Assembly: GCF_009865405.1 (NCBI RefSeq)
Contig: NZ_WWJY01000246.1
Coordinates: forward strand, 1-64,000
Reading direction: 5' to 3'
DNA from: Streptomyces sp. SID3212
GTDB taxonomy: Bacteria > Actinomycetota > Actinomycetes > Streptomycetales > Streptomycetaceae
DNA length: 64,000 bases
Shown here: piece after piece, positions 1-64,000 of the stretch
Layout of the letters: each line of letters begins with the position of its first letter
Position numbering within the stretch: the first letter of the stretch is position 1
Notes under the pieces: model-generated
What the model saw: only the letters and a program-made list of their open reading frames with translations
Told to the model about the DNA's origin: nothing
The model's database searches: none
Program-made: the position numbers and the translations under genes

Positions 1-1809
1 CAGATGCCTCGCCGCGAAGTCCAGCTCCATCCGGACCTGCTTGATCCGCTCCTCCACCACCAGCGAGCCGTGGCCCGCGTCGTACCGGTACACCTCGTGC
101 GGCGCGCCCCGGGCCGCCAGGCGGTCGACGTAGTTCTCCACCTGCTGGATCGGGCAGCGCGGATCGTTGACACCGGCAGAGATGTAGACCGGCGCCCGCA
201 CGGCGTCGACGTACGTGATCGGCGACGACGCCTCGAACCGCTCCGGCACCTCCTCCGGCGTGCCGCCCAGGAGCGTGCGGTCCATCGCCTTGAGGGCCTC
301 CATCTCGTCGTCGTACGCCGTCACGTAGTCCGCGACCGGCACGGCCGCCAGCCCCACCGCCCACACGTCGGGCTGCGTGCCGAGGCCGAGCAGCGTCAGG
401 TAGCCGCCCCACGATCCCCCCGACAGGACCAGCTTCGCCGGGTCCGCGAGACCGGAGGCCACCGCCCACTCCCGGACCGCCGCGATGTCCTCCAGCTCGA
501 TCAGCCCGACCCGGTGCTTGAGCGCGTCCGTCCAGTCGCGCCCGTACCCCGTCGACCCGCGGTAGTTGACCCGTACCACCGCGAACCCGTGGTCCACCCA
601 CGCGGCGGGACCGGCCGCGAACGCGTCGCTGTCGTGCCACGTCGGCCCGCCGTGGATCTCGAAGACCGTCGGGAACGGCCCCTCACCCGCCGGCCGCTGC
701 ACCAGCGCGTGCACCCGCCCGCCGGGACCCGCCACCCACGCGTCCTCCACCGGCACCGACGCGGGCGCGGCGGGACCGGGGGGATCGAGCACGACCCCGC
801 CCGCCGTGGACCGTACCTCCGGCGGCAGCTCGGCCGACGACCACAGGTACTCGACGCTCCCGTCCGGCCGGGCCGTCGCCCCCACCACCGTCCCGGGCGG
901 GGTGTCCACCTGGATCAGCGCGCGCCGGACGAAGTCGTACCGCCACAGCTCGTCGCGCGCCTCGAAGCTGTGCGTGACCAGCAGCCCCGACCCGTCCGGA
1001 TACCACTCGGCATTGACGTCCCCGGGCAGCTCGATGGCGAGATCGGTCTCCTCGCCGGTCAGCGGGTCCCAGATGACCGGCTCCCAGCGCCCCCGCCGCT
1101 GATGCCCGACGAGCAGCCGGCTGTCCCCGGCCACCGGCGCGAACCCCAGCACCTCAAGACCCAGCTCGCGCGTCCCGCCCGCGGTGTCGTCGAGCTCGGC
1201 GACCACCGAACCGTCCAGCCGCAGCACCCGTACCGCCGAGTGCATCGCGTCCCCGTGCTCGGTGTGCTCGATCGCGAGCAGATCGCCGTCGTACGACAGG
1301 TCCCCGACCCCGGCGGACTCCCGGTGACGGTAGATCTCGACGGGCGGCTGCCCGGGCCGTACGACATGGAGGGTCGACCCGTCCTCGTCGGTGGACCGCC
1401 CCACGACGGAGGTGCCGTCCCGACCGAGCGCCAGCCCGCCCGGATAGGAGGGAGCGAGCCCCGGTGTCGCGGGCTCGTCCCCGGCCCCCGCACCCGCCCC
1501 GGTCCCGGACGGGGAGGTCACGAAGGGCTGACGCATCCAGACCCCGAACTCGTCCCCGTCGGTGTCGGAGAACCACCAGATCCACTCGCCGTCGGGAGAC
1601 AGCACCCCGTCCGTGGTCCCGTTCGGCCGGTCCGTCGCCTGCCGCTGCTCGCCCGTGGTCCTGTCCCACGTGTACAGCTCGAACGTCCCCGTCGCGTTCG
1701 ACACGAACAGCGCCCGCTGCGGAGCGTCCTCCGCCCAGTCGGGCAGCGAAACCCGCGGCGCCCGGAAGCGCTTCTCCCAATCCGGCATCGAACCGGTGAT
1801 CTGAGTCAT
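1..1809 (-). CDS. S9 family prolyl oligopeptidase-like peptidase (C-terminus outside window)
   Basis: Serine peptidase of the prolyl-oligopeptidase/acylaminoacyl-peptidase type, expected to cleave short peptides in the cytoplasm. The frame opens at ATG 1809 and is still open at the left edge after 603 codons. The N-terminal two thirds read as beta-propeller-type repeats (for example WSPDG- and YDGD-like strands). The C-terminal third is an alpha/beta hydrolase with the oxyanion stretch EIHGGPTWHD, the nucleophile motif GGSWGGY, an acidic residue in GVNDPRCP and a histidine in YDAGHGS, so the full catalytic triad is visible. A family-sized protein would end very soon after the edge. No signal peptide is seen. 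It is transcribed away from the hemerythrin gene, from which it is divergent across about 165 bp. Family assignment is secure; substrate is unknown. Confidence 0.93.
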   Translation of the reverse strand, partial: MTQITGSMPDWEKRFRAPRVSLPDWAEDAPQRALFVSNATGTFELYTWDRTTGEQRQATDRPNGTTDGVLSPDGEWIWWFSDTDGDEFGVWMRQPFVTSPSGTGAGAGAGDEPATPGLAPSYPGGLALGRDGTSVVGRSTDEDGSTLHVVRPGQPPVEIYRHRESAGVGDLSYDGDLLAIEHTEHGDAMHSAVRVLRLDGSVVAELDDTAGGTRELGLEVLGFAPVAGDSRLLVGHQRRGRWEPVIWDPLTGEETDLAIELPGDVNAEWYPDGSGLLVTHSFEARDELWRYDFVRRALIQVDTPPGTVVGATARPDGSVEYLWSSAELPPEVRSTAGGVVLDPPGPAAPASVPVEDAWVAGPGGRVHALVQRPAGEGPFPTVFEIHGGPTWHDSDAFAAGPAAWVDHGFAVVRVNYRGSTGYGRDWTDALKHRVGLIELEDIAAVREWAVASGLADPAKLVLSGGSWGGYLTLLGLGTQPDVWAVGLAAVPVADYVTAYDDEMEALKAMDRTLLGGTPEEVPERFEASSPITYVDAVRAPVYISAGVNDPRCPIQQVENYVDRLAARGAPHEVYRYDAGHGSLVVEERIKQVRMELDFAARHL

Positions 1810-1974
1810 GACCCCATTCTGCGCCCGGGCCAGGACATTCGGTCGGCGTACCGCCCAGCCTGTGGACAACTGCCTGTGGATAACTCTCCCGGCCAGGTCC
1901 GAGATGCGCTGCCCTGCCGCCGGGGGCACTGTGGGGGGCGGACGCGTCACGGAATCGAAGCCGAGGACCAGACG

Positions 1975-2676
1975 ATGGCTGCTTCACCCCAGGCCGGGGC
2001 CGAAGGCTCCACGATGTACGACGAGCTGCTCGCCGTACACATGATCATGCGCCGGGGCGCCGCTCTCGTCACCGCGTCGTTCGCACGGCTGACCGCCGGG
2101 GAGGCGGTCGACGTCAGGACGCTGGTCAGGACGTCCCGCTGGCTGATCGAATTCGTGCATCACCACCACGCGAGCGAGGACGAACTCCTCTGGCCGGTCC
2201 TCCGCGGCCTCTTCCCGTCCTCGATCGCCGTACTGGACGGCCTGACCGTCGAACACGGAGCACTGGACACGGAGCTGCACACCCTGGCCAGGGCGGTGGA
2301 CGGCATCGCCGACCCGGACGTCACGGGGGAGCGCGCGAGGACCCTGGCGGTCGTCGGCCAGGCGGCCCTCGCCGGCCTGCCGTCGGCGCAGAAGGTCCAG
2401 GACCTCCTGGCGACACACCTGGACCGGGAGGAACCGGTCCTGCACGACCTCTTCCCCCAGGTCCCGGACGCCGACATCATCCGGGTCCGCAAGGCGATCG
2501 TCCACGGGGCGCCGCGCCACAGCCCGTACCTGGTGTTCGGCCTGATGGAGGACCCGGTCCGGGTGCCGGGCTACGAGGCGATGGCCGCGAACTTCCCCGC
2601 CCCTCTGCGCCGACTGCGCCCGCTGCTCCTGACCCGCTACCGCAGCACCAAGAAGTCCCTGGGCGCGACGCGCTGA
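1975..2676 (+). CDS. Hemerythrin HHE-domain protein
   Basis: A 233-residue soluble protein with a hemerythrin-like cation-binding four-helix domain. Candidate metal ligands are well spaced: H22, the cluster H62-H65 followed by E69/E70, H94, H148 and the E152/E153 pair. The motif HHHHASEDELLW is typical of the HHE family. Such proteins bind a di-iron centre and sense or buffer oxygen or reactive nitrogen species; the precise role here is inferred only. ATG 1975 was chosen because homologous-looking sequence starts there; ATG 2014 is an alternative. The reading frame stays open far upstream, but that part is antisense to the peptidase gene. It is a single gene, followed by about 220 bp before the ABC transporter. 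Confidence 0.85.
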   Translation: MAASPQAGAEGSTMYDELLAVHMIMRRGAALVTASFARLTAGEAVDVRTLVRTSRWLIEFVHHHHASEDELLWPVLRGLFPSSIAVLDGLTVEHGALDTELHTLARAVDGIADPDVTGERARTLAVVGQAALAGLPSAQKVQDLLATHLDREEPVLHDLFPQVPDADIIRVRKAIVHGAPRHSPYLVFGLMEDPVRVPGYEAMAANFPAPLRRLRPLLLTRYRSTKKSLGATR

Positions 2677-2897
2677 CGGCTTCGTACGGGACGCGGGGCC
2701 GGGGGCCTGGATGGGGGGGTACGGCGGCTCGTATCAGCGCCCTCGTGGCTCGTACCACCGCCCTCGCGCCGGACGTGCCCCGCGCGCGCCGCCGCCGATG
2801 CACTGTGCGCCCTCTCCGGCGAGGGGTGCGGGGCTATTGAATGCCGGGGAGCGCGGACGGTCACCCACACCCACGCACGACACGAGCGGGAGTGCGT

Positions 2898-4877
2898 ATG
2901 GCGAGGCGGAAAACCCCCACCGGCGAAAGCAACACAACAGAGTCCGAGGAACTGCTCTTCGGCGGAGCCCTGCGGTACGACATGGGCTGGAACAAGCACG
3001 AGGACGCATTCCTCCAGCTGAACCTACGATCCATGGTCACGCGCCTGCCACGACTGCTGCGTACGACAGGGCAGTTGGCGTGGGAGGCGGACCGAAGCGC
3101 CCTGAGGCTGGTCGCGTTCGCCGAGGCCGGGAGGGGGATCAGCCAGGCGGTCGGCCTGATCGCCGTCAACCGCGTCCTCTCCCACCTCCTCGGCGAAGGC
3201 ACCACGGCCGAACGACTCACCGACGCGGGCGGCGCGTTGGTGCTCGCGGGAAGTACGGCGCTGGTGGGCGCGGTGCTGCGGGCCCTGGCCACGGCGGGCA
3301 CGGGCCAACTGGAACCGAAGGTCGAACGGGTCGCCACCGAGCGGTACTTGTCGCACACGGCCCGCGTGGAGTTGGAGGCGGTCGAGGACGACGAGTTCCA
3401 CAAACTCCTCGACAGCGCCCAGTACGGGGCGAGTTCGGCGCGCCGGATGGTGCAGTACTGCCAGAACGTCCTCAACGCCCTGATGTCCCTCGTCGCGGCC
3501 GCCGGCGTCCTGGCCGTACTGCATCCGGTGCTGCTGCCCCTGCTCGTCGCGATGACACTGCCCAGCGCGTGGGCCGCCCTGACGGTGGCCAGGCGCCGTT
3601 ACGTCTCCTTCCAGGTCTGGGTGCAGCACTCCCGGGCCGGCCACCTCATCAGCCAGATGCTGATCTCCACGGACGCGGCACCCGAGATCCGCGTCCACGA
3701 CGTCGGCCCCTTCCTCCTGCACCACTTCCGGGCGATGGCGCAGTCGCAGGAGGCGGAACAGCGCCGGCTGGCCAGGCTCGCCGCCCGTACGGGACTGATC
3801 GCGGCGGGCTGGACGGGGCTCGCCGCGGTCGCCGCGTACGCGACCCTCGGCGGACTGCTGTGGACGGGGTCGATGGCTCTGGCGGTGGGCGGTACGGCGG
3901 TGTTGGCGATCAGGAGCGGCTCGGCGAGCCTGGAGAACCTCGTCCTCCAGGTCAACTACCTGCACGAGGAAAGCCTGTTCGTTGGAGACCTGCACCGGCT
4001 CTGCGAGGAGGCGGTCACCCGGTCCATCCCGACGGGAGGCCTCCCGCTACCCCCCGACCCCTCCGAGATCACCTTCGAGAACGTGGAGTTCACCTACCGG
4101 GGCAAGGACAACAAGCGGGCGCTGGACGGCGTCAGCCTCACTATCCCGACGGGGAAGATCGTCGCGCTGGTGGGCGAGAACGGCAGCGGCAAGAGCACCC
4201 TGATCAAGCTGCTCTGCGGCCTCTACCAACCGGACTCGGGCCGCATCCTGTGGGACGGCGTGGACGCGTCGAAGGCCGACCGCCAGGAACTGGTCTCGCG
4301 GGTGGCGGTGGTGGGACAGGACTTCTACCGCTGGCCGTTCACGGCGGCGGTGAACATCAGCATCGGCAGAGCCGACGTACCATCCACTTCCCAACGCCTC
4401 GACGAGGCGGCCCGCTACGCGGGCGCGGACTCCCTGATCGCCGAACTCCCCCGAGGCTGGCAGACGTTGCTGGCCCGCGGCTACAAGGGAGGTCACCAAC
4501 TCTCAGGCGGCGAATGGCAACGCCTCGGCCTCGGCCGCGCCCACTACCGCGCCGGCCAGATCCTCATCGTCGACGAACCGACCTCGGCCCTCGACGCCAA
4601 GGCGGAACAACGCCTCTTCGAACAAATCCGCACCCTCGCCGACGCGGGCCAAACGGTCATCCTCATCACCCACCGCCTGGGCTCGGTCCGCGCGGCAGAC
4701 CTGATTCACGTCCTGGACCAGGGCCGAGTAGCAGAAAGCGGCACGTTCCCCGCCCTGATCGCCAACGACAACAAGGGCCCCAAACTCTTCCGCTCCCTCT
4801 ACGAACTCCAAGCAGCCCAATACGCCACAACCCCCACTCGACCGCTCCCCGCCCAACAGGCCACAACCACCCCCTGA
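2898..4877 (+). CDS. ABC transporter half-protein, permease fused to ATPase
   Basis: A 659-residue type I exporter half-transporter, probably a homodimer in the cytoplasmic membrane. Residues of about 60-330 hold the hydrophobic segments; the rest is a nucleotide-binding domain with Walker A GENGSGKST near residue 425, signature LSGGEWQRL near 534, Walker B ILIVDEPTSAL near 555 and the H-loop THR near 590. ATG 2898 is preceded by a GGGAG-type ribosome site, whereas the longer upstream reading has none. The sequence resembles the exporters found with ribosomal peptides, but no precursor or modifying enzyme is adjacent, so the substrate is unknown. The C-terminal 25 residues are Gln/Thr/Pro-rich and probably disordered. 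Confidence 0.9.
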   Translation: MARRKTPTGESNTTESEELLFGGALRYDMGWNKHEDAFLQLNLRSMVTRLPRLLRTTGQLAWEADRSALRLVAFAEAGRGISQAVGLIAVNRVLSHLLGEGTTAERLTDAGGALVLAGSTALVGAVLRALATAGTGQLEPKVERVATERYLSHTARVELEAVEDDEFHKLLDSAQYGASSARRMVQYCQNVLNALMSLVAAAGVLAVLHPVLLPLLVAMTLPSAWAALTVARRRYVSFQVWVQHSRAGHLISQMLISTDAAPEIRVHDVGPFLLHHFRAMAQSQEAEQRRLARLAARTGLIAAGWTGLAAVAAYATLGGLLWTGSMALAVGGTAVLAIRSGSASLENLVLQVNYLHEESLFVGDLHRLCEEAVTRSIPTGGLPLPPDPSEITFENVEFTYRGKDNKRALDGVSLTIPTGKIVALVGENGSGKSTLIKLLCGLYQPDSGRILWDGVDASKADRQELVSRVAVVGQDFYRWPFTAAVNISIGRADVPSTSQRLDEAARYAGADSLIAELPRGWQTLLARGYKGGHQLSGGEWQRLGLGRAHYRAGQILIVDEPTSALDAKAEQRLFEQIRTLADAGQTVILITHRLGSVRAADLIHVLDQGRVAESGTFPALIANDNKGPKLFRSLYELQAAQYATTPTRPLPAQQATTTP

Positions 4878-5140
4878 GACCGGCTGAACGCACCCCTTGA
4901 TACGGGTGACCCATCCACCTGGCACACCAGCTCCGCATGCTCGGTCATGCAACAGATCGTGAAATCCAAATCTGACAACGCCACCTGCCGACCACCGGCA
5001 GGGACCCTCACCCTCCACACCGGTGAAGAGGGCACCGAGGCGGTGGATCTTGCCCCGCGAATCGGCCCCTCATAGGTTGACCACATGGGTCTCCGGAATA
5101 ATCTTCGGCAAGCTGTGAAGGCCGCCTGACCTGCCGCTTC

Positions 5141-5419
5141 TCAGACTTCGAGATCCATGAGACGGTGCCGGGCCGCGCGCCACACCTCTTCGAATTCCTG
5201 GAAGGTCATGGGCATCTCGATGTGCCCTTCCCAGTCGGTGACGGGCAGTTCGGCGGTGAAGCCGTACCGGGCGTCAACATCCCCGGCGGACGCCGCCGCG
5301 ACAGGCCGCCGCGCAGGCCCTTCGAGTTCAACTTGCCGGCTCACCCACCCGTCGTCACCGACCTCGAAGTAGAACCACGTGTCCTCTTCGTCCCAGTAGC
5401 TACGGAACCATCTGCTCAC
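5141..5419 (-). CDS. Conserved-looking hypothetical protein (92 aa)
   Basis: Small acidic, tryptophan-rich protein beginning VSRWFRSYWDEEDTWFYFEV and ending RHRLMDLEV. I do not recognise a named domain. The GTG start at 5419 is set by an AGGAGG six to ten bases upstream and overlaps the TGA of the preceding gene as GTGA, so translation is probably coupled to the damaged upstream gene. The aromatic-rich N-terminus and the evenly mixed remainder read like real protein rather than a GC-rich shadow frame. Together the two genes look like a conserved actinobacterial pair of unknown role. If the upstream amber codon stops ribosomes early, expression of this gene may fall as well. Confidence 0.7.
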   Translation of the reverse strand: MSRWFRSYWDEEDTWFYFEVGDDGWVSRQVELEGPARRPVAAASAGDVDARYGFTAELPVTDWEGHIEMPMTFQEFEEVWRAARHRLMDLEV

Positions 5420-5919
5420 CAACTCCTCCTGACCACCGACCTCCTCCCCACTCCACTCCCACCAGGGTCATCCGACCAGACGACGAGCCGTACGTTCTCC
5501 GCGCCGTGCAGCCCACTCAGTGTCCGCATGACCTCCCAGACGGGTCCCCAGTGGGTGATGTCGCTGGCGACCGCACGACGGCTATGTACGCCAGAGCCAT
5601 CGGTCGCGTCCCAGTCGGCGGCGCTCAACTCGGCCCAGGAGATCCAGGTGGTGCCATGGACGTACGCGGCTCCGCCGTACGCGGAGAAGTCGGCACGCAC
5701 CCCGTCGGACGTGTCCTCCGGCAGACCACGATCCGCGGCCAGCGGCCGGAACCCGAAGGTGTTGCGCACGCCGAAGAGACAGGCGAGCGCGTCGTAGGCG
5801 TTGCCGACGCTGAGGACGAACAGATCGATGGCGCCCACCCAGACCGTATCTTCATCGTCCTCGCCCTAGAGCAGGACTCCAGGCCTGCACTCGATCATTC
5901 CGCTGACGTCCGTGGACAT
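5416..5919 (-). pseudogene. Hypothetical gene interrupted by an in-frame amber codon
   Basis: Reading from ATG 5919 (or ATG 5898) the frame gives MIECRPGVLL, then TAG at 5868-5866, then continues without shift as GEDDEDTVWVGAIDLFVLS and on for about 150 codons to TGA 5416. Sequence quality looks the same on both sides of the TAG, so a single nonsense change in a once intact gene of about 167 codons is the simplest reading. Translation could still restart at GTG 5838, giving 140 residues. The C-terminal half has HGTTWISWAEL and HWGPVWEVMRTL, and nothing I can assign to a family. It overlaps the next gene by four bases. A sequencing error at one base would also explain it. Confidence 0.6.
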
Positions 5920-6290
5920 GCCCGAATTCTCGCGGGCACGGGCAGCACCTGTCTTCAGGGTTTCACAACGGTACTTCCCGGTGCCCGAGGCGGCCGATCA
6001 AACACCACTGCGCCCCAAGCCGACCGAAGCCCATGAACGCATCCGAGCACCTGCGCTCACGCGCAGGGCCCGCCACAACATCCGACCTGATGGCCTCACT
6101 TGGATGGTCCTTGCGGCTGGCAGCGCCCAGGGTTGTTCGCGGTTGTACGACCCAGTGGGACACTCAACGGGCACTCAGCAGGATGGGCGTTGTCAGTGGT
6201 GACTGTTAGCCGGACAGGGGTTCCCGGACGACTACGTCCCAGGATCCCGAGTGGCTCCGCACCCACCCCCCTCACACGCGGGCCGCACAG
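5920..6290. other. Intergenic stretch with no recognisable gene
   Basis: About 370 bases between the broken pair and the integrase remnant. Short open frames exist on both strands but none shows protein-like composition or a ribosome site. It may contain decayed sequence of the older integrated element whose integrase tail follows. Confidence 0.5.
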
Positions 6291-6527
6291 TTGCCGGGCG
6301 CCGAAGAACTCAAGCCGCACGAGTCAACCACGAGAGAGACGCGGACCTCCTTCATCTTGATCTTGTCGGATCGAGAGATCCCGTTCGAAGAGATTTCCCG
6401 CGTGGTCGGCCACTCCAGTACTGCCGTGACGGAGGAGGTCTACCGGAAGCAGATTCGCCCGGTGATCCAGACTGGGGCCGTGGCTATGGACGGGATCTTC
6501 GGCGTGGGGCCTCGTCTGGAGCGGTAG
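6291..6527 (+). pseudogene. Tyrosine recombinase (integrase) C-terminal remnant
   Basis: The 78-codon frame contains ISRVVGHSSTAVTEEVYRKQ followed by IRPVIQTGAVAMDGIF, which is the typical C-terminus of phage-type tyrosine recombinases: the LVGHS box and the tyrosine nucleophile in EVYRK. Upstream, where PHELRHTF-like sequence should give the catalytic HxxR, the frame reads PHESTTRETRTS, so the catalytic arginine box is scrambled. All N-terminal domains are missing. It cannot be functional. It points toward the att copy at 6604, as an integrase normally points toward its attachment site, so it is most likely the relic of an earlier element that used the same tRNA-Pro gene. Confidence 0.8.
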
Positions 6528-6552
6528 TCACGCAGATAGTCACGCACAACGA

Positions 6553-6590
6553 ATCAGGGCCACCGACTCACGTGAGTCGGTGGCCCTGAT
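6553..6590. terminator. Perfect 38-bp palindrome after the integrase remnant
   Basis: The 18-base arm ATCAGGGCCACCGACTCA (6553-6570) is repeated exactly inverted at 6573-6590 with the two-base centre CG. It sits between the integrase remnant and the att core. It can form a strong hairpin in either direction and is most simply a bidirectional terminator of the lost integrase gene. Confidence 0.7.
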
Positions 6591-6603
6591 CTGCTACCCA
6601 GCT

Positions 6604-6646
6604 GTCGGGGTGGCGGGATTTGAACCCACGACCTCTTCGTCCCGAA
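6604..6646. repeat. Left attachment site (43-bp copy of tRNA-Pro 3' end)
   Basis: Forty-three bases from GTCGGGGTGGCGGG onward are identical to 35307-35349, the 3' half of the intact tRNA-Pro gene. Identity stops abruptly at both sides (left neighbour T against C, right neighbour T against C). The copy ends inside the anticodon stem, so no second tRNA is made here. This is the standard signature of integration into a tRNA 3' end. Confidence 0.92.
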
Positions 6647-6753
6647 TGAGGCCCTGCCCGCCCGTTGGCCTGTGGGATTTGGGAAGTCGCAGGTCAGGGG
6701 GTGGGTGGGGGTTGGTCTGAGCGGGTCTTGGGAGGCGGTTTTTTCCATGATCG

Positions 6754-6771
6754 TCTCCCAATATTCTCCCA
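6754..6771 (+). repeat. Left arm-type repeat near att
   Basis: TCTCCCAATATTCTCCCA contains two TCTCCCA heptamers spaced four bases apart. It differs in one base from 35218-35235, which lies just inside the other end of the island in the same orientation. In the circular form both would flank the att core, as integrase or excisionase arm sites do. Role is inferred. Confidence 0.55.
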
Positions 6772-6814
6772 GAGAAGTGGGCTCTTCCTGCAGCAATGCT
6801 GCGCTTGCCTCGCA

Positions 6815-6843
6815 GGGGTGGCAGCTGATGCGGCTGCCACCCC
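6815..6843 (-). terminator. Hairpin downstream of the DUF3800 gene
   Basis: Arms GGGGTGGCAGC (6815-6825) and GCTGCCACCCC (6833-6843) pair perfectly around a 7-base loop, about 30 bases past the stop of the leftward DUF3800 gene. No T-run follows, as is common in Streptomyces terminators. Confidence 0.65.
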
Positions 6844-6872
6844 GTCTCCTTGTCTTCTTTCACTCGCCTCGG

Positions 6873-7814
6873 TCAGGTCGACGACGGCAGACCGTCGGTT
6901 GCTCCTGCTCCCGGCAGCGTGTCGTCGTACCGCATGCCCTGCTGGCCGGGGATGGAGGCCGAAGAAAGGGCGGAGGTCTTGCGAGGGCCGAACATCAGAT
7001 TCGACGGCTGCTGCGTCCGTCGGTCGGACACCACGATCCCACCCCGCCACTTCCCTCCGGCGTCCTGGTAACGGAACTGCAGCTTCTTCAGCCGTTGACC
7101 GAACTGCTCTCGCAGCGGCCGATAAGCGTCGTCGCAGTGCACGTTCCACGTCACGTCGCTCAGGTATGCATGACACGCGATCGGAAACAGGAGGGAGGAC
7201 ACCAGCAAATCAGCGACTTGGAGAAGCGTGTGAGTGTCGCTGTGCCCGAAGACCGGGGACTCGATGACCCCGCGCAGGCTGTCCCCACCCGTGCGGTACT
7301 TGCGGGTGGTCACGCAGTGGACGTTGGGGGCGTTCTTCACCTTTGTACGGCTGTCGAGCACCATCATGCCGCGCGAGTGCTCATGGGCGAGCTGAGCCTG
7401 GAAGGTCTCGTTCAGCGCGGCGACGGAGGCCGGGTAGACCCCGGACTCGTCGAACGCCAGCCCCTCTTCCTTGATCCACACACGAGCGAGGATGCGCGCT
7501 TCGTGAGCCTCCAGCATGTCGAGGAGTGAAGCGATCAACTCCATGGCCGCACGCCGCCAGCCGTGGTTGCCGGCGCGGAGGTTCTTGCGAACGTCCGCGC
7601 CCTTGATCTCGTGCTGGATCACGTCCGAGAGCTGGTCCGCGTTCCGTAGCTGCGGCCGGTAATGCTTCTTGACGTCGAGGAAGGCCCAGGTGAGGGACCT
7701 GATGTGGTTCCGAGGCACGGTGAATCCGCCGACGACGAGGACTGGAGGGGCGTCCGGCCGCACAGGATCAAGTGTTTGCCCGTTGCCCGCCTCGTCGATG
7801 TAGCAAAGATGCAC
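6873..7814 (-). CDS. DUF3800 domain protein
   Basis: A 313-residue protein opening VHLCYIDEAGNG, the hallmark N-terminus of DUF3800 (a predicted RNase H-like fold with an early YxDExG acidic motif). A second acidic patch VLDSRTKVKN and the late HTLLQVADLLVSSLLF helix fit the family, which conserves an aspartate in QVAD. The start is GTG 7814, set by GGAGG five bases upstream; a longer reading to 7916 has no such site. Molecular function is unproven, though members are common on mobile elements and near restriction systems. It is the leftmost intact island gene, divergent from hsdM across about 530 bp. The C-terminal 40 residues (after RDRRTQQPSN-like sequence) look unstructured. Confidence 0.85.
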   Translation of the reverse strand: MHLCYIDEAGNGQTLDPVRPDAPPVLVVGGFTVPRNHIRSLTWAFLDVKKHYRPQLRNADQLSDVIQHEIKGADVRKNLRAGNHGWRRAAMELIASLLDMLEAHEARILARVWIKEEGLAFDESGVYPASVAALNETFQAQLAHEHSRGMMVLDSRTKVKNAPNVHCVTTRKYRTGGDSLRGVIESPVFGHSDTHTLLQVADLLVSSLLFPIACHAYLSDVTWNVHCDDAYRPLREQFGQRLKKLQFRYQDAGGKWRGGIVVSDRRTQQPSNLMFGPRKTSALSSASIPGQQGMRYDDTLPGAGATDGLPSST

Positions 7815-8348
7815 CGAACCTCCGTAAACACGTCTGTGGCCGCCCCCGAAGGGACGGCCACAGGGTCTGCGCAGCCATATGCGCGATGTTTTGCTTGCTG
7901 AATGGGATCCTGCCAAGGCAGCGACGAGTGGTCAAGACGGGCGTCACACTCGGTTGACCGGCGGGAGGGTTTCAGCCAGCCCCGGCATCGAAGCCGAGAA
8001 CGTCGTCCAAGCGCACCGAGACCTGGGCGTGCGCCCGGCCGGTCCGCGGAAGATCTTGAACTGTGCCCGTGGCTCGACCGGCCGTAGTGCCCGTGCAGGC
8101 GGAAATGACGGACACCTGGGACGGCGGCATGCCCCCAAAGTCATCCTCGCTGCCGCCCGAGCTGGAGCGGAGTCCGGCCGTGCGGCCTGTTCTTGGCATC
8201 AGCCCTGGCTGGCTTTGCGGTGGTGACGCGTCTGCGCGGCGGTCCGGGCGCGATGGGGCGCGCGGACGTCGGTGTCTGAACGGCCGGGGCCGTATCGGAG
8301 ACCGCAACGTGGCCTTCTGGGGGGCTCCATGGTCGTAGGATCCACGGT
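7815..8348. other. Divergent intergenic region between DUF3800 and hsdM
   Basis: About 530 bases with no frame I can support as a gene. Just before the hsdM GTG there is TAGGAT at 8335-8340, a good -10 match lying about 9 bases from the start codon, so hsdM might be made from a near-leaderless transcript; I see no convincing -35 box or ribosome site. Confidence 0.4.
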
Positions 8349-9869
8349 GTGATTACCGGCGAACTGAAGAGTAAGGTGGGGCGTGTCTGGGACGCGTTCT
8401 GGTCCGGCGGCATCTCCAACCCGTTGGAGGTGATGGAGCAGATCACGTACCTGCTCTTCGTCAAGCGGTTGGACGAGATCCAGACCCGTAAGGACCGCAA
8501 GGCGACAGCAACGGGCAAGCCTGACCCGGACCCCTTCTTCTCGGATGACCAGCAGGACCTACGCTGGCAGAACTTCAAGGTCAGGGACCCCGAGATCATG
8601 TACGGGCTTGTCGCCGATGGCGTCTTCCCGTACCTGCGCCGCATGGGCGGTGACGAATCGACGTACTCCCACCACATGAAGGACGCCCGGTTCACGATTC
8701 CCGGGCCGAACCTGCTGGCGAAGGTCGTCGACCTCCTCGACGGCATCTCGATGGACACCAGCGACACCAAGGGCGACATCTACGAGTACCTGCTCGCGAA
8801 GATCGCCACGTCGGGGCAAAACGGCCAGTTCCGCACGCCGCGGCATATCATCGACCTGATGGTCGAGATGACCCAGCCTGGACCTCGCGACGAGATCTGC
8901 GATCCGGCGTGCGGCACGGCCGGATTCCTGGTGCAGGCGGCGTCATACGTGCAGCGGGTGCATCGCGACGCGCTGCTGGGGGTTGAGCAGCGCAAGCACT
9001 TCAACGAGTCGATGTTCCACGGCTTCGACTTCGACAACACGATGCTGCGCATCGGTTCGATGAACATGCTGCTGCATGGCATTGAGAACCCTGACATCCG
9101 GCATCGCGACTCGCTCGCGGAGAGTGCAGCGGGCGAGGCTGAGCGTTACTCCCTGATCCTCGCGAATCCGCCCTTCGCGGGAAGCCTGGACTACGAGTCC
9201 ACGGCCGTAGACCTCCTGCGCATCGTCAAGGCCAAGAAGACGGAACTGCTGTTCCTGGCATTGTTTTTGCGGCTCCTGAAGCCCGGTGGTCGGGCCGCTG
9301 TCATCGTCCCCGATGGCGTGCTCTTCGGCTCGACGAAGGCGCACAAGGAGTTGCGCCGTATTCTGGTGGAGGAGCAGCAAGTCCAGGCCGTAGTCAAGCT
9401 ACCGAGCGGAGTGTTCAAACCGTACGCCGGTGTCTCGACTGCGATCCTGTTCTTCACAAAGACAGATTCGGGTGGCACTGACCACGTTTGGTTCTACGAC
9501 GTGCAGGCGGACGGCCTGAGCTTGGACGACAAGCGTAACCCGCTGCTTCCGGAGGCGCGCTTGGGTGTCCGCCCGCAGGGCGACCCGCTGGCGATGGACG
9601 AGCTCCTGAAGAACAACCTCCCCGACATCCTGGCCCGCTGGCAGGAACGGGCCGGCACGGAGAGAAACCGGGCGCGGACCGAGCAGAGCTTCTGCGTACC
9701 CAAGGCGGACATCGCAGTCCAGGGCTACGACCTCTCCCTGAACTGCTACAAGGAGATTGTCCACGAAGAGATCGTGACGCGGACGCCGGCGGAGATCCTG
9801 GCTGATTTGGAGCAACTCAACGAAGAAATCGCCAAGGGCACGGCGGAGCTGAAAGGGATGTTCGCATGA
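8349..9869 (+). CDS. hsdM: Type I restriction-modification system, DNA methyltransferase subunit
   Basis: A 506-residue N6-adenine methyltransferase subunit. The N-terminal helical domain is recognisable (WSGGISNPLEVMEQITYLLF), followed by the SAM-binding motif DPACGTAGFL near residue 185 and the catalytic NPPF in LANPPFAGS near 271. It works with HsdS as the modification enzyme and with HsdR for cleavage. GTG 8349 opens the frame and there is no clear ribosome site. Its last four bases overlap the start of hsdS as ATGA, so the two are translationally coupled. All methylase motifs are intact, so it is expected to be active. First gene of the island's hsdMSR operon. Confidence 0.96.
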   Translation: MITGELKSKVGRVWDAFWSGGISNPLEVMEQITYLLFVKRLDEIQTRKDRKATATGKPDPDPFFSDDQQDLRWQNFKVRDPEIMYGLVADGVFPYLRRMGGDESTYSHHMKDARFTIPGPNLLAKVVDLLDGISMDTSDTKGDIYEYLLAKIATSGQNGQFRTPRHIIDLMVEMTQPGPRDEICDPACGTAGFLVQAASYVQRVHRDALLGVEQRKHFNESMFHGFDFDNTMLRIGSMNMLLHGIENPDIRHRDSLAESAAGEAERYSLILANPPFAGSLDYESTAVDLLRIVKAKKTELLFLALFLRLLKPGGRAAVIVPDGVLFGSTKAHKELRRILVEEQQVQAVVKLPSGVFKPYAGVSTAILFFTKTDSGGTDHVWFYDVQADGLSLDDKRNPLLPEARLGVRPQGDPLAMDELLKNNLPDILARWQERAGTERNRARTEQSFCVPKADIAVQGYDLSLNCYKEIVHEEIVTRTPAEILADLEQLNEEIAKGTAELKGMFA

Positions 9870-11056
9870 GTTTCACATCCCTGCCGTTGGGTGAGATTGC
9901 TGAGATTAATCCTTCATATAAAAAGGCCATCGATCCTGAAACTGAGGTGTCGTTTCTGGGTATGGCAGATGTTTCTGAGCTCGGAACTACGACTCCTGGT
10001 GTAACGCGGCGGTACGGTGAAGTGCGCAACGGTTACACGCCTTTCTATGCCGGCGATGTTCTTGTCGCGAAAATCGCGCCATGTTTCCAGAACGGCAAGA
10101 TCGCGCAGGCGCAGCTTGAGCACGAAATCGGTGCAGGTTCTACGGAATTCCATGTTGTTCGACCTAAACAAGACGCGGACGCGCGATACTTGCTGAGATT
10201 CCTTCGACAACATTGGATCCGTATCGAGGGTGAGCTTCGGATGACTGGCAGCGGCGGTCAGAGGCGGGTTCCTGAAGCCTACTTGCGACGCCTCATGGTC
10301 CCGTTGCCGCCGCTTGCGGAGCAGAAGCGCATCGCCGCTGCCCTTGACCATCTGGACGCGCTCCGTGCCATGCTTCGCGAGGCCATTGCCCTCCTCGACG
10401 ACCTCGCCCAGTCCGTCTTCGTTGACATGTTCGGTGATCCTATCGTTAATTCGAGAGGCTGGCCGCGGCGGAAACTGGGGAAAATGGGAACCCTTGATCG
10501 AGGCGTCTCCAAGCATCGCCCTCGGAATGATCCAGCCTTGCTGGGTGGAGAGTTCCCTCTGATTCAGACAGGAGACGTTGCCGGTTCCGGTGGATATATC
10601 ACCAGTTTTACCTCCACCTATTCTGACATCGGTCTGAATCAAAGCAGGATTTGGCCCGCAGGAACCTTGTGCATCACTATTGCGGCAAATATTGCCAAGG
10701 CGGGCATTCTCACATTTGATGCATGTTTTCCTGACAGTGTGGTTGGATTTACCGCAAGTCCGGCGAAAGTTGAATACATTCGAGCCTGGCTGTCGTTCCT
10801 TCAGGAGACGCTGGAGGCTTCCGCCTCTGAGTCTGCGCAGAAAAATATCAATCTTGCCGTCCTTCGCGGTCTGGAAATTCCTTACCCGGGCGAGGATCTG
10901 ATCCGAGTATTTTCGGAACGCGTAAAGGCTATTGAAGCGTCCAAGGGCGCCAACCGCACCCACCTAGCAGCCCTTGACGAACTCTTCACCTCTCTGGAAC
11001 AGCGTGCCTTCACCGGTATGCTCTGGAATCATGAAGCGACCGGCGACGCGGCGTAA
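9866..11056 (+). CDS. hsdS: Type I restriction-modification system, specificity subunit
   Basis: A 396-residue specificity subunit with two target recognition domains (about 1-150 and 190-345), each followed by a conserved helical spacer. The first spacer is visible as PLPPLAEQKRIAAALDHLD near residues 148-166 and the second near 345-385 (ERVKAIEASKGANRTHLAALDELF). Base composition is clearly more AT-rich than the neighbouring genes, particularly within the recognition domains, which is usual for horizontally exchanged specificity modules. It starts at ATG 9866 within the end of hsdM. The recognised DNA sequence cannot be predicted by eye; two different recognition domains imply a bipartite target. 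Confidence 0.93.
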   Translation: MSFTSLPLGEIAEINPSYKKAIDPETEVSFLGMADVSELGTTTPGVTRRYGEVRNGYTPFYAGDVLVAKIAPCFQNGKIAQAQLEHEIGAGSTEFHVVRPKQDADARYLLRFLRQHWIRIEGELRMTGSGGQRRVPEAYLRRLMVPLPPLAEQKRIAAALDHLDALRAMLREAIALLDDLAQSVFVDMFGDPIVNSRGWPRRKLGKMGTLDRGVSKHRPRNDPALLGGEFPLIQTGDVAGSGGYITSFTSTYSDIGLNQSRIWPAGTLCITIAANIAKAGILTFDACFPDSVVGFTASPAKVEYIRAWLSFLQETLEASASESAQKNINLAVLRGLEIPYPGEDLIRVFSERVKAIEASKGANRTHLAALDELFTSLEQRAFTGMLWNHEATGDAA

Positions 11057-11236
11057 GCAGCCCCCGCCGTACCTGGTGCTCAGCACCGACTGCACCACGC
11101 CACCGCCACAGCCGGGCAGGGGGGCTCGGCCCAGGGGGTTCTGCCGTAGGAGACGGGCAAGATGCGTTGGCCTCGTACGGGCTGGGACGTCCAGGGAACG
11201 TATGACAGGCCGGCGCAACAGGGGAGGGACATCGGC

Positions 11237-14200
11237 ATGGGTAACGAGCAGCACAGCGATGATCAGGGGCAAGCCGAGCAGAACAAGCACGCCCGTGATC
11301 GCGCCGCCTCCGGCAGCATCGCCGGTGCCGCAGGCGGCAACTTCGCCTTCCTCCGTGCCGAATGGCCCGCCCTCTGCGACGAAGCGACGCGCGCTGAGCG
11401 GCTGATCCACCACGACCCCCGAGCCGCCTGCTTCTACTCCCGCCGCGCCATCGAGATCGCGGCCCGCTGGATGTACGACAAGGACAGCAGCCTCAGTCAG
11501 CCCTACAAGAAGGACCTCGCGGCGATGCTCCACGAGCCGACCTTTCGGCAGCTCGTGGGGCCGAGGGTCAACGCCAAGATGGACCTCATCCGTCGGCATG
11601 GGAACAATGCCGTGCACAAGGCCGCCCCCGTCCCGAAATCCATCGCTGAGGCAAGCGTCAGGGAGCTGTTCCACTCCCTCTACTGGTTCGCCCGGACCTA
11701 TACTCTCCGGCCCGCCGCACTGCCCCCCGCCGGCCTGGAATTCGACACCAGCGTCGTGCCGCGTCCGCTCTCCCCTCAGGCGCGCGCTCTAAGGCAAGCC
11801 GAGCTTAAGGCCAAGGACGCGCAGGACGAGGCCCGCTTCAAGCAGCAGGCCGAGCAGCTCGCGGCCGAGCGCGCTCAGAACGCGGACCTGGCTCGCCAAC
11901 TCGAAGAGCTCAGGGCACAGATCGCCGCCGCGAAGGCCGCCAACCAGGCTGTGCAGGACACCCACGACTACGACGAGCAGGCGACCCGCGACGCGTTCAT
12001 AGACCTGCTCCTCAAAGAAGCGGGCTGGGATCTCCTCACGCCCGGTAAGGACACGGAGTACGCGATCGCCTCCGGTATGCCCACCAAGAGCGGCAGGGGC
12101 TATGTCGACTACGTGCTTTGGGGCGACGACGGCAAGCCTCTCGCCGTGATCGAGGCCAAGCGGACCCGGCGTGACGCCCGGGACGGGCAGCAGCAGGCGA
12201 AGCTGTATGCAGACGCGCTCGAAAGCCAGTTCAACCGCCGCCCGGTGATCTTCTACACCAACGGATACGAGACCTACCTCTGGGACGACGGGCTTGGCTA
12301 CCCGCCCCACCAGGTGCAGGGGTTCTTCACGAGGGACGAGCTGCACTGGCACATCCGGCAGCGTGCCGGGCGTCTCTCCCTGATGACCACACCGGTGAAC
12401 GAGAAGATCGCTGGCCGTCCCTACCAGCTTCGTGCGATCAAGCGTGTGGGCGAGACCTTCGAGCGGGACCGGGGGCGGCAAGCGCTGCTCGTCATGGCGA
12501 CCGGCACCGGCAAGACCCGTACCACCGTGGCCCTCGTGGACCAGTTGATGAAGGCGGGGTGGGCGCAGCGGGTGCTGTTCCTCGCCGACCGGCAGGCACT
12601 GGTCACCCAGGCGATGAAGGCGTTCAAGGAGAACCTGCCGAACACCCCGGTAGCCAGCCTCCTCGACGACAAGGGTGCGGCGGCCCGTGTCTACCTCTCC
12701 ACGTACCAGACGATGATGAAGCAGATTGATGTCATCGAGGGCGCGGGCCGTCGCCGCTTCGGTCCCGGCTACTTCGACCTGATCGTGATCGACGAGGCAC
12801 ACCGCTCCGTGTACGCGAAGTACGGCGAGCTGTTCCGCTACTTCGACTCGCTGCTGCTCGGCCTGACCGCCACGCCCAAGGACGAGATCGACCACAACAC
12901 GTACAAGCTGTTCGCCATGGAGGACGGGGTCCCGACCGACTCGTACGACCTCCAGGAAGCGGCCGCCGAGCACTATCTCGTCCTGCCCAAGGCGGTGAAG
13001 GTGCCGCTGAAGTTCATGGAGCACGGCATTCGTTACGCCGACCTCTCGGACGAGGAGAAGGCCGAGTGGGACGCCATGGAGTGGACCGAGGACGGTGACA
13101 TCCCGGACGCGGTGAGCCGTGACGAGATGAACACGTACCTCTTCAACGACAACACCGTGGACAAGATGCTGGAGACGCTCATGACGCGTGGTCACCGTGT
13201 CGAGGGCGGCGACCGGCTCGGCAAGACGATCATCTTCGCCAAAAACACCGAACACGCCCGCTACATCGAGGCCCGGTACAACGCCAATTACCCGAAGGGC
13301 GCCGGCCATACAGCGCGCGTGATCACGTACAAGGAGACCTACGCACAGTCCCTCATTGACAGCTTCTCCAACCCGAAGAACCCGCCGAACGCTCCCGACA
13401 TTGCCATCTCCGTCGACATGCTCGACACCGGTATCGACGTGCCCGAGGTGGTCAACCTGGTCTTCGCCAAGCCGGTCTTCTCCAGGACCAAATTCTGGCA
13501 GATGATCGGTCGCGGTACCCGCCTGCGTCCGGCCCTCTATGGTCCCGATACCACCAACCCCGCGCACAACAAGCAGAACTTCTACGTCTTCGACTTCTGC
13601 GGCAACATCGACTTCTTCAACAGCCAACTCGACCGGTCAGAGGGGCGCAGGGCCGCCACCCTCACCGAGCAGCTCCTGCGGCGCCAGCTTGACCTGGTCC
13701 GGGTCCTGGACAAGCGGCAGCAGCCCGATCCTGCACGCGATGCTGGTCCCGATGCGATCAGTACCGAGGCCGAGATCCGCTGGGCGCTGGCTCACCGGCT
13801 GCATCGGACTGTCACCGGTATGAACCTGGACAACTTCCTGGTACGCCCGCACCGTAGGGAGATCGAGGTCTTCGGTGAGTTCGGCAGCTGGCACCGGGTG
13901 GACGATGCTGCGGACACCGAGATCCGTGACCACCTGCTTGGTCTCCCCAGCGAGTTCCGTCCCGACGAAGAGACGGGCGAGGAGGCCAAGCGGTTCGACC
14001 TGATGGCGTACGGCCTCCAGCTCGCCGCGCTGGAAGGCGGTAAGGAGTTCGCCAAACTGCGCGCGAAGATCCAGGACATCGCGTCCAACCTGGTCACCAA
14101 GACCAACATCCCGGCGGTCGGCGAGCAGGCGGAACTTCTGGAAGCGGTGTCCGGCGAGGAGTGGTGGAACGACGTGACGCTCCCGATGCTGGAGGATATG

Positions 14201-14812
14201 CGGTGCCGTTTGCGCCAGCTCGCTCGGCTCACCGACCCCGCGGTCAAGCGAAACATCGTCTACACCGACTTCGTCGACGAGTTTGGCGACATCAGTGAGG
14301 CGGAGATCCAGGGCATGCCTCAAGGTACGGACGAGCAGCGCTTCAAGCAGAAGGCGCGGGCCTATCTCCTTCGCCACGAAGATCAGCCGGTGGTGCGCAA
14401 ACTGCGCCTCAACGAGCAGATCACCGAGCTCGATCTTGCAAGTCTGGAGGAGGTTTTCCTCGCGGAGGCTGTCGCCTCGCCCGAAGACCTGGACGACGTG
14501 CGCTCCTCCGGAGGTCTCGGTCTGTTCGTGCGCGGGCTATGCGGGCTGGACCGGCAGGCCGCACAGAAGGCGTTCGAGACCTTCTGCGCTGGCAAGCAGC
14601 TCGGCTCCCGCCAGATCGACTTCCTGACGCTGATAATCGACACGGTTGTGCGGCGCGGAATCCTCAGCTTGGGAGACCTCTACGACGACTCGTTCGCTGA
14701 CCTTGCGCCCGGCGGTCCGGACGACCTGTTCACGGGTGACGAGCTCGAACGCCTCAAGGTCATCTTCAAGGACCTGGAGCAGACGGCCAAGCCCATCACC
14801 CTCGCGGCATAG
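11237..14812 (+). CDS. hsdR: Type I restriction-modification system, restriction/translocase subunit with N-terminal DUF4145
   Basis: A 1191-residue protein. Residues of about 35-160 form a DUF4145-like domain (RAACFYSRRAIEIAARWMYD); then a coiled stretch rich in Ala, Glu and Gln (about 195-245); then a PD-(D/E)xK nuclease core with VIEAKRTRRD near 303-312; then the SF2 motor with Walker A ATGTGKTRT near 420, DEAH near 518 and motif VI QMIGRGTRL near 755; and a long C-terminal helical region. ATG 11237 follows GGGGAGGG at a suitable distance. It is separated from hsdS by 180 bp rather than overlapping it, so it may have its own promoter. It cuts DNA lacking the HsdM mark. All catalytic motifs are present. 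Confidence 0.95.
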   Translation: MGNEQHSDDQGQAEQNKHARDRAASGSIAGAAGGNFAFLRAEWPALCDEATRAERLIHHDPRAACFYSRRAIEIAARWMYDKDSSLSQPYKKDLAAMLHEPTFRQLVGPRVNAKMDLIRRHGNNAVHKAAPVPKSIAEASVRELFHSLYWFARTYTLRPAALPPAGLEFDTSVVPRPLSPQARALRQAELKAKDAQDEARFKQQAEQLAAERAQNADLARQLEELRAQIAAAKAANQAVQDTHDYDEQATRDAFIDLLLKEAGWDLLTPGKDTEYAIASGMPTKSGRGYVDYVLWGDDGKPLAVIEAKRTRRDARDGQQQAKLYADALESQFNRRPVIFYTNGYETYLWDDGLGYPPHQVQGFFTRDELHWHIRQRAGRLSLMTTPVNEKIAGRPYQLRAIKRVGETFERDRGRQALLVMATGTGKTRTTVALVDQLMKAGWAQRVLFLADRQALVTQAMKAFKENLPNTPVASLLDDKGAAARVYLSTYQTMMKQIDVIEGAGRRRFGPGYFDLIVIDEAHRSVYAKYGELFRYFDSLLLGLTATPKDEIDHNTYKLFAMEDGVPTDSYDLQEAAAEHYLVLPKAVKVPLKFMEHGIRYADLSDEEKAEWDAMEWTEDGDIPDAVSRDEMNTYLFNDNTVDKMLETLMTRGHRVEGGDRLGKTIIFAKNTEHARYIEARYNANYPKGAGHTARVITYKETYAQSLIDSFSNPKNPPNAPDIAISVDMLDTGIDVPEVVNLVFAKPVFSRTKFWQMIGRGTRLRPALYGPDTTNPAHNKQNFYVFDFCGNIDFFNSQLDRSEGRRAATLTEQLLRRQLDLVRVLDKRQQPDPARDAGPDAISTEAEIRWALAHRLHRTVTGMNLDNFLVRPHRREIEVFGEFGSWHRVDDAADTEIRDHLLGLPSEFRPDEETGEEAKRFDLMAYGLQLAALEGGKEFAKLRAKIQDIASNLVTKTNIPAVGEQAELLEAVSGEEWWNDVTLPMLEDMRCRLRQLARLTDPAVKRNIVYTDFVDEFGDISEAEIQGMPQGTDEQRFKQKARAYLLRHEDQPVVRKLRLNEQITELDLASLEEVFLAEAVASPEDLDDVRSSGGLGLFVRGLCGLDRQAAQKAFETFCAGKQLGSRQIDFLTLIIDTVVRRGILSLGDLYDDSFADLAPGGPDDLFTGDELERLKVIFKDLEQTAKPITLAA

Positions 14813-14942
14813 GCTCGGCGCCGCAGTGATCAAGGACGCTGGCTGAACATCGATACGAACGTGTCCTGGTGCCGAGTTTCGACGATCATGGCACCCGGAC
14901 CGGGGGAGGGCTTGAGCTCGCTCGATTGCAGAGCAGCGAACG

Positions 14943-15419
14943 TCATGATCCGCTGATGCTGCCGTGCTCGAGGTAGACGGTCTTTCCGTCCGCTTTCGCT
15001 GCGAAGGCTGCATGGACTCGACGGGCGAGGCGGGGGATCAGGATGGTGTCGATCTGGTCCTCGTCGTGGAAGGCATGCTCGCCGATCTCCACGCCATCCG
15101 CGGTGATCTGGTCTCGATCTGCATCGGTGATGAGGCCGCCGTCAAAAACAAAGAGGAGTTTGTCGCCCTCGCTCGGGTGGGGTGCCCAGTCGGCGACGAG
15201 GAGGCGGCCGATGGGGGTGGTGAGGCCCAGCTCCTCCTTGAGCTCGCGGGCGGCTCCCTCGCTGGGGGTCTCCCCGGGGTGGAGGTAGCCGCCCGGGATC
15301 TCCCAGCCGTGCTTGTAGGTCGGATTGACCAGGAGGACGCGACCCGCCTCGTCGAAGATGAGCACGCCGGCAGCGGTGCGGGGCTGGGCTACTTCCTCTT
15401 GGGCCTGGGGCTCGCTCAT
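14943..15419 (-). CDS. NUDIX hydrolase
   Basis: A 158-residue protein with a complete NUDIX box, GYLHPGETPSEGAARELKEE followed by LGL, matching GX5EX7REUXEEXGU. Such enzymes hydrolyse nucleoside diphosphates linked to another group; the substrate is not evident. The chosen start is ATG 15419 (MSEPQAQEEV), because upstream codons read as low-complexity Pro/Arg and overlap the next gene's end in another frame. It lies 26 bp after the XRE regulator on the same strand, so both are probably co-transcribed, and this unit faces away from the biosynthetic block. A pathway or housekeeping role is possible. Confidence 0.88.
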   Translation of the reverse strand: MSEPQAQEEVAQPRTAAGVLIFDEAGRVLLVNPTYKHGWEIPGGYLHPGETPSEGAARELKEELGLTTPIGRLLVADWAPHPSEGDKLLFVFDGGLITDADRDQITADGVEIGEHAFHDEDQIDTILIPRLARRVHAAFAAKADGKTVYLEHGSISGS

Positions 15420-15445
15420 GACGACGACTGTAGTCGCTGCGCCCG

Positions 15446-16660
15446 TCACCCCACGATGCGGAGCCGCTGGGCGACGCCCGCGAGTTGGTGGCTCGGCTTG
15501 CCCTTCTGCTGTCGGACCCAGGCGGTCACCAGGTGGCGGGAGATGAAGTGGTAGCGGACTTGCTCGGGGGCGAGTTCCTCGGCGTCCAGGACGAGGGCCA
15601 GGGCCTCGTCGGTGCTGTAGGCTCGGGCGACTTCGAGGGTGTGGCGGACGCGACGCTCCAGGGGAAGGGTGGAGGAGTCCACCCGGGGCCCCTGGTCGGC
15701 GGCGACCTGGACGTCGCCGAGTTCCATCGCGGTGGAGATACGGTGGATGGCCACATTGGTGGGGCCGAAGGCCGTCCACATGTGGTTGGCGTCCTGGCCG
15801 AGGCGCTGCGCCGCGCTGTCGGCCTCGGCAAGAAACGCGCGGACGGTGGCCCGGTCGTCGAGGCGGGCCGCGGCCACGGCCCCGACGAGGAAGAGGGTGC
15901 CGTAGACCGACACGTAGGTTGGGGAGGCGTCGGAGAGTCCTCCCTCCAGGTAGCCGGCGGAGTCGGTGACGAGGTCGCGGGCAGCAGCGAGCCGACCGTT
16001 GGAGAGGAGGCAGTGGGCGACGGACCGGAAGAGCGAGCCGGTGACATCGGGGTTCCCCGACTCCTGCGCCGCCCCCAAGCCTCGATCGGCTGCCATCCAG
16101 GCCAGATCCGCCTCGCCGATCTTCGTCAGCACCATTGCCGCGCCCTGGTACGCCATCGCCAGCAGCGCTTTCGCTTGTAGCTTGGCGTCTCCCTCATATC
16201 CACGCACTGCCCGTTGCGCGTCGGCCAGGATGTCCGGGATCAGCCGGGTAGCCCGGGTGTACTTGGCATCCTGGTAGGCCGACCATGCTGACCCGACCTC
16301 GGCACGCAGGATCTCAAGGTCAGGGAGGTCATGTGGCTTGTCGACCGCAAGCAGGGGCGACATGCGCTTGTAGTCCATGAGGGCTTCGCGTAAGCGAGGC
16401 ACCGTGCCGGCCTGGCTGTTGCCGGCCCAGTCCAACAGCGACGGCTCAGCGAGGAGATCGCCGAGTTGCACGTCGAGAGCGTCCGCCAGAACCTTGATCA
16501 CCGACAGCCGGTCGAGATCGATGCGGTTGTTCTCCACCTTGCTGAGCCAGTCGGCAGTCCGACCGGCCAATCCGGCGAGCACCTCCTGCGGCATGCCTCG
16601 CCGCCGCCGGTACCAGGCGACACGTTCGCCGATGCTCAAACTGTGGGTCATCTCCTGCAT
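15446..16660 (-). CDS. XRE-family regulator with TPR-like C-terminal region
   Basis: A 404-residue regulator. The N-terminal 75 residues are a Cro/C1-type helix-turn-helix (YRRRRGMPQEVLAGLAGRTA, then DWLSKVENNRIDL); the remainder is helical and TPR-like with repeated Ala-rich pairs (AKALLAMAYQGAAMVLTKIG). This architecture is common among Streptomyces pathway regulators that may sense peptides or small ligands. Codon 90 is TTA (complement of 16391-16393, in PRLREAL), so translation should depend on the bldA tRNA. It is divergent from the HATPase gene over a 137-bp shared promoter region. Whether it activates or represses the neighbouring block is inference. Confidence 0.9.
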   Translation of the reverse strand: MQEMTHSLSIGERVAWYRRRRGMPQEVLAGLAGRTADWLSKVENNRIDLDRLSVIKVLADALDVQLGDLLAEPSLLDWAGNSQAGTVPRLREALMDYKRMSPLLAVDKPHDLPDLEILRAEVGSAWSAYQDAKYTRATRLIPDILADAQRAVRGYEGDAKLQAKALLAMAYQGAAMVLTKIGEADLAWMAADRGLGAAQESGNPDVTGSLFRSVAHCLLSNGRLAAARDLVTDSAGYLEGGLSDASPTYVSVYGTLFLVGAVAAARLDDRATVRAFLAEADSAAQRLGQDANHMWTAFGPTNVAIHRISTAMELGDVQVAADQGPRVDSSTLPLERRVRHTLEVARAYSTDEALALVLDAEELAPEQVRYHFISRHLVTAWVRQQKGKPSHQLAGVAQRLRIVG

Positions 16661-16797
16661 GCTTCCAGCCTGGCGTCGCCCGGTTCATGGACCCCGGAAG
16701 AATTTTCCGGGTTCCTCGCGGTTCATCCTCCTAGCGTTCTGACGTGGCATCAAGCAGTCGTCGGCACAGGCTGTTCCAGACGAGGGAGGCGTGGTTG
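16661..16797. promoter_or_regulatory. Divergent promoter region between XRE regulator and HATPase gene
   Basis: 137 bases between two divergently transcribed TTA-containing regulatory genes, the natural place for autoregulation by the XRE protein. GGGAGG (16784-16789) is the ribosome site for the HATPase start at 16798. I cannot name a defined operator. Confidence 0.45.
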
Positions 16798-17346
16798 ATG
16801 GACCGATCAAGACAGCAGATGAGGCGCGTTCCTCCCGCCGTTCCCGCTGCCGTGGACGGTCCGCGCGTGCCTCTCTACGGGTCGGAGCGGGACAGCCCGG
16901 CAGGGGAGCGGGGTGTTCCCGAGAACGGGTTACTCGACGTTGACGGCGGCTGCGTGGTCCTGCAGATGACGTTCCTGAACTCGCCCAGCTCCGTACCCGC
17001 CATCCGCGCCCTGGTGCGGAGAGTCGCCGACGTATGGGGATACGAGATGCAGTTCATCGATGACGCCGAGCTTGTTGCGTCCGAGCTCACTGCCAACGCC
17101 GTGCTGCACTCTCAGGCCGACGCCTGCGACTGCTTCGACGTGCGCCTCAAGCCGGGATACCAGCGGCTCAGGATCGAAGTCGCGGACACCGGCTCCTCCC
17201 TCCCCCGCCAGAAGGCGCCGGGTTCCTCGACGGAGACGGGCCGCGGGCTGCTCCTGGTCGAGGCGCTCTGCGGGCGGTGGGGCGTCGAGCGAGAGACGCC
17301 AGGAGGCAAGACCGTCTGGGCCGAGCTTGTGACGAGTACGTCGTGA
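16798..17346 (+). CDS. HATPase_c ATP-binding protein (anti-sigma-factor-like kinase fold)
   Basis: A 182-residue protein with a GHKL ATPase fold of the RsbW/SpoIIAB type. Visible are the N-box ELTANAVLHS near residues 97-106, the G1 box VADTGSSLP near 128-136 and the G2-like ETGRGLLLVEALC near 147-159. Such proteins are abundant in Streptomyces and often act as regulatory kinases or anti-sigma factors. ATG 16798 follows GGGAGG; a longer start at 16744 would have no such site. Codon 45 is TTA (16930-16932), suggesting bldA dependence. The partner is unknown. It leads the rightward block, 83 bp ahead of the radical-SAM-like gene. Confidence 0.88.
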   Translation: MDRSRQQMRRVPPAVPAAVDGPRVPLYGSERDSPAGERGVPENGLLDVDGGCVVLQMTFLNSPSSVPAIRALVRRVADVWGYEMQFIDDAELVASELTANAVLHSQADACDCFDVRLKPGYQRLRIEVADTGSSLPRQKAPGSSTETGRGLLLVEALCGRWGVERETPGGKTVWAELVTSTS

Positions 17347-17429
17347 GACGGGCAGTCCCAACAGCCAGTTACGGGACGGGCACACCGTCGGACTTGGCAG
17401 ACCCCGATTCAAGCCCCCTCGGAGGGTCC

Positions 17430-18521
17430 ATGACCACATCCTTGAGCAAGACGTCGGCGCCGCTCACACTTTCCACGGTTCGGCAATTGGCAGACGAGCA
17501 CTACGTCCCCGTGGAGGACGCCCTGCTCATCGCGATCAACCTGTTCGGGATCGCTTCCGCGCACGGCAGGCACAGGGCACGCGTGTCCATACGCCTCGCC
17601 TCCCGTCCGCACGTTCCATGGATGGTGATCGTTCCGCTGAACGCGCAGACATCCCCCTTTTCGTTACGGGGCGACGAGCTGTCTCTGGCCGGCATCCCGA
17701 TCGGCACCGTCGAGCGAGTGGCCGCCGACGAGGCGGTCGGCGGGTACTTCCGGGACGACGGGCGTGCGGCGACCCTCAATCCCAACGCCCGCAGCCGCTG
17801 TGTCGGTTGCGCGTTCTGCCCCAACACGCTGGAGGCCGCGGCTGATCCCCGACTGGCGGAGGAGCGCCAGCTCAGCGAGCTGCTGGCCGCGATGACCGAA
17901 CAGCACCCTCGTCGCAACCTGCGCGAGCTCGTCGAGGTCACCGTATCGACCGGTTGCTTCGAGCGGGAGCGTGCAGCTGTCGACCACCTGCTCGGCCTCC
18001 GCGAGGTGCTCGATGTGCACGGAGTGGGTGCCCGGATCGGGTTCCTCACCTCGGTGATCAGCAGCAGGCAGGCGTTCGAGGAGTTGGCCGAGCACGTGGC
18101 GCCGTTCGTGCTGCGGCTCACAGCGGAGTGCTTCAGCCGACGGGATCTGCTGCTGAAGGCCAGCAAAGCGATCCTGACCGCCGACGAAATGCCGCGCGTT
18201 CTCCAGCGGGCAATGCAGGCGGGCCACGGGACCTCGTTCACCTACGTCGTCGGTCTCGACACTCTGGAAGAGCTGCGTAGGGGCGTCAGTGAACTGATGC
18301 CCTTCACCACGGAGTTCCCGAACTTCCAGGTGTACCAGGCCCACAACGCGATCATGGCCGGGCTCCGGGCGGACGGTTCGGACACCCTGGACTACTACCT
18401 GCGAGCCAGGCAGGAGATCGAGCAGATCGCCGGGCCCACCGGCCTGCGTCCGAAGGCGTGGGAGTGCTACCGGCCTCTCTGGTACTTCACCTTCGGCGAC
18501 GAGAGCCTGGTGGCCCCGTGA
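17430..18521 (+). CDS. Radical SAM-like protein with a CX2CX2C cysteine cluster
   Basis: A 363-residue protein. Cysteines 124, 127 and 130 in RCVGCAFCPN form CX2CX2C instead of the usual radical-SAM CX3CX2C. After it, strand-helix alternation fits a TIM-barrel-type fold: VEVTVSTGCFE, HGVGARIGFLTSVISS, FVLRLTAECF, TSFTYVVGLDTLEEL and FQVYQAHNAIM. About 120 residues precede the cluster, a large N-terminal part. ATG 17430 is in frame after GGAGGG (17420-17425). Codon 79 is TTA (17664-17666). It overlaps the next gene as GTGA. I infer a [4Fe-4S]-dependent radical enzyme that builds the scaffold of a small molecule, but a non-radical iron-sulphur protein is possible. Substrate unknown. Confidence 0.72.
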   Translation: MTTSLSKTSAPLTLSTVRQLADEHYVPVEDALLIAINLFGIASAHGRHRARVSIRLASRPHVPWMVIVPLNAQTSPFSLRGDELSLAGIPIGTVERVAADEAVGGYFRDDGRAATLNPNARSRCVGCAFCPNTLEAAADPRLAEERQLSELLAAMTEQHPRRNLRELVEVTVSTGCFERERAAVDHLLGLREVLDVHGVGARIGFLTSVISSRQAFEELAEHVAPFVLRLTAECFSRRDLLLKASKAILTADEMPRVLQRAMQAGHGTSFTYVVGLDTLEELRRGVSELMPFTTEFPNFQVYQAHNAIMAGLRADGSDTLDYYLRARQEIEQIAGPTGLRPKAWECYRPLWYFTFGDESLVAP

Positions 18522-20563
18522 CGAGTCAGGCCAACGCGCTGTGGCGGGCCGCCACCTACGTCTCGGTGGTGCTTCTCCACCTGAACGACAACGTCCTGCT
18601 GGCCGAGCCGCTTGAGGCCGGGCACGTCAAGTCGCGGCCGTCGGGCCATTGGGGCACCGTTCCCGGCACCACGTGGGCCCTCGCGCACACCGTGCTTGCG
18701 GCAGGGGAAGCACCGCCCGGTCGCGCGGTCGTACCTGTATTGGGCGCGGGCCACGCGGGCGTCGTCCAGCTGGCGTTTGCGTGGCTGACCGGCGAGCTTG
18801 CCATGCTTCGTACCCAGTACTCCCGTGACGCTCAGGGGCTTGCTCGGCTCGCGCGAGACTTCCCCGAGACCGACGGACTCGGCTCCGAGGTCCATCCGCT
18901 CCTGGCGGCGGGCGCTGCTCCGGGCGGTTGTCTCGGCGGCGTAATGGCGTTCAGCCACGGCTTGGCCGCCGACGTTCCGGGCCGGGTCGTGGTTCCCGTC
19001 ATCGGCGACGGCGAATGCGAGACCCCTACGACTGCTGCTTCCTGGCTCGCGGCCCGCGCGCTGCGGAACAGCGCTGTGGTGCCCATCGTGCACGTCAACG
19101 GCTTCAGGATGGGTGACCGATCGCTGCTCGGCGCTATGGACGACGCGCAGCTCCGCGCGTACGCGGCTGGGCTGGGCTGGCGTGGCCGCGTGGTCGATGT
19201 CGGGGCAGCTTCGGACGACGAACACCGCGCCTTCCGTACGGCGCTTGCGGAGGCGCTAGAGGAGTCCGCTGGCGGCGACCGGGCAGCAGTGTTCCTCCGA
19301 TGCGTGAAGGGGTGGAGCGGTCCGGAGATCGTGGGGGGCCAACGTGTGCTGGGCACAGCGCACGCCCACAAGACACCGTTGAGCGGCGCCCGGTACGACG
19401 AATTCCAGCGGAAGCAGCTGGAGGAGTGGCTGGCCGCCTACCGGCCTGCCGAGCTGTTCGACGGCAGCGGGCAACCCGTAGGCGACGTCGCCGATGCGCT
19501 GGGCGCGGCCAGATGGCACTTGGCTGCTCGGCCTGCAAAGACGCCCTGGCCCAGTCCGTTCCACACAAGGAATCCCGACAGCGACCGGTTCGGGCACGCC
19601 ATCGCCAAGGTTCTGCGTGGCCACGCCGCAGTCGGAGACCTCCGGGTCTTCAGCCCCGACGAACTCGCCTCGAACCATCTTGCGGAGCTGCAGGACGAAC
19701 CCTGGGTGTCCGAAGTGCTGGCCGAAGAAGTTCTCCTGGGCTGGCTGTCCGGATGGACGGCCAGCGGCCGGCGAGGCGTTCTGATCTCGTACGAGGCGTT
19801 CTCGCCCCTCCTCGCCGCAGGCATCGTCGGGCATCTCAAGCACCGGCGCCTCGCCGTGGGCAAGCCGTCCCCCAGCCTCAACCTGCTGCTCACCTCGTAC
19901 GGCTGGCACAACGTGTACACCCACGGCGATCCCTCCCTGGCCACGATGCTCCTCGCCACTGGCGACCCAGCGGTGCGCATACTGACGCCGGCGGATCCGC
20001 GACGGGCAGCCGTCGCGTCGGACGAATCGCTGGGTTCCGTCGGACGCGTCAACGTCCTGATCGCCGGGAAGCACGCCACCGTGAACCACCCCACCGCCAC
20101 GATCAGCGAGGAGCAGAGGCGCGGCCTGGCCATCTGGCCGCACCTCAGCGACGGTGGAGAGCCCGGCCTGACGGTCGTGGTCGCCGGGGATCTCCCCGCC
20201 GAGGTCGCCACCGCTTCGGTGCCCGTCATCCGGGAGAAGCTCGGGTGCCGGGTCCGCGTCGTGAGCGTCCTCGATCTCACGGTCCTCGGTGATCCGGCCG
20301 TCTGGCCGCGTGGGCTGGCCGAGTCCGAACTCGACCGCTACCTCGGCCGGCACGCACCCGTGCTCGTGGTCACCCTCGGCCACCCGGCCGCGGTGTGGGG
20401 GCTGCTGGGCGGAAGGCTCGGGCGTCCCATCGAGGTCGTCGGCTGGCGTGAGCCACCCCAGCCAGCGCCGCAAGCGGCGCTGGCCCATGCGCTCGGTCTC
20501 GACCCGGCTGGCCTGATGTGCGCGGCCCGCCGGTTGGTGGACCGGAAGCGGGAGGTGGCGTGA
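18518..20563 (+). CDS. Phosphoketolase-like thiamine diphosphate enzyme
   Basis: A 681-residue divergent member of the xylulose-5-P/fructose-6-P phosphoketolase family (usually about 790-800 residues). Alignable landmarks are DNVLLAEPL, HIK-like HVKSRPSGHWGTVPGT, GAGHAG (normally GPGHGG), the ThDP/metal motif GDGECETPTTAASW with HVNGF downstream, KGWSGPEIVGG, RVFSPDELASNHL, EEVLLGWLSGW, SYEAFSPLL, SLNLLLTSYGWHN, NVLIAGKHAT and VRVVSVLDLTVL. Such enzymes cleave a ketose phosphate with phosphate to an acyl phosphate. Changes near the active site and the shorter length suggest a different ketose substrate or acceptor. GTG 18518 overlaps the previous stop; its own stop overlaps the next ATG. Context points to secondary metabolism, not sugar catabolism. 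Confidence 0.85.
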   Translation: MTSQANALWRAATYVSVVLLHLNDNVLLAEPLEAGHVKSRPSGHWGTVPGTTWALAHTVLAAGEAPPGRAVVPVLGAGHAGVVQLAFAWLTGELAMLRTQYSRDAQGLARLARDFPETDGLGSEVHPLLAAGAAPGGCLGGVMAFSHGLAADVPGRVVVPVIGDGECETPTTAASWLAARALRNSAVVPIVHVNGFRMGDRSLLGAMDDAQLRAYAAGLGWRGRVVDVGAASDDEHRAFRTALAEALEESAGGDRAAVFLRCVKGWSGPEIVGGQRVLGTAHAHKTPLSGARYDEFQRKQLEEWLAAYRPAELFDGSGQPVGDVADALGAARWHLAARPAKTPWPSPFHTRNPDSDRFGHAIAKVLRGHAAVGDLRVFSPDELASNHLAELQDEPWVSEVLAEEVLLGWLSGWTASGRRGVLISYEAFSPLLAAGIVGHLKHRRLAVGKPSPSLNLLLTSYGWHNVYTHGDPSLATMLLATGDPAVRILTPADPRRAAVASDESLGSVGRVNVLIAGKHATVNHPTATISEEQRRGLAIWPHLSDGGEPGLTVVVAGDLPAEVATASVPVIREKLGCRVRVVSVLDLTVLGDPAVWPRGLAESELDRYLGRHAPVLVVTLGHPAAVWGLLGGRLGRPIEVVGWREPPQPAPQAALAHALGLDPAGLMCAARRLVDRKREVA

Positions 20564-21618
20564 TGACGGAGCCCGCCCTGGTCAAGATCGAGGTTGTCCA
20601 GACGGCAGAAGCAACCTGCCCTGGTGACGACACCGTCTTCGTGGCAGCGCGGGGCGGCGGCGACGTCGGCTGGTACGGCCCTGTCAGCACGGAGGTGGGT
20701 CGGACCGTCGAGGCCATCGCCGCAGCCGTGGCCGGTACCCCCGTCACCGATCACCGGGGCCTTGTACGGCGGCTGTGCAGGGCGGTCGGCGGTGACCGTC
20801 GCGGGTGGCCCGAACAATGGGCCGTAGGCGCCGTGGACTGCGCGTTTTGGGATCTGCACGGACGCCTGCTGGGTAAACCGGTGGCTGAACTGCTGGCACA
20901 GCCGCGCGCTCGCACCCAGGTCCCGGCCTACGCTTCATGGCTCCGGGCGGACCTCACCAGTTCGGAAACGCCTGATGCGCTCGTGCAAGTGGCTGAGGAA
21001 GGCTGGGCGTTCACCAAGTGGGGCCTGCGCCGGCGGCCGGGACCGACCATCGCCTCTGAAGCCCGTGACCTCGTGGGCGCCGTACAGCGGGCCGCCCAGC
21101 ATCTCGGCACTGGCTTCGCCGTCGACGCGGTCGGCACATGGAACCCCGAACTGAGCACCGCGTTCGCTGCCCAGGTGGACGCCTCAGCGCTCTTCTGGCT
21201 GGAGGACCCGTTGCCTGAGCACGATCTGCCGGTCTACAGACGTCTCGCCGCCACCGGCCTTCCCCTGGCGGTCGGGGAGAGGCTCATGCCCGAGGAGGAC
21301 CTGCCGCGTCTCCTCGGCGAGATCCGGCCTGCTGCCCTCACGATCGACGTCGTGGGCTGCGGCGGGCTTACCCGTGCTGTCGAAATCGTTTCTGCGGCGC
21401 GGGAGGCAAGCATTTCCCTCTACCCACACGGCCGTTCCCTGGTACCCGGCATTCACCTCGCGGCGGCGTTCCCGGACGTAGTCCCGGCGGTTGAGTACCG
21501 GCGCCAGTGGGAGCCACGCCGCCAGCAGCTCTACAAGGAGCCCTGGACGCCCGCACACGGCGCTTTCCCCTCACCCGCATCCGCCGGCCTAGGCACCGAG
21601 CCCCGGAGACCGCAGTGA
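20563..21618 (+). CDS. Enolase-superfamily (mandelate racemase/muconate lactonizing-like) protein
   Basis: A 351-residue protein. Candidate Mg ligands are the aspartate in FAVDAVGTW, the glutamate in FWLEDPLPE and the glutamate in AVGERLMPEED, the three positions expected at strand ends of the barrel. The catalytic Lys region reads FTKWGLRRRPG, so one lysine of the usual KxK pair is kept and the second is glycine. A late YPHGRSLVPG supplies a histidine. It probably abstracts a proton alpha to a carboxylate (dehydration, epimerisation or cycloisomerisation). ATG 20563 shares an A with the preceding TGA, so translation is tightly coupled. Reaction within the pathway is unknown. Confidence 0.85.
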   Translation: MTEPALVKIEVVQTAEATCPGDDTVFVAARGGGDVGWYGPVSTEVGRTVEAIAAAVAGTPVTDHRGLVRRLCRAVGGDRRGWPEQWAVGAVDCAFWDLHGRLLGKPVAELLAQPRARTQVPAYASWLRADLTSSETPDALVQVAEEGWAFTKWGLRRRPGPTIASEARDLVGAVQRAAQHLGTGFAVDAVGTWNPELSTAFAAQVDASALFWLEDPLPEHDLPVYRRLAATGLPLAVGERLMPEEDLPRLLGEIRPAALTIDVVGCGGLTRAVEIVSAAREASISLYPHGRSLVPGIHLAAAFPDVVPAVEYRRQWEPRRQQLYKEPWTPAHGAFPSPASAGLGTEPRRPQ

Positions 21619-22055
21619 CTTCCACCAACGAAACGCTCCCCGTCACCGGAACAACCCGCCAGGACGAGCATGGCCTGCTGCTCGTCCTGGAACAGCACGT
21701 CGAAGGACACGACACCTTCCTCACCGGCCGACTCGAACTCGGCTCCAAGTCCGTCCCCGTGCGGATCATCAGCTTGGACGACGTCACCGTCCTGCGCCCC
21801 ACGGAAGCGGTCTCCGCCTTGGCCTCGCGTTGGACCGGTGTCCTGCACCTGCCGCACGGGGCACGCCAACGCAGAATTCCCGTCGACCTCACCGACGCGG
21901 CCCAAGAACGCGCACGCGACGTGGCGGCGCTCGACCCGGCCGAACTGCGCTATGCGCTGACGTTCCTCGGTGAAGCCACAACCGACGCCATCCGGGCAGC
22001 GCGCATCGAGGCCATCGTCTCCGCCCTGCCGTCTTACCACCCCGAGGCGGCGTGA
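21615..22055 (+). CDS. Hypothetical protein of the biosynthetic block (146 aa)
   Basis: Begins VTSTNETLPVTGTTRQDEHG at GTG 21615, overlapping the enolase-family stop as GTGA, and ends by overlapping the HAD gene start. The middle contains beta-rich sequence (GLLLVLEQHVEGHDTFLTGR, VPVRIISLDDVTVLRP) followed by helices near the C-terminus. I do not recognise a family, and no metal-binding or catalytic motif stands out. Its tight coupling on both sides says it belongs to the pathway, perhaps as a small accessory or binding protein. Base use matches its neighbours. Confidence 0.75.
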   Translation: MTSTNETLPVTGTTRQDEHGLLLVLEQHVEGHDTFLTGRLELGSKSVPVRIISLDDVTVLRPTEAVSALASRWTGVLHLPHGARQRRIPVDLTDAAQERARDVAALDPAELRYALTFLGEATTDAIRAARIEAIVSALPSYHPEAA

Positions 22056-22717
22056 TGACAAGGGCGCAAGCGTTGATCAGCCTGGACATCGGGGGCACGC
22101 TCGGAAGCGCGCAAGGACCCGGGCTCGCGGCCCGGCTGGCGGCTGCCTCGCCCCTCGGTCCCAAGGAAGCCCGCAGGGTCATGCGCGACGTCCTCCACAC
22201 CGTGCCCGAGATCACCGAGGCCGTGGTCGACAGGGTCTGCCTGGCGCTCCGCATCGAGCCGTCCGACTTCCCCCGCGACCTGCCTGTTGCCCCTCTGGTG
22301 CTGTTCCCCGGGACGGTCGAGGCCCTGCAGGCGCTGAGCGACATGGCGTCCGTCGTGACACTGTCGAACGTGACGTGCACCGAAGCCGATCCGGAGCGCC
22401 TCCTCGATCTGCTCTCGCCGTGGGTGGGCGCGCACTTCCCCTCCTGCCGTACCGGCTACGCCAAGCCCGACGACCGTGCGTTCCAGACGGTCGCCGAGGA
22501 GTGCGGGGTGGAGTTGTCGCGCATCGTCCACGTCGGAGACGACTGGGAATGCGACATCCAGGGAGCCACAACCGCAGGGGCGAGGGCGGTCTGGATCTCC
22601 CACGGCCGGACCATTCCCGACCCGCGCCTCCTCGTTGAACAGCGCGTACGGGTCGCCCACGATCTTGTTGACGCCGTTACCCACGTCCGGCACCACCTCA
22701 CACGGAGCGATTCATGA
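22055..22717 (+). CDS. HAD-superfamily hydrolase with altered motif I
   Basis: A 220-residue HAD-fold protein. Motif I reads SLDIGGTLG: the nucleophile D11 is present but the usual second aspartate (DxD) is glycine at position 13, as in some DxG-type HAD proteins that are not classical phosphatases. Motif II is LSNVTCT, motif III the lysine in GYAKPDD and motif IV VGDDWECD. An alpha-helical cap lies between. It overlaps the preceding stop (ATG 22055; GTG 22052 is an alternative) and the methyltransferase start (ATGA). It may be a phosphatase with poor turnover or catalyse a different hydrolysis. Substrate unknown. Confidence 0.85.
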   Translation: MTRAQALISLDIGGTLGSAQGPGLAARLAAASPLGPKEARRVMRDVLHTVPEITEAVVDRVCLALRIEPSDFPRDLPVAPLVLFPGTVEALQALSDMASVVTLSNVTCTEADPERLLDLLSPWVGAHFPSCRTGYAKPDDRAFQTVAEECGVELSRIVHVGDDWECDIQGATTAGARAVWISHGRTIPDPRLLVEQRVRVAHDLVDAVTHVRHHLTRSDS

Positions 22718-23505
22718 CCTTGTTCACCGGCACCGTCGGCTTCTACCGCCAGTACCGCCCGGGTATCCCCGAGGAGGTCGCAGTCGTCCTCGACCAGGCT
22801 GCCCCGCAGGCCCGTCCGCGCCGGCTGCTCGATGTCGGCACCGGTACGGGGCTTGTTGCCGAGTCCCTGCTCGGCCGGTTCGACGACATCATCGCCATCG
22901 ACAACGACGCGGAGATGCTCGCCGCGGCAGAGTCCGCGCTCCGCCCCGCCCTGCCGTCCGGAAGCGAGCTCACGCTGATCGAGACGACAGCCGAGGACTT
23001 CGTTCCCCCAGCGGGATGGCGGGCCGACCTCGTCACGATCTGCCGGGCCTTCCATTGGCTCGACCAGGCCGCCGTCCTCCGACTCCTCGACCAACAGGTC
23101 ACCCCGCACGGAGCCGTGGCCATCTTCGGAGACAACAGCTTCTGGGCCGCGGACAGCTCCTGGAAGCGGGATGTACGTGCCGTAGTCCAGGAGTTTTTGG
23201 GCGAGGAGCGCAGGGCGGGCGCCGGTACCTTCAATCACCACGACCGCCCGTACAGCGAGATCATGGCCGAGTCGCCGTTCTGCGAGGTCGAGGAGATCCG
23301 GGTACCGGTCCACCGCACCTGGACCGCCGACAGCGTGCTCGGCTACCTGTACTCCACGACGTTCGCGGCACCGCACCTCTTCGGCGACCGCCTCGGGGAG
23401 TTCGAGACCTCGGTGAAGGCGGCCCTTGCCGAGCACAGCGGCGACGACACCTTCCCCGAGGACAATGAGTTCCTCATCCGCATCGGCCGGAGGCCCCAGG
23501 AGTGA
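22714..23505 (+). CDS. Class I SAM-dependent methyltransferase
   Basis: A 263-residue protein with the SAM-binding motif LLDVGTGTGLVAESLL near residues 38-53, an acidic end of strand 2 in IIAIDNDAEML and a motif corresponding to post-I/II (ADLVTICRAFHWLDQ). The N-terminus FYRQYRPGIP is typical of small-molecule methyltransferases in antibiotic pathways. The acceptor is unknown; methylation of an O or N on the pathway product is the natural guess. Overlaps HAD (ATGA) and the amidohydrolase (GTGA). Confidence 0.9.
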   Translation: MTLFTGTVGFYRQYRPGIPEEVAVVLDQAAPQARPRRLLDVGTGTGLVAESLLGRFDDIIAIDNDAEMLAAAESALRPALPSGSELTLIETTAEDFVPPAGWRADLVTICRAFHWLDQAAVLRLLDQQVTPHGAVAIFGDNSFWAADSSWKRDVRAVVQEFLGEERRAGAGTFNHHDRPYSEIMAESPFCEVEEIRVPVHRTWTADSVLGYLYSTTFAAPHLFGDRLGEFETSVKAALAEHSGDDTFPEDNEFLIRIGRRPQE

Positions 23506-24299
23506 CCGCCATCCCCACTGCCGCCAGCCGTCGGCGCTACGGTCGGCTGGCAGCTCCGGATGTCACCAGCGCGCTCACGAAGACGTCGGTGCTGTGCCTG
23601 CCGATCGGCTCGTGCGAACAGCACGGACCGCATCTGCCGCTCAACACGGACACGGTGATAGCCGAGGCGTTCACCGAGCTCCTCGTCGAGCGCTACGGCG
23701 AACGCCACGACCTCTGGGCTCTGCCCGTCATGCCGTACGGGCTCTCACCGGAGCACGCCTGGGCGCCCGGCACGATGACGCTCCGGGCGGCGACGTTCCT
23801 GTACCTGCTGGACGAGGTGGTCCGCGAGTACACGCGGGCCACCGCCGCGGGGCATCTCGTGATCGTCAACGGCCACGGTGGCAACCGCGGAATTCTGGAG
23901 GCCGCAGTGCACGAGCTGCGCCTCGCGTACGGGGTGGAGGTGTGCGTGATCCACCCGAGCGCTCTGTCGCCCGTCCGCACGGAAGGGCGGGTCCCGGAAG
24001 TTCACGCGGGGGTGCGCGAGACCTCGCTGATGCTGGCTCTGGCACCGGAGGACGTCCACCTCGACCGCCTACCGACTGACGGTTCCCTCGGCTCCCAAGG
24101 CCCGGAAACAACCCGGCGGATCGTGTTCGATCGCGGGTTGACCTGGCCGTGGTCCTCGGGCGACGCCACTGTCGCCGCCCACGGTGTGATCGGCGGCGAC
24201 CCGCGTTCTGCCTCCGCCCACCACGGCCGGTCCGTTCTGGCCGGAGCCCTTGATGCCGCAGCTGATGTGCTCGAACAGCTCACCACCTACCGCCCGTAG
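23502..24299 (+). CDS. Creatininase-family amidohydrolase
   Basis: A 265-residue member of the creatininase family. Metal-binding and catalytic residues are visible: PIGSCEQHGPHLPLNTD (E39, H41, D50), NGHGGNRG and HAGVRETS with its glutamate. The family includes creatininase, the MftE-type peptidase and amidases acting in cofactor or antibiotic biosynthesis, all dependent on divalent metals. In this block it could hydrolyse a cyclic amide or amide-linked intermediate. GTG 23502 overlaps the methyltransferase stop. It ends 27 bp before the dioxygenase gene. Confidence 0.9.
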   Translation: MTAIPTAASRRRYGRLAAPDVTSALTKTSVLCLPIGSCEQHGPHLPLNTDTVIAEAFTELLVERYGERHDLWALPVMPYGLSPEHAWAPGTMTLRAATFLYLLDEVVREYTRATAAGHLVIVNGHGGNRGILEAAVHELRLAYGVEVCVIHPSALSPVRTEGRVPEVHAGVRETSLMLALAPEDVHLDRLPTDGSLGSQGPETTRRIVFDRGLTWPWSSGDATVAAHGVIGGDPRSASAHHGRSVLAGALDAAADVLEQLTTYRP

Positions 24300-24326
24300 A
24301 GGGCCGAGCCTTTTAGGAGTTTGCCC

Positions 24327-25073
24327 ATGGCCCTCACCGTCGACGACAAACACGACTTCCTGCGCGACGGCCTGATCATCAAGCGCGACGCCGTGGACCC
24401 CGCACTCGTCACCCGCGCCCGAGCGCTCATCGATGAATGGTGTCGGGAGGCGATGGACGAGGCCCTCATCGACCAGTACACCCAGCGCACCTTCGCTCCC
24501 GAGCTGGGCAGCCATCCCGACCTGCTCGCCCTCTTCACCGGCTCAGGAGCGGCGCAGATCGCCGCTGGACTCTGCGGAGACATCCAGCCGGTCACCACGG
24601 TCCAGGTCCAGATCCGCCTTCCGGAGCAGCTTCTCCCGGCGGCCCAACCGGTCAAACCGATGCACGTCGACGGCGTCGCCTGCCCCCACCTGGATCCGGA
24701 GGAACTCCGGACGTTCTCCCTGCTCGTGGGCGTGGTGCTGTCTGACGTCGCGGACCCCCGAGGCGGTGCGCTGCACGTCCAGCCCGGCGCTCACCTGGAG
24801 ATGTCGCGGTGGTTCCGCGACGAGTGGACCTCCGGCATCACGGACCAGGTTCCGCCGGTGATCGACGCCCAGGGCGGAACCCCGTTGCTGGGCCACCCCG
24901 GGGACCTGCTGCTGATGCACCACCTCGTGCCGCACGCCGTGGGCCGCAACACCGGGACCGAGCCCCGCGTCATGGCCTACTTCCGCGTCTCGCACATCCA
25001 CCACGCCGAGCGCAGGATCCAAGCCCTGCAGAACCCGTGGCTCGACTACCCGCCCCTGTCGGCACTGCTGTAG
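24327..25073 (+). CDS. PhyH-family Fe(II)/2-oxoglutarate-dependent dioxygenase
   Basis: A 248-residue protein of the phytanoyl-CoA dioxygenase superfamily. The iron triad is visible: H113 and D115 in PMHVDGV and H203 in HHLVPHAVGRN; R214 in TEPRVMAYFR would bind 2-oxoglutarate. Such enzymes hydroxylate or otherwise oxidise small molecules in many natural-product pathways. ATG 24327 has AGGAG at 24315-24319, and it is the first gene in the block without a stop-start overlap. A tailoring oxidation is the likely job; the substrate is unknown. Confidence 0.92.
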   Translation: MALTVDDKHDFLRDGLIIKRDAVDPALVTRARALIDEWCREAMDEALIDQYTQRTFAPELGSHPDLLALFTGSGAAQIAAGLCGDIQPVTTVQVQIRLPEQLLPAAQPVKPMHVDGVACPHLDPEELRTFSLLVGVVLSDVADPRGGALHVQPGAHLEMSRWFRDEWTSGITDQVPPVIDAQGGTPLLGHPGDLLLMHHLVPHAVGRNTGTEPRVMAYFRVSHIHHAERRIQALQNPWLDYPPLSALL

Positions 25074-25211
25074 CAGCGGACGGCATAGCCGCATCACCCG
25101 CCCGCCGACCGTCGTCGGCGATGGCTCCTGCCTCGGCACGGGAGCCATGCCCCGGAAGGGCCAGACAGGTCCGGGCCGACCTCACACTCCGACGTCAGAA
25201 ACGGAAGTCCC

Positions 25212-25859
25212 GTGCGATCGATCTCCTTAGACCAACTCAACGAAGCCGCCCGCGCCGTCGAAGAGGGTGGGCTGGTCATCGTGCCCACCCGACGCTGGTA
25301 CATGATCTGCGCGGACGCCACCAACGAAGCGGCCTGCCGCAGTATCTTCGACGCGAAACAGCGTCCTCTCACGAAGTCCCTGGTCCTCGTGTCCCCCTCC
25401 GCAGAACACTGCGAGCGGCACTTCGTCGTCCACCACGAAGCCCGAAAGCTCATGGAGGCATTCTGGCCCGGCGACCTCGCACTCCTCCTGCCGTGGCGTG
25501 ACGAGCAGACCAGCGCTCGGTACACGGCGGTCGGCGCCCCGGCCCTCGTCACCCGGTCTTCCGACGCCCTGGGAAGGCTCGCAGCCGCCGCCGCCGTCCC
25601 CGTCGCCGCGACCACGGTCAACGTCTCCGGAGACGCACACGTGGACGCGCCGGGACCGTCGATCACCATCGACGAGGTCCAGGACTTCCTCAAGCTCACC
25701 GACGTCCCGGTGTCCGTCGTCCTGGACGGCGGCGTCTGCCCGGTTGCCAACCACCTCGCCATCGTCGACTGCGTGACGCCGGAGGCTCGTCTGGTGCGCG
25801 TCGGCCTGGTCCACCAACGCGCCCTCTCGGCCGCCTTGGGCCGGGAACTCGTCGGTTGA
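25212..25859 (+). CDS. YrdC/Sua5-domain protein
   Basis: A 215-residue YrdC-fold protein with FDAKQRPLTKSLVLVSP, corresponding to the nucleotide-binding KxRP...KPL region, FWPGDLALLLPWR, and a TTVNVSGDAHVDAPGP segment that parallels the family's SAN-x-SG stretch. Family members make threonylcarbamoyl-AMP for tRNA or act as carbamoyl-adenylate domains in carbamoyltransferases. A copy inside a biosynthetic block, separate from a housekeeping sua5, suggests carbamoyl or acyl adenylate chemistry on a pathway substrate. Codon 6 is TTA (25227-25229), right after the GTG start at 25212. It follows a 138-bp gap, so an internal promoter is possible. Confidence 0.85.
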   Translation: MRSISLDQLNEAARAVEEGGLVIVPTRRWYMICADATNEAACRSIFDAKQRPLTKSLVLVSPSAEHCERHFVVHHEARKLMEAFWPGDLALLLPWRDEQTSARYTAVGAPALVTRSSDALGRLAAAAAVPVAATTVNVSGDAHVDAPGPSITIDEVQDFLKLTDVPVSVVLDGGVCPVANHLAIVDCVTPEARLVRVGLVHQRALSAALGRELVG

Positions 25860-25919
25860 CTCAATGGCAACGTCCAAACTGTCGGCGCCCTTTTTCGTCC
25901 ACCCGGCAAGAAGGCGGTA

Positions 25920-26507
25920 ATGAAGCACGAGTACGAGGCGAAGTTCCTGTCCGTCGACGTGATCGGACTCCAGACCAAGCTTGCGGACCTGGGCGCCATC
26001 CAGGTGCTCCCGCCGACGTTGCTCACATGGAAGATCTTCGAGAGCGACGTTCTCGACGACACGCAGTGGGTGCGGCTGCGCGATGAAGGAACGCGCACCA
26101 CGCTCACCCTCAAGCAGGTCACCGACGCCACGTCCATCCATGGCACGATCGAGATCGAGACCGAGGTCGGCGACCTCCAGGCGATGGCAGAGATCCTTAG
26201 CAGCCTCGGCCTGCGCGAGGTCCGCTACCAGGAGAACTTCCGCGAGGAATGGCAACTTGGCGGCATCGCCTTCGACTTCGACACCTGGGCCGGCCTGCCC
26301 ACCATCCTGGAGATCGAGGGCCCCGACGAGCAGCCCGTCCGGGAGGCCGCCGGCTTTCTGGGCCTCGACTACAGCGAAGCCCGGTTCGGCAGCGTCGACG
26401 GGATCTACAAGAGCAAGGCAGGACGGGACATCCTCGCCGAGCCCACCCTTCTCTTCGCCGACGGCAACGATGGAGCGGTGCTCGCTGCGGATACGTCAGG
26501 ACAGTGA
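25920..26507 (+). CDS. CYTH-domain protein (class IV adenylate cyclase / triphosphatase fold)
   Basis: A 195-residue protein with the CYTH signature ExExK as HEYEAKF at the N-terminus, then alternating charged strands (WVRLRDEGTRTTLTLKQV, GTIEIETEV, FDFDTWAGLPTILEIEGP) that build the triphosphate tunnel. CYTH enzymes act on triphosphorylated substrates such as thiamine triphosphate, inorganic tripolyphosphate or ATP. In this context it might remove or transfer a phosphate from a nucleotide-linked intermediate. ATG 25920 lies 60 bp after the YrdC gene. Specific function unknown. Confidence 0.87.
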   Translation: MKHEYEAKFLSVDVIGLQTKLADLGAIQVLPPTLLTWKIFESDVLDDTQWVRLRDEGTRTTLTLKQVTDATSIHGTIEIETEVGDLQAMAEILSSLGLREVRYQENFREEWQLGGIAFDFDTWAGLPTILEIEGPDEQPVREAAGFLGLDYSEARFGSVDGIYKSKAGRDILAEPTLLFADGNDGAVLAADTSGQ

Positions 26508-26526
26508 AGTTGGAGGTGAGGAATCG

Positions 26527-26868
26527 GTGACGGACGTCCCGCTGCCTCATGTCGCGATACCCGGGATAGCGGCGTTCGCGCGAGGCGGGCCGCCAGAACC
26601 GGCGACCACCGACGACGGCAACCAGTGGACCGACGGTTGTTGCTGGCTGTTCTGCGGCCAGCAGCGGACCCGAGTGCTGTGGATAGGCCCTGCCATGGTG
26701 GCAGGAGCGCAAGCTCCGATGTACGCGTGCGGACCTTGCATCCGGGAACTGCAGGAGCGGGTATGGCAAGCGATTCTTGCCGCCGATGATCCGGATGGAC
26801 GAGCGCCGGTCACGAGCCCTCCGGGGAAGCGCCACGGTGCCAGACACCGTCGCACTCGGGGTGGCTGA
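26527..26868 (+). CDS. Small cysteine-rich protein of unknown function (113 aa)
   Basis: From GTG 26527 the frame gives a 113-residue protein with DGCCWLFCGQQ and, about 30 residues later, YACGPCIREL. The spacing (CX3C ... CX2C) suggests a small zinc site or redox pair. GGAGG at 26512-26516 precedes the start and it follows the CYTH gene by 19 bp. The C-terminal part is basic (KRHGARHRRTRGG). It is easily missed because other frames also stay open here. No family recognised. Confidence 0.62.
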   Translation: MTDVPLPHVAIPGIAAFARGGPPEPATTDDGNQWTDGCCWLFCGQQRTRVLWIGPAMVAGAQAPMYACGPCIRELQERVWQAILAADDPDGRAPVTSPPGKRHGARHRRTRGG

Positions 26869-26929
26869 TCGGGCTGCTGAGGGCGAGGCTGTGAGGGTGT
26901 TTGGTCATCCTTTGGATGCCGACGTGGCG

Positions 26930-27170
26930 TTAGCTGATCCGCAGTCGGCCTCCGGCCTGCTTCATGGTGTGCACCCGCCGCTTCACTGGCCAGCCTTGCT
27001 TGTAAACGCTCGCCCAGTAGGTCGCCAGAGTGTGGTGCAGGAGGACCACGACATCCAGGCCAGAGGTTGTCGCGTGGCGATCCGTGATGACGCCTCCGTC
27101 GAGGAAGGTGGCTCCTGCGTCAGGATGCGAAGACGAGCGGACTCGCGGAACGACTGCGTGCCGCGCAGGA
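26930..27170 (-). pseudogene. Truncated nucleotidyltransferase remnant, paralogue of the gene at 28832
   Basis: The minus strand reads PDAGATFLDGGVITDRHATT, SGLDVVVLLHHTLATYWASV and YKQGWPVKRRVHTMK, aligning with PDARAAFLGGSVITDRRTAT, SDLDIVVLLHGAPAPYRLSL and EDDWPVELLVHTEE of the intact protein. The GGS nucleotide-binding turn is degraded to DGG and the first aspartate of the DLD pair reads G. Similarity ends on both sides and the frame meets a stop, so this is a fossil. It shares orientation with the intact copy; the isochorismatase and FAD genes lie between them. Confidence 0.72.
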
Positions 27171-27213
27171 CGCTCTCCGGGACAGTGTGGGCTGACGACG
27201 GGAGAACAACGCC

Positions 27214-27804
27214 ATGGAGGTTACGGATGCCGCGGTGGACATCGACAGCGCGGCCCTGATCGTTGTCGACGTGCAGAACGGCTTCACCAACCACAACAGC
27301 CGACACGTCGTTCCTGTGATCTCCAGCCTCGTTTCACGATGGTCCACCGCCAGCCGTCCCGTCGTCTTCACCCGCTATCGAAACTATCCCGAGAGCTCCT
27401 TCGAGCGGTTCTTCGGCTGGAGCCGGTTGCAGAGCCCACCGGAGACGGACATCGTTCCGGAGCTGGCGGACCAGGCTGCGTCCGCTTGTGCCGTGCTCGA
27501 CAAGGTCGGCTACACCCTGTTCACCGACGAGGCGGTCGCCCTGCTTGGCGACGCGGGCTGGACCGATCTCGTCTTCTGCGGCATCGCGACCGAGAGCTGC
27601 GTTCTGAAGTCCGCGGTAGATGCCTTCGAGCGGGGCTACACGCCTTGGGTCCTCACCGACGCCTCCGCCAGCGACGCGGGGCCCACTGTCCACGATGCCG
27701 GCCTCACGGTCGCCCGCCGCCTCATCGGACCACGCCAACTGATCACCACCGAGGACCTGTTGGCTCAACTCGCCCCGAGGCTCGAAGTCCCGGTGCTGGA
27801 ATAG
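27214..27804 (+). CDS. Isochorismatase-like cysteine hydrolase
   Basis: A 196-residue protein with the family triad: D19 in ALIVVDVQNGF, K97 in LDKVGYTLF and C129 in CGIATESCVLKS. Members include isochorismatases, nicotinamidases and N-carbamoyl amide hydrolases. With a YrdC protein and a creatininase relative nearby, an amide or carbamoyl hydrolysis step is plausible but unproven. ATG 27214 follows an antisense pseudogene remnant. The next gene begins four bases after its stop, so the two are an operon. Confidence 0.9.
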   Translation: MEVTDAAVDIDSAALIVVDVQNGFTNHNSRHVVPVISSLVSRWSTASRPVVFTRYRNYPESSFERFFGWSRLQSPPETDIVPELADQAASACAVLDKVGYTLFTDEAVALLGDAGWTDLVFCGIATESCVLKSAVDAFERGYTPWVLTDASASDAGPTVHDAGLTVARRLIGPRQLITTEDLLAQLAPRLEVPVLE

Positions 27805-27808
27805 CCCC

Positions 27809-28732
27809 ATGACAGCGATCACGGACCTGGTCATCGTCGGAGGAGGCCCGGCCGGCTGCGCTGCGGCGGTGATGGCCGCCAGCGTCGGCGTGCGGTCGGT
27901 CCTGATCGAGCCGGACGCCCTGTGCGCCAAGCTCCAGCACATCGCCGCCATCAACAACGTCGTGGGCGGCCGTGCCAGCGGGCCGGAACTCGCCGCTGCC
28001 ATTGCGGAGGACGTCGCTCGCGCCGAGTTGTGCGAGGTCGACCTCGGTGCGCGGGTGACCGAGGTCCGTGCCTACGACGACCACGTGACGGTCACGATGG
28101 ACACCGGCCGCACCATAAGCGGCTCTTACGCGGTCGTCGCGACCGGGGTCGGCCCGGTTCCAGTCTCGGTCGCCCCGTGGCTCACGGTGGCAGCGGGCAC
28201 GGACCCGCCGACCCTCTGGGGCGCCAAGGTCCCGGGAGAGGTGGTCGGTTCCCTCCTCGTGGTCGGCGCCGACCGCCCCCTCGGCACGTTCCTCCGCGCC
28301 CACCCGGCACTCGGCGCCACTGTCCTGGTTGCCTATCCGCCGGAGGACGACTACAAGGTCGACGAAGTGCGCGGTGATGCCCGGGTCACGCTGCTGCCGG
28401 TCGCCCGCCTATCGGTGAGTGAGGACGGCGGTTCGGCGTTAACAGTGGAGTGGGTCGACCGAGAAGACCAGCCCGGTTCCTGGACGGTCGACACTGTGTA
28501 CATGAACCTGGGCAGCGCCCCGGTGCCACCGCCTGGCGCCCTCATCCGCGACACGTCCGGCTACTGCCCGCCGGATCGCCAACACCCGCGCGTCATCACC
28601 GCCGGAGATCTGCGCTCCGCCCGCTTCCAGCGCATCATGGCCGCGACCGGCTCCGGCAGCCAGGCCGCGCTGCGGGCCTACTACGGTCTGCGGGGCGTGC
28701 AGTCGGCGAAACACGGCGGCTCTCCGTACTGA
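27809..28732 (+). CDS. FAD-dependent oxidoreductase (thioredoxin reductase-like, no redox CXXC)
   Basis: A 307-residue flavoprotein with the FAD-binding VIVGGGPAGCAAAVMA at residues 8-23, a typical ATGVGPVP-like second motif and a C-terminal ITAGDLRSARF that resembles the GD motif contacting FAD. It has the thioredoxin-reductase-like two-domain layout but I see no CXXC pair, so it is more likely a pathway oxidase or dehydrogenase such as a dithiol-independent tailoring enzyme. Codon 211 is TTA (28439-28441). ATG 27809 follows the isochorismatase stop by four bases. Last rightward gene of the block. Confidence 0.88.
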   Translation: MTAITDLVIVGGGPAGCAAAVMAASVGVRSVLIEPDALCAKLQHIAAINNVVGGRASGPELAAAIAEDVARAELCEVDLGARVTEVRAYDDHVTVTMDTGRTISGSYAVVATGVGPVPVSVAPWLTVAAGTDPPTLWGAKVPGEVVGSLLVVGADRPLGTFLRAHPALGATVLVAYPPEDDYKVDEVRGDARVTLLPVARLSVSEDGGSALTVEWVDREDQPGSWTVDTVYMNLGSAPVPPPGALIRDTSGYCPPDRQHPRVITAGDLRSARFQRIMAATGSGSQAALRAYYGLRGVQSAKHGGSPY

Positions 28733-28831
28733 AAATCGGTTCGCAGAGACGTTGGTGGTGGCTCGGCCGGGAGCCGACGTATATCGGGGAGGCGGTCCTG
28801 GGAGCGCAGGTGTGAGCGGGCGCTTCGCCGT

Positions 28832-29536
28832 TTACGGGGTACCGCTGCGTCGGTAGCCCACCCACAATCGGCCTCCCGCTTGGTCCAGCACCTCGTCCAC
28901 TGCAGCAACCAGCGGCGACGCTCGGCCCGCGAGGGCCTGCCGGACGCCGTTGTGCAGACGCGCGCTCATGCCGGGGGCTGCGGCGTCGAGACAGCGGGCC
29001 AGCCACTTGCCGCCGCCGTTCCAGGCGGAGTTGAGAGCCAGGGAGAGTTCGGCCGTACGGCGGGCGAGTTCGATGCAGATGAAGAGGCGTTCGCCCTGGT
29101 CAGTACAGCCTGCGAGATCGTCGAGGAGATCGGTGAGGGCGTAACGGCCGTCGTCGATCTCCTTGACGGACACCGGGGCCGGCCCGGCTGCGGCCAGCGA
29201 CTTCGCCTGGGCGCTGATGCGCGCGCCCACTCCGTCCCGGTCGAAGAGCAGGACGCCGTTCGCGCACATCCTCATGAGAGGGGACCTACGGTTGCGTACC
29301 TCGCGTTCGACGAAGGTGTGCCAGGACTCCTCGGTGTGCACCAGCAGTTCCACCGGCCAGTCGTCTTCGTGGAGGCTCAGCCGGTAGGGCGCCGGAGCGC
29401 CGTGCAGCAGGACCACGATGTCCAGGTCGGAGGTCGCCGTACGGCGGTCCGTGATGACGCTGCCGCCGAGGAAGGCGGCTCGTGCGTCGGGGTGGTGTTC
29501 TTCGACAACGGAGTGCGCGGCGTCGATCGGGTCCAT
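28832..29536 (-). CDS. Nucleotidyltransferase-fold protein
   Basis: A 234-residue protein with the polymerase-beta-type nucleotidyltransferase motif FLGGSVITDRRTATSDLDIV (GGS followed by DLD), then a DWPVELLVHTEESWH strand that could supply the third carboxylate. Such proteins adenylylate small molecules such as aminoglycosides, or act in toxin-antitoxin pairs; a resistance or self-protection role for the neighbouring block is one possibility. ATG 29536 (MDPIDAAHSVVEE) fits the start of the paralogous remnant; an open frame extends to 29695 without clear coding character. Transcribed toward the biosynthetic block. Confidence 0.82.
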   Translation of the reverse strand: MDPIDAAHSVVEEHHPDARAAFLGGSVITDRRTATSDLDIVVLLHGAPAPYRLSLHEDDWPVELLVHTEESWHTFVEREVRNRRSPLMRMCANGVLLFDRDGVGARISAQAKSLAAAGPAPVSVKEIDDGRYALTDLLDDLAGCTDQGERLFICIELARRTAELSLALNSAWNGGGKWLARCLDAAAPGMSARLHNGVRQALAGRASPLVAAVDEVLDQAGGRLWVGYRRSGTP

Positions 29537-29717
29537 GAGGGGATTGTCGGCGGCTTGTGGGCTGAGCGCACTGTGGTTTGTACCGGGAGGCCAGAGGCAC
29601 AGGCCATCGATGCCGGGCATGACCAGGGCCTTCAGCTCGGTGGGCCCACGTACCGGCAGCTCCGCACTCCACGGCCGTCTGGTCGAGGTACCCACCGGTG
29701 CGCTGGAGGTGGACGTT

Positions 29718-31412
29718 TTACCTCCTCCGGCTGGGAGCCTGTGCAGGCAGCGGAGGGGTCGGCGGTGCTGAGCGGGGCGTCGGCGTAGGGCGACGCTGCT
29801 GGGGTGCGTAGGTCGGGGCTGCGGGGAGGTGGGCCTTGTGGCGGAGGCGCCAGAGGAGGACGTCGGTCAGGGAGCCGGCCGTGGTGAGTTCGCGGTTGTC
29901 TACAGCCCTGTGGAGGAGGGCGACGGGGTCGTGGCCGGCCTGGGCCGCTTCCTTGAGGGTGGCGGCCAGGGCCGGCCAGTTGGGTTCGGCCTGGATGCGG
30001 GCGGCCTCTGTCGGGAGGACAGCGCGGATCACTTCCGCCGCGTGGTGCTGGGCCGGGGCGGGGAGGGACTGGCCGGTGGCGCGCATCGCGGTGAGGGGTG
30101 CGCTCGCGGCGGCCTGGTAGGCCGCGCGGAGGTGGGTGGCGGTCTGGCGGGAGGCGGCTGCCTGCTGGGCGTGGTCGCGGGCGGCGTGCCAGTGGGCTGC
30201 CATCACGGCGGCTGTGATCAGGATGCTCAGGAGCATGGCCGCCGCCGCGCCGTCCTCGCCCTTACCGAGGGCTGGGCCGGACTGGACGAGATCTCGGGCG
30301 GCCCTGCGGAAAGCTTGGTTGTGGTAGTTGCCGGCCTGAATGTGGGAGCGGGTAGCGCGTTCGAAGTCGCGCGCCGCCGCTTGGAGTTCGGCGCGGGTAT
30401 TGGCTGGGCTGGTCTGCGCGAGGGCGTCGAGGACTTCGCCCACGCCGACGAGCTGGTCGGCTGCGGATTCGTTGTCGTCCTGGGCCAGCGATCGGAGGGC
30501 GTCCGCTGCGGCTGTGGTTGCGGTGCGACGGGCTCGGGCTGGTTCGGTGGTTCCTTCGGAGGGCGGCGCGGCGTCGGCGGCCAGGCGCTGCCGGATGCGG
30601 GGGAGGGACAGGTCGGGGGCGAGCTTCGAGCCGGAGAACCAGATGGGCTTGCCGTCGCGGTTGCGGTCGCCGGGCAGGGCGACGCTGAAGCCGGTGATGT
30701 CGCCGGAGGGGGCCACACGCTTGGTGATCCGGACGCCCTGTGCGGTGAGACGGCGGAAGAACTGCTCCTCGGTGGACGCCCCCGCCAGGGCGCGGCGGAC
30801 GGCGTCGCGGAGTTGGTCCCGGGCGGGGCGGTCCAAGCCGCGGCGATCGGCTTTGCGAAGCTCGGCGCTGGTGGCGCGTTTCGCTGCTGTGCCGTCGCCC
30901 GGGTGGAGTTCACGCAGGCCGAAGTCCCTCTCGATGGCTCAGGCTTCGGCCTGGACGGCCTTCCGGTCGAAGTTCCGGCGGGCGGTGCGGCCGTCCTCGC
31001 GGACGAGGGTGGCGGCGATGTGGATGTGGTCGGGCGCATGGCGTACGGCGACCCACCGGCAGGCCTTCGGATCGCCTTCGGGAGCGATGCCGGCGGCGTG
31101 CACGACGCGGCGGGCGACGGCGGCCCACTCGTCGTCGGTCAGGGGACGGTCATCGGCGGCGGTGCGGACGGAGCAGTGCCAGATCGTCGTCTTCGGGCGC
31201 TGCTCGCGGGGGAGGGACTTGACCGGGAGGTCGAGTTGGCGGGCGAGTTTCGTGATCGCCTCGCGGCTGGCCGTAGGACCGGGGTCGGGGGCGAAGTCGT
31301 TCCAGGAGGCGACCATGTGCTGGTCGGTGTGTTCGTTGGCCTTGCCGGGTCCGTAGAGGTACGTGATCAGACCGTACGTGCCGCCGGTGCCTGCGGTGAT
31401 CTTGGGTATCAC
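29718..31412 (-). pseudogene. Relaxase/mobilisation nuclease interrupted by in-frame TGA
   Basis: From GTG 31412 the frame reads IPKITAGTGGTYGLITYLYG, and the metal-binding motif RHAPDHIHIAAT (the HxDxxH-type triad) follows near residue 135. At 30941-30939 a TGA interrupts VQAEA, and the same frame resumes at once as AIERDFGLRELHPGDG and on to 29718, including the basic, helical C-terminal region typical of these proteins. The frame never shifts, so one nonsense change in a relaxase of about 565 codons is the simplest reading. The N-terminal piece of 157 residues keeps the histidine triad. It starts five bases after the MobC-like gene. The intact ancestor would nick oriT to start transfer. 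Confidence 0.8.
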
Positions 31413-31417
31413 GGCGG

Positions 31418-32521
31418 CTACCGCCAGTGGAGGGCGGCCGTATCCACGTCGTCCAAGGCCATGTGGATGAGCCGCAGGGTGCGTTGGGCCAAGGCGTACA
31501 GAGCGTCGCTGGGGCGGAGGTGGGCCAGGACCTGGTTGAGGTTGTTGCCGACGGCGGCGAACTGGCGATTGGACTCCATGAGTTCCTCGAGCTGGCGGCG
31601 GGTGTCGGCGATGGCCGCCCTGGGATCGGCGGTCCGCGCGGCGAGGAGCGCGGCGACGGCGGCGTATCCGCCTGGCTTCAGGTGGCAGACGCGCGCTGCG
31701 GCTATGAGGTCGGCCCATTCGCCGTCGCTGAAGCAGGGGTGCGTGCGGTTCCGGCGGGGAGCGGTCATCCGTAGGCGGTGGTGGCGGGTGATTTCGGCGG
31801 CCGGGGGTGGATTTGCTGCGCGGGAGCGGTTCGGTGGTGCGGATTCGGCGTGGGGAACGGCCAGCACGGCCGTATCGGCGCGCTGTACGGCGTAGGAGAC
31901 GTGTTCCAGCAGGAGGCTGGCCGGTTCGGCGTTCGGCGTGCCGCCGGAATTGAGGTGGTGGGCGAAGCCGTTGAGTCGGCTGCCGATGGCGGCGAGGGCG
32001 TTGTTGGCGTTGATCAGGTCTTCGAGGCGTCGGCGTTCCTCGCCGATGCTGGTACGTCGCTCAGTCCGGGAGTACGCGACTGTTGCAGCCGCCGTGAAGC
32101 CGCCGGGCATGAGGCCGCACTGCCCGGCGGCCTTGGTGATCTCGCTCCATTCGGCGTCGCTGAAGCACGGGTTGTCGCGATGGCGGCGCGGTACGGCGAG
32201 ACGTCGTCGGTGGTGCTGCGCTACTGCGTGGGCGACGGTGCTGGTCGGGGCGTCGGGCAGGTCGGATTCTGTGCGGACAGCGTCGTCGTACGTCCCACTC
32301 GGCACCCCTGGGCCGAGAGTGGCCGTCGCTGACCGCCCCCTGGCGACGGCGTCGGAGCTGCCCGCCACCCCTGGGGCGGGCAGAACCCCGGGATGACTCA
32401 TCCCGGGACAACTTGCTCCGCCGCACGGTGGGCTGTTGCGGCTGTCGGGGGACGTGCGTGCGCCGTCGGGGACAGGGTGCGTGGAGGTGGCCGGGTTGTG
32501 GTTGCTGGCGGGGTTCGACAT
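31418..32521 (-). CDS. MobC-like relaxosome protein with two tandem domains
   Basis: A 367-residue protein with an unstructured Pro/Ser-rich N-terminus (about 1-105) and two similar MobC-type domains. The first has RHRDNPCFSDAEWSEITKAA then RRRLEDLINANNALAAIGSR; the second has RRNRTHPCFSDGEWADLIAA then RRQLEELMESNRQFAAVGNN. Each ends with a block like LNGFAHHLN or LNQVLAHLR. MobC proteins help the relaxase open oriT. A fused pair is unusual, since single-domain forms are the norm. The real start may be MSHPG near codon 41. The next gene, the broken relaxase, follows by five bases. Confidence 0.82.
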   Translation of the reverse strand: MSNPASNHNPATSTHPVPDGARTSPDSRNSPPCGGASCPGMSHPGVLPAPGVAGSSDAVARGRSATATLGPGVPSGTYDDAVRTESDLPDAPTSTVAHAVAQHHRRRLAVPRRHRDNPCFSDAEWSEITKAAGQCGLMPGGFTAAATVAYSRTERRTSIGEERRRLEDLINANNALAAIGSRLNGFAHHLNSGGTPNAEPASLLLEHVSYAVQRADTAVLAVPHAESAPPNRSRAANPPPAAEITRHHRLRMTAPRRNRTHPCFSDGEWADLIAAARVCHLKPGGYAAVAALLAARTADPRAAIADTRRQLEELMESNRQFAAVGNNLNQVLAHLRPSDALYALAQRTLRLIHMALDDVDTAALHWR

Positions 32522-32631
32522 GGCGGACTCCGTGACTGTGGGCGGCTCCGGGGCGTTGGGAGGGTCGGCGGTAGGGGCGCTCGGGGGCTGGTTGCGCCGG
32601 ATCTACGTGTACCCCCACCGCCTTCGTCGGC

Positions 32632-33489
32632 TCAGCCCTTGGGTGACGCAGTTTGGTCTTGGGCGAGCTGGGCGAGAGCTTGGGCGATGCGGTCGTCGCC
32701 GGCGGACAGCCCGGCTGCCTGGATCGCCTCGCGGGCGGCGCCGCGGGTTATCTGGCCAGATTGGCCGTGGACGCTGGCGATGACGGCGGCCAGTTCGTCG
32801 ATGGAAGCGTCGGCTCGGCGGCCGGGGCGACCGGTGCTGGTCCGCGTGCCTGAACGGCTAGGCCCGGTACGGCTTGTGGGCGCTTTCCGGCCGGAGGTTT
32901 CGGCGACCGGGGCCGCCGGAGGTACGGCCGGGCGAGAAGTTGTCCGTTCGGCGGCCGTAATGCTGTCCGGAGCGGGCGGTGCCACGCTCGGCGTTCCGGC
33001 TGTCGCCGATTCCGGCCGCTGCGTGCGGCCGTGGCGGGTGACCAGGATGTGGAGGTGGGTGGCGCCGCCCAAGGCCATCGGGGCGATCGTCGAGAGGACG
33101 GCGACGGTGTGGTTGCCGAGGACGAGGACGTGGGTGCCCGGGGAGTTGAGGCGTACTGAGTGCAGGGAGTTGGCCCACAGGCTGGCGGTGGTGGCGGCGC
33201 CGAAGAGGGTCCAGGCGTACAGGCGGGCGCTACGGGGAGCGTCGCGGAGCAGCAGGATCGCGCGGACGCCGTACGCGATGAAGCCGTCGATCACGATGGG
33301 GAAGAGGTAGCTCAGGTCGGGGCGGACGTGGGTGGCCAGGGCGACTTGGCGCAGTGAGTCGAAGGACAGCACGCATCCGCAGGTGCCGAGCAGGAGGATC
33401 ACGAGGCGGTCGAAAGGGAGCGGCCGGTGGCGCGTCCGGTCCGGTATCGGCGCGGGGCGGTCGGGCAGGGGCGGGGTGGACGTGGGCAT
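32632..33489 (-). CDS. DUF2637 plasmid/ICE membrane protein with C-terminal DNA-binding-like region
   Basis: A 285-residue protein of the DUF2637 (SpdB-like spread) family. The N-terminal 140 residues hold four hydrophobic segments (for example RLVILLLGTCGCVLSF, YLFPIVIDGFIAYGVRAILL and VLVLGNHTVAVLSTIAPMAL). A Pro/Thr-rich linker leads to a charged C-terminal domain (IDELAAVIASVHGQSGQITR). These proteins are characteristic of Streptomyces conjugative plasmids and integrative elements. A gap of about 110 bp separates it from the MobC-like gene on the same strand. It supports an integrative-element origin for this part of the island. Confidence 0.85.
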   Translation of the reverse strand: MPTSTPPLPDRPAPIPDRTRHRPLPFDRLVILLLGTCGCVLSFDSLRQVALATHVRPDLSYLFPIVIDGFIAYGVRAILLLRDAPRSARLYAWTLFGAATTASLWANSLHSVRLNSPGTHVLVLGNHTVAVLSTIAPMALGGATHLHILVTRHGRTQRPESATAGTPSVAPPAPDSITAAERTTSRPAVPPAAPVAETSGRKAPTSRTGPSRSGTRTSTGRPGRRADASIDELAAVIASVHGQSGQITRGAAREAIQAAGLSAGDDRIAQALAQLAQDQTASPKG

Positions 33490-33626
33490 GCGAAGCTCCA
33501 GGCATGGGGGTGGGTGGCGCGGCGCGCGCGTCAGCGCGGGCAGGCGGCATCACCCGGTGGGTCGGGGGAGGGGCGCGCGTCAGGACCGGGACGGGTGCGG
33601 AGCGGCGGCAGCCGCGAAAGACGAGG

Positions 33627-34346
33627 TCAGGCTCTCGCGCCGGCCAGCGGGCCGGGTTGGCGGTCGCTGAGGGTGGCGCGGACCAGGGCGCGGCCTCGCG
33701 TAGCGGTACGGGCGCGCTCGTCGACGGCGTCCGGCGGTGCGGTGTCCGCGCCTGCGCAGGTTCGGCAGGTGCCCTCGTGCTGCGTCGGGCGCGCACATGC
33801 CGAGCACTCGTACTGGCGGGGCCGCGGCGATGCGACGGCCGGTTCGACAGCCGGGGGCAGCTTGCGGGTCAGGCGGTCGCGCAGGAAGGCCGACGCGCTG
33901 TGGACGCGTTCGGGCAGGCCGCCCAGCAGTGCGAACGAGAGGTCGCGGGAGCCGAGGCCGCGCTCCAGCCAGAGTGCTACGAGAGGTGCGAGCGTCATCG
34001 CCTCTGCCGCGCCGAGGCGTAGGCGGGGCTCCGCCGAGGTCACCCTGTGGAGCACCGCTGCCGCCTCGGCGAGTGCCGGGCTCGGGGGTGCGGGCGGAGT
34101 CTCCCGCCGCCCGCCCGGGGCCACCCGCTGGGCGGGGAGGGTGGGTTCTTTCCTACGGTCCTTTACGGGGTGGGCGCCACGGTCATCGGCGGCCAATCGA
34201 CCGGGGCCTGGGAATACGGCACCCGGCGCCACCTGGGCGGCGGACGCGTATGCGGTGTGCGGGGTGTCGTACACGTGGGCCTGGCTGACGAAGGTGCCGT
34301 CCGGCTGACGTACGGGGTTGGAGGCGCAGTTCATACGGCCCGGCAC
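33627..34346 (-). pseudogene. C-terminal remnant of a plasmid-type helix-turn-helix protein
   Basis: The frame from about 34320 leftward reads PVRQPDGTFVSQAHVYDTP, then a Pro-rich linker, a helical domain (LAPLVALWLERGLGSRDLSF) and a C-terminal zinc-ribbon-like CSACARPTQHEGTCRTC. This matches the C-terminal two thirds of helix-turn-helix proteins on actinomycete integrative elements, but the N-terminal wHTH is missing. The first residues (MPGRMNCAS) are only antisense of the adjoining integrase fragment. Both fragments are cut at the same place, so a deletion joined them head to head. A short protein could still be made. Confidence 0.6.
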
Positions 34347-35217
34347 TCTCCGCGTCGAGTGGCAGCTCTACGAGCTGGACGGGGGCGAGTTCCACCGGTG
34401 CCCGCCCAAGGACGACTCCTACCGGACCATCGACACCCCGGACTTCCTGTCCGGGCTGCTCTCCCGGCACGTCGCCGCCAAGCGGCCCGAGCCGTGCGCC
34501 TGCCACGGGCTCCGGTACGCCTTCAACGGCTACAGCGCCGCCAACGGCGCAGCTCGTCGGCCGGGTGCGAAGGTCGTCGATGTGGCCCGCAAGGCCGGGG
34601 TCTCCGCCGGGACCGTCTCCAACGTCCTCAACCGGCCCGATAGCGTTTCGGAGGACAGGCGGCTCAGGGTGGAGGCCGCCATCGCCGAGCTGGGGTACAT
34701 CCGCAACGCTAGCTCGGGGGAACTCGCGCCCCACTGGCGCCGCAGTGGCTTCGCCTCGTGGCTCTTCCATCCGGCCACCACCGGCTCCTACCCGACCCGC
34801 GCCCCCTACGACGCCCACCCCGTCCCCCTGCTCGCCGAGCCCTGGCCCGGCATCCCGGCTCGGGGTAGGGGCGCAGCCCAGCGCGCCCAGGTCTGCTGGG
34901 TGCCGATCGCGCCCGGCCTGACGCCCCACGGCCTCCGGCACACCCACCGGACGATCATGGAGGAGGCCGGCACCCCGCCCAAGCTCATGGACGAGCGCCT
35001 CGGCCATGAGGACGGCTCCGTCCAGGCCCGCTACTCCCACGTCACCCCGCGCATGCGCGCTCGGCTCATGGACGCACTCACCGAGCAGTGGGAAGAGGCC
35101 CTGGAAGTACGTCGCACAATGAGCCCCGCCTCTCCAGTCGCGGCGCTCGACGCGCTCCTCAGAGCGAGGGAAAGACCAGGCCAGAGGGCGGAAGAAGAGA
35201 GGCCCCGATCAAGATCT

Positions 35218-35235
35218 TCTCCCAATTTTCTCCCA
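35218..35235 (+). repeat. Right arm-type repeat near att
   Basis: TCTCCCAATTTTCTCCCA matches the left copy at 6754-6771 in 17 of 18 bases and the same orientation. It lies 72 bases inside the right att core, within the 3' part of the integrase fragment. A likely recombinase or excisionase arm site. Confidence 0.55.
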
Positions 35236-35306
35236 AAGCCGCCCCGGAACGCCGTGAGGGGCGGTCTTCCGATTCGGAAGGCCGCCCCTCACCTGCGTGT
35301 TTCACC

Positions 35307-35349
35307 GTCGGGGTGGCGGGATTTGAACCCACGACCTCTTCGTCCCGAA
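35307..35349. repeat. Right attachment site inside tRNA-Pro
   Basis: The 43 bases identical to 6604-6646. They run from just outside the tRNA 3' end through the T arm and variable loop into the anticodon stem. Integration here restores a complete tRNA, which is why the gene next to the right end is intact. Confidence 0.92.
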
Positions 35350-35381
35350 CGAAGCGCGCTGCCAAGCTGCGCTACACCCCG
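35308..35381 (-). tRNA. tRNA-Pro (anticodon CGG)
   Basis: On the minus strand the acceptor stem pairs CGGGGTG with CACCCCG, the anticodon stem CTTCG with CGAAG encloses TTCGGGA (anticodon CGG, G37), and the T arm has GTGGG/TTCAAAT/CCCGC. The discriminator base is A at 35308 and CCA is not encoded. All four arms pair well, so it should be functional. It is the integration target of the island to its left. Confidence 0.97.
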
Positions 35382-35466
35382 ATGTCGTCCGTGTGGCGGC
35401 GACATCGATTACTTTAGCCCACCGCTGGCCTAGGACGAAATCCGGTTTTGGGGAGGCGGGGAGCTG

Positions 35467-36393
35467 TCAGGGGTGGGGGGTCAGGGTGACCAGGGTGGCC
35501 TCCGGGGGGCAGGCGAAGCGGACCGGGGTGTAGCGGTTCGTGCCGCAGCCCGCTGATACGTGGAGGTACGAGGTGTGGCCGCCCGAGCGGTGGGTCGAGA
35601 GGCCCTTCACGCGGTCCGTGTCCAGGTCGCAGTTGGTGACCAGGGCGCCGTAGAAGGGGATGCACAGCTGGCCGCCGTGGGTGTGGCCCGCCAGGATCAG
35701 GGGGTAGCCGTCGGCCGTGAAGGCGTCCAGGCTGCGGAGGTACGGGGCGTGGACGACGCCGATCGAGAGGTCCGCGTCCGGGTCCGGGCCGCCGGCGACC
35801 TGTTCGTACCTGTCCCGCTTGATGTGGGGGTCGTCCAGGCCCGTGAACGCGATCTCGTAGCCGTCGATCTTGAGCCGGCCCCGGGTGTTGGTGAGGCCCT
35901 CCCAGCCCGCCGCGTCGAAGGCGTCCCGCATCGGCTCCCACGGGTTGCGCACCGCGGCCGGAGCCGGGGCGTTGCCGTTGAGGCCGTGGCGGCCCTGGGC
36001 CTTCTCGAAGAGGTAGCGGGCCGGGTTGCGGAGCTTCGGGCCGTAGTAGTCGTTCGAGCCGAAGACGTAGACGCCGGGGAACTCCATCAGCGGGCCCAGC
36101 GCGTCCAGCAGCTCCGGTACGCCCTCCGGGTCCGACAGGTTGTCGCCGGTGTTCACGACGAAGTCCGGGCGCAGGCCCGCGAGCGCCTGGAGCCAGTGCC
36201 GTTTCTTGCGCTGTCCGCTCACCATGTGGATGTCGGACACCTGGAGGAAGCGAAGATCACGCATGCCCCGCGGCAGTACCGGGACGGTGACCCTCCGCAA
36301 CCGGAACGAGCGGGTTTCGATACCTGCCGCGTAGGCGATTCCGGCCGCGCCGACTGCCGCGATTCCCAGGGGTACTCCGTAACGTGCGCGCAT
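35467..36393 (-). CDS. Metallophosphoesterase
   Basis: A 308-residue protein with an N-terminal membrane segment or uncleaved signal (VPLGIAAVGAAGIAYAAG) and a calcineurin-type core: VSDIHM, NTGDNLS, FGSNDYY, VVHAPY and AGHTHGGQL, which supply all dimetal ligands. It likely acts on the outer face of the membrane on a phosphoester, possibly lipid-linked or nucleotide; the substrate is unknown. ATG 36393. It is divergent from the YqeY-like gene. This is conserved core chromosome just outside the island. Confidence 0.92.
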   Translation of the reverse strand: MRARYGVPLGIAAVGAAGIAYAAGIETRSFRLRRVTVPVLPRGMRDLRFLQVSDIHMVSGQRKKRHWLQALAGLRPDFVVNTGDNLSDPEGVPELLDALGPLMEFPGVYVFGSNDYYGPKLRNPARYLFEKAQGRHGLNGNAPAPAAVRNPWEPMRDAFDAAGWEGLTNTRGRLKIDGYEIAFTGLDDPHIKRDRYEQVAGGPDPDADLSIGVVHAPYLRSLDAFTADGYPLILAGHTHGGQLCIPFYGALVTNCDLDTDRVKGLSTHRSGGHTSYLHVSAGCGTNRYTPVRFACPPEATLVTLTPHP

Positions 36394-36518
36394 GGTCCCA
36401 TCGTCTCAGACGTTGTATTGGTGTTTGTACGACCCGGGGAGGAGACCCGGGGAGGAGGCGGGGAGGAGGCCCGTAATCCCCGGGCGGGTTTCGTGGCGTA
36501 CCTGTCACACTTGTACCC

Positions 36519-36986
36519 ATGACCAGCCTCAAGTCCAAGCTCAAGGAAGACCTCACCGCCTCCATCCGGGCCCGTGACGAGCTGCGCTCCGCCACGCTCC
36601 GGCTGACCCTCACCGCCATCACCAAGGAGGAGGTCTCGGGTACGACCGCCCGCGAGCTCTCCGACGACGAGGTGCAGAAGGTGATCGCCAGGGAGGCGAA
36701 GAAGCGCCGTGAGGCCGCCGAGGCGTTCACGCAGGGCGGGCGTACGGAGCAGGCCGAGCGGGAGAAGGCGGAGGGCGTGCTCCTCGACGCGTACCTGCCC
36801 CAGCAGCTGTCCGACGACGAGCTCGGCGGGATCGTCGCCCAGGCCGTCGGCGAGGCCCGTGCGGCGGGTGCCGAGGGGCCGCGCGCGATGGGGGCCGTCA
36901 TGAAGATCGTGAACCCGAAGGTCGCCGGCCGCGCCGAGGGCGGCCGGGTCGCCGCCCTGGTCAAGCAGCACCTCGCCGCCGGCTGA
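36519..36986 (+). CDS. GatB/YqeY domain protein
   Basis: A 155-residue protein of the YqeY family, related to the tail domain of GatB, with the typical opening LKSKLKEDLTASIRARDELR and the conserved LDAYLPQQLSDDEL. Its biochemical role is unclear; it may bind tRNA-like structures. ATG 36519. It is the only gene on its transcript here, ending in front of a convergent terminator shared with the penicillin-binding protein gene. Confidence 0.93.
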   Translation: MTSLKSKLKEDLTASIRARDELRSATLRLTLTAITKEEVSGTTARELSDDEVQKVIAREAKKRREAAEAFTQGGRTEQAEREKAEGVLLDAYLPQQLSDDELGGIVAQAVGEARAAGAEGPRAMGAVMKIVNPKVAGRAEGGRVAALVKQHLAAG

Positions 36987-37029
36987 GGCGAGTCGTACAA
37001 GCGAGCGTGGGGGTGACCCTCGTACGCAG

Positions 37030-37078
37030 CAGGGCGCCCGGACCGTTGACGTCGTACGTCACCGGACCGGGCGCCCTG
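37030..37078. terminator. Bidirectional terminator between YqeY gene and PBP gene
   Basis: Arms CAGGGCGCCCGG (37030-37041) and CCGGGCGCCCTG (37067-37078) pair perfectly; the intervening GACGTCGTACGTC can fold again. It lies between convergent genes and can serve both. Confidence 0.8.
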
Positions 37079-37100
37079 TCGTATCAACCGCGGGAAGCCC

Positions 37101-39395
37101 TTACGGGCCGTTCCCCCCGCCGTCCTGGCCGTTCCCTTCCCCGCCGTTCCCGTTCCCGCCGCTCAGCAGCCCCGGCCGCACCGAGAAGTCCGGGAAGGGG
37201 TTGTCGCCACCGCGCCCGCCGTTCCCGCCGTCTCCGCCGTTGCCACCGTTGTCGCCGTTCCCCCCGTTGTCACCGTTCCCGCCGTCCGTCTGGCCCGCCG
37301 TGTCACCGGGCTTCGCGTCGCCCGCCGGCTTCTCCTTCGGCGGATCCGGGATGTCGACCTCGGTGAACGGGGGAGCCTCGTGCCCGGCCAGCGCGCCGGT
37401 CATGGCGTCCTTCCAGATCGGCCCCGGCACCTGGCCACCGAAGACCTTCGCCTGGTACGCCCCGCCGATGGTGATGTCCACCATCTTCCGCTTGTGCTGC
37501 GGGTCACCGACCCACACCGCACCCGACATGTTCGGCGTGTAGCCCACGAACCAGGCCGCGTAGCGGAAGTCCGTCGTACCGGTCTTGCCCGCGCTCGGAC
37601 GCTGCGGCCCGAGGCCCGCCTCCGTACCGGTACCGTCCTCCACCACGCCCTTGAGCAGTGTGTTTATGGTGTCGGCGGTCTTCTCGGACATCGCCCGGTT
37701 GCACGTGGACTTCGGCACGGGCAGCTGCTTCTTGCCGGGCCCGGTGATCGACTCGATCGCGATCGGCGTGCAGTACATGCCGCGGCTGGCGAACGTCGCG
37801 TACGCCGACGCCATGGTCAGCGGCGACATCTCCTGCGTGCCCAGGGTGATCGAGGGCACCTGCTGGATCCGGTTGCCGTCGGCCCGCTTGACGCCCATCT
37901 TGGTGGCCATGTCCGTCACCGGGCACACGCCGATCTTGCTGATCAGCTCCACGTAGTAGGTGTTGACCGACTTGGCGGTCGCTTCCTTCATCCCGTACGG
38001 GCCGTGCTCCGACTCGTTCTCGTTCTCGACCGGGACGTCCTTGTCGCTCCACAGGCCGTCGCAGGTCTGGACCGGGGTCGGGTACGTCATCTGGTACGGC
38101 GACGGGAACTGCTGCGTCGCCGGAATGCCCTGCTCCAGCGCCGCCGCCGCGACGATCGGCTTGAACGTCGACCCCGGCTGGTAACCGGCGCCGCCACCCA
38201 TGTTCTGGTTCACGGACAGGTTGATCTGCGTCTCGTTCTTCCCGAAGCCGTACGGCCTCGACTGGCCCATGGCCAGGATCTTGCCGCTGCCCGGCTCGAC
38301 GATCGACAGGGCCGTCGCGACCGGGTCGCTCTTGTAGACGTGGTCCTTGATCGACGCCTGCGCCGACTTCTGCGCCTGCGGGTCCAGCGTCGTACGGATC
38401 GTCAGGCCGCCCTGGTTCCAGACCTTGGCCCGCTCCTCGCGCGTCTTGCCGAAGACCGGGTCGGTGAGGAAGACCTCGCGGACGTAGTCGCAGAAGAAGC
38501 CCGCGCCGTCGACGGCGGTGATGCAGCCGTTCTTGGGCTTGCTGACCTTGAGCTTGATCGGCTCGGCGCCGGCCTTGTCCGCCTCCGCCTGCGAGACGGC
38601 GCCGACGTCGGCCATCCGCTGGAGAACGGTGTTACGGCGTTTCTGCGCCTCCGCCGGGTCGTTGACCGGGTCGTAGCGCGTCGGCGACTGGACGATGCCC
38701 GCCAGCATCGCGGCCTGGCCGAGGGTCAGGTTCTTCGCCGACGTGGAGAAGTACCGCTGCGACGCGGCCTCGACGCCGTACGCCTGCTGACCGAAGAAGG
38801 TGATGTTCAGATAGTTCTCAAGGATCTTCTTCTTGCCCAGCTCCTCCTCGACCTGGATCGCGTACTTCAGCTCCTGGATCTTGCGGCCCAGCGTCTGCTG
38901 CGTGGCCTGCTTGAACTTCGTCGCGTCGTCGCCGGCCTCCTCGACGAACACGTTCTTCACGTACTGCTGCGTCAGCGTCGAGGCGCCCTCGGACACCCCG
39001 CCCGACTGCGCGTTGCGATTGGCCGCGCGGAGCACGCCCTTGAGGTCGATCGCCCCGTGCTCGTAGAAGCGCGAGTCCTCGATCGCGACGATCGCCTTCT
39101 GCATGAAGGGGGAGATGTCCTTGAGCGGCACGACCGTGCGGTCACGCGAGTAGACCGTGGCGATCTGACCGCCCTTGGCGTCCAGGATCTCGGTGCGCTG
39201 GCTCAGCGGCGGCGTCTTGAGATTGGCGGGGATCTCGTCGAATCCCTCGACGGTTCCCTTCGCGGCGAGTCCCAGCGCGCCGAACGCCGGCAAGGCGATT
39301 CCCGCCAGCACCGCTCCCGCGAGCACACTGACACCGAGGAATTTGGCGGCCTGCTGGGTCCCGGTCAGACCCCCGCCCGAGCGCTTTTTTGGCAT
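37101..39395 (-). CDS. Class A penicillin-binding protein (transglycosylase/transpeptidase)
   Basis: A 764-residue bifunctional PBP. It has an N-terminal membrane anchor (FLGVSVLAGAVLAGIALPAF), a GT51 glycosyltransferase domain with IEDSRFYEHGAIDLKG and TLTQQYVKN, and a transpeptidase domain with GSTFKP (SxxK), SVNTYY (SxN) and GKTGTTD (KTG). The C-terminal 70 residues are a Gly/Asn/Asp repeat tail. It polymerises and cross-links peptidoglycan outside the membrane. It is divergent from wblA over nearly 400 bp, an arrangement I recall as conserved in Streptomyces. Confidence 0.95.
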   Translation of the reverse strand: MPKKRSGGGLTGTQQAAKFLGVSVLAGAVLAGIALPAFGALGLAAKGTVEGFDEIPANLKTPPLSQRTEILDAKGGQIATVYSRDRTVVPLKDISPFMQKAIVAIEDSRFYEHGAIDLKGVLRAANRNAQSGGVSEGASTLTQQYVKNVFVEEAGDDATKFKQATQQTLGRKIQELKYAIQVEEELGKKKILENYLNITFFGQQAYGVEAASQRYFSTSAKNLTLGQAAMLAGIVQSPTRYDPVNDPAEAQKRRNTVLQRMADVGAVSQAEADKAGAEPIKLKVSKPKNGCITAVDGAGFFCDYVREVFLTDPVFGKTREERAKVWNQGGLTIRTTLDPQAQKSAQASIKDHVYKSDPVATALSIVEPGSGKILAMGQSRPYGFGKNETQINLSVNQNMGGGAGYQPGSTFKPIVAAAALEQGIPATQQFPSPYQMTYPTPVQTCDGLWSDKDVPVENENESEHGPYGMKEATAKSVNTYYVELISKIGVCPVTDMATKMGVKRADGNRIQQVPSITLGTQEMSPLTMASAYATFASRGMYCTPIAIESITGPGKKQLPVPKSTCNRAMSEKTADTINTLLKGVVEDGTGTEAGLGPQRPSAGKTGTTDFRYAAWFVGYTPNMSGAVWVGDPQHKRKMVDITIGGAYQAKVFGGQVPGPIWKDAMTGALAGHEAPPFTEVDIPDPPKEKPAGDAKPGDTAGQTDGGNGDNGGNGDNGGNGGDGGNGGRGGDNPFPDFSVRPGLLSGGNGNGGEGNGQDGGGNGP

Positions 39396-39605
39396 GGGGG
39401 CAGCCTACGTTCTCATTCGCCGGACACGCGTCAAGGCTCTGGCCTAAGCTGTACCCAACTGTCACAGCAGTGGGGTTGCGCATCAAGCCCTCGATGTGAA
39501 CTTCCCGTGAACCCGAAACGCGGGGAGCCACGCCTGTATTGACTGCTTCTGCCCCTGAACGTCCGTTGTGACTCACCCTTCTTGCCCCACTTTGCCGGGT
39601 TCATG

Positions 39606-39644
39606 AGTGATGTCCATCGCTCACTCCCCTGGGTGATCTGTCAC
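39606..39644. promoter_or_regulatory. Possible BldD-type operator upstream of wblA
   Basis: AGTGA (39606-39610), ten bases, TCACT (39621-39625) is an exact inverted pair fitting the BldD consensus AGTGA-N-TCACC. A second pair, GTGA (39633-39636) and TCAC (39641-39644), follows. The site lies 150-190 bp upstream of the wblA start in the shared promoter region. Direct BldD control of wblA is recalled from the literature, not proved here. Confidence 0.45.
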
Positions 39645-39791
39645 GCACGCATAGTCCGTTCGGACCATTCAAGATTGGGCCCGAAGGGGGTGTTGCGCTG
39701 TGCCCGCCTTCCGTAACGTCCTCAACTGGCAGCGGTGAATATGCCGCTACCGCCGTGGGGGAGCCTCGATTCGGGAGAGGACGGCGCCGGA

Positions 39792-40136
39792 ATGGGCTGG
39801 GTAACCGACTGGAGTGCGCAGGCAGCATGCCGCACTACCGATCCGGATGAATTGTTCGTGCAGGGTGCAGCGCAGAACAGGGCCAAGGCGGTGTGCACCG
39901 GATGCCCGGTGCGGACCGAGTGCCTGGCTGACGCGCTGGACAACCGCGTCGAATTCGGCGTGTGGGGCGGGATGACCGAGCGGGAGCGCCGCGCACTGCT
40001 GCGCAGGCGTCCCACCGTCACGTCGTGGCGAAGATTGCTCGAAACCGCGCGTACGGAGTACGAGCGCAGCGCGGGCCTCCTGCCCGTGGGCTTGGAGGAC
40101 GACGAGACGTACGAGACGTACGCGGCCGCGGGCTAG
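39792..40136 (+). CDS. wblA: WhiB-like iron-sulphur regulator WblA
   Basis: A 114-residue WhiB-family protein. The four cluster-binding cysteines are C13, C35, C38 and C44 (CX21CX2CX5C), followed by GVWGG and the basic RRALLRRRP tail, all family hallmarks. The sequence agrees with Streptomyces WblA as I remember it, a pleiotropic regulator needed for aerial mycelium maturation and a repressor of antibiotic production. ATG 39792 (MGWVTDWSAQ) follows a GGGAGAGG stretch and matches the usual start; ATG 39741 is an in-frame alternative. Divergent from the PBP gene, with the ArsA-like genes convergent downstream. Confidence 0.93.
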   Translation: MGWVTDWSAQAACRTTDPDELFVQGAAQNRAKAVCTGCPVRTECLADALDNRVEFGVWGGMTERERRALLRRRPTVTSWRRLLETARTEYERSAGLLPVGLEDDETYETYAAAG

Positions 40137-40297
40137 CCGCGGACGGTACGACCAACCCGCGGGCCAGGTACCCAGGCAGAAGAGGTACGCCCCGCGGGCC
40201 GGCACCGCACGGTCCTGGTGTGCGCCTGCACGTGCGCGGCCGTACGGCTCGGTAGTGGCGGCTCGATCAGCCGCGCCGCCGAGCGCGTCCTCGCAGG

Positions 40298-41674
40298 TCA
40301 GGTCGTACTACGACCGGCCGCGAGGTGATCACCGATGGCCCTGAGCCCGGCGAGGTCATGAACGTCGCCGGGCAGGGCGGCCACCTCGGCCACCGCGACT
40401 TCCGGATGCAGAGCGGTGAAGCGGTCGCGCGTACGCCGTTCGCGCGCGAGCACCTGCATCCGTTCCGCGTGCAGACGCAGCAAACCAGCGGTCAGCTGTT
40501 CCACAGTTGTGACACTTGTGACAGAAGGTGTGACGGAATCCGCCTCTGGGGCGGGCGCAGTTGTGGACGAGTCGGACGCGGGGGACTCGGGCTCGGGCAC
40601 CGCCTCGGAGGCTCGGGGAGAAGAGCCCGCCGCGGCTTCGGCGCCACGAGAAGGAGCATTCCCGGGCTCCTGATCCACAATGCCGCCCTCTTCAAGATTT
40701 TCCGCGGCGGCCAGGGCCCGCTCGGCCGAGAGCCGCGCCGCGCCGCTGCCATGGACCCGGTTGAGTACGAGACCCGCCAGCGGCATCTCCTCGGCGGCCA
40801 GCCTCTGGACGAAGTACGCCGCCTCGCGCAGCGCGTCCCGCTCCGGCGCCGCGACCACCAGGAAGGCCGTGCCGGGCGCCTGGAGGAGCCGGTACGTCGC
40901 CTCCGCCCGGGTGCGCAGCCCGCCGAACATCGAGTCCATCGCGGTGACGAACATCTGTACGTCACCGAGGAACTGGCCGCCCAGCACCTTCCCGATCGTG
41001 CCGGTCATCATCGACATGCCGACGTTCAGGAACTTCATCCCGGCCCGGCCGCCGACCTTGGCCGGCGCCATCAGCAACCGGATGAACTTCCCGTCCAGGA
41101 AGGACCCGAGCCGCTTCGGCGCGTCCAGGAAGTCCAGCGCGGAGCGCGAGGGCGGGGTGTCGACGACGATCAGGTCCCAGGAGTCACGCGCCCGCAACTG
41201 CCCCAGCTTCTCCATCGCCATGTACTCCTGCGTGCCCGCGAATCCGGCCGACAGGGACTGGTAGAAGGGGTTGTCCAGGATGGCGCGCGCCCGGTCGCGG
41301 TCCGCGTGCGCCTCGACGATCTCGTCGAACGTCCGCTTCATGTCGAGCATCATGGCGTGCAGTTCGCCGGGACCCTCGACGCCCTTCACCTGGCGCGGGG
41401 TGTTGTCGAGCGAGTCGATGCCCATGGACTGGGCCAGCCGGCGGGCCGGGTCGATCGTGAGCACGACCACCTTCCGGCCGCGCTCCGCCGCCCGTACGCC
41501 GAGGGCCGCGGCGGTGGTCGTCTTGCCGACCCCGCCGGAGCCGCAGCACACGATGATGCGGGTGTCCGGGTCGTCCAGCAGGGGATCGATCTCCAGGGGG
41601 GCGGCCGCCGCGTCGAGCGCGGAGGTGCGGGCGGAGGTCGCCGACGACCGGGGGGTGGGCTGGGTCCGGGTCAT
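40298..41674 (-). CDS. ArsA-family ATPase, longer copy
   Basis: A 458-residue ArsA/GET3-like ATPase with a P-loop of the deviant type, CGSGGVGKTTTAAALG near residue 43, and a switch region VVDTPPSRSALDF. About residues 325-380 form a low-complexity Ser/Pro/Glu linker absent from minimal homologues. The second gene of a tightly coupled pair: its start overlaps the stop of the other ATPase as ATGA. In Streptomyces such pairs are conserved next to wblA. They resemble arsenite-pump or tail-anchor-targeting ATPases, but there is no arsenite transporter here, so the role is unknown. Confidence 0.9.
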   Translation of the reverse strand: MTRTQPTPRSSATSARTSALDAAAAPLEIDPLLDDPDTRIIVCCGSGGVGKTTTAAALGVRAAERGRKVVVLTIDPARRLAQSMGIDSLDNTPRQVKGVEGPGELHAMMLDMKRTFDEIVEAHADRDRARAILDNPFYQSLSAGFAGTQEYMAMEKLGQLRARDSWDLIVVDTPPSRSALDFLDAPKRLGSFLDGKFIRLLMAPAKVGGRAGMKFLNVGMSMMTGTIGKVLGGQFLGDVQMFVTAMDSMFGGLRTRAEATYRLLQAPGTAFLVVAAPERDALREAAYFVQRLAAEEMPLAGLVLNRVHGSGAARLSAERALAAAENLEEGGIVDQEPGNAPSRGAEAAAGSSPRASEAVPEPESPASDSSTTAPAPEADSVTPSVTSVTTVEQLTAGLLRLHAERMQVLARERRTRDRFTALHPEVAVAEVAALPGDVHDLAGLRAIGDHLAAGRSTT

Positions 41675-42636
41675 GCGAAGGCCTTCCCGAGTTGCCGTAG
41701 CTCCCCCGCCAGCCGGTAGAGACCGGCGAGGTCCATCCCCTCACCGATCAGGGGGAGTTCGTACGTGGGCAGGCCCAGCTTCGCCAGGGCGGCCCGCTGC
41801 TCGCGCTCCAGCTCCACCCGCTGCGCGTGCTCCGCCGCCTGGTCGAGGAGGGGGCCCACCAGCTTCGTGGGGGCGCTGACCCCCGCCGTACCGAGCGCCC
41901 TGGCGACCTCCTTGCGGCGGTCCCCGGACGCGGCGCGGACGGCGGCCTCGTCGAGGAGGTGGGGCCGTACCTGGTTCACGATCACCTTGCCGACCGGCAG
42001 GTCCACGGCCCGCAGCTCGGAGATGCCGTCCACGGTCTCCTGGACCGGCATCTCCTCCAGCAGCGTCACCAGATGCACGGCCGTCCCCGGCGACTTGAGG
42101 ACCCGCATCACCGCCTGCGCCTGATTGTGTATGGGGCCGATCTTCGCCAGCCCCGCCACCTCGTCGTTCACGTTCAGGAAGCGCGTGATGCGCCCGGTGG
42201 GCGGCGCGTCCATCACCACGTAGTCGTAGGCGAAACGTCCCTGCCTGTCCCTGCGCCGGACCGCCTCGCAGGCCTTGCCGGTCAGCAGGACGTCCCTGAC
42301 GCCGGGGGCGATGGTCGTCGCGAAGTCGATCGCGCCGATCTTCTTCAGCGCCCGCCCGGCGCCGCCGAGCTTGTAGAACATCTGGAGATAGTCCAGGAGG
42401 GCACGCTCGGCGTCGATCGCCAGCGCGTACACCTCCCCGCCGCCCGAGGCGACGGCGATCTTGCGTTCCTCGTACGGAAGAGCCTCCGTCTCGAAGAGCT
42501 GTGCGATGCCCTGCCTGCCCTCGACCTCGACGAGGAGGGTGCGCTTGCCCTCCGTCGCGAGGGCGAGCGCGAGGGCGGCGGCGACCGTCGTCTTACCGGT
42601 GCCGCCCTTGCCGCTGACGACCTGGAGCCTGCTCAC
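41671..42636 (-). CDS. ArsA-family ATPase, shorter copy
   Basis: A 321-residue ATPase with VVSGKGGTGKTTVAAALAL at its N-terminus and the switch VVMDAPPTGRITRFL near 145. It has a single ATPase domain and no linker insertion. First gene of the leftward pair. The two proteins could form a heterodimer, as expected for ArsA-like ATPases that work as dimers. Its GTG start at 42636 is divergent from the DUF4177 gene across about 95 bp. Confidence 0.9.
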   Translation of the reverse strand: MSRLQVVSGKGGTGKTTVAAALALALATEGKRTLLVEVEGRQGIAQLFETEALPYEERKIAVASGGGEVYALAIDAERALLDYLQMFYKLGGAGRALKKIGAIDFATTIAPGVRDVLLTGKACEAVRRRDRQGRFAYDYVVMDAPPTGRITRFLNVNDEVAGLAKIGPIHNQAQAVMRVLKSPGTAVHLVTLLEEMPVQETVDGISELRAVDLPVGKVIVNQVRPHLLDEAAVRAASGDRRKEVARALGTAGVSAPTKLVGPLLDQAAEHAQRVELEREQRAALAKLGLPTYELPLIGEGMDLAGLYRLAGELRQLGKAFA

Positions 42637-42731
42637 GTATTCGAGCCTAACCAGTAAGGCCGCAGGCTACGCACGAGGCTGCCCGTGGGTACGGATACGG
42701 CGCCGTCCGCCGTACGGATACAGTCGCCCCC

Positions 42732-42893
42732 ATGACCAAGTGGGAATACGCGACCGTGCCCCTTCTCGTGCACGCGACCAAGCAGATCCTGGACACCTGG
42801 GGCGAGGACGGCTGGGAGCTAGTCCAGGTCGTCCCGGGGCCGAACAACCCCGAGCAGCTCGTCGCCTACCTGAAGCGGGAGCGGGCCGCATGA
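42732..42893 (+). CDS. DUF4177-like small protein (53 aa)
   Basis: ATG 42732 to TGA 42893 encodes a 53-residue protein beginning MTKWEYATVPLLVHATKQIL, with DTWGEDGWELVQVVPGPN in the middle. This WEY...GEDGWELV pattern is characteristic of DUF4177. The stop overlaps the next start as ATGA, so it is translationally coupled to the RidA-family gene. The role is unknown but the gene pair is well conserved. Confidence 0.88.
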   Translation: MTKWEYATVPLLVHATKQILDTWGEDGWELVQVVPGPNNPEQLVAYLKRERAA

Positions 42894-43381
42894 GCGGATC
42901 GGACAGCGCCGCCGCCGGGACGGTGGAGGCCGCCCTCGCCGGACTGGGCCTGACCCTCCCCGAGGTCGTCGCCCCGCTGGCGTCGTACCGGCCCGCGGTA
43001 CGGACGGGCCTGTACGTCTACACGTCGGGCCAGCTCCCGATGGTGGAGGGCAAGCTTCCGCTCACCGGCAAGGTCGGGGCGGAGGTCACGCCGGAGGAGG
43101 CGAAGGACCTCGCGCGTACGTGCGCCCTGAACGCCCTGGCCGCCGTGAAGTCGGTCACCGGCGACCTGGACCGCATCGCGCGTGTGGTGAAGGTGACGGG
43201 GTTCGTGGCCTCGGCCGCGGACTTCACGGGGCAGCCGGCCGTCGTCAACGGCGCCAGCGAGCTGCTGGGCCAGGTACTGGGCGACAAGGGCGTGCACGCG
43301 CGCAGCGCGGTGGGCGTGGCGGTCCTGCCGCTGGACGCCCCGGTCGAGGTCGAGATCCTGGTGGAGCTGACGGAGGACTGA
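42890..43381 (+). CDS. RidA-family protein
   Basis: A 163-residue protein of the RidA/YjgF family. It has YVYTSGQLPMVEGKLPLTG near residues 43-61 (the usual SGQ motif), an internal ALNALAAVKSVTGDLDRIA helix and the terminal PLDAPVEVEILVEL strand. RidA proteins hydrolyse reactive enamine/imine intermediates formed by PLP enzymes. The catalytic arginine usual in RidA proper is not obvious: the last loop reads HARSAVGVAVLPLD, with one Arg before SAVG that could serve. ATG 42890 overlaps the upstream small gene. Confidence 0.9.
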   Translation: MSGSDSAAAGTVEAALAGLGLTLPEVVAPLASYRPAVRTGLYVYTSGQLPMVEGKLPLTGKVGAEVTPEEAKDLARTCALNALAAVKSVTGDLDRIARVVKVTGFVASAADFTGQPAVVNGASELLGQVLGDKGVHARSAVGVAVLPLDAPVEVEILVELTED

Positions 43382-43505
43382 GCGGGCGGGCCGGCGGGGA
43401 CCGGCCCCCCGGCCTGGTCCGGCGGGCCCTCCCGCGAGGCCCCGGTCCGTACCGCCGGGCCCTACGCCTCTCGAACATCGTCCGCTCAGCGCATAGCATC
43501 CGGCC

Positions 43506-44477
43506 ATGCCCAATGGTCAGTGGTACCCGCCCGAGTGGCCCGAGCGGATCCGTGCCCTCGCCGCCGGTGAGATTACGGCGGTGACGCCACGGCGCGCGGC
43601 GACCGTGATGCTGCTGCGTGACGACCCCGCCGAGGCGAGCGCGGCGACGGCGAGCGTGGCGATGGCCGGCTCGGCAGAGGCGAGCGTGGCGACGGCGGGT
43701 CTCGGATCCGCCGGGGCGGGCCCCGGCGGCGGGCCCGAGGTCCACATGTTGCGCCGGCAGGCGTCGATGGCCTTCGCGGCCGGTGCGTACGTCTACCCCG
43801 GCGGCGGCGTGGACCCCCGCGACGACGACCGGCCGGTCGGCTGGGCCGGCCCCGGCCGGGACGTCTGGGCCCACCGCCTCGGCGTCGACGCGGCCTCCGC
43901 GCAGGCGATCGTCTGCGCGGCGGTCCGCGAGACGTTCGAAGAGGCGGGCGTCCTGCTCGCGGGCGAGACGCCGGAGACCGTCGTCGGCGACACCACGGGC
44001 GACGACTGGGAGGCCGACCGTGCCGCGCTCGTCCGCCACGAGCTGTCCTTCGCGGACCTGCTCGACCGCCGCGGCCTGGTGCTGCGCAGCGATCTGCTCG
44101 GCGCGTGGGCGCGCTGGATCACCCCGGAGTTCGAGCCGCGCCGGTACGACACCTGGTTCTTCGTGGCCGCGCTGCCGACCGGCCAGCGCACCAGGAACGC
44201 GTCCACGGAGGCCGACCGTACGGTGTGGATCAGGCCGGGCGCGGCGATCGAGGCGTACGACAAGGGCGACCTGCTGATGATGCCCCCGACCGTCTCGACC
44301 CTGCGGGCGCTCACGTCGTACGGCACGGCCGCCGCGGCGCTCGACACGGCGGCCGACCGCGATCTGACGCCCGTACTGGCGACCGCGCGGCTGGTGGACG
44401 GGGAACTGGTGCTCAGCTGGCCGGGGCACGACGAATTCACCAAGCGCGTGGATCCGGCCGAGGGAGGGACACGATGA
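43506..44477 (+). CDS. NUDIX hydrolase with N-terminal Ala-rich insertion
   Basis: A 323-residue NUDIX-type protein. YPGGGVDPRDDD and, about 45 residues later, CAAVRETFEEAGVLL carry the two halves of the NUDIX box, so it has the longer insertion seen in some actinobacterial members. An Ala/Ser/Gly-rich repeat (residues about 41-80: EASAATASVAMAGSAEASVA) interrupts the first strand region and looks recent or disordered. The substrate is unknown. It overlaps the next gene start by ATGA, suggesting shared function with the MBL-fold hydrolase. Confidence 0.87.
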   Translation: MPNGQWYPPEWPERIRALAAGEITAVTPRRAATVMLLRDDPAEASAATASVAMAGSAEASVATAGLGSAGAGPGGGPEVHMLRRQASMAFAAGAYVYPGGGVDPRDDDRPVGWAGPGRDVWAHRLGVDAASAQAIVCAAVRETFEEAGVLLAGETPETVVGDTTGDDWEADRAALVRHELSFADLLDRRGLVLRSDLLGAWARWITPEFEPRRYDTWFFVAALPTGQRTRNASTEADRTVWIRPGAAIEAYDKGDLLMMPPTVSTLRALTSYGTAAAALDTAADRDLTPVLATARLVDGELVLSWPGHDEFTKRVDPAEGGTR

Positions 44478-45307
44478 CGGACGCCGCCGCTCTGCCCGGT
44501 CAGCCGCGCGGCGGGACGCTCTCAGGACCCGCGACCGCCCGCGCCGTCAACGTCCTCGCGCCGAACGCCTCCGCCATGACCCTCGACGGCACCAACACCT
44601 GGATCGTCTCCGAACCGGACTCCGACCTCGCGGTGGTCATCGACCCCGGCCCCCTCGACGACCTCCACCTCAAGGCGGTCGTCGACATCGCCGAGCAGGC
44701 CGGCAAACGGGTCGCGCTGACCCTGCTCACCCACGGCCACCCGGACCACGCCGAAGGCGCGGCGCGCTTCGCCCAGCTGACCCGTACCCACGTCAGAGCC
44801 CTCGACCCCGCGCTGCGCCTCGGCGACGAAGGACTGGCGGCGGGCAACGTGATCACCACCGGCGGTCTGGAGCTACGGGTCGTCCCGACCCCCGGTCACA
44901 CCGGCGACTCGCTCTGCTTCCACCTGCCCGCCGACCGGGCCGTGCTGACGGGCGACACGATTCTCGGCCGGGGCACCACGGTCGTCGCGCATCCGGACGG
45001 CCGGCTCGGCGACTACCTCGACTCGCTGCGCCGCCTGCGCTCGCTGACGGTGGACGACGGGGTCCGTACGGTGCTGCCGGGCCACGGTCCCGTACTGGAC
45101 GACGCCCAGGGCGCGGTCGAGTTCTACCTCGCCCACCGCGCGAGCCGGCTGGCCCAGGTCGAGACGGCGGTCGAGAACGGCTTCCGTACGCCGTCGGAGG
45201 TGGTGGAGCAGGTCTACGCGGCCGTGGACAGGTCGCTCTGGCCGGCGGCGGAGCTGTCCGTACGGGCGCAGCTGGAGTACTTGCGCGAGCACGGTCTGAT
45301 CAGCTGA
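44474..45307 (+). CDS. Metallo-beta-lactamase-fold hydrolase
   Basis: A 277-residue protein with THGHPDHAEG (HxHxDH), PTPGHTGDS, LTGDTILGRG and LPGHGP, the full zinc-ligand set of the superfamily. The C-terminal 60 residues form a winged-helix-like domain (SRLAQVETAVENGFRTPSEV) common in the LACTB2-like branch, which includes RNA-processing and thioesterase-like members. The true start is ATG 44474, overlapping the NUDIX stop. A convergent terminator follows. Confidence 0.92.
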   Translation: MTDAAALPGQPRGGTLSGPATARAVNVLAPNASAMTLDGTNTWIVSEPDSDLAVVIDPGPLDDLHLKAVVDIAEQAGKRVALTLLTHGHPDHAEGAARFAQLTRTHVRALDPALRLGDEGLAAGNVITTGGLELRVVPTPGHTGDSLCFHLPADRAVLTGDTILGRGTTVVAHPDGRLGDYLDSLRRLRSLTVDDGVRTVLPGHGPVLDDAQGAVEFYLAHRASRLAQVETAVENGFRTPSEVVEQVYAAVDRSLWPAAELSVRAQLEYLREHGLIS

Positions 45308-45335
45308 CCGTTTGATCGTTCGGTCCGGACATGCC

Positions 45336-45369
45336 ACCGTCCGGGCGCCTGTACGGCGGCCCGGACGGT
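45336..45369. terminator. Terminator between MBL-fold gene and crp
   Basis: Arms ACCGTCCGGGC (45336-45346) and GCCCGGACGGT (45359-45369) pair perfectly around 12 bases, followed by TTCC. The two flanking genes converge on it. Confidence 0.8.
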
Positions 45370-45408
45370 TTCCGTCCTACGGATACGGCGGGTTCGGTGG
45401 CCGAACTG

Positions 45409-46083
45409 TCAGCGCGACCGCTTCGCGAGGCGCTCCACGTCCAGCAGGATCACCGCACGTGCCTCCAGCCGCAGCCAGCCGCGCTGGGCGAAGTCCGCGA
45501 GCGCCTTGTTGACCGTCTCGCGGGACGCGCCGACCAACTGGGCCAGCTCCTCCTGCGTGAGGTCGTGGACCACGTGGATGCCCTCCTCCGACTGCACGCC
45601 GAAGCGGCGCGACAGGTCGAGGAGCGCCCGGGCCACACGGCCGGGGACGTCGGAGAAGACCAGGTCGGACATCTGGTCGTTGGTCTTACGGAGACGGCGC
45701 GCGACGGCACGCAGCAGCGCCGTGGCCACCTCGGGCCGCGCGTTGAGCCAGGGCTGGAGGTCGCCGTGACCGAGGCCGAGGAGCTTGACCTCGGTGAGCG
45801 CGCTCGCCGTGGCCGTACGCGGGCCGGGGTCGAAGAGGGACAGCTCGCCGATCAGCTCGCCGGGGCCGAGCACGGCCAGCATGTTCTCCCGGCCGTCCGG
45901 GGAAGTGCGGTGCAGCTTGACCTTGCCTTCGGTGACCACATAGAGACGGTCGCCGGGGTCGCCCTCGTGGAAGAGAGCATCACCGCGGGCCAGCGTCGCT
46001 TCACTCATGGAGGCGCGGAGCTCTCCGGCCTGCTCGTCATCGAGCGCCGCGAAGAGCGGGGCACGCCGCAGAACGTCGTCCAC
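45409..46083 (-). CDS. crp: Crp-family cAMP receptor regulator
   Basis: A 224-residue protein matching Streptomyces Crp. The cyclic-nucleotide domain has YVVTEGKVKLHR and GELIGELSLFDPGPRTATAS; the DNA-binding domain has TQEELAQLVGASRETVNKAL. GTG 46083 follows AAGGAG at a good distance; the open frame reaches back to 46182 but that is leader. Crp controls germination and antibiotic production in Streptomyces. It shares its upstream region with the divergent nth gene. Confidence 0.95.
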   Translation of the reverse strand: MDDVLRRAPLFAALDDEQAGELRASMSEATLARGDALFHEGDPGDRLYVVTEGKVKLHRTSPDGRENMLAVLGPGELIGELSLFDPGPRTATASALTEVKLLGLGHGDLQPWLNARPEVATALLRAVARRLRKTNDQMSDLVFSDVPGRVARALLDLSRRFGVQSEEGIHVVHDLTQEELAQLVGASRETVNKALADFAQRGWLRLEARAVILLDVERLAKRSR

Positions 46084-46340
46084 GTGTTCTCTCCTTGTCG
46101 ACCTGCTCAGGGAACCAGAGCGGAACCAGGGTCCCCATAATGCCGTACGTGCTGTCGGTTCTCGGGTGGCTCCGTATCTCACGGCCCTCTCGCCGTCTGC
46201 CGGGCCACCCCGTGTTCGAAACCGTGTGATCGGTCACAAGCTTGACGTACAGGGGCGCCGGACCGTGCCCGGGAGGCCGATTCGGGTGGTGATCGGCCAG
46301 GGCCGGGGCGGATGTCAGCGGAGGGCTTTAGGCTGGCCGG

Positions 46341-47384
46341 GTGTCCAAAAAGCCGGTGACAGCGCAGGCAGAGGGGGCTGGAGAAGTGGCGGCCGACCGT
46401 AATTCCGCTGTGGGCGAACAGCCCTCGGAGAAACCGAAAAAAGCCGCGAAAGCCCCACGGGGCAAGGGGGCGGGCCGAGGCGTGAGCAAGGCCGCGGCCC
46501 GGAACGCGGCCCCGGGCGGAGCCGGGACGGAGACGGCCGCGGCGGGTACGCCCATCCGTACGGCGGCGGCCGAAGCGGCCGAACCGGAATCCAGACTGGC
46601 CATGGTCCGCCGGGCCCGGCGGATAAACCGCGAGTTGGCCGATGTCTATCCGTACGCCCACCCCGAGCTGGACTTCCGGAACCCGTTCGAGCTGCTGATC
46701 GCGACCGTCCTCTCCGCCCAGACGACCGACCTGCGGGTGAACCAGACCACCCCCGCGCTCTTCGTCGCCTACCCGACGCCCGAGGACATGGCGGCGGCCG
46801 TGCCCGAGGAGCTGGAGCAGATCATCCGCCCGACGGGCTTCTTCCGGGCCAAGGCGCGGTCGCTCATCGGGCTGTCGACGGCGCTCCGGGACAACTTCGG
46901 CGGTGAGGTCCCGGGCCGCCTGGCCGATCTGGTGACGCTGCCCGGTGTCGGCCGCAAGACGGCGAACGTGGTGTTGGGCAACGCGTTCGGGGTCCCGGGT
47001 CTGACGGTCGACACCCACTTCGGCCGGCTGGTGCGCCGCTGGAAGTGGACGGAGCAGGAGGACCCGGAGAAGGTCGAGGCGGAGATCGAGGCGATCTTCC
47101 CCAAGAGCGAGTGGACGATGCTCTCGCACCGGGTGATCTTCCACGGCCGCCGGATCTGCCACTCGCGCAAGCCCGCGTGCGGCGCCTGCCCGATCGCGCA
47201 CCTCTGTCCGTCGTACGGAGTGGGGGAGACGGACCCGGAGAAGGCGGAGAAGCTCCTCAAGTACGAGAAGGGCGGCTATCCGGGGCAGCGACTGAGCCCG
47301 CCCGCCGACTACCCGGGCAGGCCGGCGCCTCCGCTGGGCGCGAGTGCGGGCACGGGCACGGGCGCCGGTGCGGATGCGGAATGA
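46341..47384 (+). CDS. nth: Endonuclease III
   Basis: A 347-residue DNA glycosylase/AP lyase. The core starts near residue 85 ([15 protein letters not shown]). The helix-hairpin-helix is [18 protein letters not shown] with the catalytic lysine, then VDTHFGR with the catalytic aspartate, and the [4Fe-4S] loop [17 protein letters not shown] (CX6CX2CX5C). The N-terminal 80 residues are Ala/Lys/Gly-rich, unlike the family core, and the C-terminus is Gly/Ala-rich. It repairs oxidised pyrimidines. GTG 46341 opens the frame. Confidence 0.93.
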
Positions 47385-47412
47385 GCCGGAGCCGACGAGT
47401 TTCCCCGTACCG

Positions 47413-47464
47413 GATACCGGCGCCGCAGATACGGGCGCCGCAGATACCGGCGCCGCTGATACCG
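47413..47464 (+). repeat. 15-bp tandem repeat, about 3.5 copies
   Basis: The unit GATACCGGCGCCGCA occurs at 47413-47427, 47428-47442 (one change), 47443-47457 (one change) and in part at 47458-47464, between nth and the NUDIX gene. No frame using it looks like a gene. It is a candidate locus for strain variation. Confidence 0.75.
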
Positions 47465-47644
47465 ACCACGCGGAAGAACGGCGCGCGTTGAGCGCATGAA
47501 GGGTCCGCGCCGTATGACGTCACAGCCGCACGACGCGAACGCCGTGCGGCGACGCGTCACAGCCGTACGGCGACACACACGGGCGGAGCCGGACGAGGGC
47601 GGAACGATCCGGCCGACGGCAGGCGTTATGCGACAGGGGTGCAG

Positions 47645-48364
47645 ATGACGCGCGCTGACAGGACGTACCACAACCGCATGTACGACGACCCGACGGCCGG
47701 GGTCGACGTGACCACGGACGGGCTGCCCGACTGGCTCATGCCCGTCGCGCGCGCCGCGGTGGGCGTGGCGCCGGAGCAGCTGAGCCGTTTCCTGCCGCCC
47801 AAGAGCGGCGGCGGACGGCAGTCGGCCGTGCTCATCCTCTTCGGGGAAGGCGAGCGCGGCCCCGAGCTGCTCCTCATGGAGCGGGCCGGGAGCCTGCGTT
47901 CGCATCCGGGCCAGGCGTCGTTCCCCGGCGGCGCGCTCGACCCCGAGGACGGTGACCCGGCGACCACCGGGCCCCTGCGGGCGGCGCTGCGGGAGGCCGA
48001 GGAGGAGACCGGTCTCGATCCGTCGGGCGTCCAGCTCTTCGCCGTACTGCCCGCGCTCTACATCCCCGTGAGCGGCTTCGTGGTGACACCCGTGCTCGGC
48101 TGGTGGCGCCGGCCCACCCCGGTCGCCGCCGTCGATCCCGCCGAGACCGCCCGCGTCTTCACCGTCCCCGTGGCGGAGCTCACGGACCCCGCCCACCGCG
48201 TGAGCGCCTTCCACCCGAGCGGTCACCGGGGCCCGGCCTTCCTGGTCGCGTCCACCCTGGTCTGGGGTTTCACCGCCGGACTGATCGACCGCATCCTCTA
48301 TCTAGCCGGTTTCGAGGTCCCCTGGGACCGCTCGAAGGAGGTCCCGCTGGACTGGCGCGCGTGA
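47645..48364 (+). CDS. NUDIX hydrolase of the CoA-pyrophosphatase type
   Basis: A 239-residue protein with the CoA-type signature RSHPGQASFPGG before the NUDIX box, which reads GGALDPEDGD then RAALREAEEETGLDPSGV with a short insertion. Members cleave CoA or related nucleotide diphosphates. ATG 47645 is chosen; GTG 47639 is in frame. It is followed by the MarP-like protease gene, an arrangement I recall as conserved in Streptomyces. No partner is evident. Confidence 0.9.
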   Translation: MTRADRTYHNRMYDDPTAGVDVTTDGLPDWLMPVARAAVGVAPEQLSRFLPPKSGGGRQSAVLILFGEGERGPELLLMERAGSLRSHPGQASFPGGALDPEDGDPATTGPLRAALREAEEETGLDPSGVQLFAVLPALYIPVSGFVVTPVLGWWRRPTPVAAVDPAETARVFTVPVAELTDPAHRVSAFHPSGHRGPAFLVASTLVWGFTAGLIDRILYLAGFEVPWDRSKEVPLDWRA

Positions 48365-48460
48365 CAGGCTGATTCCCGCCCGGGACGCGCCGGCCCCCGC
48401 CTGCCGTCCCCGCCCGACCCCGCTGCCCAGGCCGTTGACGAATCTGCGAGGCTAACGACG

Positions 48461-49660
48461 GTGAACGTGCTGGACATCCTGCTGCTGCTCGCCGCTGTGT
48501 GGTTCGCGATCGTCGGCTACCGCCAGGGCTTCGTGGTCGGCATCCTGTCGGTCATCGGTTTCCTCGGGGGCGGCCTCGTCGCCGTCTACCTGCTCCCGGT
48601 GGTCTGGGACAACCTCACCGAGGACGCCGAGGTCTCCACCACGGCCGCCGTGGTCGCGGTCGTGATCGTCATCGTCTGCGCCTCCATCGGCCAGGCCTTC
48701 ACGACCCACCTCGGCAACAAGCTGCGCCGCTACATCACGTGGTCGCCGGCGCGCGCCCTGGACGCCTCCGGCGGGGCGCTGGTCAATGTGTTCGCCATGC
48801 TGCTGGTCGCCTGGCTGATCGGCTCCGCCCTCGCGGGGACGACGCTGCCCACGCTCGGCAAGGAGGTCCGCAGCTCCAAGGTGCTCCTCGGCGTCTCACG
48901 GGTGATGCCCACCCAGGCCTCCACCTGGTTCTCGGACTTCTCGTCCGTCCTCGCGCAGAACGGCTTCCCGCAGGTCTTCAGCCCCTTCGCCAACGAGCCC
49001 ATCACCGAGGTCCAGCCCCCCGACCCCGCGCTCGCGGGCAGTCCCGTCGCGGCCCGCGCCCAGCGGTCCATCGTCAAGGTCGTCGGTACGGCCCAGAGCT
49101 GCGGCAAGGTCCTCGAAGGCTCGGGCTTCGTCTTCGCCGACCGCCGGGTGATGACCAACGCGCACGTGGTCGGCGGGGTGGACCAGCCGACGGTCCAGAT
49201 AGGCGGCGAGGGCAAGCTGTACGACGCGAAGGTCGTCCTCTACGACTGGCAGCGCGACATCGCGGTCCTGGACGTGCCGGACCTGCCCGCGACCCCGCTC
49301 CGCTTCACCGGGAACGAGGCGCGCAGCGGCGCCAACGCGATCGTGGCCGGCTTCCCGGAGAACGGCGCGTACGACGTGCGCTCCGCGCGTGTCCGGGGCC
49401 GTATCAACGCCAACGGACCCGACATCTACCACCGCGGCGAGGTCAGCCGCCGGGTGTACTCGCTGTTCACGACCGTGCGCCAGGGCAATTCGGGCGGCCC
49501 GCTGCTCACACCGGACGGCAAGGTGTACGGCGTGATCTTCGCGCGGTCGCTCGACGACGCGAACACGGGGTACGCCCTGACGGTCGACGAGATCCGCGAG
49601 GACATCGAGAAGGGCCGTACGGCCAATCAGGAAGTCGACAGCCAGGGGTGCGCGCTGTAG
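48461..49660 (+). CDS. MarP-family membrane serine protease
   Basis: A 399-residue protein with four N-terminal membrane helices of the CvpA type (residues about 1-125: ILLLLAAVWFAIVGYRQGFV, ILSVIGFLGGGLVAVYLLPV) and a periplasm-side trypsin-like domain. The catalytic triad is visible: H in MTNAHVVGG, D in RDIAVLDVPD and S in VRQGNSGGPLL. M. tuberculosis MarP is the characterised relative and protects against acid and oxidative stress, so a similar stress role is inferred. GTG 48461 begins the frame. Confidence 0.93.
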   Translation: MNVLDILLLLAAVWFAIVGYRQGFVVGILSVIGFLGGGLVAVYLLPVVWDNLTEDAEVSTTAAVVAVVIVIVCASIGQAFTTHLGNKLRRYITWSPARALDASGGALVNVFAMLLVAWLIGSALAGTTLPTLGKEVRSSKVLLGVSRVMPTQASTWFSDFSSVLAQNGFPQVFSPFANEPITEVQPPDPALAGSPVAARAQRSIVKVVGTAQSCGKVLEGSGFVFADRRVMTNAHVVGGVDQPTVQIGGEGKLYDAKVVLYDWQRDIAVLDVPDLPATPLRFTGNEARSGANAIVAGFPENGAYDVRSARVRGRINANGPDIYHRGEVSRRVYSLFTTVRQGNSGGPLLTPDGKVYGVIFARSLDDANTGYALTVDEIREDIEKGRTANQEVDSQGCAL

Positions 49661-49675
49661 CGGCGGGGCCCGCGC

Positions 49676-49855
49676 CTATGTGCGCGGGTGGCGCAGCCGG
49701 GCCGAGACCCAGCGGGCCCTGCGGCGGAGAATGAGGGAGATCCCGAGCCTCGGATCATGCTCCTGATCGTGCGGGCCGCCCCTCTCGTGGGTGATCGGCA
49801 CAGTGGCCGAGCGGCGCTTGCGTGGTGCGTCACCGTAGTCGTGCGTCCAGCCCAT
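49676..49855 (-). CDS. Small basic conserved-looking protein (59 aa)
   Basis: ATG 49855 to TAG 49676 encodes MGWTHDYGDAPRKRRSATVP followed by ITHERGGPHD and ending with the basic RLGISLILRRRARWVSARLR. The mixed composition and neat start and stop make it a better candidate than the other frames in this gap. It sits in the space between the protease gene and the alpha/beta hydrolase. Function unknown. Confidence 0.6.
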   Translation of the reverse strand: MGWTHDYGDAPRKRRSATVPITHERGGPHDQEHDPRLGISLILRRRARWVSARLRHPRT

Positions 49856-49999
49856 ACGGGGACGTGTGCCCGTGCCCCAAGGTCGATAACCGCGCGGGGG
49901 AGGGCCAATTGGCCTATGCGCCCGGCAAGTGGCCCTTCCTAGGACGCGTGTTCGTGGTGGTGTTCGAGACGCCGTTTCCGGCGGTGTCGGATCGCGTGC

Positions 50000-50929
50000 T
50001 CAGCGGTCCGGTTCCGGGTCCTTGAGCCAGTTGATCAGCTCCGAGGAGAACGCCGCCGGGTCCTCCTCGTGCGGGAAGTGCCCGAGCCCGTCGAAGAGCC
50101 GCCACCGGTAGGGCGCCTCCACGTACTCCGCGGACCCCGCCGTGCTGCGCGTACGCATCGCCGGGTCCAGCGACCCGTGCAGCTGGAGGGTGGGCACCCG
50201 TACCGGCCGCTTCATGCGCCGGTTGAACTGGATGCCGTCCGGGCGCGCCATCGACCGCACCATCCAGCGGTACGGCTCGATCGCGCAGTGCGCCGTGGAC
50301 GGAATGGTCATGGCCCGCCGGTAGACGTCGATCGCCTCCTCGTCCGGCAGGCTCGGCCCCGACCAGTCCCGGATCAGCTGCCCCACCAACGCCGCGTCGT
50401 CCGCCACCAGCTGACGCTCCGGCAGCCACGGCCGCTGGAAGCCCCAGATGTACGAGCCGGCCCGGCTCTGCGACAGGTCGGAGAGCATCGAGGAGCGCCA
50501 GCGGCGCGGGTGCGGCATCGAGGACACCGCGAGCCTGCGCACCAGCTTGGGCCGCATCACGGCGGCGGTCCACGCGAGGTACCCGCCCAGGTCGTGTCCC
50601 ACGAGCGCCGCGTCGGGCTCGCCGAGGGAGCGCACGACGCCGGTGATGTCGAGGGCCAGGTTGGCGGGGTCGTACCCCCGCGGCGTACGGTCGCTGCCGC
50701 CCACCCCGCGCAGGTCCATGGCCACCGCGCGGTACCCGGCGTCCGCGAGCGCCGTCAGCTGATGCCGCCAGGTCCACCAGAACTGCGGGAAGCCGTGGAG
50801 CAGCAGCACCAGCGGCCCGTCGCCCACCTCGGCGATGTGGAAGCGCGCGCCGTTGGCCGCCACATCGCGGTGGACCCACGGACCATCGAGGCGGACGGCG
50901 GAGGCGGAGGCGGAATCAGGGGCGGTCAT
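50000..50929 (-). CDS. Alpha/beta hydrolase (epoxide-hydrolase-like)
   Basis: A 309-residue protein with HGFPQFWWTWRHQL, the oxyanion HG and nucleophile elbow VGHDLGGYLAW in which aspartate takes the nucleophile place, as in epoxide hydrolases and haloalkane dehalogenases. The catalytic histidine is probably in GLGHFPHEE. ATG 50929 overlaps the preceding gene's stop as ATGA. The substrate is unknown. Confidence 0.9.
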   Translation of the reverse strand: MTAPDSASASAVRLDGPWVHRDVAANGARFHIAEVGDGPLVLLLHGFPQFWWTWRHQLTALADAGYRAVAMDLRGVGGSDRTPRGYDPANLALDITGVVRSLGEPDAALVGHDLGGYLAWTAAVMRPKLVRRLAVSSMPHPRRWRSSMLSDLSQSRAGSYIWGFQRPWLPERQLVADDAALVGQLIRDWSGPSLPDEEAIDVYRRAMTIPSTAHCAIEPYRWMVRSMARPDGIQFNRRMKRPVRVPTLQLHGSLDPAMRTRSTAGSAEYVEAPYRWRLFDGLGHFPHEEDPAAFSSELINWLKDPEPDR

Positions 50930-51420
50930 GCGGACGAGCGTGCCACAGACTTGGTCTCCTGCCCGACCTCCCGGGGGTGAGGCTTCGCGTTCTGGAGAAC
51001 GGACGCCGACTCCTTGGACGAGGCGATGCTCTTCTCCGGCGGCTTGATCTTCTTGAACTTGAGTACGGCGAACCCGGCCAGCAGGCCCGCGAGCACCACG
51101 AACGCCCCGCCGACGATCAGGAACGACCAGGCGAGCCCGAGTCCCCAGTTGTGGATGCCGTACGCGGCCGCGAAGCTGAACACCGGCAGGGAGAACAGGG
51201 CGAGGATCCCCGCGACGGCGATGGCCCCGCTGCCGATCGCACCCCGCTTGACGTCCTGCCGGATCTCCGCCTTGGCGAGCGCGATCTCGTCGTGCACCAG
51301 TCCTGACAGTTCGGTGGTCGCCTCGGCGACCAGCTGGCCGAGGCTGCGGTCGGCGCTGACGGGTCCCACAATGACGCCGGTCCGGACTGCGTCGGCGGCT
51401 TGCCTGCCGGGGTCGCTCAC
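50926..51420 (-). CDS. Phage holin-superfamily membrane protein (DUF1469-like)
   Basis: A 164-residue protein with the typical amphipathic stretch LGQLVAEATTELSGLVHDEI, then IALAKAEIRQDVKRGA, and two hydrophobic helices (AIAVAGILALFSLPVFSFAA and WSFLIVGGAFVVLAGLLAGF), then a charged tail. This layout defines the actinobacterial holin-family-III proteins, most of which are cellular and not phage-derived. GTG 51420 start. It overlaps the hydrolase gene and follows nhaA by 41 bp, so the three may form one transcript. Confidence 0.88.
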   Translation of the reverse strand: MSDPGRQAADAVRTGVIVGPVSADRSLGQLVAEATTELSGLVHDEIALAKAEIRQDVKRGAIGSGAIAVAGILALFSLPVFSFAAAYGIHNWGLGLAWSFLIVGGAFVVLAGLLAGFAVLKFKKIKPPEKSIASSKESASVLQNAKPHPREVGQETKSVARSSA

Positions 51421-51461
51421 GGTGACTCCCTCTTCTCGCTCTGGTTCTCGCGTGTGTCAGA

Positions 51462-52898
51462 TCATGCCGGACCGTCGGCGTCATCGCGCGCTGCCCCCGC
51501 GTGTTCCGCCAGACGGCGGTGTTCCGCGGCCTTCGCCTCGAAGATCGCGGCCATGCGCAGGTGATACCCGGGATCGTCCTGTTCATAGATGTCCGGTACG
51601 CCGTCCTGGTCCTCGTCGCGCTCCTCGTCCGCGCAGAGCGCGCGATAGGTCCGTACGCGGAGCTTGAGCAGGACACCGGCGAGCACCGCCGCGATGAGGG
51701 AGCCCAGCAGGACGGAGGCCTTCACCTCGTCGGTGAGGGCCGCGTCGCCGGAGAACGCCAGCTCGCCGATGAGGAGCGACACGGTGAAGCCGATCCCGGC
51801 GAGGACGGCGACCGCGAAGACGTCCGGCCAGGCCAGATCCTCGTTGAGCCGCGCCCGGGTGAAGCGGGCGGCCAGCCACGTACCGCCGAAGATGCCGACG
51901 GCCTTGCCCGCCACCAGCCCCAGGACCACACCCAGGGTCTCGGGGCGGGTGAAGACGTCGCCGAGGACGCTGCCGGTCACCAGGACGCCCGCGGAGAAGA
52001 GGGCGAACACGGGGACGGCGAACCCCGCCGACAGGGGGCGCACCAGGTGTTCGACCCGCTCGCCCGGGGACTGCTCCTCGTCGCCGGTCCTGACGCAGCG
52101 GAGCATGAGGCCCATCGCCACGCCCGCGATGGTGGCGTGGATGCCGCTGTTGTACATGAGCGCCCAGTTGACGAGGGCGAGCGGGACGTACACGTACCAG
52201 CCCCGTACGCCCTTCCTCAGCAGCAGCCAGAAGACGGCGAGGCCGGCGAACGCGCCGCCGAGCGCCGCGAAGTCCAGATCGCTCGTGAAGAAGACGGCGA
52301 TGATCAGGATCGCGAAGAGGTCGTCGACGACGGCGAGGGTGAGGAGGAAGGCGCGGAGCGCGGCGGGCAGCGAGGTGCCGAGCACGGCCAGGACGGCGAG
52401 GGCGAAGGCGATGTCGGTGGCCGTGGGGACGGCCCAGCCGTCCAGCGAACCGCCGCCGACGACGTTGACCATCAGGTAGACGAGGGCGGGCGTCGCCATC
52501 CCGCAGAGCGCGGCGACGACGGGCAGGGCGGCGGCGCGGGGATCGCGCAGCTCACCGGCGACCAGCTCGCGCTTCAGTTCGACCCCGGCGACGAAGAAGA
52601 AGACGGCGAGCAGTCCGTCGGCCGCCCAGTGCTGTACGGAGAGGTGGAGGCCGAGGGCGGAGGGGCCGAGGTGGAAGTCCCGCACGGTGGTGTACGACGC
52701 GCTGACCGGGGTGTTCGCCCAGATCAGGGCCGCTACGGCGGCGGCGAGGAGGAGCAGTCCGCCCACGGTTTCGGTACGGAGCGCGTCGGCGACGTAGTTC
52801 CGCTCGGGCAGCGACAGCCGGCCGAGGAACTTACGGGCGGTGGCGGTGGCCGTGGGGGCTGGCACGGGGTCGTACCTCCGGGGCGGTTCGGCGGACAT
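51462..52898 (-). CDS. nhaA: Na+/H+ antiporter NhaA with acidic C-terminal extension
   Basis: A 478-residue NhaA-type antiporter with about twelve membrane helices. The key pair of aspartates is in LTLAVVDDLFAILI, matching D163/D164 of E. coli NhaA, and the TDIAFALAVLAVLG assembly motif is intact. The last 60 residues are soluble and acidic (DEERDEDQDGVPDIYEQDD, reminiscent of a calcium loop), longer than classical NhaA. It maintains sodium and pH homeostasis. ATG 52898. It may run on into the holin-family gene. Confidence 0.94.
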   Translation of the reverse strand: MSAEPPRRYDPVPAPTATATARKFLGRLSLPERNYVADALRTETVGGLLLLAAAVAALIWANTPVSASYTTVRDFHLGPSALGLHLSVQHWAADGLLAVFFFVAGVELKRELVAGELRDPRAAALPVVAALCGMATPALVYLMVNVVGGGSLDGWAVPTATDIAFALAVLAVLGTSLPAALRAFLLTLAVVDDLFAILIIAVFFTSDLDFAALGGAFAGLAVFWLLLRKGVRGWYVYVPLALVNWALMYNSGIHATIAGVAMGLMLRCVRTGDEEQSPGERVEHLVRPLSAGFAVPVFALFSAGVLVTGSVLGDVFTRPETLGVVLGLVAGKAVGIFGGTWLAARFTRARLNEDLAWPDVFAVAVLAGIGFTVSLLIGELAFSGDAALTDEVKASVLLGSLIAAVLAGVLLKLRVRTYRALCADEERDEDQDGVPDIYEQDDPGYHLRMAAIFEAKAAEHRRLAEHAGAARDDADGPA

Positions 52899-53042
52899 GG
52901 CGGATCACGTTGCCGACCAGACTTCCCGGCGCACCTGGATTTTCCTGTTCATTTGTCGGTGTCGCGCACACTCTACGCAGGCGCGGGCGGGGGCACCCGG
53001 GTCGGTGGACGCCGGGTGCCCCCGCCTGTGCGCGGGTCGTGC

Positions 53043-54998
53043 TCAGTCCTCGCTGGTCGCGGACGGCAGCTGGGTCTGGATGAGGTCCATGACCGAGGAG
53101 TCGGTGAGCGTGGTGACGTCTCCGAGCGTCCGGTTCTCGGCCACGTCGCGCAGCAGGCGCCGCATGATCTTGCCGGAGCGGGTCTTCGGCAGCTCCGCCA
53201 CCGGGAGGATCCGCTTGGGCTTGGCGATCGGGCCCAGAGCCGTACCGACGTGGTTGCGCAGCTCGGCGACGAGGCCGTCGTCCACGCTCGCGGTGCCGCG
53301 CAGGATGACAAAGGCGACGATGGCCTGGCCGGTGGTCTCGTCGGCCGCGCCCACGACCGCCGCTTCCGCGATCTTGGGGTGCGAGACCAGGGCGGACTCG
53401 ACCTCGGTGGTGGAGATGTTGTGACCCGAGATCAGCATCACGTCGTCGACGCGGCCCAGCAGCCAGATGTCGCCGTCGTCGTCCTTCTTCGCGCCGTCAC
53501 CGGCGAAGTACTTGCCCTCGAAACGGGACCAGTACGTGTCGATGAACCGCTGGTCGTCGCCCCAGATCGTGCGGAGCATCGACGGCCACGGCTCCGTCAG
53601 GACCAGGTAGCCGCCGCCCCCGTCGGGGACCTCGTTGGCCTCGTCGTCCACCACGGTGGCGGAGATGCCGGGCAGCGCGCGCTGGGCGGAGCCCGGCTTC
53701 GTCTCGGTGACCCCGGGGAGCGGCGAGATCATCATCGCGCCGGTCTCGGTCTGCCACCAGGTGTCCACGATCGGGGTGGTGCCGGCGCCGATGTGCTCGC
53801 GGTACCAGATCCACGCCTCGGGGTTGATCGGCTCACCGACCGAGCCCAGGACCCGCAGACTGCTCAGGTCGAACTTGGCGGGGATGTCGTCGCCCCACTT
53901 CATGAACGTACGGATCGCGGTCGGCGCGGTGTAGAGGATCGTCACCCCGTACTTCTGGACGATCTCCCAGAACCGCCCCTGGTGCGGGGTGTCGGGGGTG
54001 CCCTCGTACATGACCTGCGTGGCGCCGTTGGCGAGCGGCCCGTACACGATGTACGAGTGGCCGGTCACCCAGCCGATGTCGGCCGTGCACCAGTAGACGT
54101 CCGACTCGGGCTTGAGGTCGAAGACGGCGTGGTGGGTGTAGGCCGCCTGGGTGAGGTAGCCGCCGGACGTGTGGAGGATGCCCTTCGGCTTCCCCGTCGT
54201 GCCGGAGGTGTAGAGGATGAAGAGCGGGTGCTCCGCGCCGAACGCCTGCGGGGTGTGGTGCGCGGTCTGCCGGGCGACGATCTCGTGCCACCAGACGTCA
54301 CGGGTGCTGTCGAAGGCGGTGTCCTGCCCCGTACGGCGGACCACCAGCACGTGCTCGACCTGCGGGCACTTGGTGACCGCCTCGTCGATGGCGGGCTTGA
54401 GGGCGGTCGGCTTGCCGCGGCGGTAGCCACCGTCGGCGGTGATGACGAGCTTGGCGTCCGCGTCCTGGATGCGGGAGGCGACCGCGTCGGCGGAGAAGCC
54501 GCCGAAGACGACGGAGTGCGCTGCTCCGATCCGGGCACAGGCGAGCATCGCGACCGCGGCCTCGGGGATCATCGGCAGGTAGATCGCGACCCGGTCGCCG
54601 GCCTGGACGCCGAGCTCCGTCAGCGCGTTGGCGGCGCGGGAGACCTCGTCCTGGAGCTCCGTGTAGGTGATCGAGCGGCTGTCGCCCGGCTCGCCCTCGA
54701 AGTGGATCGCGACCCGGTCGCCGTTGCCGGCTTCCACGTGACGGTCCACGCAGTTGTACGCGACGTTGAGTTCACCGTCGGCGAACCACTTCGCGAAGGG
54801 CGGGTTCGACCAGTCCAGCGTCTCGGTCGGCTCGGTGACCCAGGTGAGCCGCCTCGCCTGCTCGGCCCAGAAGCCGAGCCGGTCCGCCGCGGCCTGCTCA
54901 TAGGCCTCCGCCGTCACATTGGCGTGCGCGACCAGCTCGGACGGCGGCGCGAACCGCCGCTCCTCCTTGAGCAGATTGGCCAGGCTTTCGTTGCTCAC
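53043..54998 (-). CDS. acsA: Acetyl-CoA synthetase (AMP-forming)
   Basis: A 651-residue ANL-family ligase with FGGFSADAVASRI, the phosphate-binding YTSGTTGKPKGILHT, TWWQTETGAM and the C-terminal regulatory PKTRSGKIMRRLLR, whose lysine is the conserved acetylation site. It activates acetate to acetyl-CoA. ATG 54998. It lies downstream of a possible DasR-type site and on the same strand as the SulP-carbonic anhydrase gene, but 164 bp separate them. Confidence 0.96.
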   Translation of the reverse strand: MSNESLANLLKEERRFAPPSELVAHANVTAEAYEQAAADRLGFWAEQARRLTWVTEPTETLDWSNPPFAKWFADGELNVAYNCVDRHVEAGNGDRVAIHFEGEPGDSRSITYTELQDEVSRAANALTELGVQAGDRVAIYLPMIPEAAVAMLACARIGAAHSVVFGGFSADAVASRIQDADAKLVITADGGYRRGKPTALKPAIDEAVTKCPQVEHVLVVRRTGQDTAFDSTRDVWWHEIVARQTAHHTPQAFGAEHPLFILYTSGTTGKPKGILHTSGGYLTQAAYTHHAVFDLKPESDVYWCTADIGWVTGHSYIVYGPLANGATQVMYEGTPDTPHQGRFWEIVQKYGVTILYTAPTAIRTFMKWGDDIPAKFDLSSLRVLGSVGEPINPEAWIWYREHIGAGTTPIVDTWWQTETGAMMISPLPGVTETKPGSAQRALPGISATVVDDEANEVPDGGGGYLVLTEPWPSMLRTIWGDDQRFIDTYWSRFEGKYFAGDGAKKDDDGDIWLLGRVDDVMLISGHNISTTEVESALVSHPKIAEAAVVGAADETTGQAIVAFVILRGTASVDDGLVAELRNHVGTALGPIAKPKRILPVAELPKTRSGKIMRRLLRDVAENRTLGDVTTLTDSSVMDLIQTQLPSATSED

Positions 54999-55091
54999 GA
55001 CATCTCCCTCTCCCGGGCGTCCCCAGGGCGTCCTGTGTGTCCCTGGCCTAGCTCATCAGGCGGATGCCCGGGTGACAAGGCCCTTCCGGTA

Positions 55092-55107
55092 ATTGGTTTA
55101 GACCTGT
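55092..55107. promoter_or_regulatory. Possible DasR-responsive element upstream of acsA
   Basis: ATTGGTTTAGACCTGT fits the dre consensus (A[C/G]TGGTCTAGACCA[C/G]T) at 13 of 16 positions, including the TGGT and AGACC half-site cores. It sits about 95-110 bp upstream of the acsA start. DasR senses aminosugar phosphates; control of acsA here is inferred. Confidence 0.4.
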
Positions 55108-55162
55108 GTGGGGCCGGGACCGCAGCGGCCACACACTCTCACGGATGGCGGGCGCGGACGGT

Positions 55163-57883
55163 TCAGGCGCGCGACTCCTCCAGGGCCGTGGGGGACACGC
55201 GGTTGAACACCTCTTCGGAGCCGCCCCCCGAACTCCCCGTCGTACTGCCGTCGGCCAGCAGGTAGGCCTGCGCCTCACCGACGTGGAAGTACATGCCGTG
55301 CAACTCCAGCCTCCCCTCGGCGAGTCCGCGCGCGACCGCGTCGTGGGCGCGCAGATGCGCCAACTGCTGGACCACGTTGGTGAGGCAGAGCTGTTCGATC
55401 GCGTCGGCCGGCAGCCGTCCGGAGATCCTGGCCCAGGAATGGTGCTTGCTCTTCATCCGATCCAGGCTCGGCTGTCCGTGCCGCAGCCAGCGCCGGAGGG
55501 GGGTACGGGGCTCGCCGTTGACGTCCGGCGTGTTCAACAGGGCCTGCATCGCGCCGCATCCGGAGTGCCCGCAGACGGTGATGGACTGGACCCGGAGGAC
55601 ATCCACGGCGTACTCGATCGCCGCCGCCACCGAGTCGTCCGTACCGTGCGCGCCGTCGGCGCCGGGCAGCGGCACGAGGTTGCCGACGTTCCGTACGGTG
55701 AAGAGGTCGCCCGGACCGCTGGACGTGATCATGCTGGTGACCAGGCGGGAGTCGGCGCAGGTGAGGAACAGCTGCGACGGCCGCTGCCCCTCGCGGGCGA
55801 GCCGCGCCAGCTCGTCCCGGACGTGGGGGGCCGTGTTGCGCTGGAACGAACTGATGCCGCTGGCGAGTTGACGACTGCTCGCCCCACCGCCCACGGGGTG
55901 CCGCCGGCCGTCGAGGTGCGGCTGGGTGACGCGGGGGGCTGCTGATGTGCCGAGGTCCGACGTGCTGTTACGGGGTGGTGCGGAGGGGGCCGTGGGTGAG
56001 GGGGCGGGGTCGGGTCCGGGTCCGGGTGCTGTCGCGGGTCCGGGTGTGATCGTGTCGGACGGATCTGTACTGGACGGATCTGTACTGGACGGGGCCGTGT
56101 CGGAGGGACCCGTACCGGACGAAGCCGTACCGGACAGATCGGTACCGGAAAGGTCCGTACCGGATGATGCCGTTCCGAACGAGACCGGGTGGGAGGCGAC
56201 CGCGCCCGACGGGCTCGCGCCCGACACCTCGGCGACAGCCGGTTCCGCCGCCGGGTGTTCACCACAGTGGTGGTTACGCCACGGCGTCCACGGACGGCAG
56301 CAGGACTGGAGCTCCGTCGTCGGCTCCGCGATCCGCCCGCCGGCCCGCCCGGTGAACTCCGCCGTCCCGCCTTGCGCGAGATGCGAGGTCTGCCAGTCGT
56401 GCAGCGCCTCGTACGCCGCGTGGTCCATGAAGGACCCGTCCAGCTCGACCACACTGTCCGCGCGGTGCGGCACCTCCTGGAGGATCCGGCTGAGCCGCGG
56501 CACCGCCAGGAACGTCAACTGGCCCCGGACCCGGATCCGGTGGACTCCGTTCCGCTCGGCCACCGTGATCCGCGTCCTGGTGAGCCGGTGCATCGCGACC
56601 GCCACCGCGACGGCGATCCCGATCGCCACCCCTTCCAGGACGCCGGTGAACACGACCCCGGCCAGCGTCACCGCGTACACCAGCATCTCGCGGTTCCGCT
56701 TCACGCTCCGCAGGTGGACGAGGTTGACCATCTGGATCCCCACGACCATCACCAGCGCGGCCAGCGCCGCCAGCGGGATCAGGTCGAGCACCGGCACCAG
56801 CAGCAGCGCCGCGACCGCGACCCACAGGCCGTGCAGCATCGTCGAATTCCGGCTCACCGCGCCGGCCGCGACATTGGCGGAGCTGCGCACGGCGACGCCC
56901 GTGATGGGCAGCCCGCCGAGCGCGCCGGAGAGGATGTTGCCCGAGCCCTGTCCGAACAGCTCGCGGTCGAGCCGGGCGCGCGGGATCCGGACGGCGGGCT
57001 CCTTCCGCATGGACACCAGCTTGTCCACGGCGACGGCGGAGAGGAGCGATTCGACGCTGCCGACCAGGGTGACGGTGAGGACGGCGGCGATCAGCCCGAG
57101 CACCGGGCCCTGAGGCAGCTCCGGCAGGGCGTGGTTGCTCCACGAGGGCAGGTCGACGCGCGGGAGGCCCACCCCGAGCACGGCGGCCACCGAGGTCGCC
57201 AGGGCCACCGCGGCGAGCGTGGCGGGGACCTTCCGTACGAACCGGCCGCCGCGCCCCGGAATCCGTGGCCAGGCGAGCAGCACCACGATCGTGAACGCGC
57301 TGACGGACACCGCACCGGGATGGAGGTCCGCCAACTGGGCGGGAAGTCCCTTGACGTTGGCGACCGCGGAGCTCTGCGGCGAGCCGCCCAGCACGATGTG
57401 GAGCTGGGAGAGCGCGATCGTGACACCGATGCCGGCGAGCATGCCGTGCACGATCGCCGGGCTGACGGCGAGGGCCGAGCGGGCCACCCGGAGCGCCGAG
57501 AGGCCGAGTTGGGCGAGGCCGGCGCAGACGGTGATGGCGCAGGTGGTGCGCCAGCCGTACAGCTGGATCAGGTCGGCCGTGACGACGGTCAGCCCGGCGG
57601 CCGGGCCGCTCACCTGGAGCGGCGCCCCGCCGAGGCGGCCGACGACCAGTCCGCCGACGGCCGCCGCGACCAGGCCGCCCTGGAGCGGCGCGCCGGTGGC
57701 GAGCGCGATGCCGAGCGAAAGCGGCAGCGCGATCAGGAAGACGGTGACGGAGGCGGACAGGTCGGCCCCGGCGATCCGGAACCGGAACCGGGACCGGAAC
57801 GGGGGCCGGGAGCCCGGGGACGGCGGGTCGGTACGGGCCGGTCGAGCGGCGCCGTCGGCGCGAGTGGGTACGCGGGCAGACAT
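55163..57883 (-). CDS. SulP-family transporter fused to beta-carbonic anhydrase
   Basis: A 906-residue fusion. The N-terminal half is a SulP/SLC26 permease (LSASVTVFLIALPLSLGIAL) with many helices and a STAS domain (about 440-540: GVHRIRVRGQLTFLAVPRLS). A Ser/Thr/Gly/Asp/Pro linker follows (about 570-680). The C-terminal 200 residues are a beta-carbonic anhydrase with zinc ligands in FLTCADSRL and VCGHSGCGAMQALL. It likely couples bicarbonate or sulphate uptake with CO2 hydration. The linker is made from short DNA repeats (56050-56170). ATG 57883. Confidence 0.94.
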   Translation of the reverse strand: MSARVPTRADGAARPARTDPPSPGSRPPFRSRFRFRIAGADLSASVTVFLIALPLSLGIALATGAPLQGGLVAAAVGGLVVGRLGGAPLQVSGPAAGLTVVTADLIQLYGWRTTCAITVCAGLAQLGLSALRVARSALAVSPAIVHGMLAGIGVTIALSQLHIVLGGSPQSSAVANVKGLPAQLADLHPGAVSVSAFTIVVLLAWPRIPGRGGRFVRKVPATLAAVALATSVAAVLGVGLPRVDLPSWSNHALPELPQGPVLGLIAAVLTVTLVGSVESLLSAVAVDKLVSMRKEPAVRIPRARLDRELFGQGSGNILSGALGGLPITGVAVRSSANVAAGAVSRNSTMLHGLWVAVAALLLVPVLDLIPLAALAALVMVVGIQMVNLVHLRSVKRNREMLVYAVTLAGVVFTGVLEGVAIGIAVAVAVAMHRLTRTRITVAERNGVHRIRVRGQLTFLAVPRLSRILQEVPHRADSVVELDGSFMDHAAYEALHDWQTSHLAQGGTAEFTGRAGGRIAEPTTELQSCCRPWTPWRNHHCGEHPAAEPAVAEVSGASPSGAVASHPVSFGTASSGTDLSGTDLSGTASSGTGPSDTAPSSTDPSSTDPSDTITPGPATAPGPGPDPAPSPTAPSAPPRNSTSDLGTSAAPRVTQPHLDGRRHPVGGGASSRQLASGISSFQRNTAPHVRDELARLAREGQRPSQLFLTCADSRLVTSMITSSGPGDLFTVRNVGNLVPLPGADGAHGTDDSVAAAIEYAVDVLRVQSITVCGHSGCGAMQALLNTPDVNGEPRTPLRRWLRHGQPSLDRMKSKHHSWARISGRLPADAIEQLCLTNVVQQLAHLRAHDAVARGLAEGRLELHGMYFHVGEAQAYLLADGSTTGSSGGGSEEVFNRVSPTALEESRA

Positions 57884-58206
57884 GATTCCCGTCTCCTCCG
57901 GGGCAGCGCGGTCGCGGAACGTGGGGGACGCGGCCGTGGGTCACGGCGTGCAGCGGTGGGATACGCAGCGGCGGGATGCTCGGTGCAACTCTTGGTAAAC
58001 AGATCGTAATGGAGAGTAAAGACTCTGGCATGACTTTCCGGGCAAATGGGTCAATGAATCACTCGAACCGGTGATTAGTCATTTTGTACGGCTTGTCGTT
58101 TCATCTTCTTTTTGTCCGTGGTGCGAGGTTGGCGGCGCTCGGCGCCGTGCCGGCACCTCGCCGCTCGGCACTTCGGTACGCGAACCCTGAAGGAAGAGGT
58201 GGGCGG
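57884..58206. other. Divergent intergenic region
   Basis: About 320 bases between two divergent genes, with an unusually AT-rich middle (57980-58100). It must hold both promoters. I see GTGATTAGTCATTTTGTACG near 58070 but cannot assign an operator. Confidence 0.45.
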
Positions 58207-59484
58207 ATGCTGGCCGCCAGAACGAGAATCACCTTCGGCGCCGCCGTCACGGCGCTCGCCGTCGGTCTGACCGGCTGTTCCGGCACCGGTGGCCCCGGGG
58301 GTGGGCCCGAGGCCGGGAACGGCGCGTACGGCGCCAGGAAGGCGCCCGTGGCGCCCAAGAACGTCGTACGGCTCATCGGTGACGGCTCCACCGCGTACAC
58401 CGGCGCGCAGCCGCGACTGCCCAAGCCCCAGCGGTTGAAGCCGGGCCAGAAGCCTCCGCAGTTCGTGGTGTTCTCGTGGGACGGGGCGGGCGAGGACAGC
58501 CAGCGGCTCTTCTCCCACTTCCGCGAGGTGGGCAAGAAGTACGACGCGACCATGACGTACTTCCTGAGCGGGGTCTATCTCCTGCCCAAGGAGAAGGCCC
58601 GGCAGTACAACCCGCCGCAGCACGCGGCCGGCAGCTCGGACATCGGCTTCAACGACACCAAGGGGATCTCGGACACCCTGCGGCAGCTGCGCGGCGCCTG
58701 GCGCGACGGCAACGAGATCGGCACGCACTTCAACGGCCACTTCTGCGGCAAGAACGGCGGCGTCGGCACCTGGTCGGTCGACGAGTGGAAGAGCGAGATC
58801 AGCCAGGCCAAGGCGTTCGTCAAGGGCTGGAAGACCAACGCGGGGCTCGCGACCGAGGCGCCGCTGCCGTTCGACTACGACAAGGAGCTGGTCGGCGGCC
58901 GTACGCCCTGCCTGGAAGGGCAGAAGAACATGATGCTGGCCGGGCGGACGATGGGCTTCCGCTACGACTCCAGCGGCGTCGGCAACCAGGTCTGGCCGAA
59001 GAAGACCGAGGGCCTCTGGGACCTGCCGCTCCAACTGGTGCCGGTGCCGGGGCGCGCCTTCGAGACGCTGTCGATGGACTACAACTTCATGTTCAACCAG
59101 TCGGGGACGACCAAGGGCGACCCGGCCAAGCACACGTACTGGGGCAACCAGATGCGGGACGGCCTGATCAAGGCCTTCGACCGGGCGTACGACGGCAACC
59201 GCGCCCCGCTGATCATCGGCAACCACTTCGAGTCCTGGAACGGCGGCACGTACATGCGCGCCATCGAGGAGACGATCAAGACGGTCTGCGTCCAGCGGGA
59301 CGTGCGCTGCGTGTCGTTCCGTCAGCTGGCGGACTGGCTGGACGCGCAGGACCCGCGGACGCTGGAGAAGCTGCGCGGCCTCGGCGTCGGCCAGGCCCCG
59401 AAGGGCGGCTGGGCCCCGTACATGACGGACCCGACCACCCTCAACGCGTCCCGCGCCCCGGCGGGCCCCGAACAGAAGAACTGA
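58207..59484 (+). CDS. Polysaccharide-deacetylase-like lipoprotein
   Basis: A 425-residue secreted lipoprotein: ATG 58207 starts a signal sequence with lipobox LTGCSG at about residue 22. Downstream VVFSWDGAGEDS and GNEIGTHFNGHFCG parallel the NodB motifs (acidic metal ligand and HxxxH), so a metal-dependent carbohydrate deacetylase fold is likely, though the first motif is WDG rather than FDD. Acts outside the membrane, perhaps on cell wall. The longer frame to 58084 lacks a signal peptide. Convergent with the MinD-like ATPase gene. Confidence 0.88.
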   Translation: MLAARTRITFGAAVTALAVGLTGCSGTGGPGGGPEAGNGAYGARKAPVAPKNVVRLIGDGSTAYTGAQPRLPKPQRLKPGQKPPQFVVFSWDGAGEDSQRLFSHFREVGKKYDATMTYFLSGVYLLPKEKARQYNPPQHAAGSSDIGFNDTKGISDTLRQLRGAWRDGNEIGTHFNGHFCGKNGGVGTWSVDEWKSEISQAKAFVKGWKTNAGLATEAPLPFDYDKELVGGRTPCLEGQKNMMLAGRTMGFRYDSSGVGNQVWPKKTEGLWDLPLQLVPVPGRAFETLSMDYNFMFNQSGTTKGDPAKHTYWGNQMRDGLIKAFDRAYDGNRAPLIIGNHFESWNGGTYMRAIEETIKTVCVQRDVRCVSFRQLADWLDAQDPRTLEKLRGLGVGQAPKGGWAPYMTDPTTLNASRAPAGPEQKN

Positions 59485-59503
59485 CGGACGGACGGACGGA
59501 GGC

Positions 59504-60496
59504 TCAGCCGGGCTGAGGCACGGCGGACGCCTCGCTGAGGATGAAGGCGGGGTCGACCTGGGAGGCCAGGTCGACGCCCGTCTTCGCGTTGCCCCAGCTC
59601 TCCGCGTTCCTGAGGTGGAAGTGGACCATCTGCCGGGTGTACCGCTCCCAGTCGCGGTTCTCGTACGAGTCCTCCGCCGCGTCCTGGAGGGTCTGGAGCG
59701 CGCAGCGGTTGTCCGCCTCCAGCAGTTCGAAGCGCGGCGGGCGGCCCTTCTCCATCGCCCGGACCCAGTTGGACTGCCCCAGGGTGACGAGCAGGTCGTC
59801 GCCCACCTCCTGGCGGAGGAAGTCCAGGTCGTCCTCCCCCTGCACCTTGTTGCCGACGACCTTCAGCGAGACGCCGAAGTCCCGCGCGTACTCCTTGTAC
59901 TGGCGGTAGACCGAGACACCCTTACGCGTCGGCTCGGCCACCAGGAACGTCACGTCGAACCGCGTGAACATCCCCGACGCGAAGGAGTCCGAGCCCGCCG
60001 TCATGTCGACCACCACGTACTCGTCCGGCCCGTCGACCAGGTGGTTCAGGCACAGCTCCACCGCGCCGACCTTGGAGTGGTAGCACGCCACCCCGAGGTC
60101 GGACTCCGTGAAGGGCCCCGTGGCCATCAGCCGGACCTCCCCGTCGTCCAGCCGGACGGTCCGCGCGCACGCGTCGTACACCGGGTTGTCCTCGTTCACC
60201 CGGAGCAACCGCGACCCCTCGCCCGGCGGCGTCGTCTTGATCATCGCGTCGGCGGACGAGATCCGCGGGTTGCTGCCGCGCAGATAGTCCTTGATCAGCG
60301 GAAGGTGCGCGCCGAGCGCGGGCAGCGCGGCCGCCTCCTCGTCCGAGAGGCCGAGCGCGGCCCCCAGGTGCTGGTTGATGTCGGCGTCCACCGCGACGAC
60401 AGGGGCCTCATTGGCGGTCAGATGGCGGATGAAGAGCGAGGACAGCGTCGTCTTGCCGCTGCCGCCCTTACCCACGAAAGCGATCTTCATGTTCAC
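59504..60496 (-). CDS. MinD/CooC-type P-loop ATPase
   Basis: A 330-residue ATPase with FVGKGGSGKTTLSSLFIRHL at the N-terminus, VVAVDADINQHLG and a VVVDMTAGSDSF switch, which place it in the SIMIBI class near CooC and MinD. Such proteins insert metal or position cell components; the one here is of unknown function. GTG 60496 or ATG 60490 start; TAACCT lies about 10 bases upstream, so the transcript may be leaderless. It is divergent from the Fic-like gene. Confidence 0.87.
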   Translation of the reverse strand: MNMKIAFVGKGGSGKTTLSSLFIRHLTANEAPVVAVDADINQHLGAALGLSDEEAAALPALGAHLPLIKDYLRGSNPRISSADAMIKTTPPGEGSRLLRVNEDNPVYDACARTVRLDDGEVRLMATGPFTESDLGVACYHSKVGAVELCLNHLVDGPDEYVVVDMTAGSDSFASGMFTRFDVTFLVAEPTRKGVSVYRQYKEYARDFGVSLKVVGNKVQGEDDLDFLRQEVGDDLLVTLGQSNWVRAMEKGRPPRFELLEADNRCALQTLQDAAEDSYENRDWERYTRQMVHFHLRNAESWGNAKTGVDLASQVDPAFILSEASAVPQPG

Positions 60497-60590
60497 GTAG
60501 GTTAGCGGCTACCGTGTTCGACGGTCACATTCAGTGAAGAAGACCACTCCAAGGTGGGGCGCCCCCTGTGGGCGCGTAGCCTTGCTACTT

Positions 60591-61469
60591 ATGAGTACGA
60601 CTTCCTCTGACGCCTCTTCCGCTCCGCGGCCGGAGGAACCCCTGCTCGCGCTGGCCTCCCTGCCGGGCGTCCCCGACGCGGTGGATTCGGTTCGCAGGGC
60701 GGTGGATCGCGTCTACGGCCACCGGGTGATGCGCCGCCGGAGCAACGAGGTCACCTCGGAGGCGACCCTGCGCGCGGCGCGGGGTTCCGCCGCGCTGTCC
60801 GGCGCCGACTGGGCGCTGGAAGAGGTGCGCAGGCGCAACGACTTCGGCGCCGACGACGAGGCCCGAACGGTCGGCGCCGCACTGCGGCTGACCGCCGAGG
60901 CCGGCCAACTCCTCTCCATCTGGGACCAGTCACCGGTACGGGTGCTGGCCCGGCTGCATCTGGTGGCGGCGGGCGGCGCGGGCCCCGCCGACAGCACGGT
61001 CGGACGGCCCCGGCTGGCCGGCGAACGGGTGACGGAGACGCCCGGCGTCGATGTCGCGGGACCGCTCACCGAGGCGCCGCTGCCCGGCGCCGACGAGGTG
61101 GCGGGGCGGTTGGAGGGGTTGTCGGCCCTGGTCGTGGCGGGGAGTTCGGCGCCGGCGCTGGTGACGGCGGCGGTGGTGCACGGCGAACTGCTGGCGCTAC
61201 GCCCGTTCGGTTCGTACAACGGCCTCGTCGCCCGCGCCGCCGAACGCATCGTGCTGACCGGCAGCGGTCTTGACCCCAAGTCGGTCTGCCCGGCGGAGGT
61301 GGGCCACGCCGAGCTGGGCCGCGCCGCGTACGCCGCCGCCTTCGCCGGCTATCTGTCGGGCACCCCGGACGGGATGGTCATGTGGATCGCGCATTGCGGC
61401 CGCGCGATCGAACTGGGAGTGAGGGAGTCCACGGCGGTATGCGAGGCCCTCCAGCGCGGAGCGGCCTGA
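60591..61469 (+). CDS. Fic-like protein with degenerate active-site motif
   Basis: A 292-residue helical protein. RRSNEVTSEATLRAARGSAA and ALVTAAVVHGELLALRPFGS followed by YNGLVARAAERIVL match the Fic arrangement, but the motif HxFx(D/E)GNGRxxR reads LRPFGSYNGLVAR: the catalytic histidine is arginine and the acidic/GN/R positions are changed. It would not be expected to transfer AMP. The ATG at 60591 sits 14 bases after a TAGCCT box. A scaffolding or regulatory role is possible. I cannot rule out convergent similarity. Confidence 0.65.
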   Translation: MSTTSSDASSAPRPEEPLLALASLPGVPDAVDSVRRAVDRVYGHRVMRRRSNEVTSEATLRAARGSAALSGADWALEEVRRRNDFGADDEARTVGAALRLTAEAGQLLSIWDQSPVRVLARLHLVAAGGAGPADSTVGRPRLAGERVTETPGVDVAGPLTEAPLPGADEVAGRLEGLSALVVAGSSAPALVTAAVVHGELLALRPFGSYNGLVARAAERIVLTGSGLDPKSVCPAEVGHAELGRAAYAAAFAGYLSGTPDGMVMWIAHCGRAIELGVRESTAVCEALQRGAA

Positions 61470-62094
61470 ACCCACCACTTCTGTACGCCTCACGACATCT
61501 CACGACGTCTCGCGACGCCTCACGCTTGGAACGCGGCCGTTTGAACCGGTCGCGCGTGGAGCCTGTCGCGCCCCTGAATTTGCCACGCGTTTATTACGAA
61601 CGACGGCTCGGCCCGCATTCCTCTCGTCCGGGCGGGCCGGACAGAATTGTGGCGGCATCAGTTTCGATGCCGCCGCCAACACGTCCGCCGAGTTACCAAG
61701 CGTCCTCGAAGTAGTGCCCATCAGGTCGGGAACTTCGCCCGTCACCTGGTGCGGCTGGCCCGTAATCGACGGGTCGACGTCGCGTGGGTACTCGACTTCC
61801 GTGCTTCGGTCCGTGGGGCCTCTAGCGTTTCTCAGGTGATCCTCTCGGATGTCCTTGGTCTCGCGGGCCGTTGATTCCTTTGTACTCCTGTCCCCAAGGA
61901 TGCGAAACCCCCGGCCCGACTTCTTTACTTTCACGTTCAAACAGGTGCGAATCGGGCGCCCGGCGATTATGAAACGGGCAGCGGACGGGGACGAAACGGG
62001 CGGCGGGTGGTGATCGGGAAACGGGCGGTCGTCGGACGGGGGAAAGCCGTCGCGGCGGTCGCGGCGGTCGCAGTGGTCGTGGTGGTCACGGCGG
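61470..62094. other. Long intergenic stretch without a supported gene
   Basis: About 625 bases between convergent genes. It is noticeably less GC-rich than its surroundings (61570-61960), and open frames have no start signal or protein-like composition. It could hold a small RNA or 3' regulatory elements; I see none I can define. Confidence 0.5.
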
Positions 62095-62931
62095 TCATAC
62101 GGGCGCCGTCGTGCGGCGGCGGCTCGCGTACCAGACGAGCCCCGCCGTGGCCGCCGCCGCACCCACGGCCGCCGCGGCCACCAACGCCGGGCGCGCCGGC
62201 ATCGACAGGGCGGGCAGCCGCCGCTTCAACCGAACAGGCCTGCTGAAGACCAGGATCGGCCAGTCGCGCGCGATCGCCTCCCTTCGCAGCGCGCGGTCCG
62301 GGTTGACCGCGTACGGATGGCCGACGGACGACAGCATCGGGACGTCCGTGATGGAGTCGCTGTACGCGTAGCAGCGCGACAGGTCGTAACCCTCGGACTC
62401 GGCGAGCGCCTTGACCGCCTCGGCCTTGGTCGGCCCGTACGCGTAGTACTCCACCTCGCCGGTGAAGCACCCGTCGGTGCCGACGGCCATCCGGGTCGCC
62501 ACCACCCGGTCCGCGCCCAGGAGTTCGCCGATCGGCTCGACCACCTCCGCGCCCGAGGTGGAGACGATCACCACGTCCCGGCCGGCGGTGTGGTGGTCCT
62601 CGATGAGGGATGCCGCTTCGTCGTAGATGATCGGGTCGATGAGATCGTGCAGGGTCTCCGCGACGATCTCCTTGACCTGTGAGACGTTCCAGCCTTTGCA
62701 GAGCGCGGAGAGGTACTCGCGCATCCGCTCCATCTGGTCGTGATCGGCGCCTCCGGCGAGGAAGACGAACTGCGCGTAAGCGGTCCGTAGTACCGCCCGG
62801 CGGTTGATCAGACCGCCTTGGTAGAAGGGCTTGCTGAAGGTCAACGTCGATGACTTCGCAATGACCGTCTTGTCCAGGTCAAAGAAGGCAGCTGTGCGCG
62901 GCAAGGAGCGGATTTCCACGAGGGTGAGCAT
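62095..62931 (-). CDS. HAD-IB family phosphatase with C-terminal membrane anchor
   Basis: A 278-residue protein of the HAD-IB group. Motif I AAFFDLDKTVI (DxDxT), motif II VIVSTSGAEVV, the lysine in PTKAEAVKAL, and motif IV AYSDSITDVPML are all present. The last 35 residues include a hydrophobic helix (PALVAAAAVGAAAATAGLVW) and a basic tail, consistent with a membrane-tethered phosphatase. It may act on phospholipid or phosphoserine. ATG 62931; the gene is divergent from the Ssd-like gene, with a 520-bp gap between them. Confidence 0.92.
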   Translation of the reverse strand: MLTLVEIRSLPRTAAFFDLDKTVIAKSSTLTFSKPFYQGGLINRRAVLRTAYAQFVFLAGGADHDQMERMREYLSALCKGWNVSQVKEIVAETLHDLIDPIIYDEAASLIEDHHTAGRDVVIVSTSGAEVVEPIGELLGADRVVATRMAVGTDGCFTGEVEYYAYGPTKAEAVKALAESEGYDLSRCYAYSDSITDVPMLSSVGHPYAVNPDRALRREAIARDWPILVFSRPVRLKRRLPALSMPARPALVAAAAVGAAAATAGLVWYASRRRTTAPV

Positions 62932-63066
62932 ATGCGCCCACCATTCGGCGTAAGGTCCGGCGCGTGGGTTTGCCTGAGAAGGCCGTCGGGTACACCATGG
63001 AAGTCACGGATCGTTCGCGACCGTGCTAACCCGGCCCGACTCCTCCCCCCCCGAGTCTGGCTGTGG

Positions 63067-63101
63067 GGACGACCCCCGCTCTCCCCCCCGGCGGGGGTCG
63101 T
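63067..63101 (+). terminator. Strong hairpin with T-run in a divergent intergenic region
   Basis: Arms GACGACCCCCG (63067-63077) and CGGGGGTCGTC (63091-63101) pair perfectly across a 13-base C-rich loop, and GTTTTTGT follows about 15 bases later. It lies between two divergent genes, where no protein gene needs a terminator, so it may end a short untranslated RNA or be an attenuator in the leader of the next gene. Confidence 0.55.
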
Positions 63102-63452
63102 CGCATGTCCGGACGCGTTTTTGTCTCTCGAATCCCGTTGTCCCCCCTCTGCTGACCTCGCTCGATCTCTGTCTGCGGTGCGTGTGCGGCGGCGTGTTTC
63201 CATTCATACCCCTCACTCTGCGTAGCCGACGCGCTCCGCTCCGGAAGTCACCGGTATGAGCGAGCGGGATATTCACAACCTGTGAGTTGTCCACAGTTTT
63301 CGAGCAAGATCCACAAGATTTCCTCTTCCCCTGCACGGTGATTCCGACCGCGAAGTTCGCGGAAGCCGGAATCACGGATACCGGATGCCTGCGGGACCGC
63401 TGAGAAGCGCTCGCAGATCCCGGATCGAGGCAGAGATGAGGGGGCGGAGATC

Positions 63453-64000
63453 GTGGCGGGATCCATGACATCCGATCGGGCACAGGTCGCCGGAGGGCGA
63501 CGGGCGGGACCGCTGATCGTGACGGAGGACGCGGATCTGCTCGACGACCTGCTGCGGCTGTGTGCGGCGGCGGGCGCGGAGCCGCAGGTGCACCACGGGG
63601 TGCCGGAGGCGAAGGGGTGCTGGGAGGACGCGCCCATGGTCCTGGTCGGGGACGACGCGGCGGCGCGCTGCCGCGGTGCCACCCGCAGGAGGGGGGTGAT
63701 GCTGGTGGGACGTGATCAGGACGATCCGGATGTGTGGCGGCGGGCGGTGGAGATCGGCGCCGACTGTGTCCTGCGGCTTCCCGACGCGGAAGGCTGGCTG
63801 GTCGACCGGATCGCGGACGCGGCGGAGGGCGTGGGCCGTCAGGCGCTCACGGTCGGCGTGATCGGCGGGCGCGGCGGCGCGGGGGCCTCGACCCTGGCAT
63901 GCGCCCTGGCCGTCACCGCGGCCCGGGCCGGCCGGCGCACGATGCTCATCGACGGCGATCCGCTGGGCGGCGGGCTCGACGTGCTGCTCGGCGGTGAGCA
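63453..64000 (+). CDS. ssd: Ssd/CpaE-like septum-site ATPase (C-terminus outside window)
   Basis: The first 182 codons of a protein from the MinD/CpaE group. Residues of about 17-120 form a receiver-like domain (GPLIVTEDADLLDDLLRLCA). Then comes the P-loop region VGVIGGRGGAGASTLACALA, where the Walker lysines are replaced as in CpaE-type proteins. The frame runs off the right edge. GTG 63453 has GAGGGGG about 8 bases upstream; ATG 63465 is an alternative. In Streptomyces and mycobacteria Ssd genes precede a tad-pilus-like cluster, so more such genes are expected to the right. Confidence 0.85.
   Translation, partial: MAGSMTSDRAQVAGGRRAGPLIVTEDADLLDDLLRLCAAAGAEPQVHHGVPEAKGCWEDAPMVLVGDDAAARCRGATRRRGVMLVGRDQDDPDVWRRAVEIGADCVLRLPDAEGWLVDRIADAAEGVGRQALTVGVIGGRGGAGASTLACALAVTAARAGRRTMLIDGDPLGGGLDVLLGGE

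Follow-up and report, generated by a model that had tools for sequence, protein, structure and literature searches.

A nine-gene operon on mobile DNA of Streptomyces and other Actinomycetota: a candidate small-molecule pathway assembled from altered members of familiar enzyme families

Radical-SAM enzymes act on sugar-derived scaffolds in the octosyl acid (polyoxin type) pathway, which also includes a phosphatase (PMC5365060), and in the blasticidin S pathway (PMC3715490); the locus described here would resemble them in these respects. A second point of comparison is mycofactocin, wherein a radical-SAM protein (MftC) and a creatininase-family protein (MftE) are encoded in one actinobacterial operon, as are a radical-SAM-like and a creatininase-family protein here. 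However, MftE is the best NCBIfam match of the present creatininase relative at 139.9 bits, below the cut-off of 172, the radical-SAM-like protein has no NCBIfam match, the MftC equivalog model included, and the creatininase is not a core member; a mycofactocin-like system was rejected on the model cut-offs. To our knowledge, the octosyl acid and blasticidin S pathways include no phosphoketolase-like, enolase-type or YrdC enzyme, and no described pathway or characterised cluster with the present gene set was found in the literature (open-licence PubMed Central).

The window, a 64,000-nucleotide stretch of Streptomyces sp. SID3212 DNA, contains an integrated mobile element of 28.7 kb (6604-35355), delimited by tRNA-Pro(CGG) at 35307-35381 and a 49-nt direct-repeat copy (96%) at 6604-6652, which bears out an earlier note's view of an integrated island. 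The element carries type I restriction-modification and integrase-like genes as well as a relaxase-like gene (below cut-off). In that note, up to fifteen genes were read as one unassigned enzyme block. Domain families were called by Pfam cut-offs, with NCBIfam models as a second profile set, and those named in the note are present: matches to XFP_N/XFP/XFP_C, MR_MLE, HAD, methyltransferase, Creatininase, PhyH, Sua5_yciO_yrdC, CYTH, isochorismatase and Pyr_redox_2 (FAD/NAD) exceed their cut-offs, and the radical-SAM-like protein is assigned by predicted fold. The coordinates likewise agree with the claimed stop-start overlaps and with thirteen genes on the plus strand, the NUDIX and XRE genes being on the minus strand. 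The block stands as an unassigned set of enzymes on an integrated element but not at the proposed size, as only nine plus-strand genes (17430-25859) are found together elsewhere, with their order kept, in other genomes and on plasmids: radical-SAM-like, phosphoketolase-like, enolase-superfamily, u4, HAD, methyltransferase, creatininase-like, PhyH and YrdC. Successive genes from the first to the creatininase overlap by 4 bases, except for a 1-base overlap between the phosphoketolase-like and enolase-superfamily genes; the gaps from the creatininase gene onward are 21, 138 and 60 bases.

The CYTH protein (25920-26507, plus strand; 32.1 bits) and the isochorismatase-like and FAD/NAD-binding proteins (27214-28732, plus strand; Pfam), counted as members in the note, have no match in any of the 38 other stretches (35, plus L078-L080), some of which end soon after the operon. 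Upstream and outside the conserved unit lie a HATPase_c_2 regulator-like gene (16744-17346, plus strand; Pfam), whose counterparts adjoin only some clusters, and a divergent XRE/HTH_31 gene (15446-16660, minus strand; Pfam), probably encoding a local regulator, with a weak NsdA-like stretch (26.2 bits; cut-off 75). A NUDIX gene (14943-15506, minus strand; PF00293) is of a kind that recurs near many clusters; 17 of the 35 other stretches contain a match. The conserved unit contains no exporter.

Seven of the eight loci of one scan have all nine genes in unchanged order, with protein identities of 40-75%, and their co-occurrence is therefore not due to chance; the eighth locus (L005) lacks the creatininase only, and a Nocardia locus (L009) has one additional gene. 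Absence of co-occurrence outside this strain was one of the outcomes named beforehand as refuting the earlier reading; instead, the genes do co-occur. Compared across 14 of 16 class A loci, the nine genes give concordant pairwise protein distances (mean r 0.94; best of 200 shuffles 0.06), a concordance that partly reflects the shared descent of the loci. In five pairs of relatives, the window's own copies not being among them, each of the nine genes has dN/dS values within 0.06-0.45 and is thus under purifying selection.

Six genes (radical-SAM-like, phosphoketolase-like, enolase-superfamily, u4, HAD and methyltransferase) form a core that is complete in 28 of 39 stretches, which cover seven gene arrangements; the remaining 11 are ended by contig boundaries or apparently deleted. 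The examined stretches come from Streptomyces, Nocardia and other Actinomycetota and include a Mycobacterium plasmid; in Nocardia farcinica, too, the operon is found on plasmids. Of the eight plasmid records that contain the radical-SAM-like protein, seven also have a phosphoketolase of at least 39.5% identity, and no other plasmid record does. A plasmid search with u4 recovered three of these eight and is weak evidence, since it missed the divergent u4 of L042-L044. The trait is dispensable, as judged by fragmentary or deleted copies (L050, L058, L059, L063, L067, L068/L069 and L070) and a damaged phosphoketolase gene in L064.

The first core enzyme, a radical-SAM-like protein of 363 residues (17430-18521, plus strand), has no match among Pfam or NCBIfam profiles; it does not reach PF04055, for which a relative (L043) scores 21.7 bits, below the cut-off of 29.5. 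Its AlphaFold model has a mean pLDDT of 71.7, falling below 50 in the cysteine loop. Among the VIA-align matches listed, 48 of 50 are radical-SAM enzymes and the other two designed proteins; the best are lipoyl synthase (Z 12.3, rmsd 4.3 over 228 residues), MqnE (11.6) and NifB (10.8). Lipoyl synthase also heads the Foldseek matches listed (E 1.6e-5), which include pyruvate kinases and aldolases. The model accordingly predicts the partial TIM barrel of the radical-SAM superfamily. All 10 of the diverse members compared share C124, C127 and C130, as well as C176; the first three form CX2CX2C instead of the canonical radical-SAM motif CX3CX2C, and other radical-SAM families with variant cysteine motifs exist. 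The operon protein would share its fold with lipoyl synthase, MqnE and biotin synthase but differs from them in this motif, in its 10-14% identity over the aligned part and in matching no profile. It found no match in 50,697 phage records, and a phage-borne origin was dropped on this ground. A tRNA-Ser call inside the gene (18360-18455) was taken as spurious.

The closest known system to the phosphoketolase-like thiamine-diphosphate enzyme (681 residues; 18518-20563, plus strand) is phosphoketolase (PDB 8io8 and 3ahc). The operon enzyme shares all three of its domains (XFP_N 208.9, XFP 73.7 and XFP_C 41.9 bits, all over cut-off), and its best NCBIfam subfamily score is 372.3 bits against a cut-off of 777. 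Active-site residues were taken from PMC10547157, their positions being our own mapping by motif, and the operon copies do not retain this published set in full. The window's copy keeps 13 of the 17 compared sites, with H142E, Q321K and R442H exchanges and Q546 missing. Three of these departures are family-wide: in 28 of 28 copies H142 is E, Q321 is K or R and Q546 is missing, whereas all seven housekeeping phosphoketolases keep these residues. H64, H97, H320, S440, E479, Y501, N549, H553, K605 and the thiamine-diphosphate motif are kept in 27 or 28 of the 28 copies. In a tree, the housekeeping phosphoketolases form a clade apart from the operon copies, and the window's copy is 37% identical to the housekeeping enzyme of its own genome (L002).

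The stand-alone YrdC-domain protein (215 residues; 25212-25859, plus strand; PF01300 87.1 bits, cut-off 25.1) shares its domain with threonylcarbamoyl-AMP synthase (TsaC/Sua5/YrdC) and is related to members of that enzyme with solved structures, but scores 97.1 bits with TIGR00057, below the cut-off of 123.2. The PT(D/E)TxYG motif of threonylcarbamoyl-AMP synthase lies near the amino-acid site and reads PTDTVYG in a housekeeping YrdC of the same genome (L081). In the window's protein and in 22 of the 23 other loci with a YrdC gene, PTxRWYM stands in place of PT(D/E)TVYG; the one remaining sequence (L078) breaks off at RWYM. On sequence grounds, the radical-SAM-like, phosphoketolase-like and YrdC enzymes are specialised versions of familiar families. 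Among the 28 core-complete loci, YrdC (22 loci) and a GGDEF-like protein (6 loci) are mutually exclusive. The latter falls short of the PF00990 cut-off of 23.8 bits (L042 protein 21.8, L043 fusion 17.8), and the GGDEV signature is present in all three proteins inspected.

The enolase-superfamily enzyme (351 residues; 20563-21618, plus strand; MR_MLE_C 100 bits, MR_MLE_N 33.9 bits) resembles sugar-acid dehydratases. In the mandelate racemase type, Asp-Glu-Glu serve as metal ligands and Lys and Asp-His as acid/base residues; all 13 copies retain K152, D188, E214, E239 and H289, and 12 of them retain D262, so the sequence predicts an active site of this type. The small core protein u4 (146 residues; 21615-22055, plus strand) is modelled as a beta-barrel plus helices (mean pLDDT 83.1), with an OmdA/YdeI-like C-terminal part. 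Alone it matches no Pfam family, and a homologous u4 fusion scores 20.3 bits with PF13376 OmdA (cut-off 25.6). A fold search gave nothing at E ≤0.001, the best rows being V-ATPase N-terminal barrels, and its fold therefore suggests no function; in relatives it forms one protein with a GGDEF-like domain (L043) or with HAD (L044). In all 13 copies of the HAD-family hydrolase (221 residues; 22052-22717, plus strand; PF00702 43.9 bits), the first motif reads DxG, not DxD. The class I SAM methyltransferase (263 residues; 22714-23505, plus strand; Methyltransf_11) is the most conserved of the nine proteins, with 67-79% identity within class A.

The creatininase-family protein (265 residues; 23502-24299, plus strand; PF02633 187.6 bits) is present in class A (except L005), L065 and L080 and absent from classes B-E; its metal-ligand motifs are kept in seven of eight copies, L003 being without the NGHGGN segment. 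Archaeal riboflavin synthesis pairs GTP cyclohydrolase III with a creatininase-type FAPy deformylase, and an analogous function was rejected on the basis of the ArfB model (23.4 bits against 180) and the ordinary GGDEV of the GGDEF-like proteins. The PhyH-type Fe(II)/2-oxoglutarate dioxygenase (250 residues; 24321-25073, plus strand; PF05721 36.2 bits) keeps HxD and the distal His in 10 of 10 copies of its type. An ATP-grasp-like gene occurs in L009, L065 and L080; in profile searches the L009 copy scores 17.6 bits with PF02655 (cut-off 23.2) and matches nothing else, and the L065 copy matches no family.

We favour, with some reservation, the reading of the nine genes as an operon that is dedicated to making a small polar metabolite and spreads on mobile DNA; its conserved unit lacks polyketide-synthase, peptide-synthetase and RiPP machinery. 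The product is probably a small molecule derived from a sugar, made along a route that has not been described before. The joint occurrence and joint divergence of the genes, their conserved catalytic motifs and the u4 fusions speak for this reading; the lack of an exporter in the unit, the dispensability of the trait and the absence of creatininase from classes B-E and L005 speak against it. The earlier note had proposed that a ketose phosphate feeds a radical step followed by dehydration, methylation, hydrolysis and oxidation. The predicted radical-SAM fold, the thiamine-diphosphate site and the sugar-acid-dehydratase-type active site accord with this chemistry; but sites kept by the compared housekeeping copies are changed in the phosphoketolase-like and YrdC enzymes, so the sequence of steps cannot be read from family names. 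The thiamine-diphosphate enzyme may cleave a ketose (phosphate) or move its two-carbon unit, other than as an ordinary phosphoketolase, and the HAD protein would take off phosphate. The enolase-type enzyme could dehydrate or epimerise a polyhydroxy acid, the radical-SAM enzyme form or rearrange a bond at an unactivated carbon, and the methyltransferase cap the product, with u4 perhaps helping HAD or a nucleotide-handling protein. In tailoring, the YrdC protein might provide activation through a carbamoyl-adenylate on an amine other than threonine, alongside hydrolysis of the creatininase type and oxidation by PhyH; in other lineages the GGDEF-like protein would replace YrdC. Both the product and the sequence of steps are conjecture.

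The mutual exclusion of YrdC and GGDEF-like proteins, members of families that both act on nucleoside triphosphates, would also suit an operon whose product is not a secreted natural product but a new or modified nucleotide-linked cofactor or intracellular signal for the element or its host, in transfer regulation or defence, with one or the other protein as the nucleotide step. The location on plasmids and an integrated element, the nearby XRE, HATPase and NUDIX genes and the island's type I restriction system are consistent with such a role. We consider it unlikely: the exclusion may reflect lineage only, nine enzymes are many for a signal, and the radical-SAM protein is absent from the phage records. 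A defence library searched with ten proteins matched only the methyltransferase, as part of mads_2 (49 bits, E 1e-13), as a generic methyltransferase could, and a defence system was rejected on this single partial match. It is more doubtful still that the operon is catabolic, acting on an unusual sugar acid or amide by enolase-type dehydration, phosphoketolase-type cleavage, HAD dephosphorylation and creatininase-type hydrolysis. The sugar-acid-dehydratase-like enzyme with its metal and acid/base residues and an amino acid permease adjoining four class A loci point this way, but the core methyltransferase and radical-SAM enzyme have no evident catabolic place, the nine genes include no sugar kinase, aldolase or transporter, and the phosphoketolase is changed at three sites. 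A chance collection of cargo genes without a pathway, which the non-recurring CYTH, isochorismatase and FAD genes might suggest, is hardly credible in view of the nine-gene order, concordant distances and purifying selection.

Within the biosynthetic reading, a bolder proposal, which we put forward tentatively and hold to be rather less probable than the reading itself, is an undescribed pathway class. Here, plasmids and islands would carry a core of six enzymes, in which a repurposed phosphoketolase works with an enolase-type enzyme and a CX2CX2C radical-SAM enzyme to make a carbohydrate-derived scaffold. Activation would differ by lineage, a repurposed YrdC applying carbamoyl-adenylate chemistry to a new amine in some and a GGDEF-like nucleotidyl enzyme taking this part in others, and the outcome would be a new family of nucleotide- or carbamoyl-linked small molecules. 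The natural swap between YrdC and the GGDEF-like protein points to the activation step, and the family-wide changes at sites kept in the compared housekeeping copies make new activities directly testable with purified protein. If the biosynthetic reading is true, the operon would represent a type of pathway that rules based on polyketide synthases, peptide synthetases or RiPPs would be expected to miss, and a small-molecule pathway spread by mobile DNA among soil actinomycetes.

The nine genes at 17430-25859 on the forward strand form a multi-enzyme operon that moves horizontally and includes specialised enzymes. From position 17430 their order is rsam (radical-SAM-like), pk (phosphoketolase-like), enol (enolase superfamily), u4 (a small protein), had, mt (methyltransferase), creat (creatininase family), phyh (PhyH dioxygenase) and yrdc. 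The first seven are joined by successive overlaps of 4 bases (1 base at pk/enol), phyh starts 21 bases after creat, and yrdc follows phyh by 138 bases. One scan of species genomes with the phosphoketolase-like protein as query yielded eight loci, with protein identities of 40-75% to the window; seven carry all nine genes in identical order, and the eighth (L005) is missing the creatininase. In the Nocardia puris locus (L009) a single additional gene separates phyh from yrdc.

The six core genes (rsam to mt) are all present in 28 of the 39 stretches examined (the window, 35 others and L078-L080). These core loci comprise 24 selected by a 60% coverage rule together with the window, L065, L078 and L080, where the enolase-like gene and u4 of L065 and the u4 of L080 were identified by eye in reading frames, a weaker basis. 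The phosphoketolase gene of L064 is damaged. Among the 11 incomplete stretches, L054, L066 and L079 stop at contig ends, and L050, L058, L059, L063 and L067-L070 look deleted or fragmentary. In one genome (G355) the radical-SAM gene appears as two pieces, L068 and L069, separated by about 32 kb, which looks like the result of an insertion of another element into the gene. The CYTH, isochorismatase and FAD genes downstream of the operon, which the earlier note counted into a wider block, were found in none of the 38 other stretches, some of which stop a short way past the operon.

The radical-SAM-like protein is sparsely distributed. It occurs in 26 of 392 Streptomyces genomes (19 matches over most of its length and seven fragments only), 5 of 394 genomes of a class sample and 3 of 396 of a phylum sample, each count including its own genome and the samples overlapping one another; two further groups gave 1 of 129 and 1 of 40, in each case an already-known genome. 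Among plasmids it was found in 8 of 72,556 records, and among phages in none of 50,697. Seven of those eight plasmid records supply the seven best plasmid phosphoketolase matches (at least 39.5%), the next 13 reaching at most 33.4% (best 20 of 221); the eighth, a Mycobacterium plasmid, is absent from the same best 20 of 221. The small protein u4 was detected in three plasmid records, all of which also match the radical-SAM-like protein; the search used does not pick up divergent u4.

In the window the operon lies on a mobile element some 28.7 kb long. Two copies of a 49-nt direct repeat bound this element, at 6604-6652 and at 35307-35355 (96% identical), and the repeat corresponds to one end of the tRNA-Pro(CGG) gene at 35307-35381. 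An integrase-like frame (34318-35433) matches Phage_integrase. The same frame also matches a LacI-type DNA-binding segment, which is unusual. Also on the island are the type I restriction-modification genes for HsdM (8349-9869), HsdS (9866-11056) and HsdR (11162-14812), divergent NUDIX (14943-15506) and XRE (15446-16660) genes on the minus strand, a DUF2637 gene, a HATPase-type gene and a relaxase-like gene scoring 20.7 bits, below the cut-off of 24.6.

Several gene arrangements were distinguished. Class A, the order of the window, comprises 16 loci, counting L005 and the insertion-bearing L078, whose transposase-like frames (L078:12201-13454 and L078:4460-5368) lie inside the operon in the rsam/pk and phyh/yrdc gaps, the second adjoining a yrdc match that begins only at residue 28. 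Class B (L046, L055-L057) reads rsam-enol-u4-had-mt-phyh-yrdc-pk with a second phyh, and class C (L043, L060, L061, L064) reads rsam-enol-had-[GGDEF-like fused to u4]-pk-phyh-mt. On the Nocardia farcinica plasmid pNF1 (L042) the order is rsam-enol-had-GGDEF-like-u4-pk-mt; a second methyltransferase is present, and two more radical-SAM genes lie in the operon (L042:20865-22965), one of them with weak similarity to viperin (41.6 bits against a cut-off of 180). The order GGDEF-like-rsam-enol-[HAD fused to u4]-pk is found on a plasmid of Mycobacterium intracellulare subsp. chimaera (L044), where a methyltransferase lies on the opposite strand. In L065 and L080 the order is creat-pk-rsam-u4-phyh; yrdc, enol, had, mt and an ATP-grasp-like gene are also present, in other orders. 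The ATP-grasp-like gene occurs in three YrdC-bearing clusters (L009:8997-10142, L065:7885-9063 and L080:8595-9698), the latter two copies being 27% and 37% identical, respectively, to that of L009.

Of the 28 core loci, 22 contain YrdC and six the GGDEF-like protein, and none contains both, an exclusion that partly tracks lineage. In the phosphoketolase tree the GGDEF-bearing L044 groups with the YrdC-bearing L065 and L080, although long branches make this placement uncertain. GGDEF-like proteins scored 21.8 and 17.8 bits, below the Pfam cut-off of 23.8, yet possess a GGDEV signature.

Pairwise protein distances agree among the nine genes (mean r 0.94; maximum 0.06 in 200 label shuffles) across the class A loci other than L005 and L078 (14 of 16). 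Such agreement fits joint function and joint descent alike and does not separate them; beyond it, the genes are read as one unit because their order is conserved between species and gene fusions occur. Per-gene dN/dS was 0.06-0.45 in five pairs of relatives, the window belonging to none of the pairs.

The radical-SAM-like protein had no family match in profile searches. In structural comparison of its model, which is poor at the cysteine loop and C-terminus, 48 of 50 rows were radical-SAM enzymes, other barrels also being present in the Foldseek list; all 10 diverse members compared have C124, C127, C130 and C176. For the phosphoketolase-like protein, 17 sites placed by motif were compared, four of them further phosphoketolase sites beyond the 13 listed in PMC10547157. 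The 28 copies used here differ from the 28 core loci in including L069 and leaving out L064. At least 27 of the 28 copies retain each of H64, H97, G155, the GDG aspartate and following Asn, H320, S440, E479, Y501, N549, H553 and K605; R442 is retained in 25 (the window copy has H), and H548 in 19, with doubtful alignment. H142 is replaced by E and Q546 is missing in all 28, and Q321 has become K in 27 and R in one. The seven housekeeping phosphoketolases compared, which form a single clade (support 1.000), keep all 17 sites.

The YrdC protein of the window has the motif PTxRWYM, and so do those of 22 of the 23 other loci with YrdC, the exception being L078, where YrdC is cut off at the motif beside a transposase-like frame; the one housekeeping copy usefully aligned, from the same genome as the window (L081), reads PTDTVYG. 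Metal and acid/base residues are retained in the enolase-type enzyme, as are the creatininase metal motifs in seven of eight copies (L003 is without one segment) and the HxD and distal His of PhyH in 10 of 10. The HAD protein is likely a phosphatase, a role that its sequence leaves short of certain because the first motif is DxG, not DxD, in 13 of 13 copies.

Genes near the operon vary. An aminoglycoside-phosphotransferase-family gene adjoins it in two related plasmids (L041:22207-23199 and L045:22195-23181), and the window has a nucleotidyltransferase-like gene (28832-29695) with a Pfam match below cut-off; both are possible self-protection genes. L004, L006, L007 and L008 have an amino acid permease next to the operon, downstream of yrdc; in L006-L008 there is also a conserved protein some 280 aa long, the L007 copy of which gave no family match in profile searches. 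NUDIX genes occur near 17 of the 35 other stretches in varying position and orientation, as a raw count.

Judged by gene content, the operon would be biosynthetic, because a methyltransferase, a radical-SAM enzyme and an oxygenase are present and catabolic partners are absent among the nine; the chemical order of the steps is one that we infer. No description of such a cluster was found in full-text searches of the open-licence literature. As a biosynthetic gene cluster the operon would be of a known kind, and there is a chance that its chemistry is new in class.
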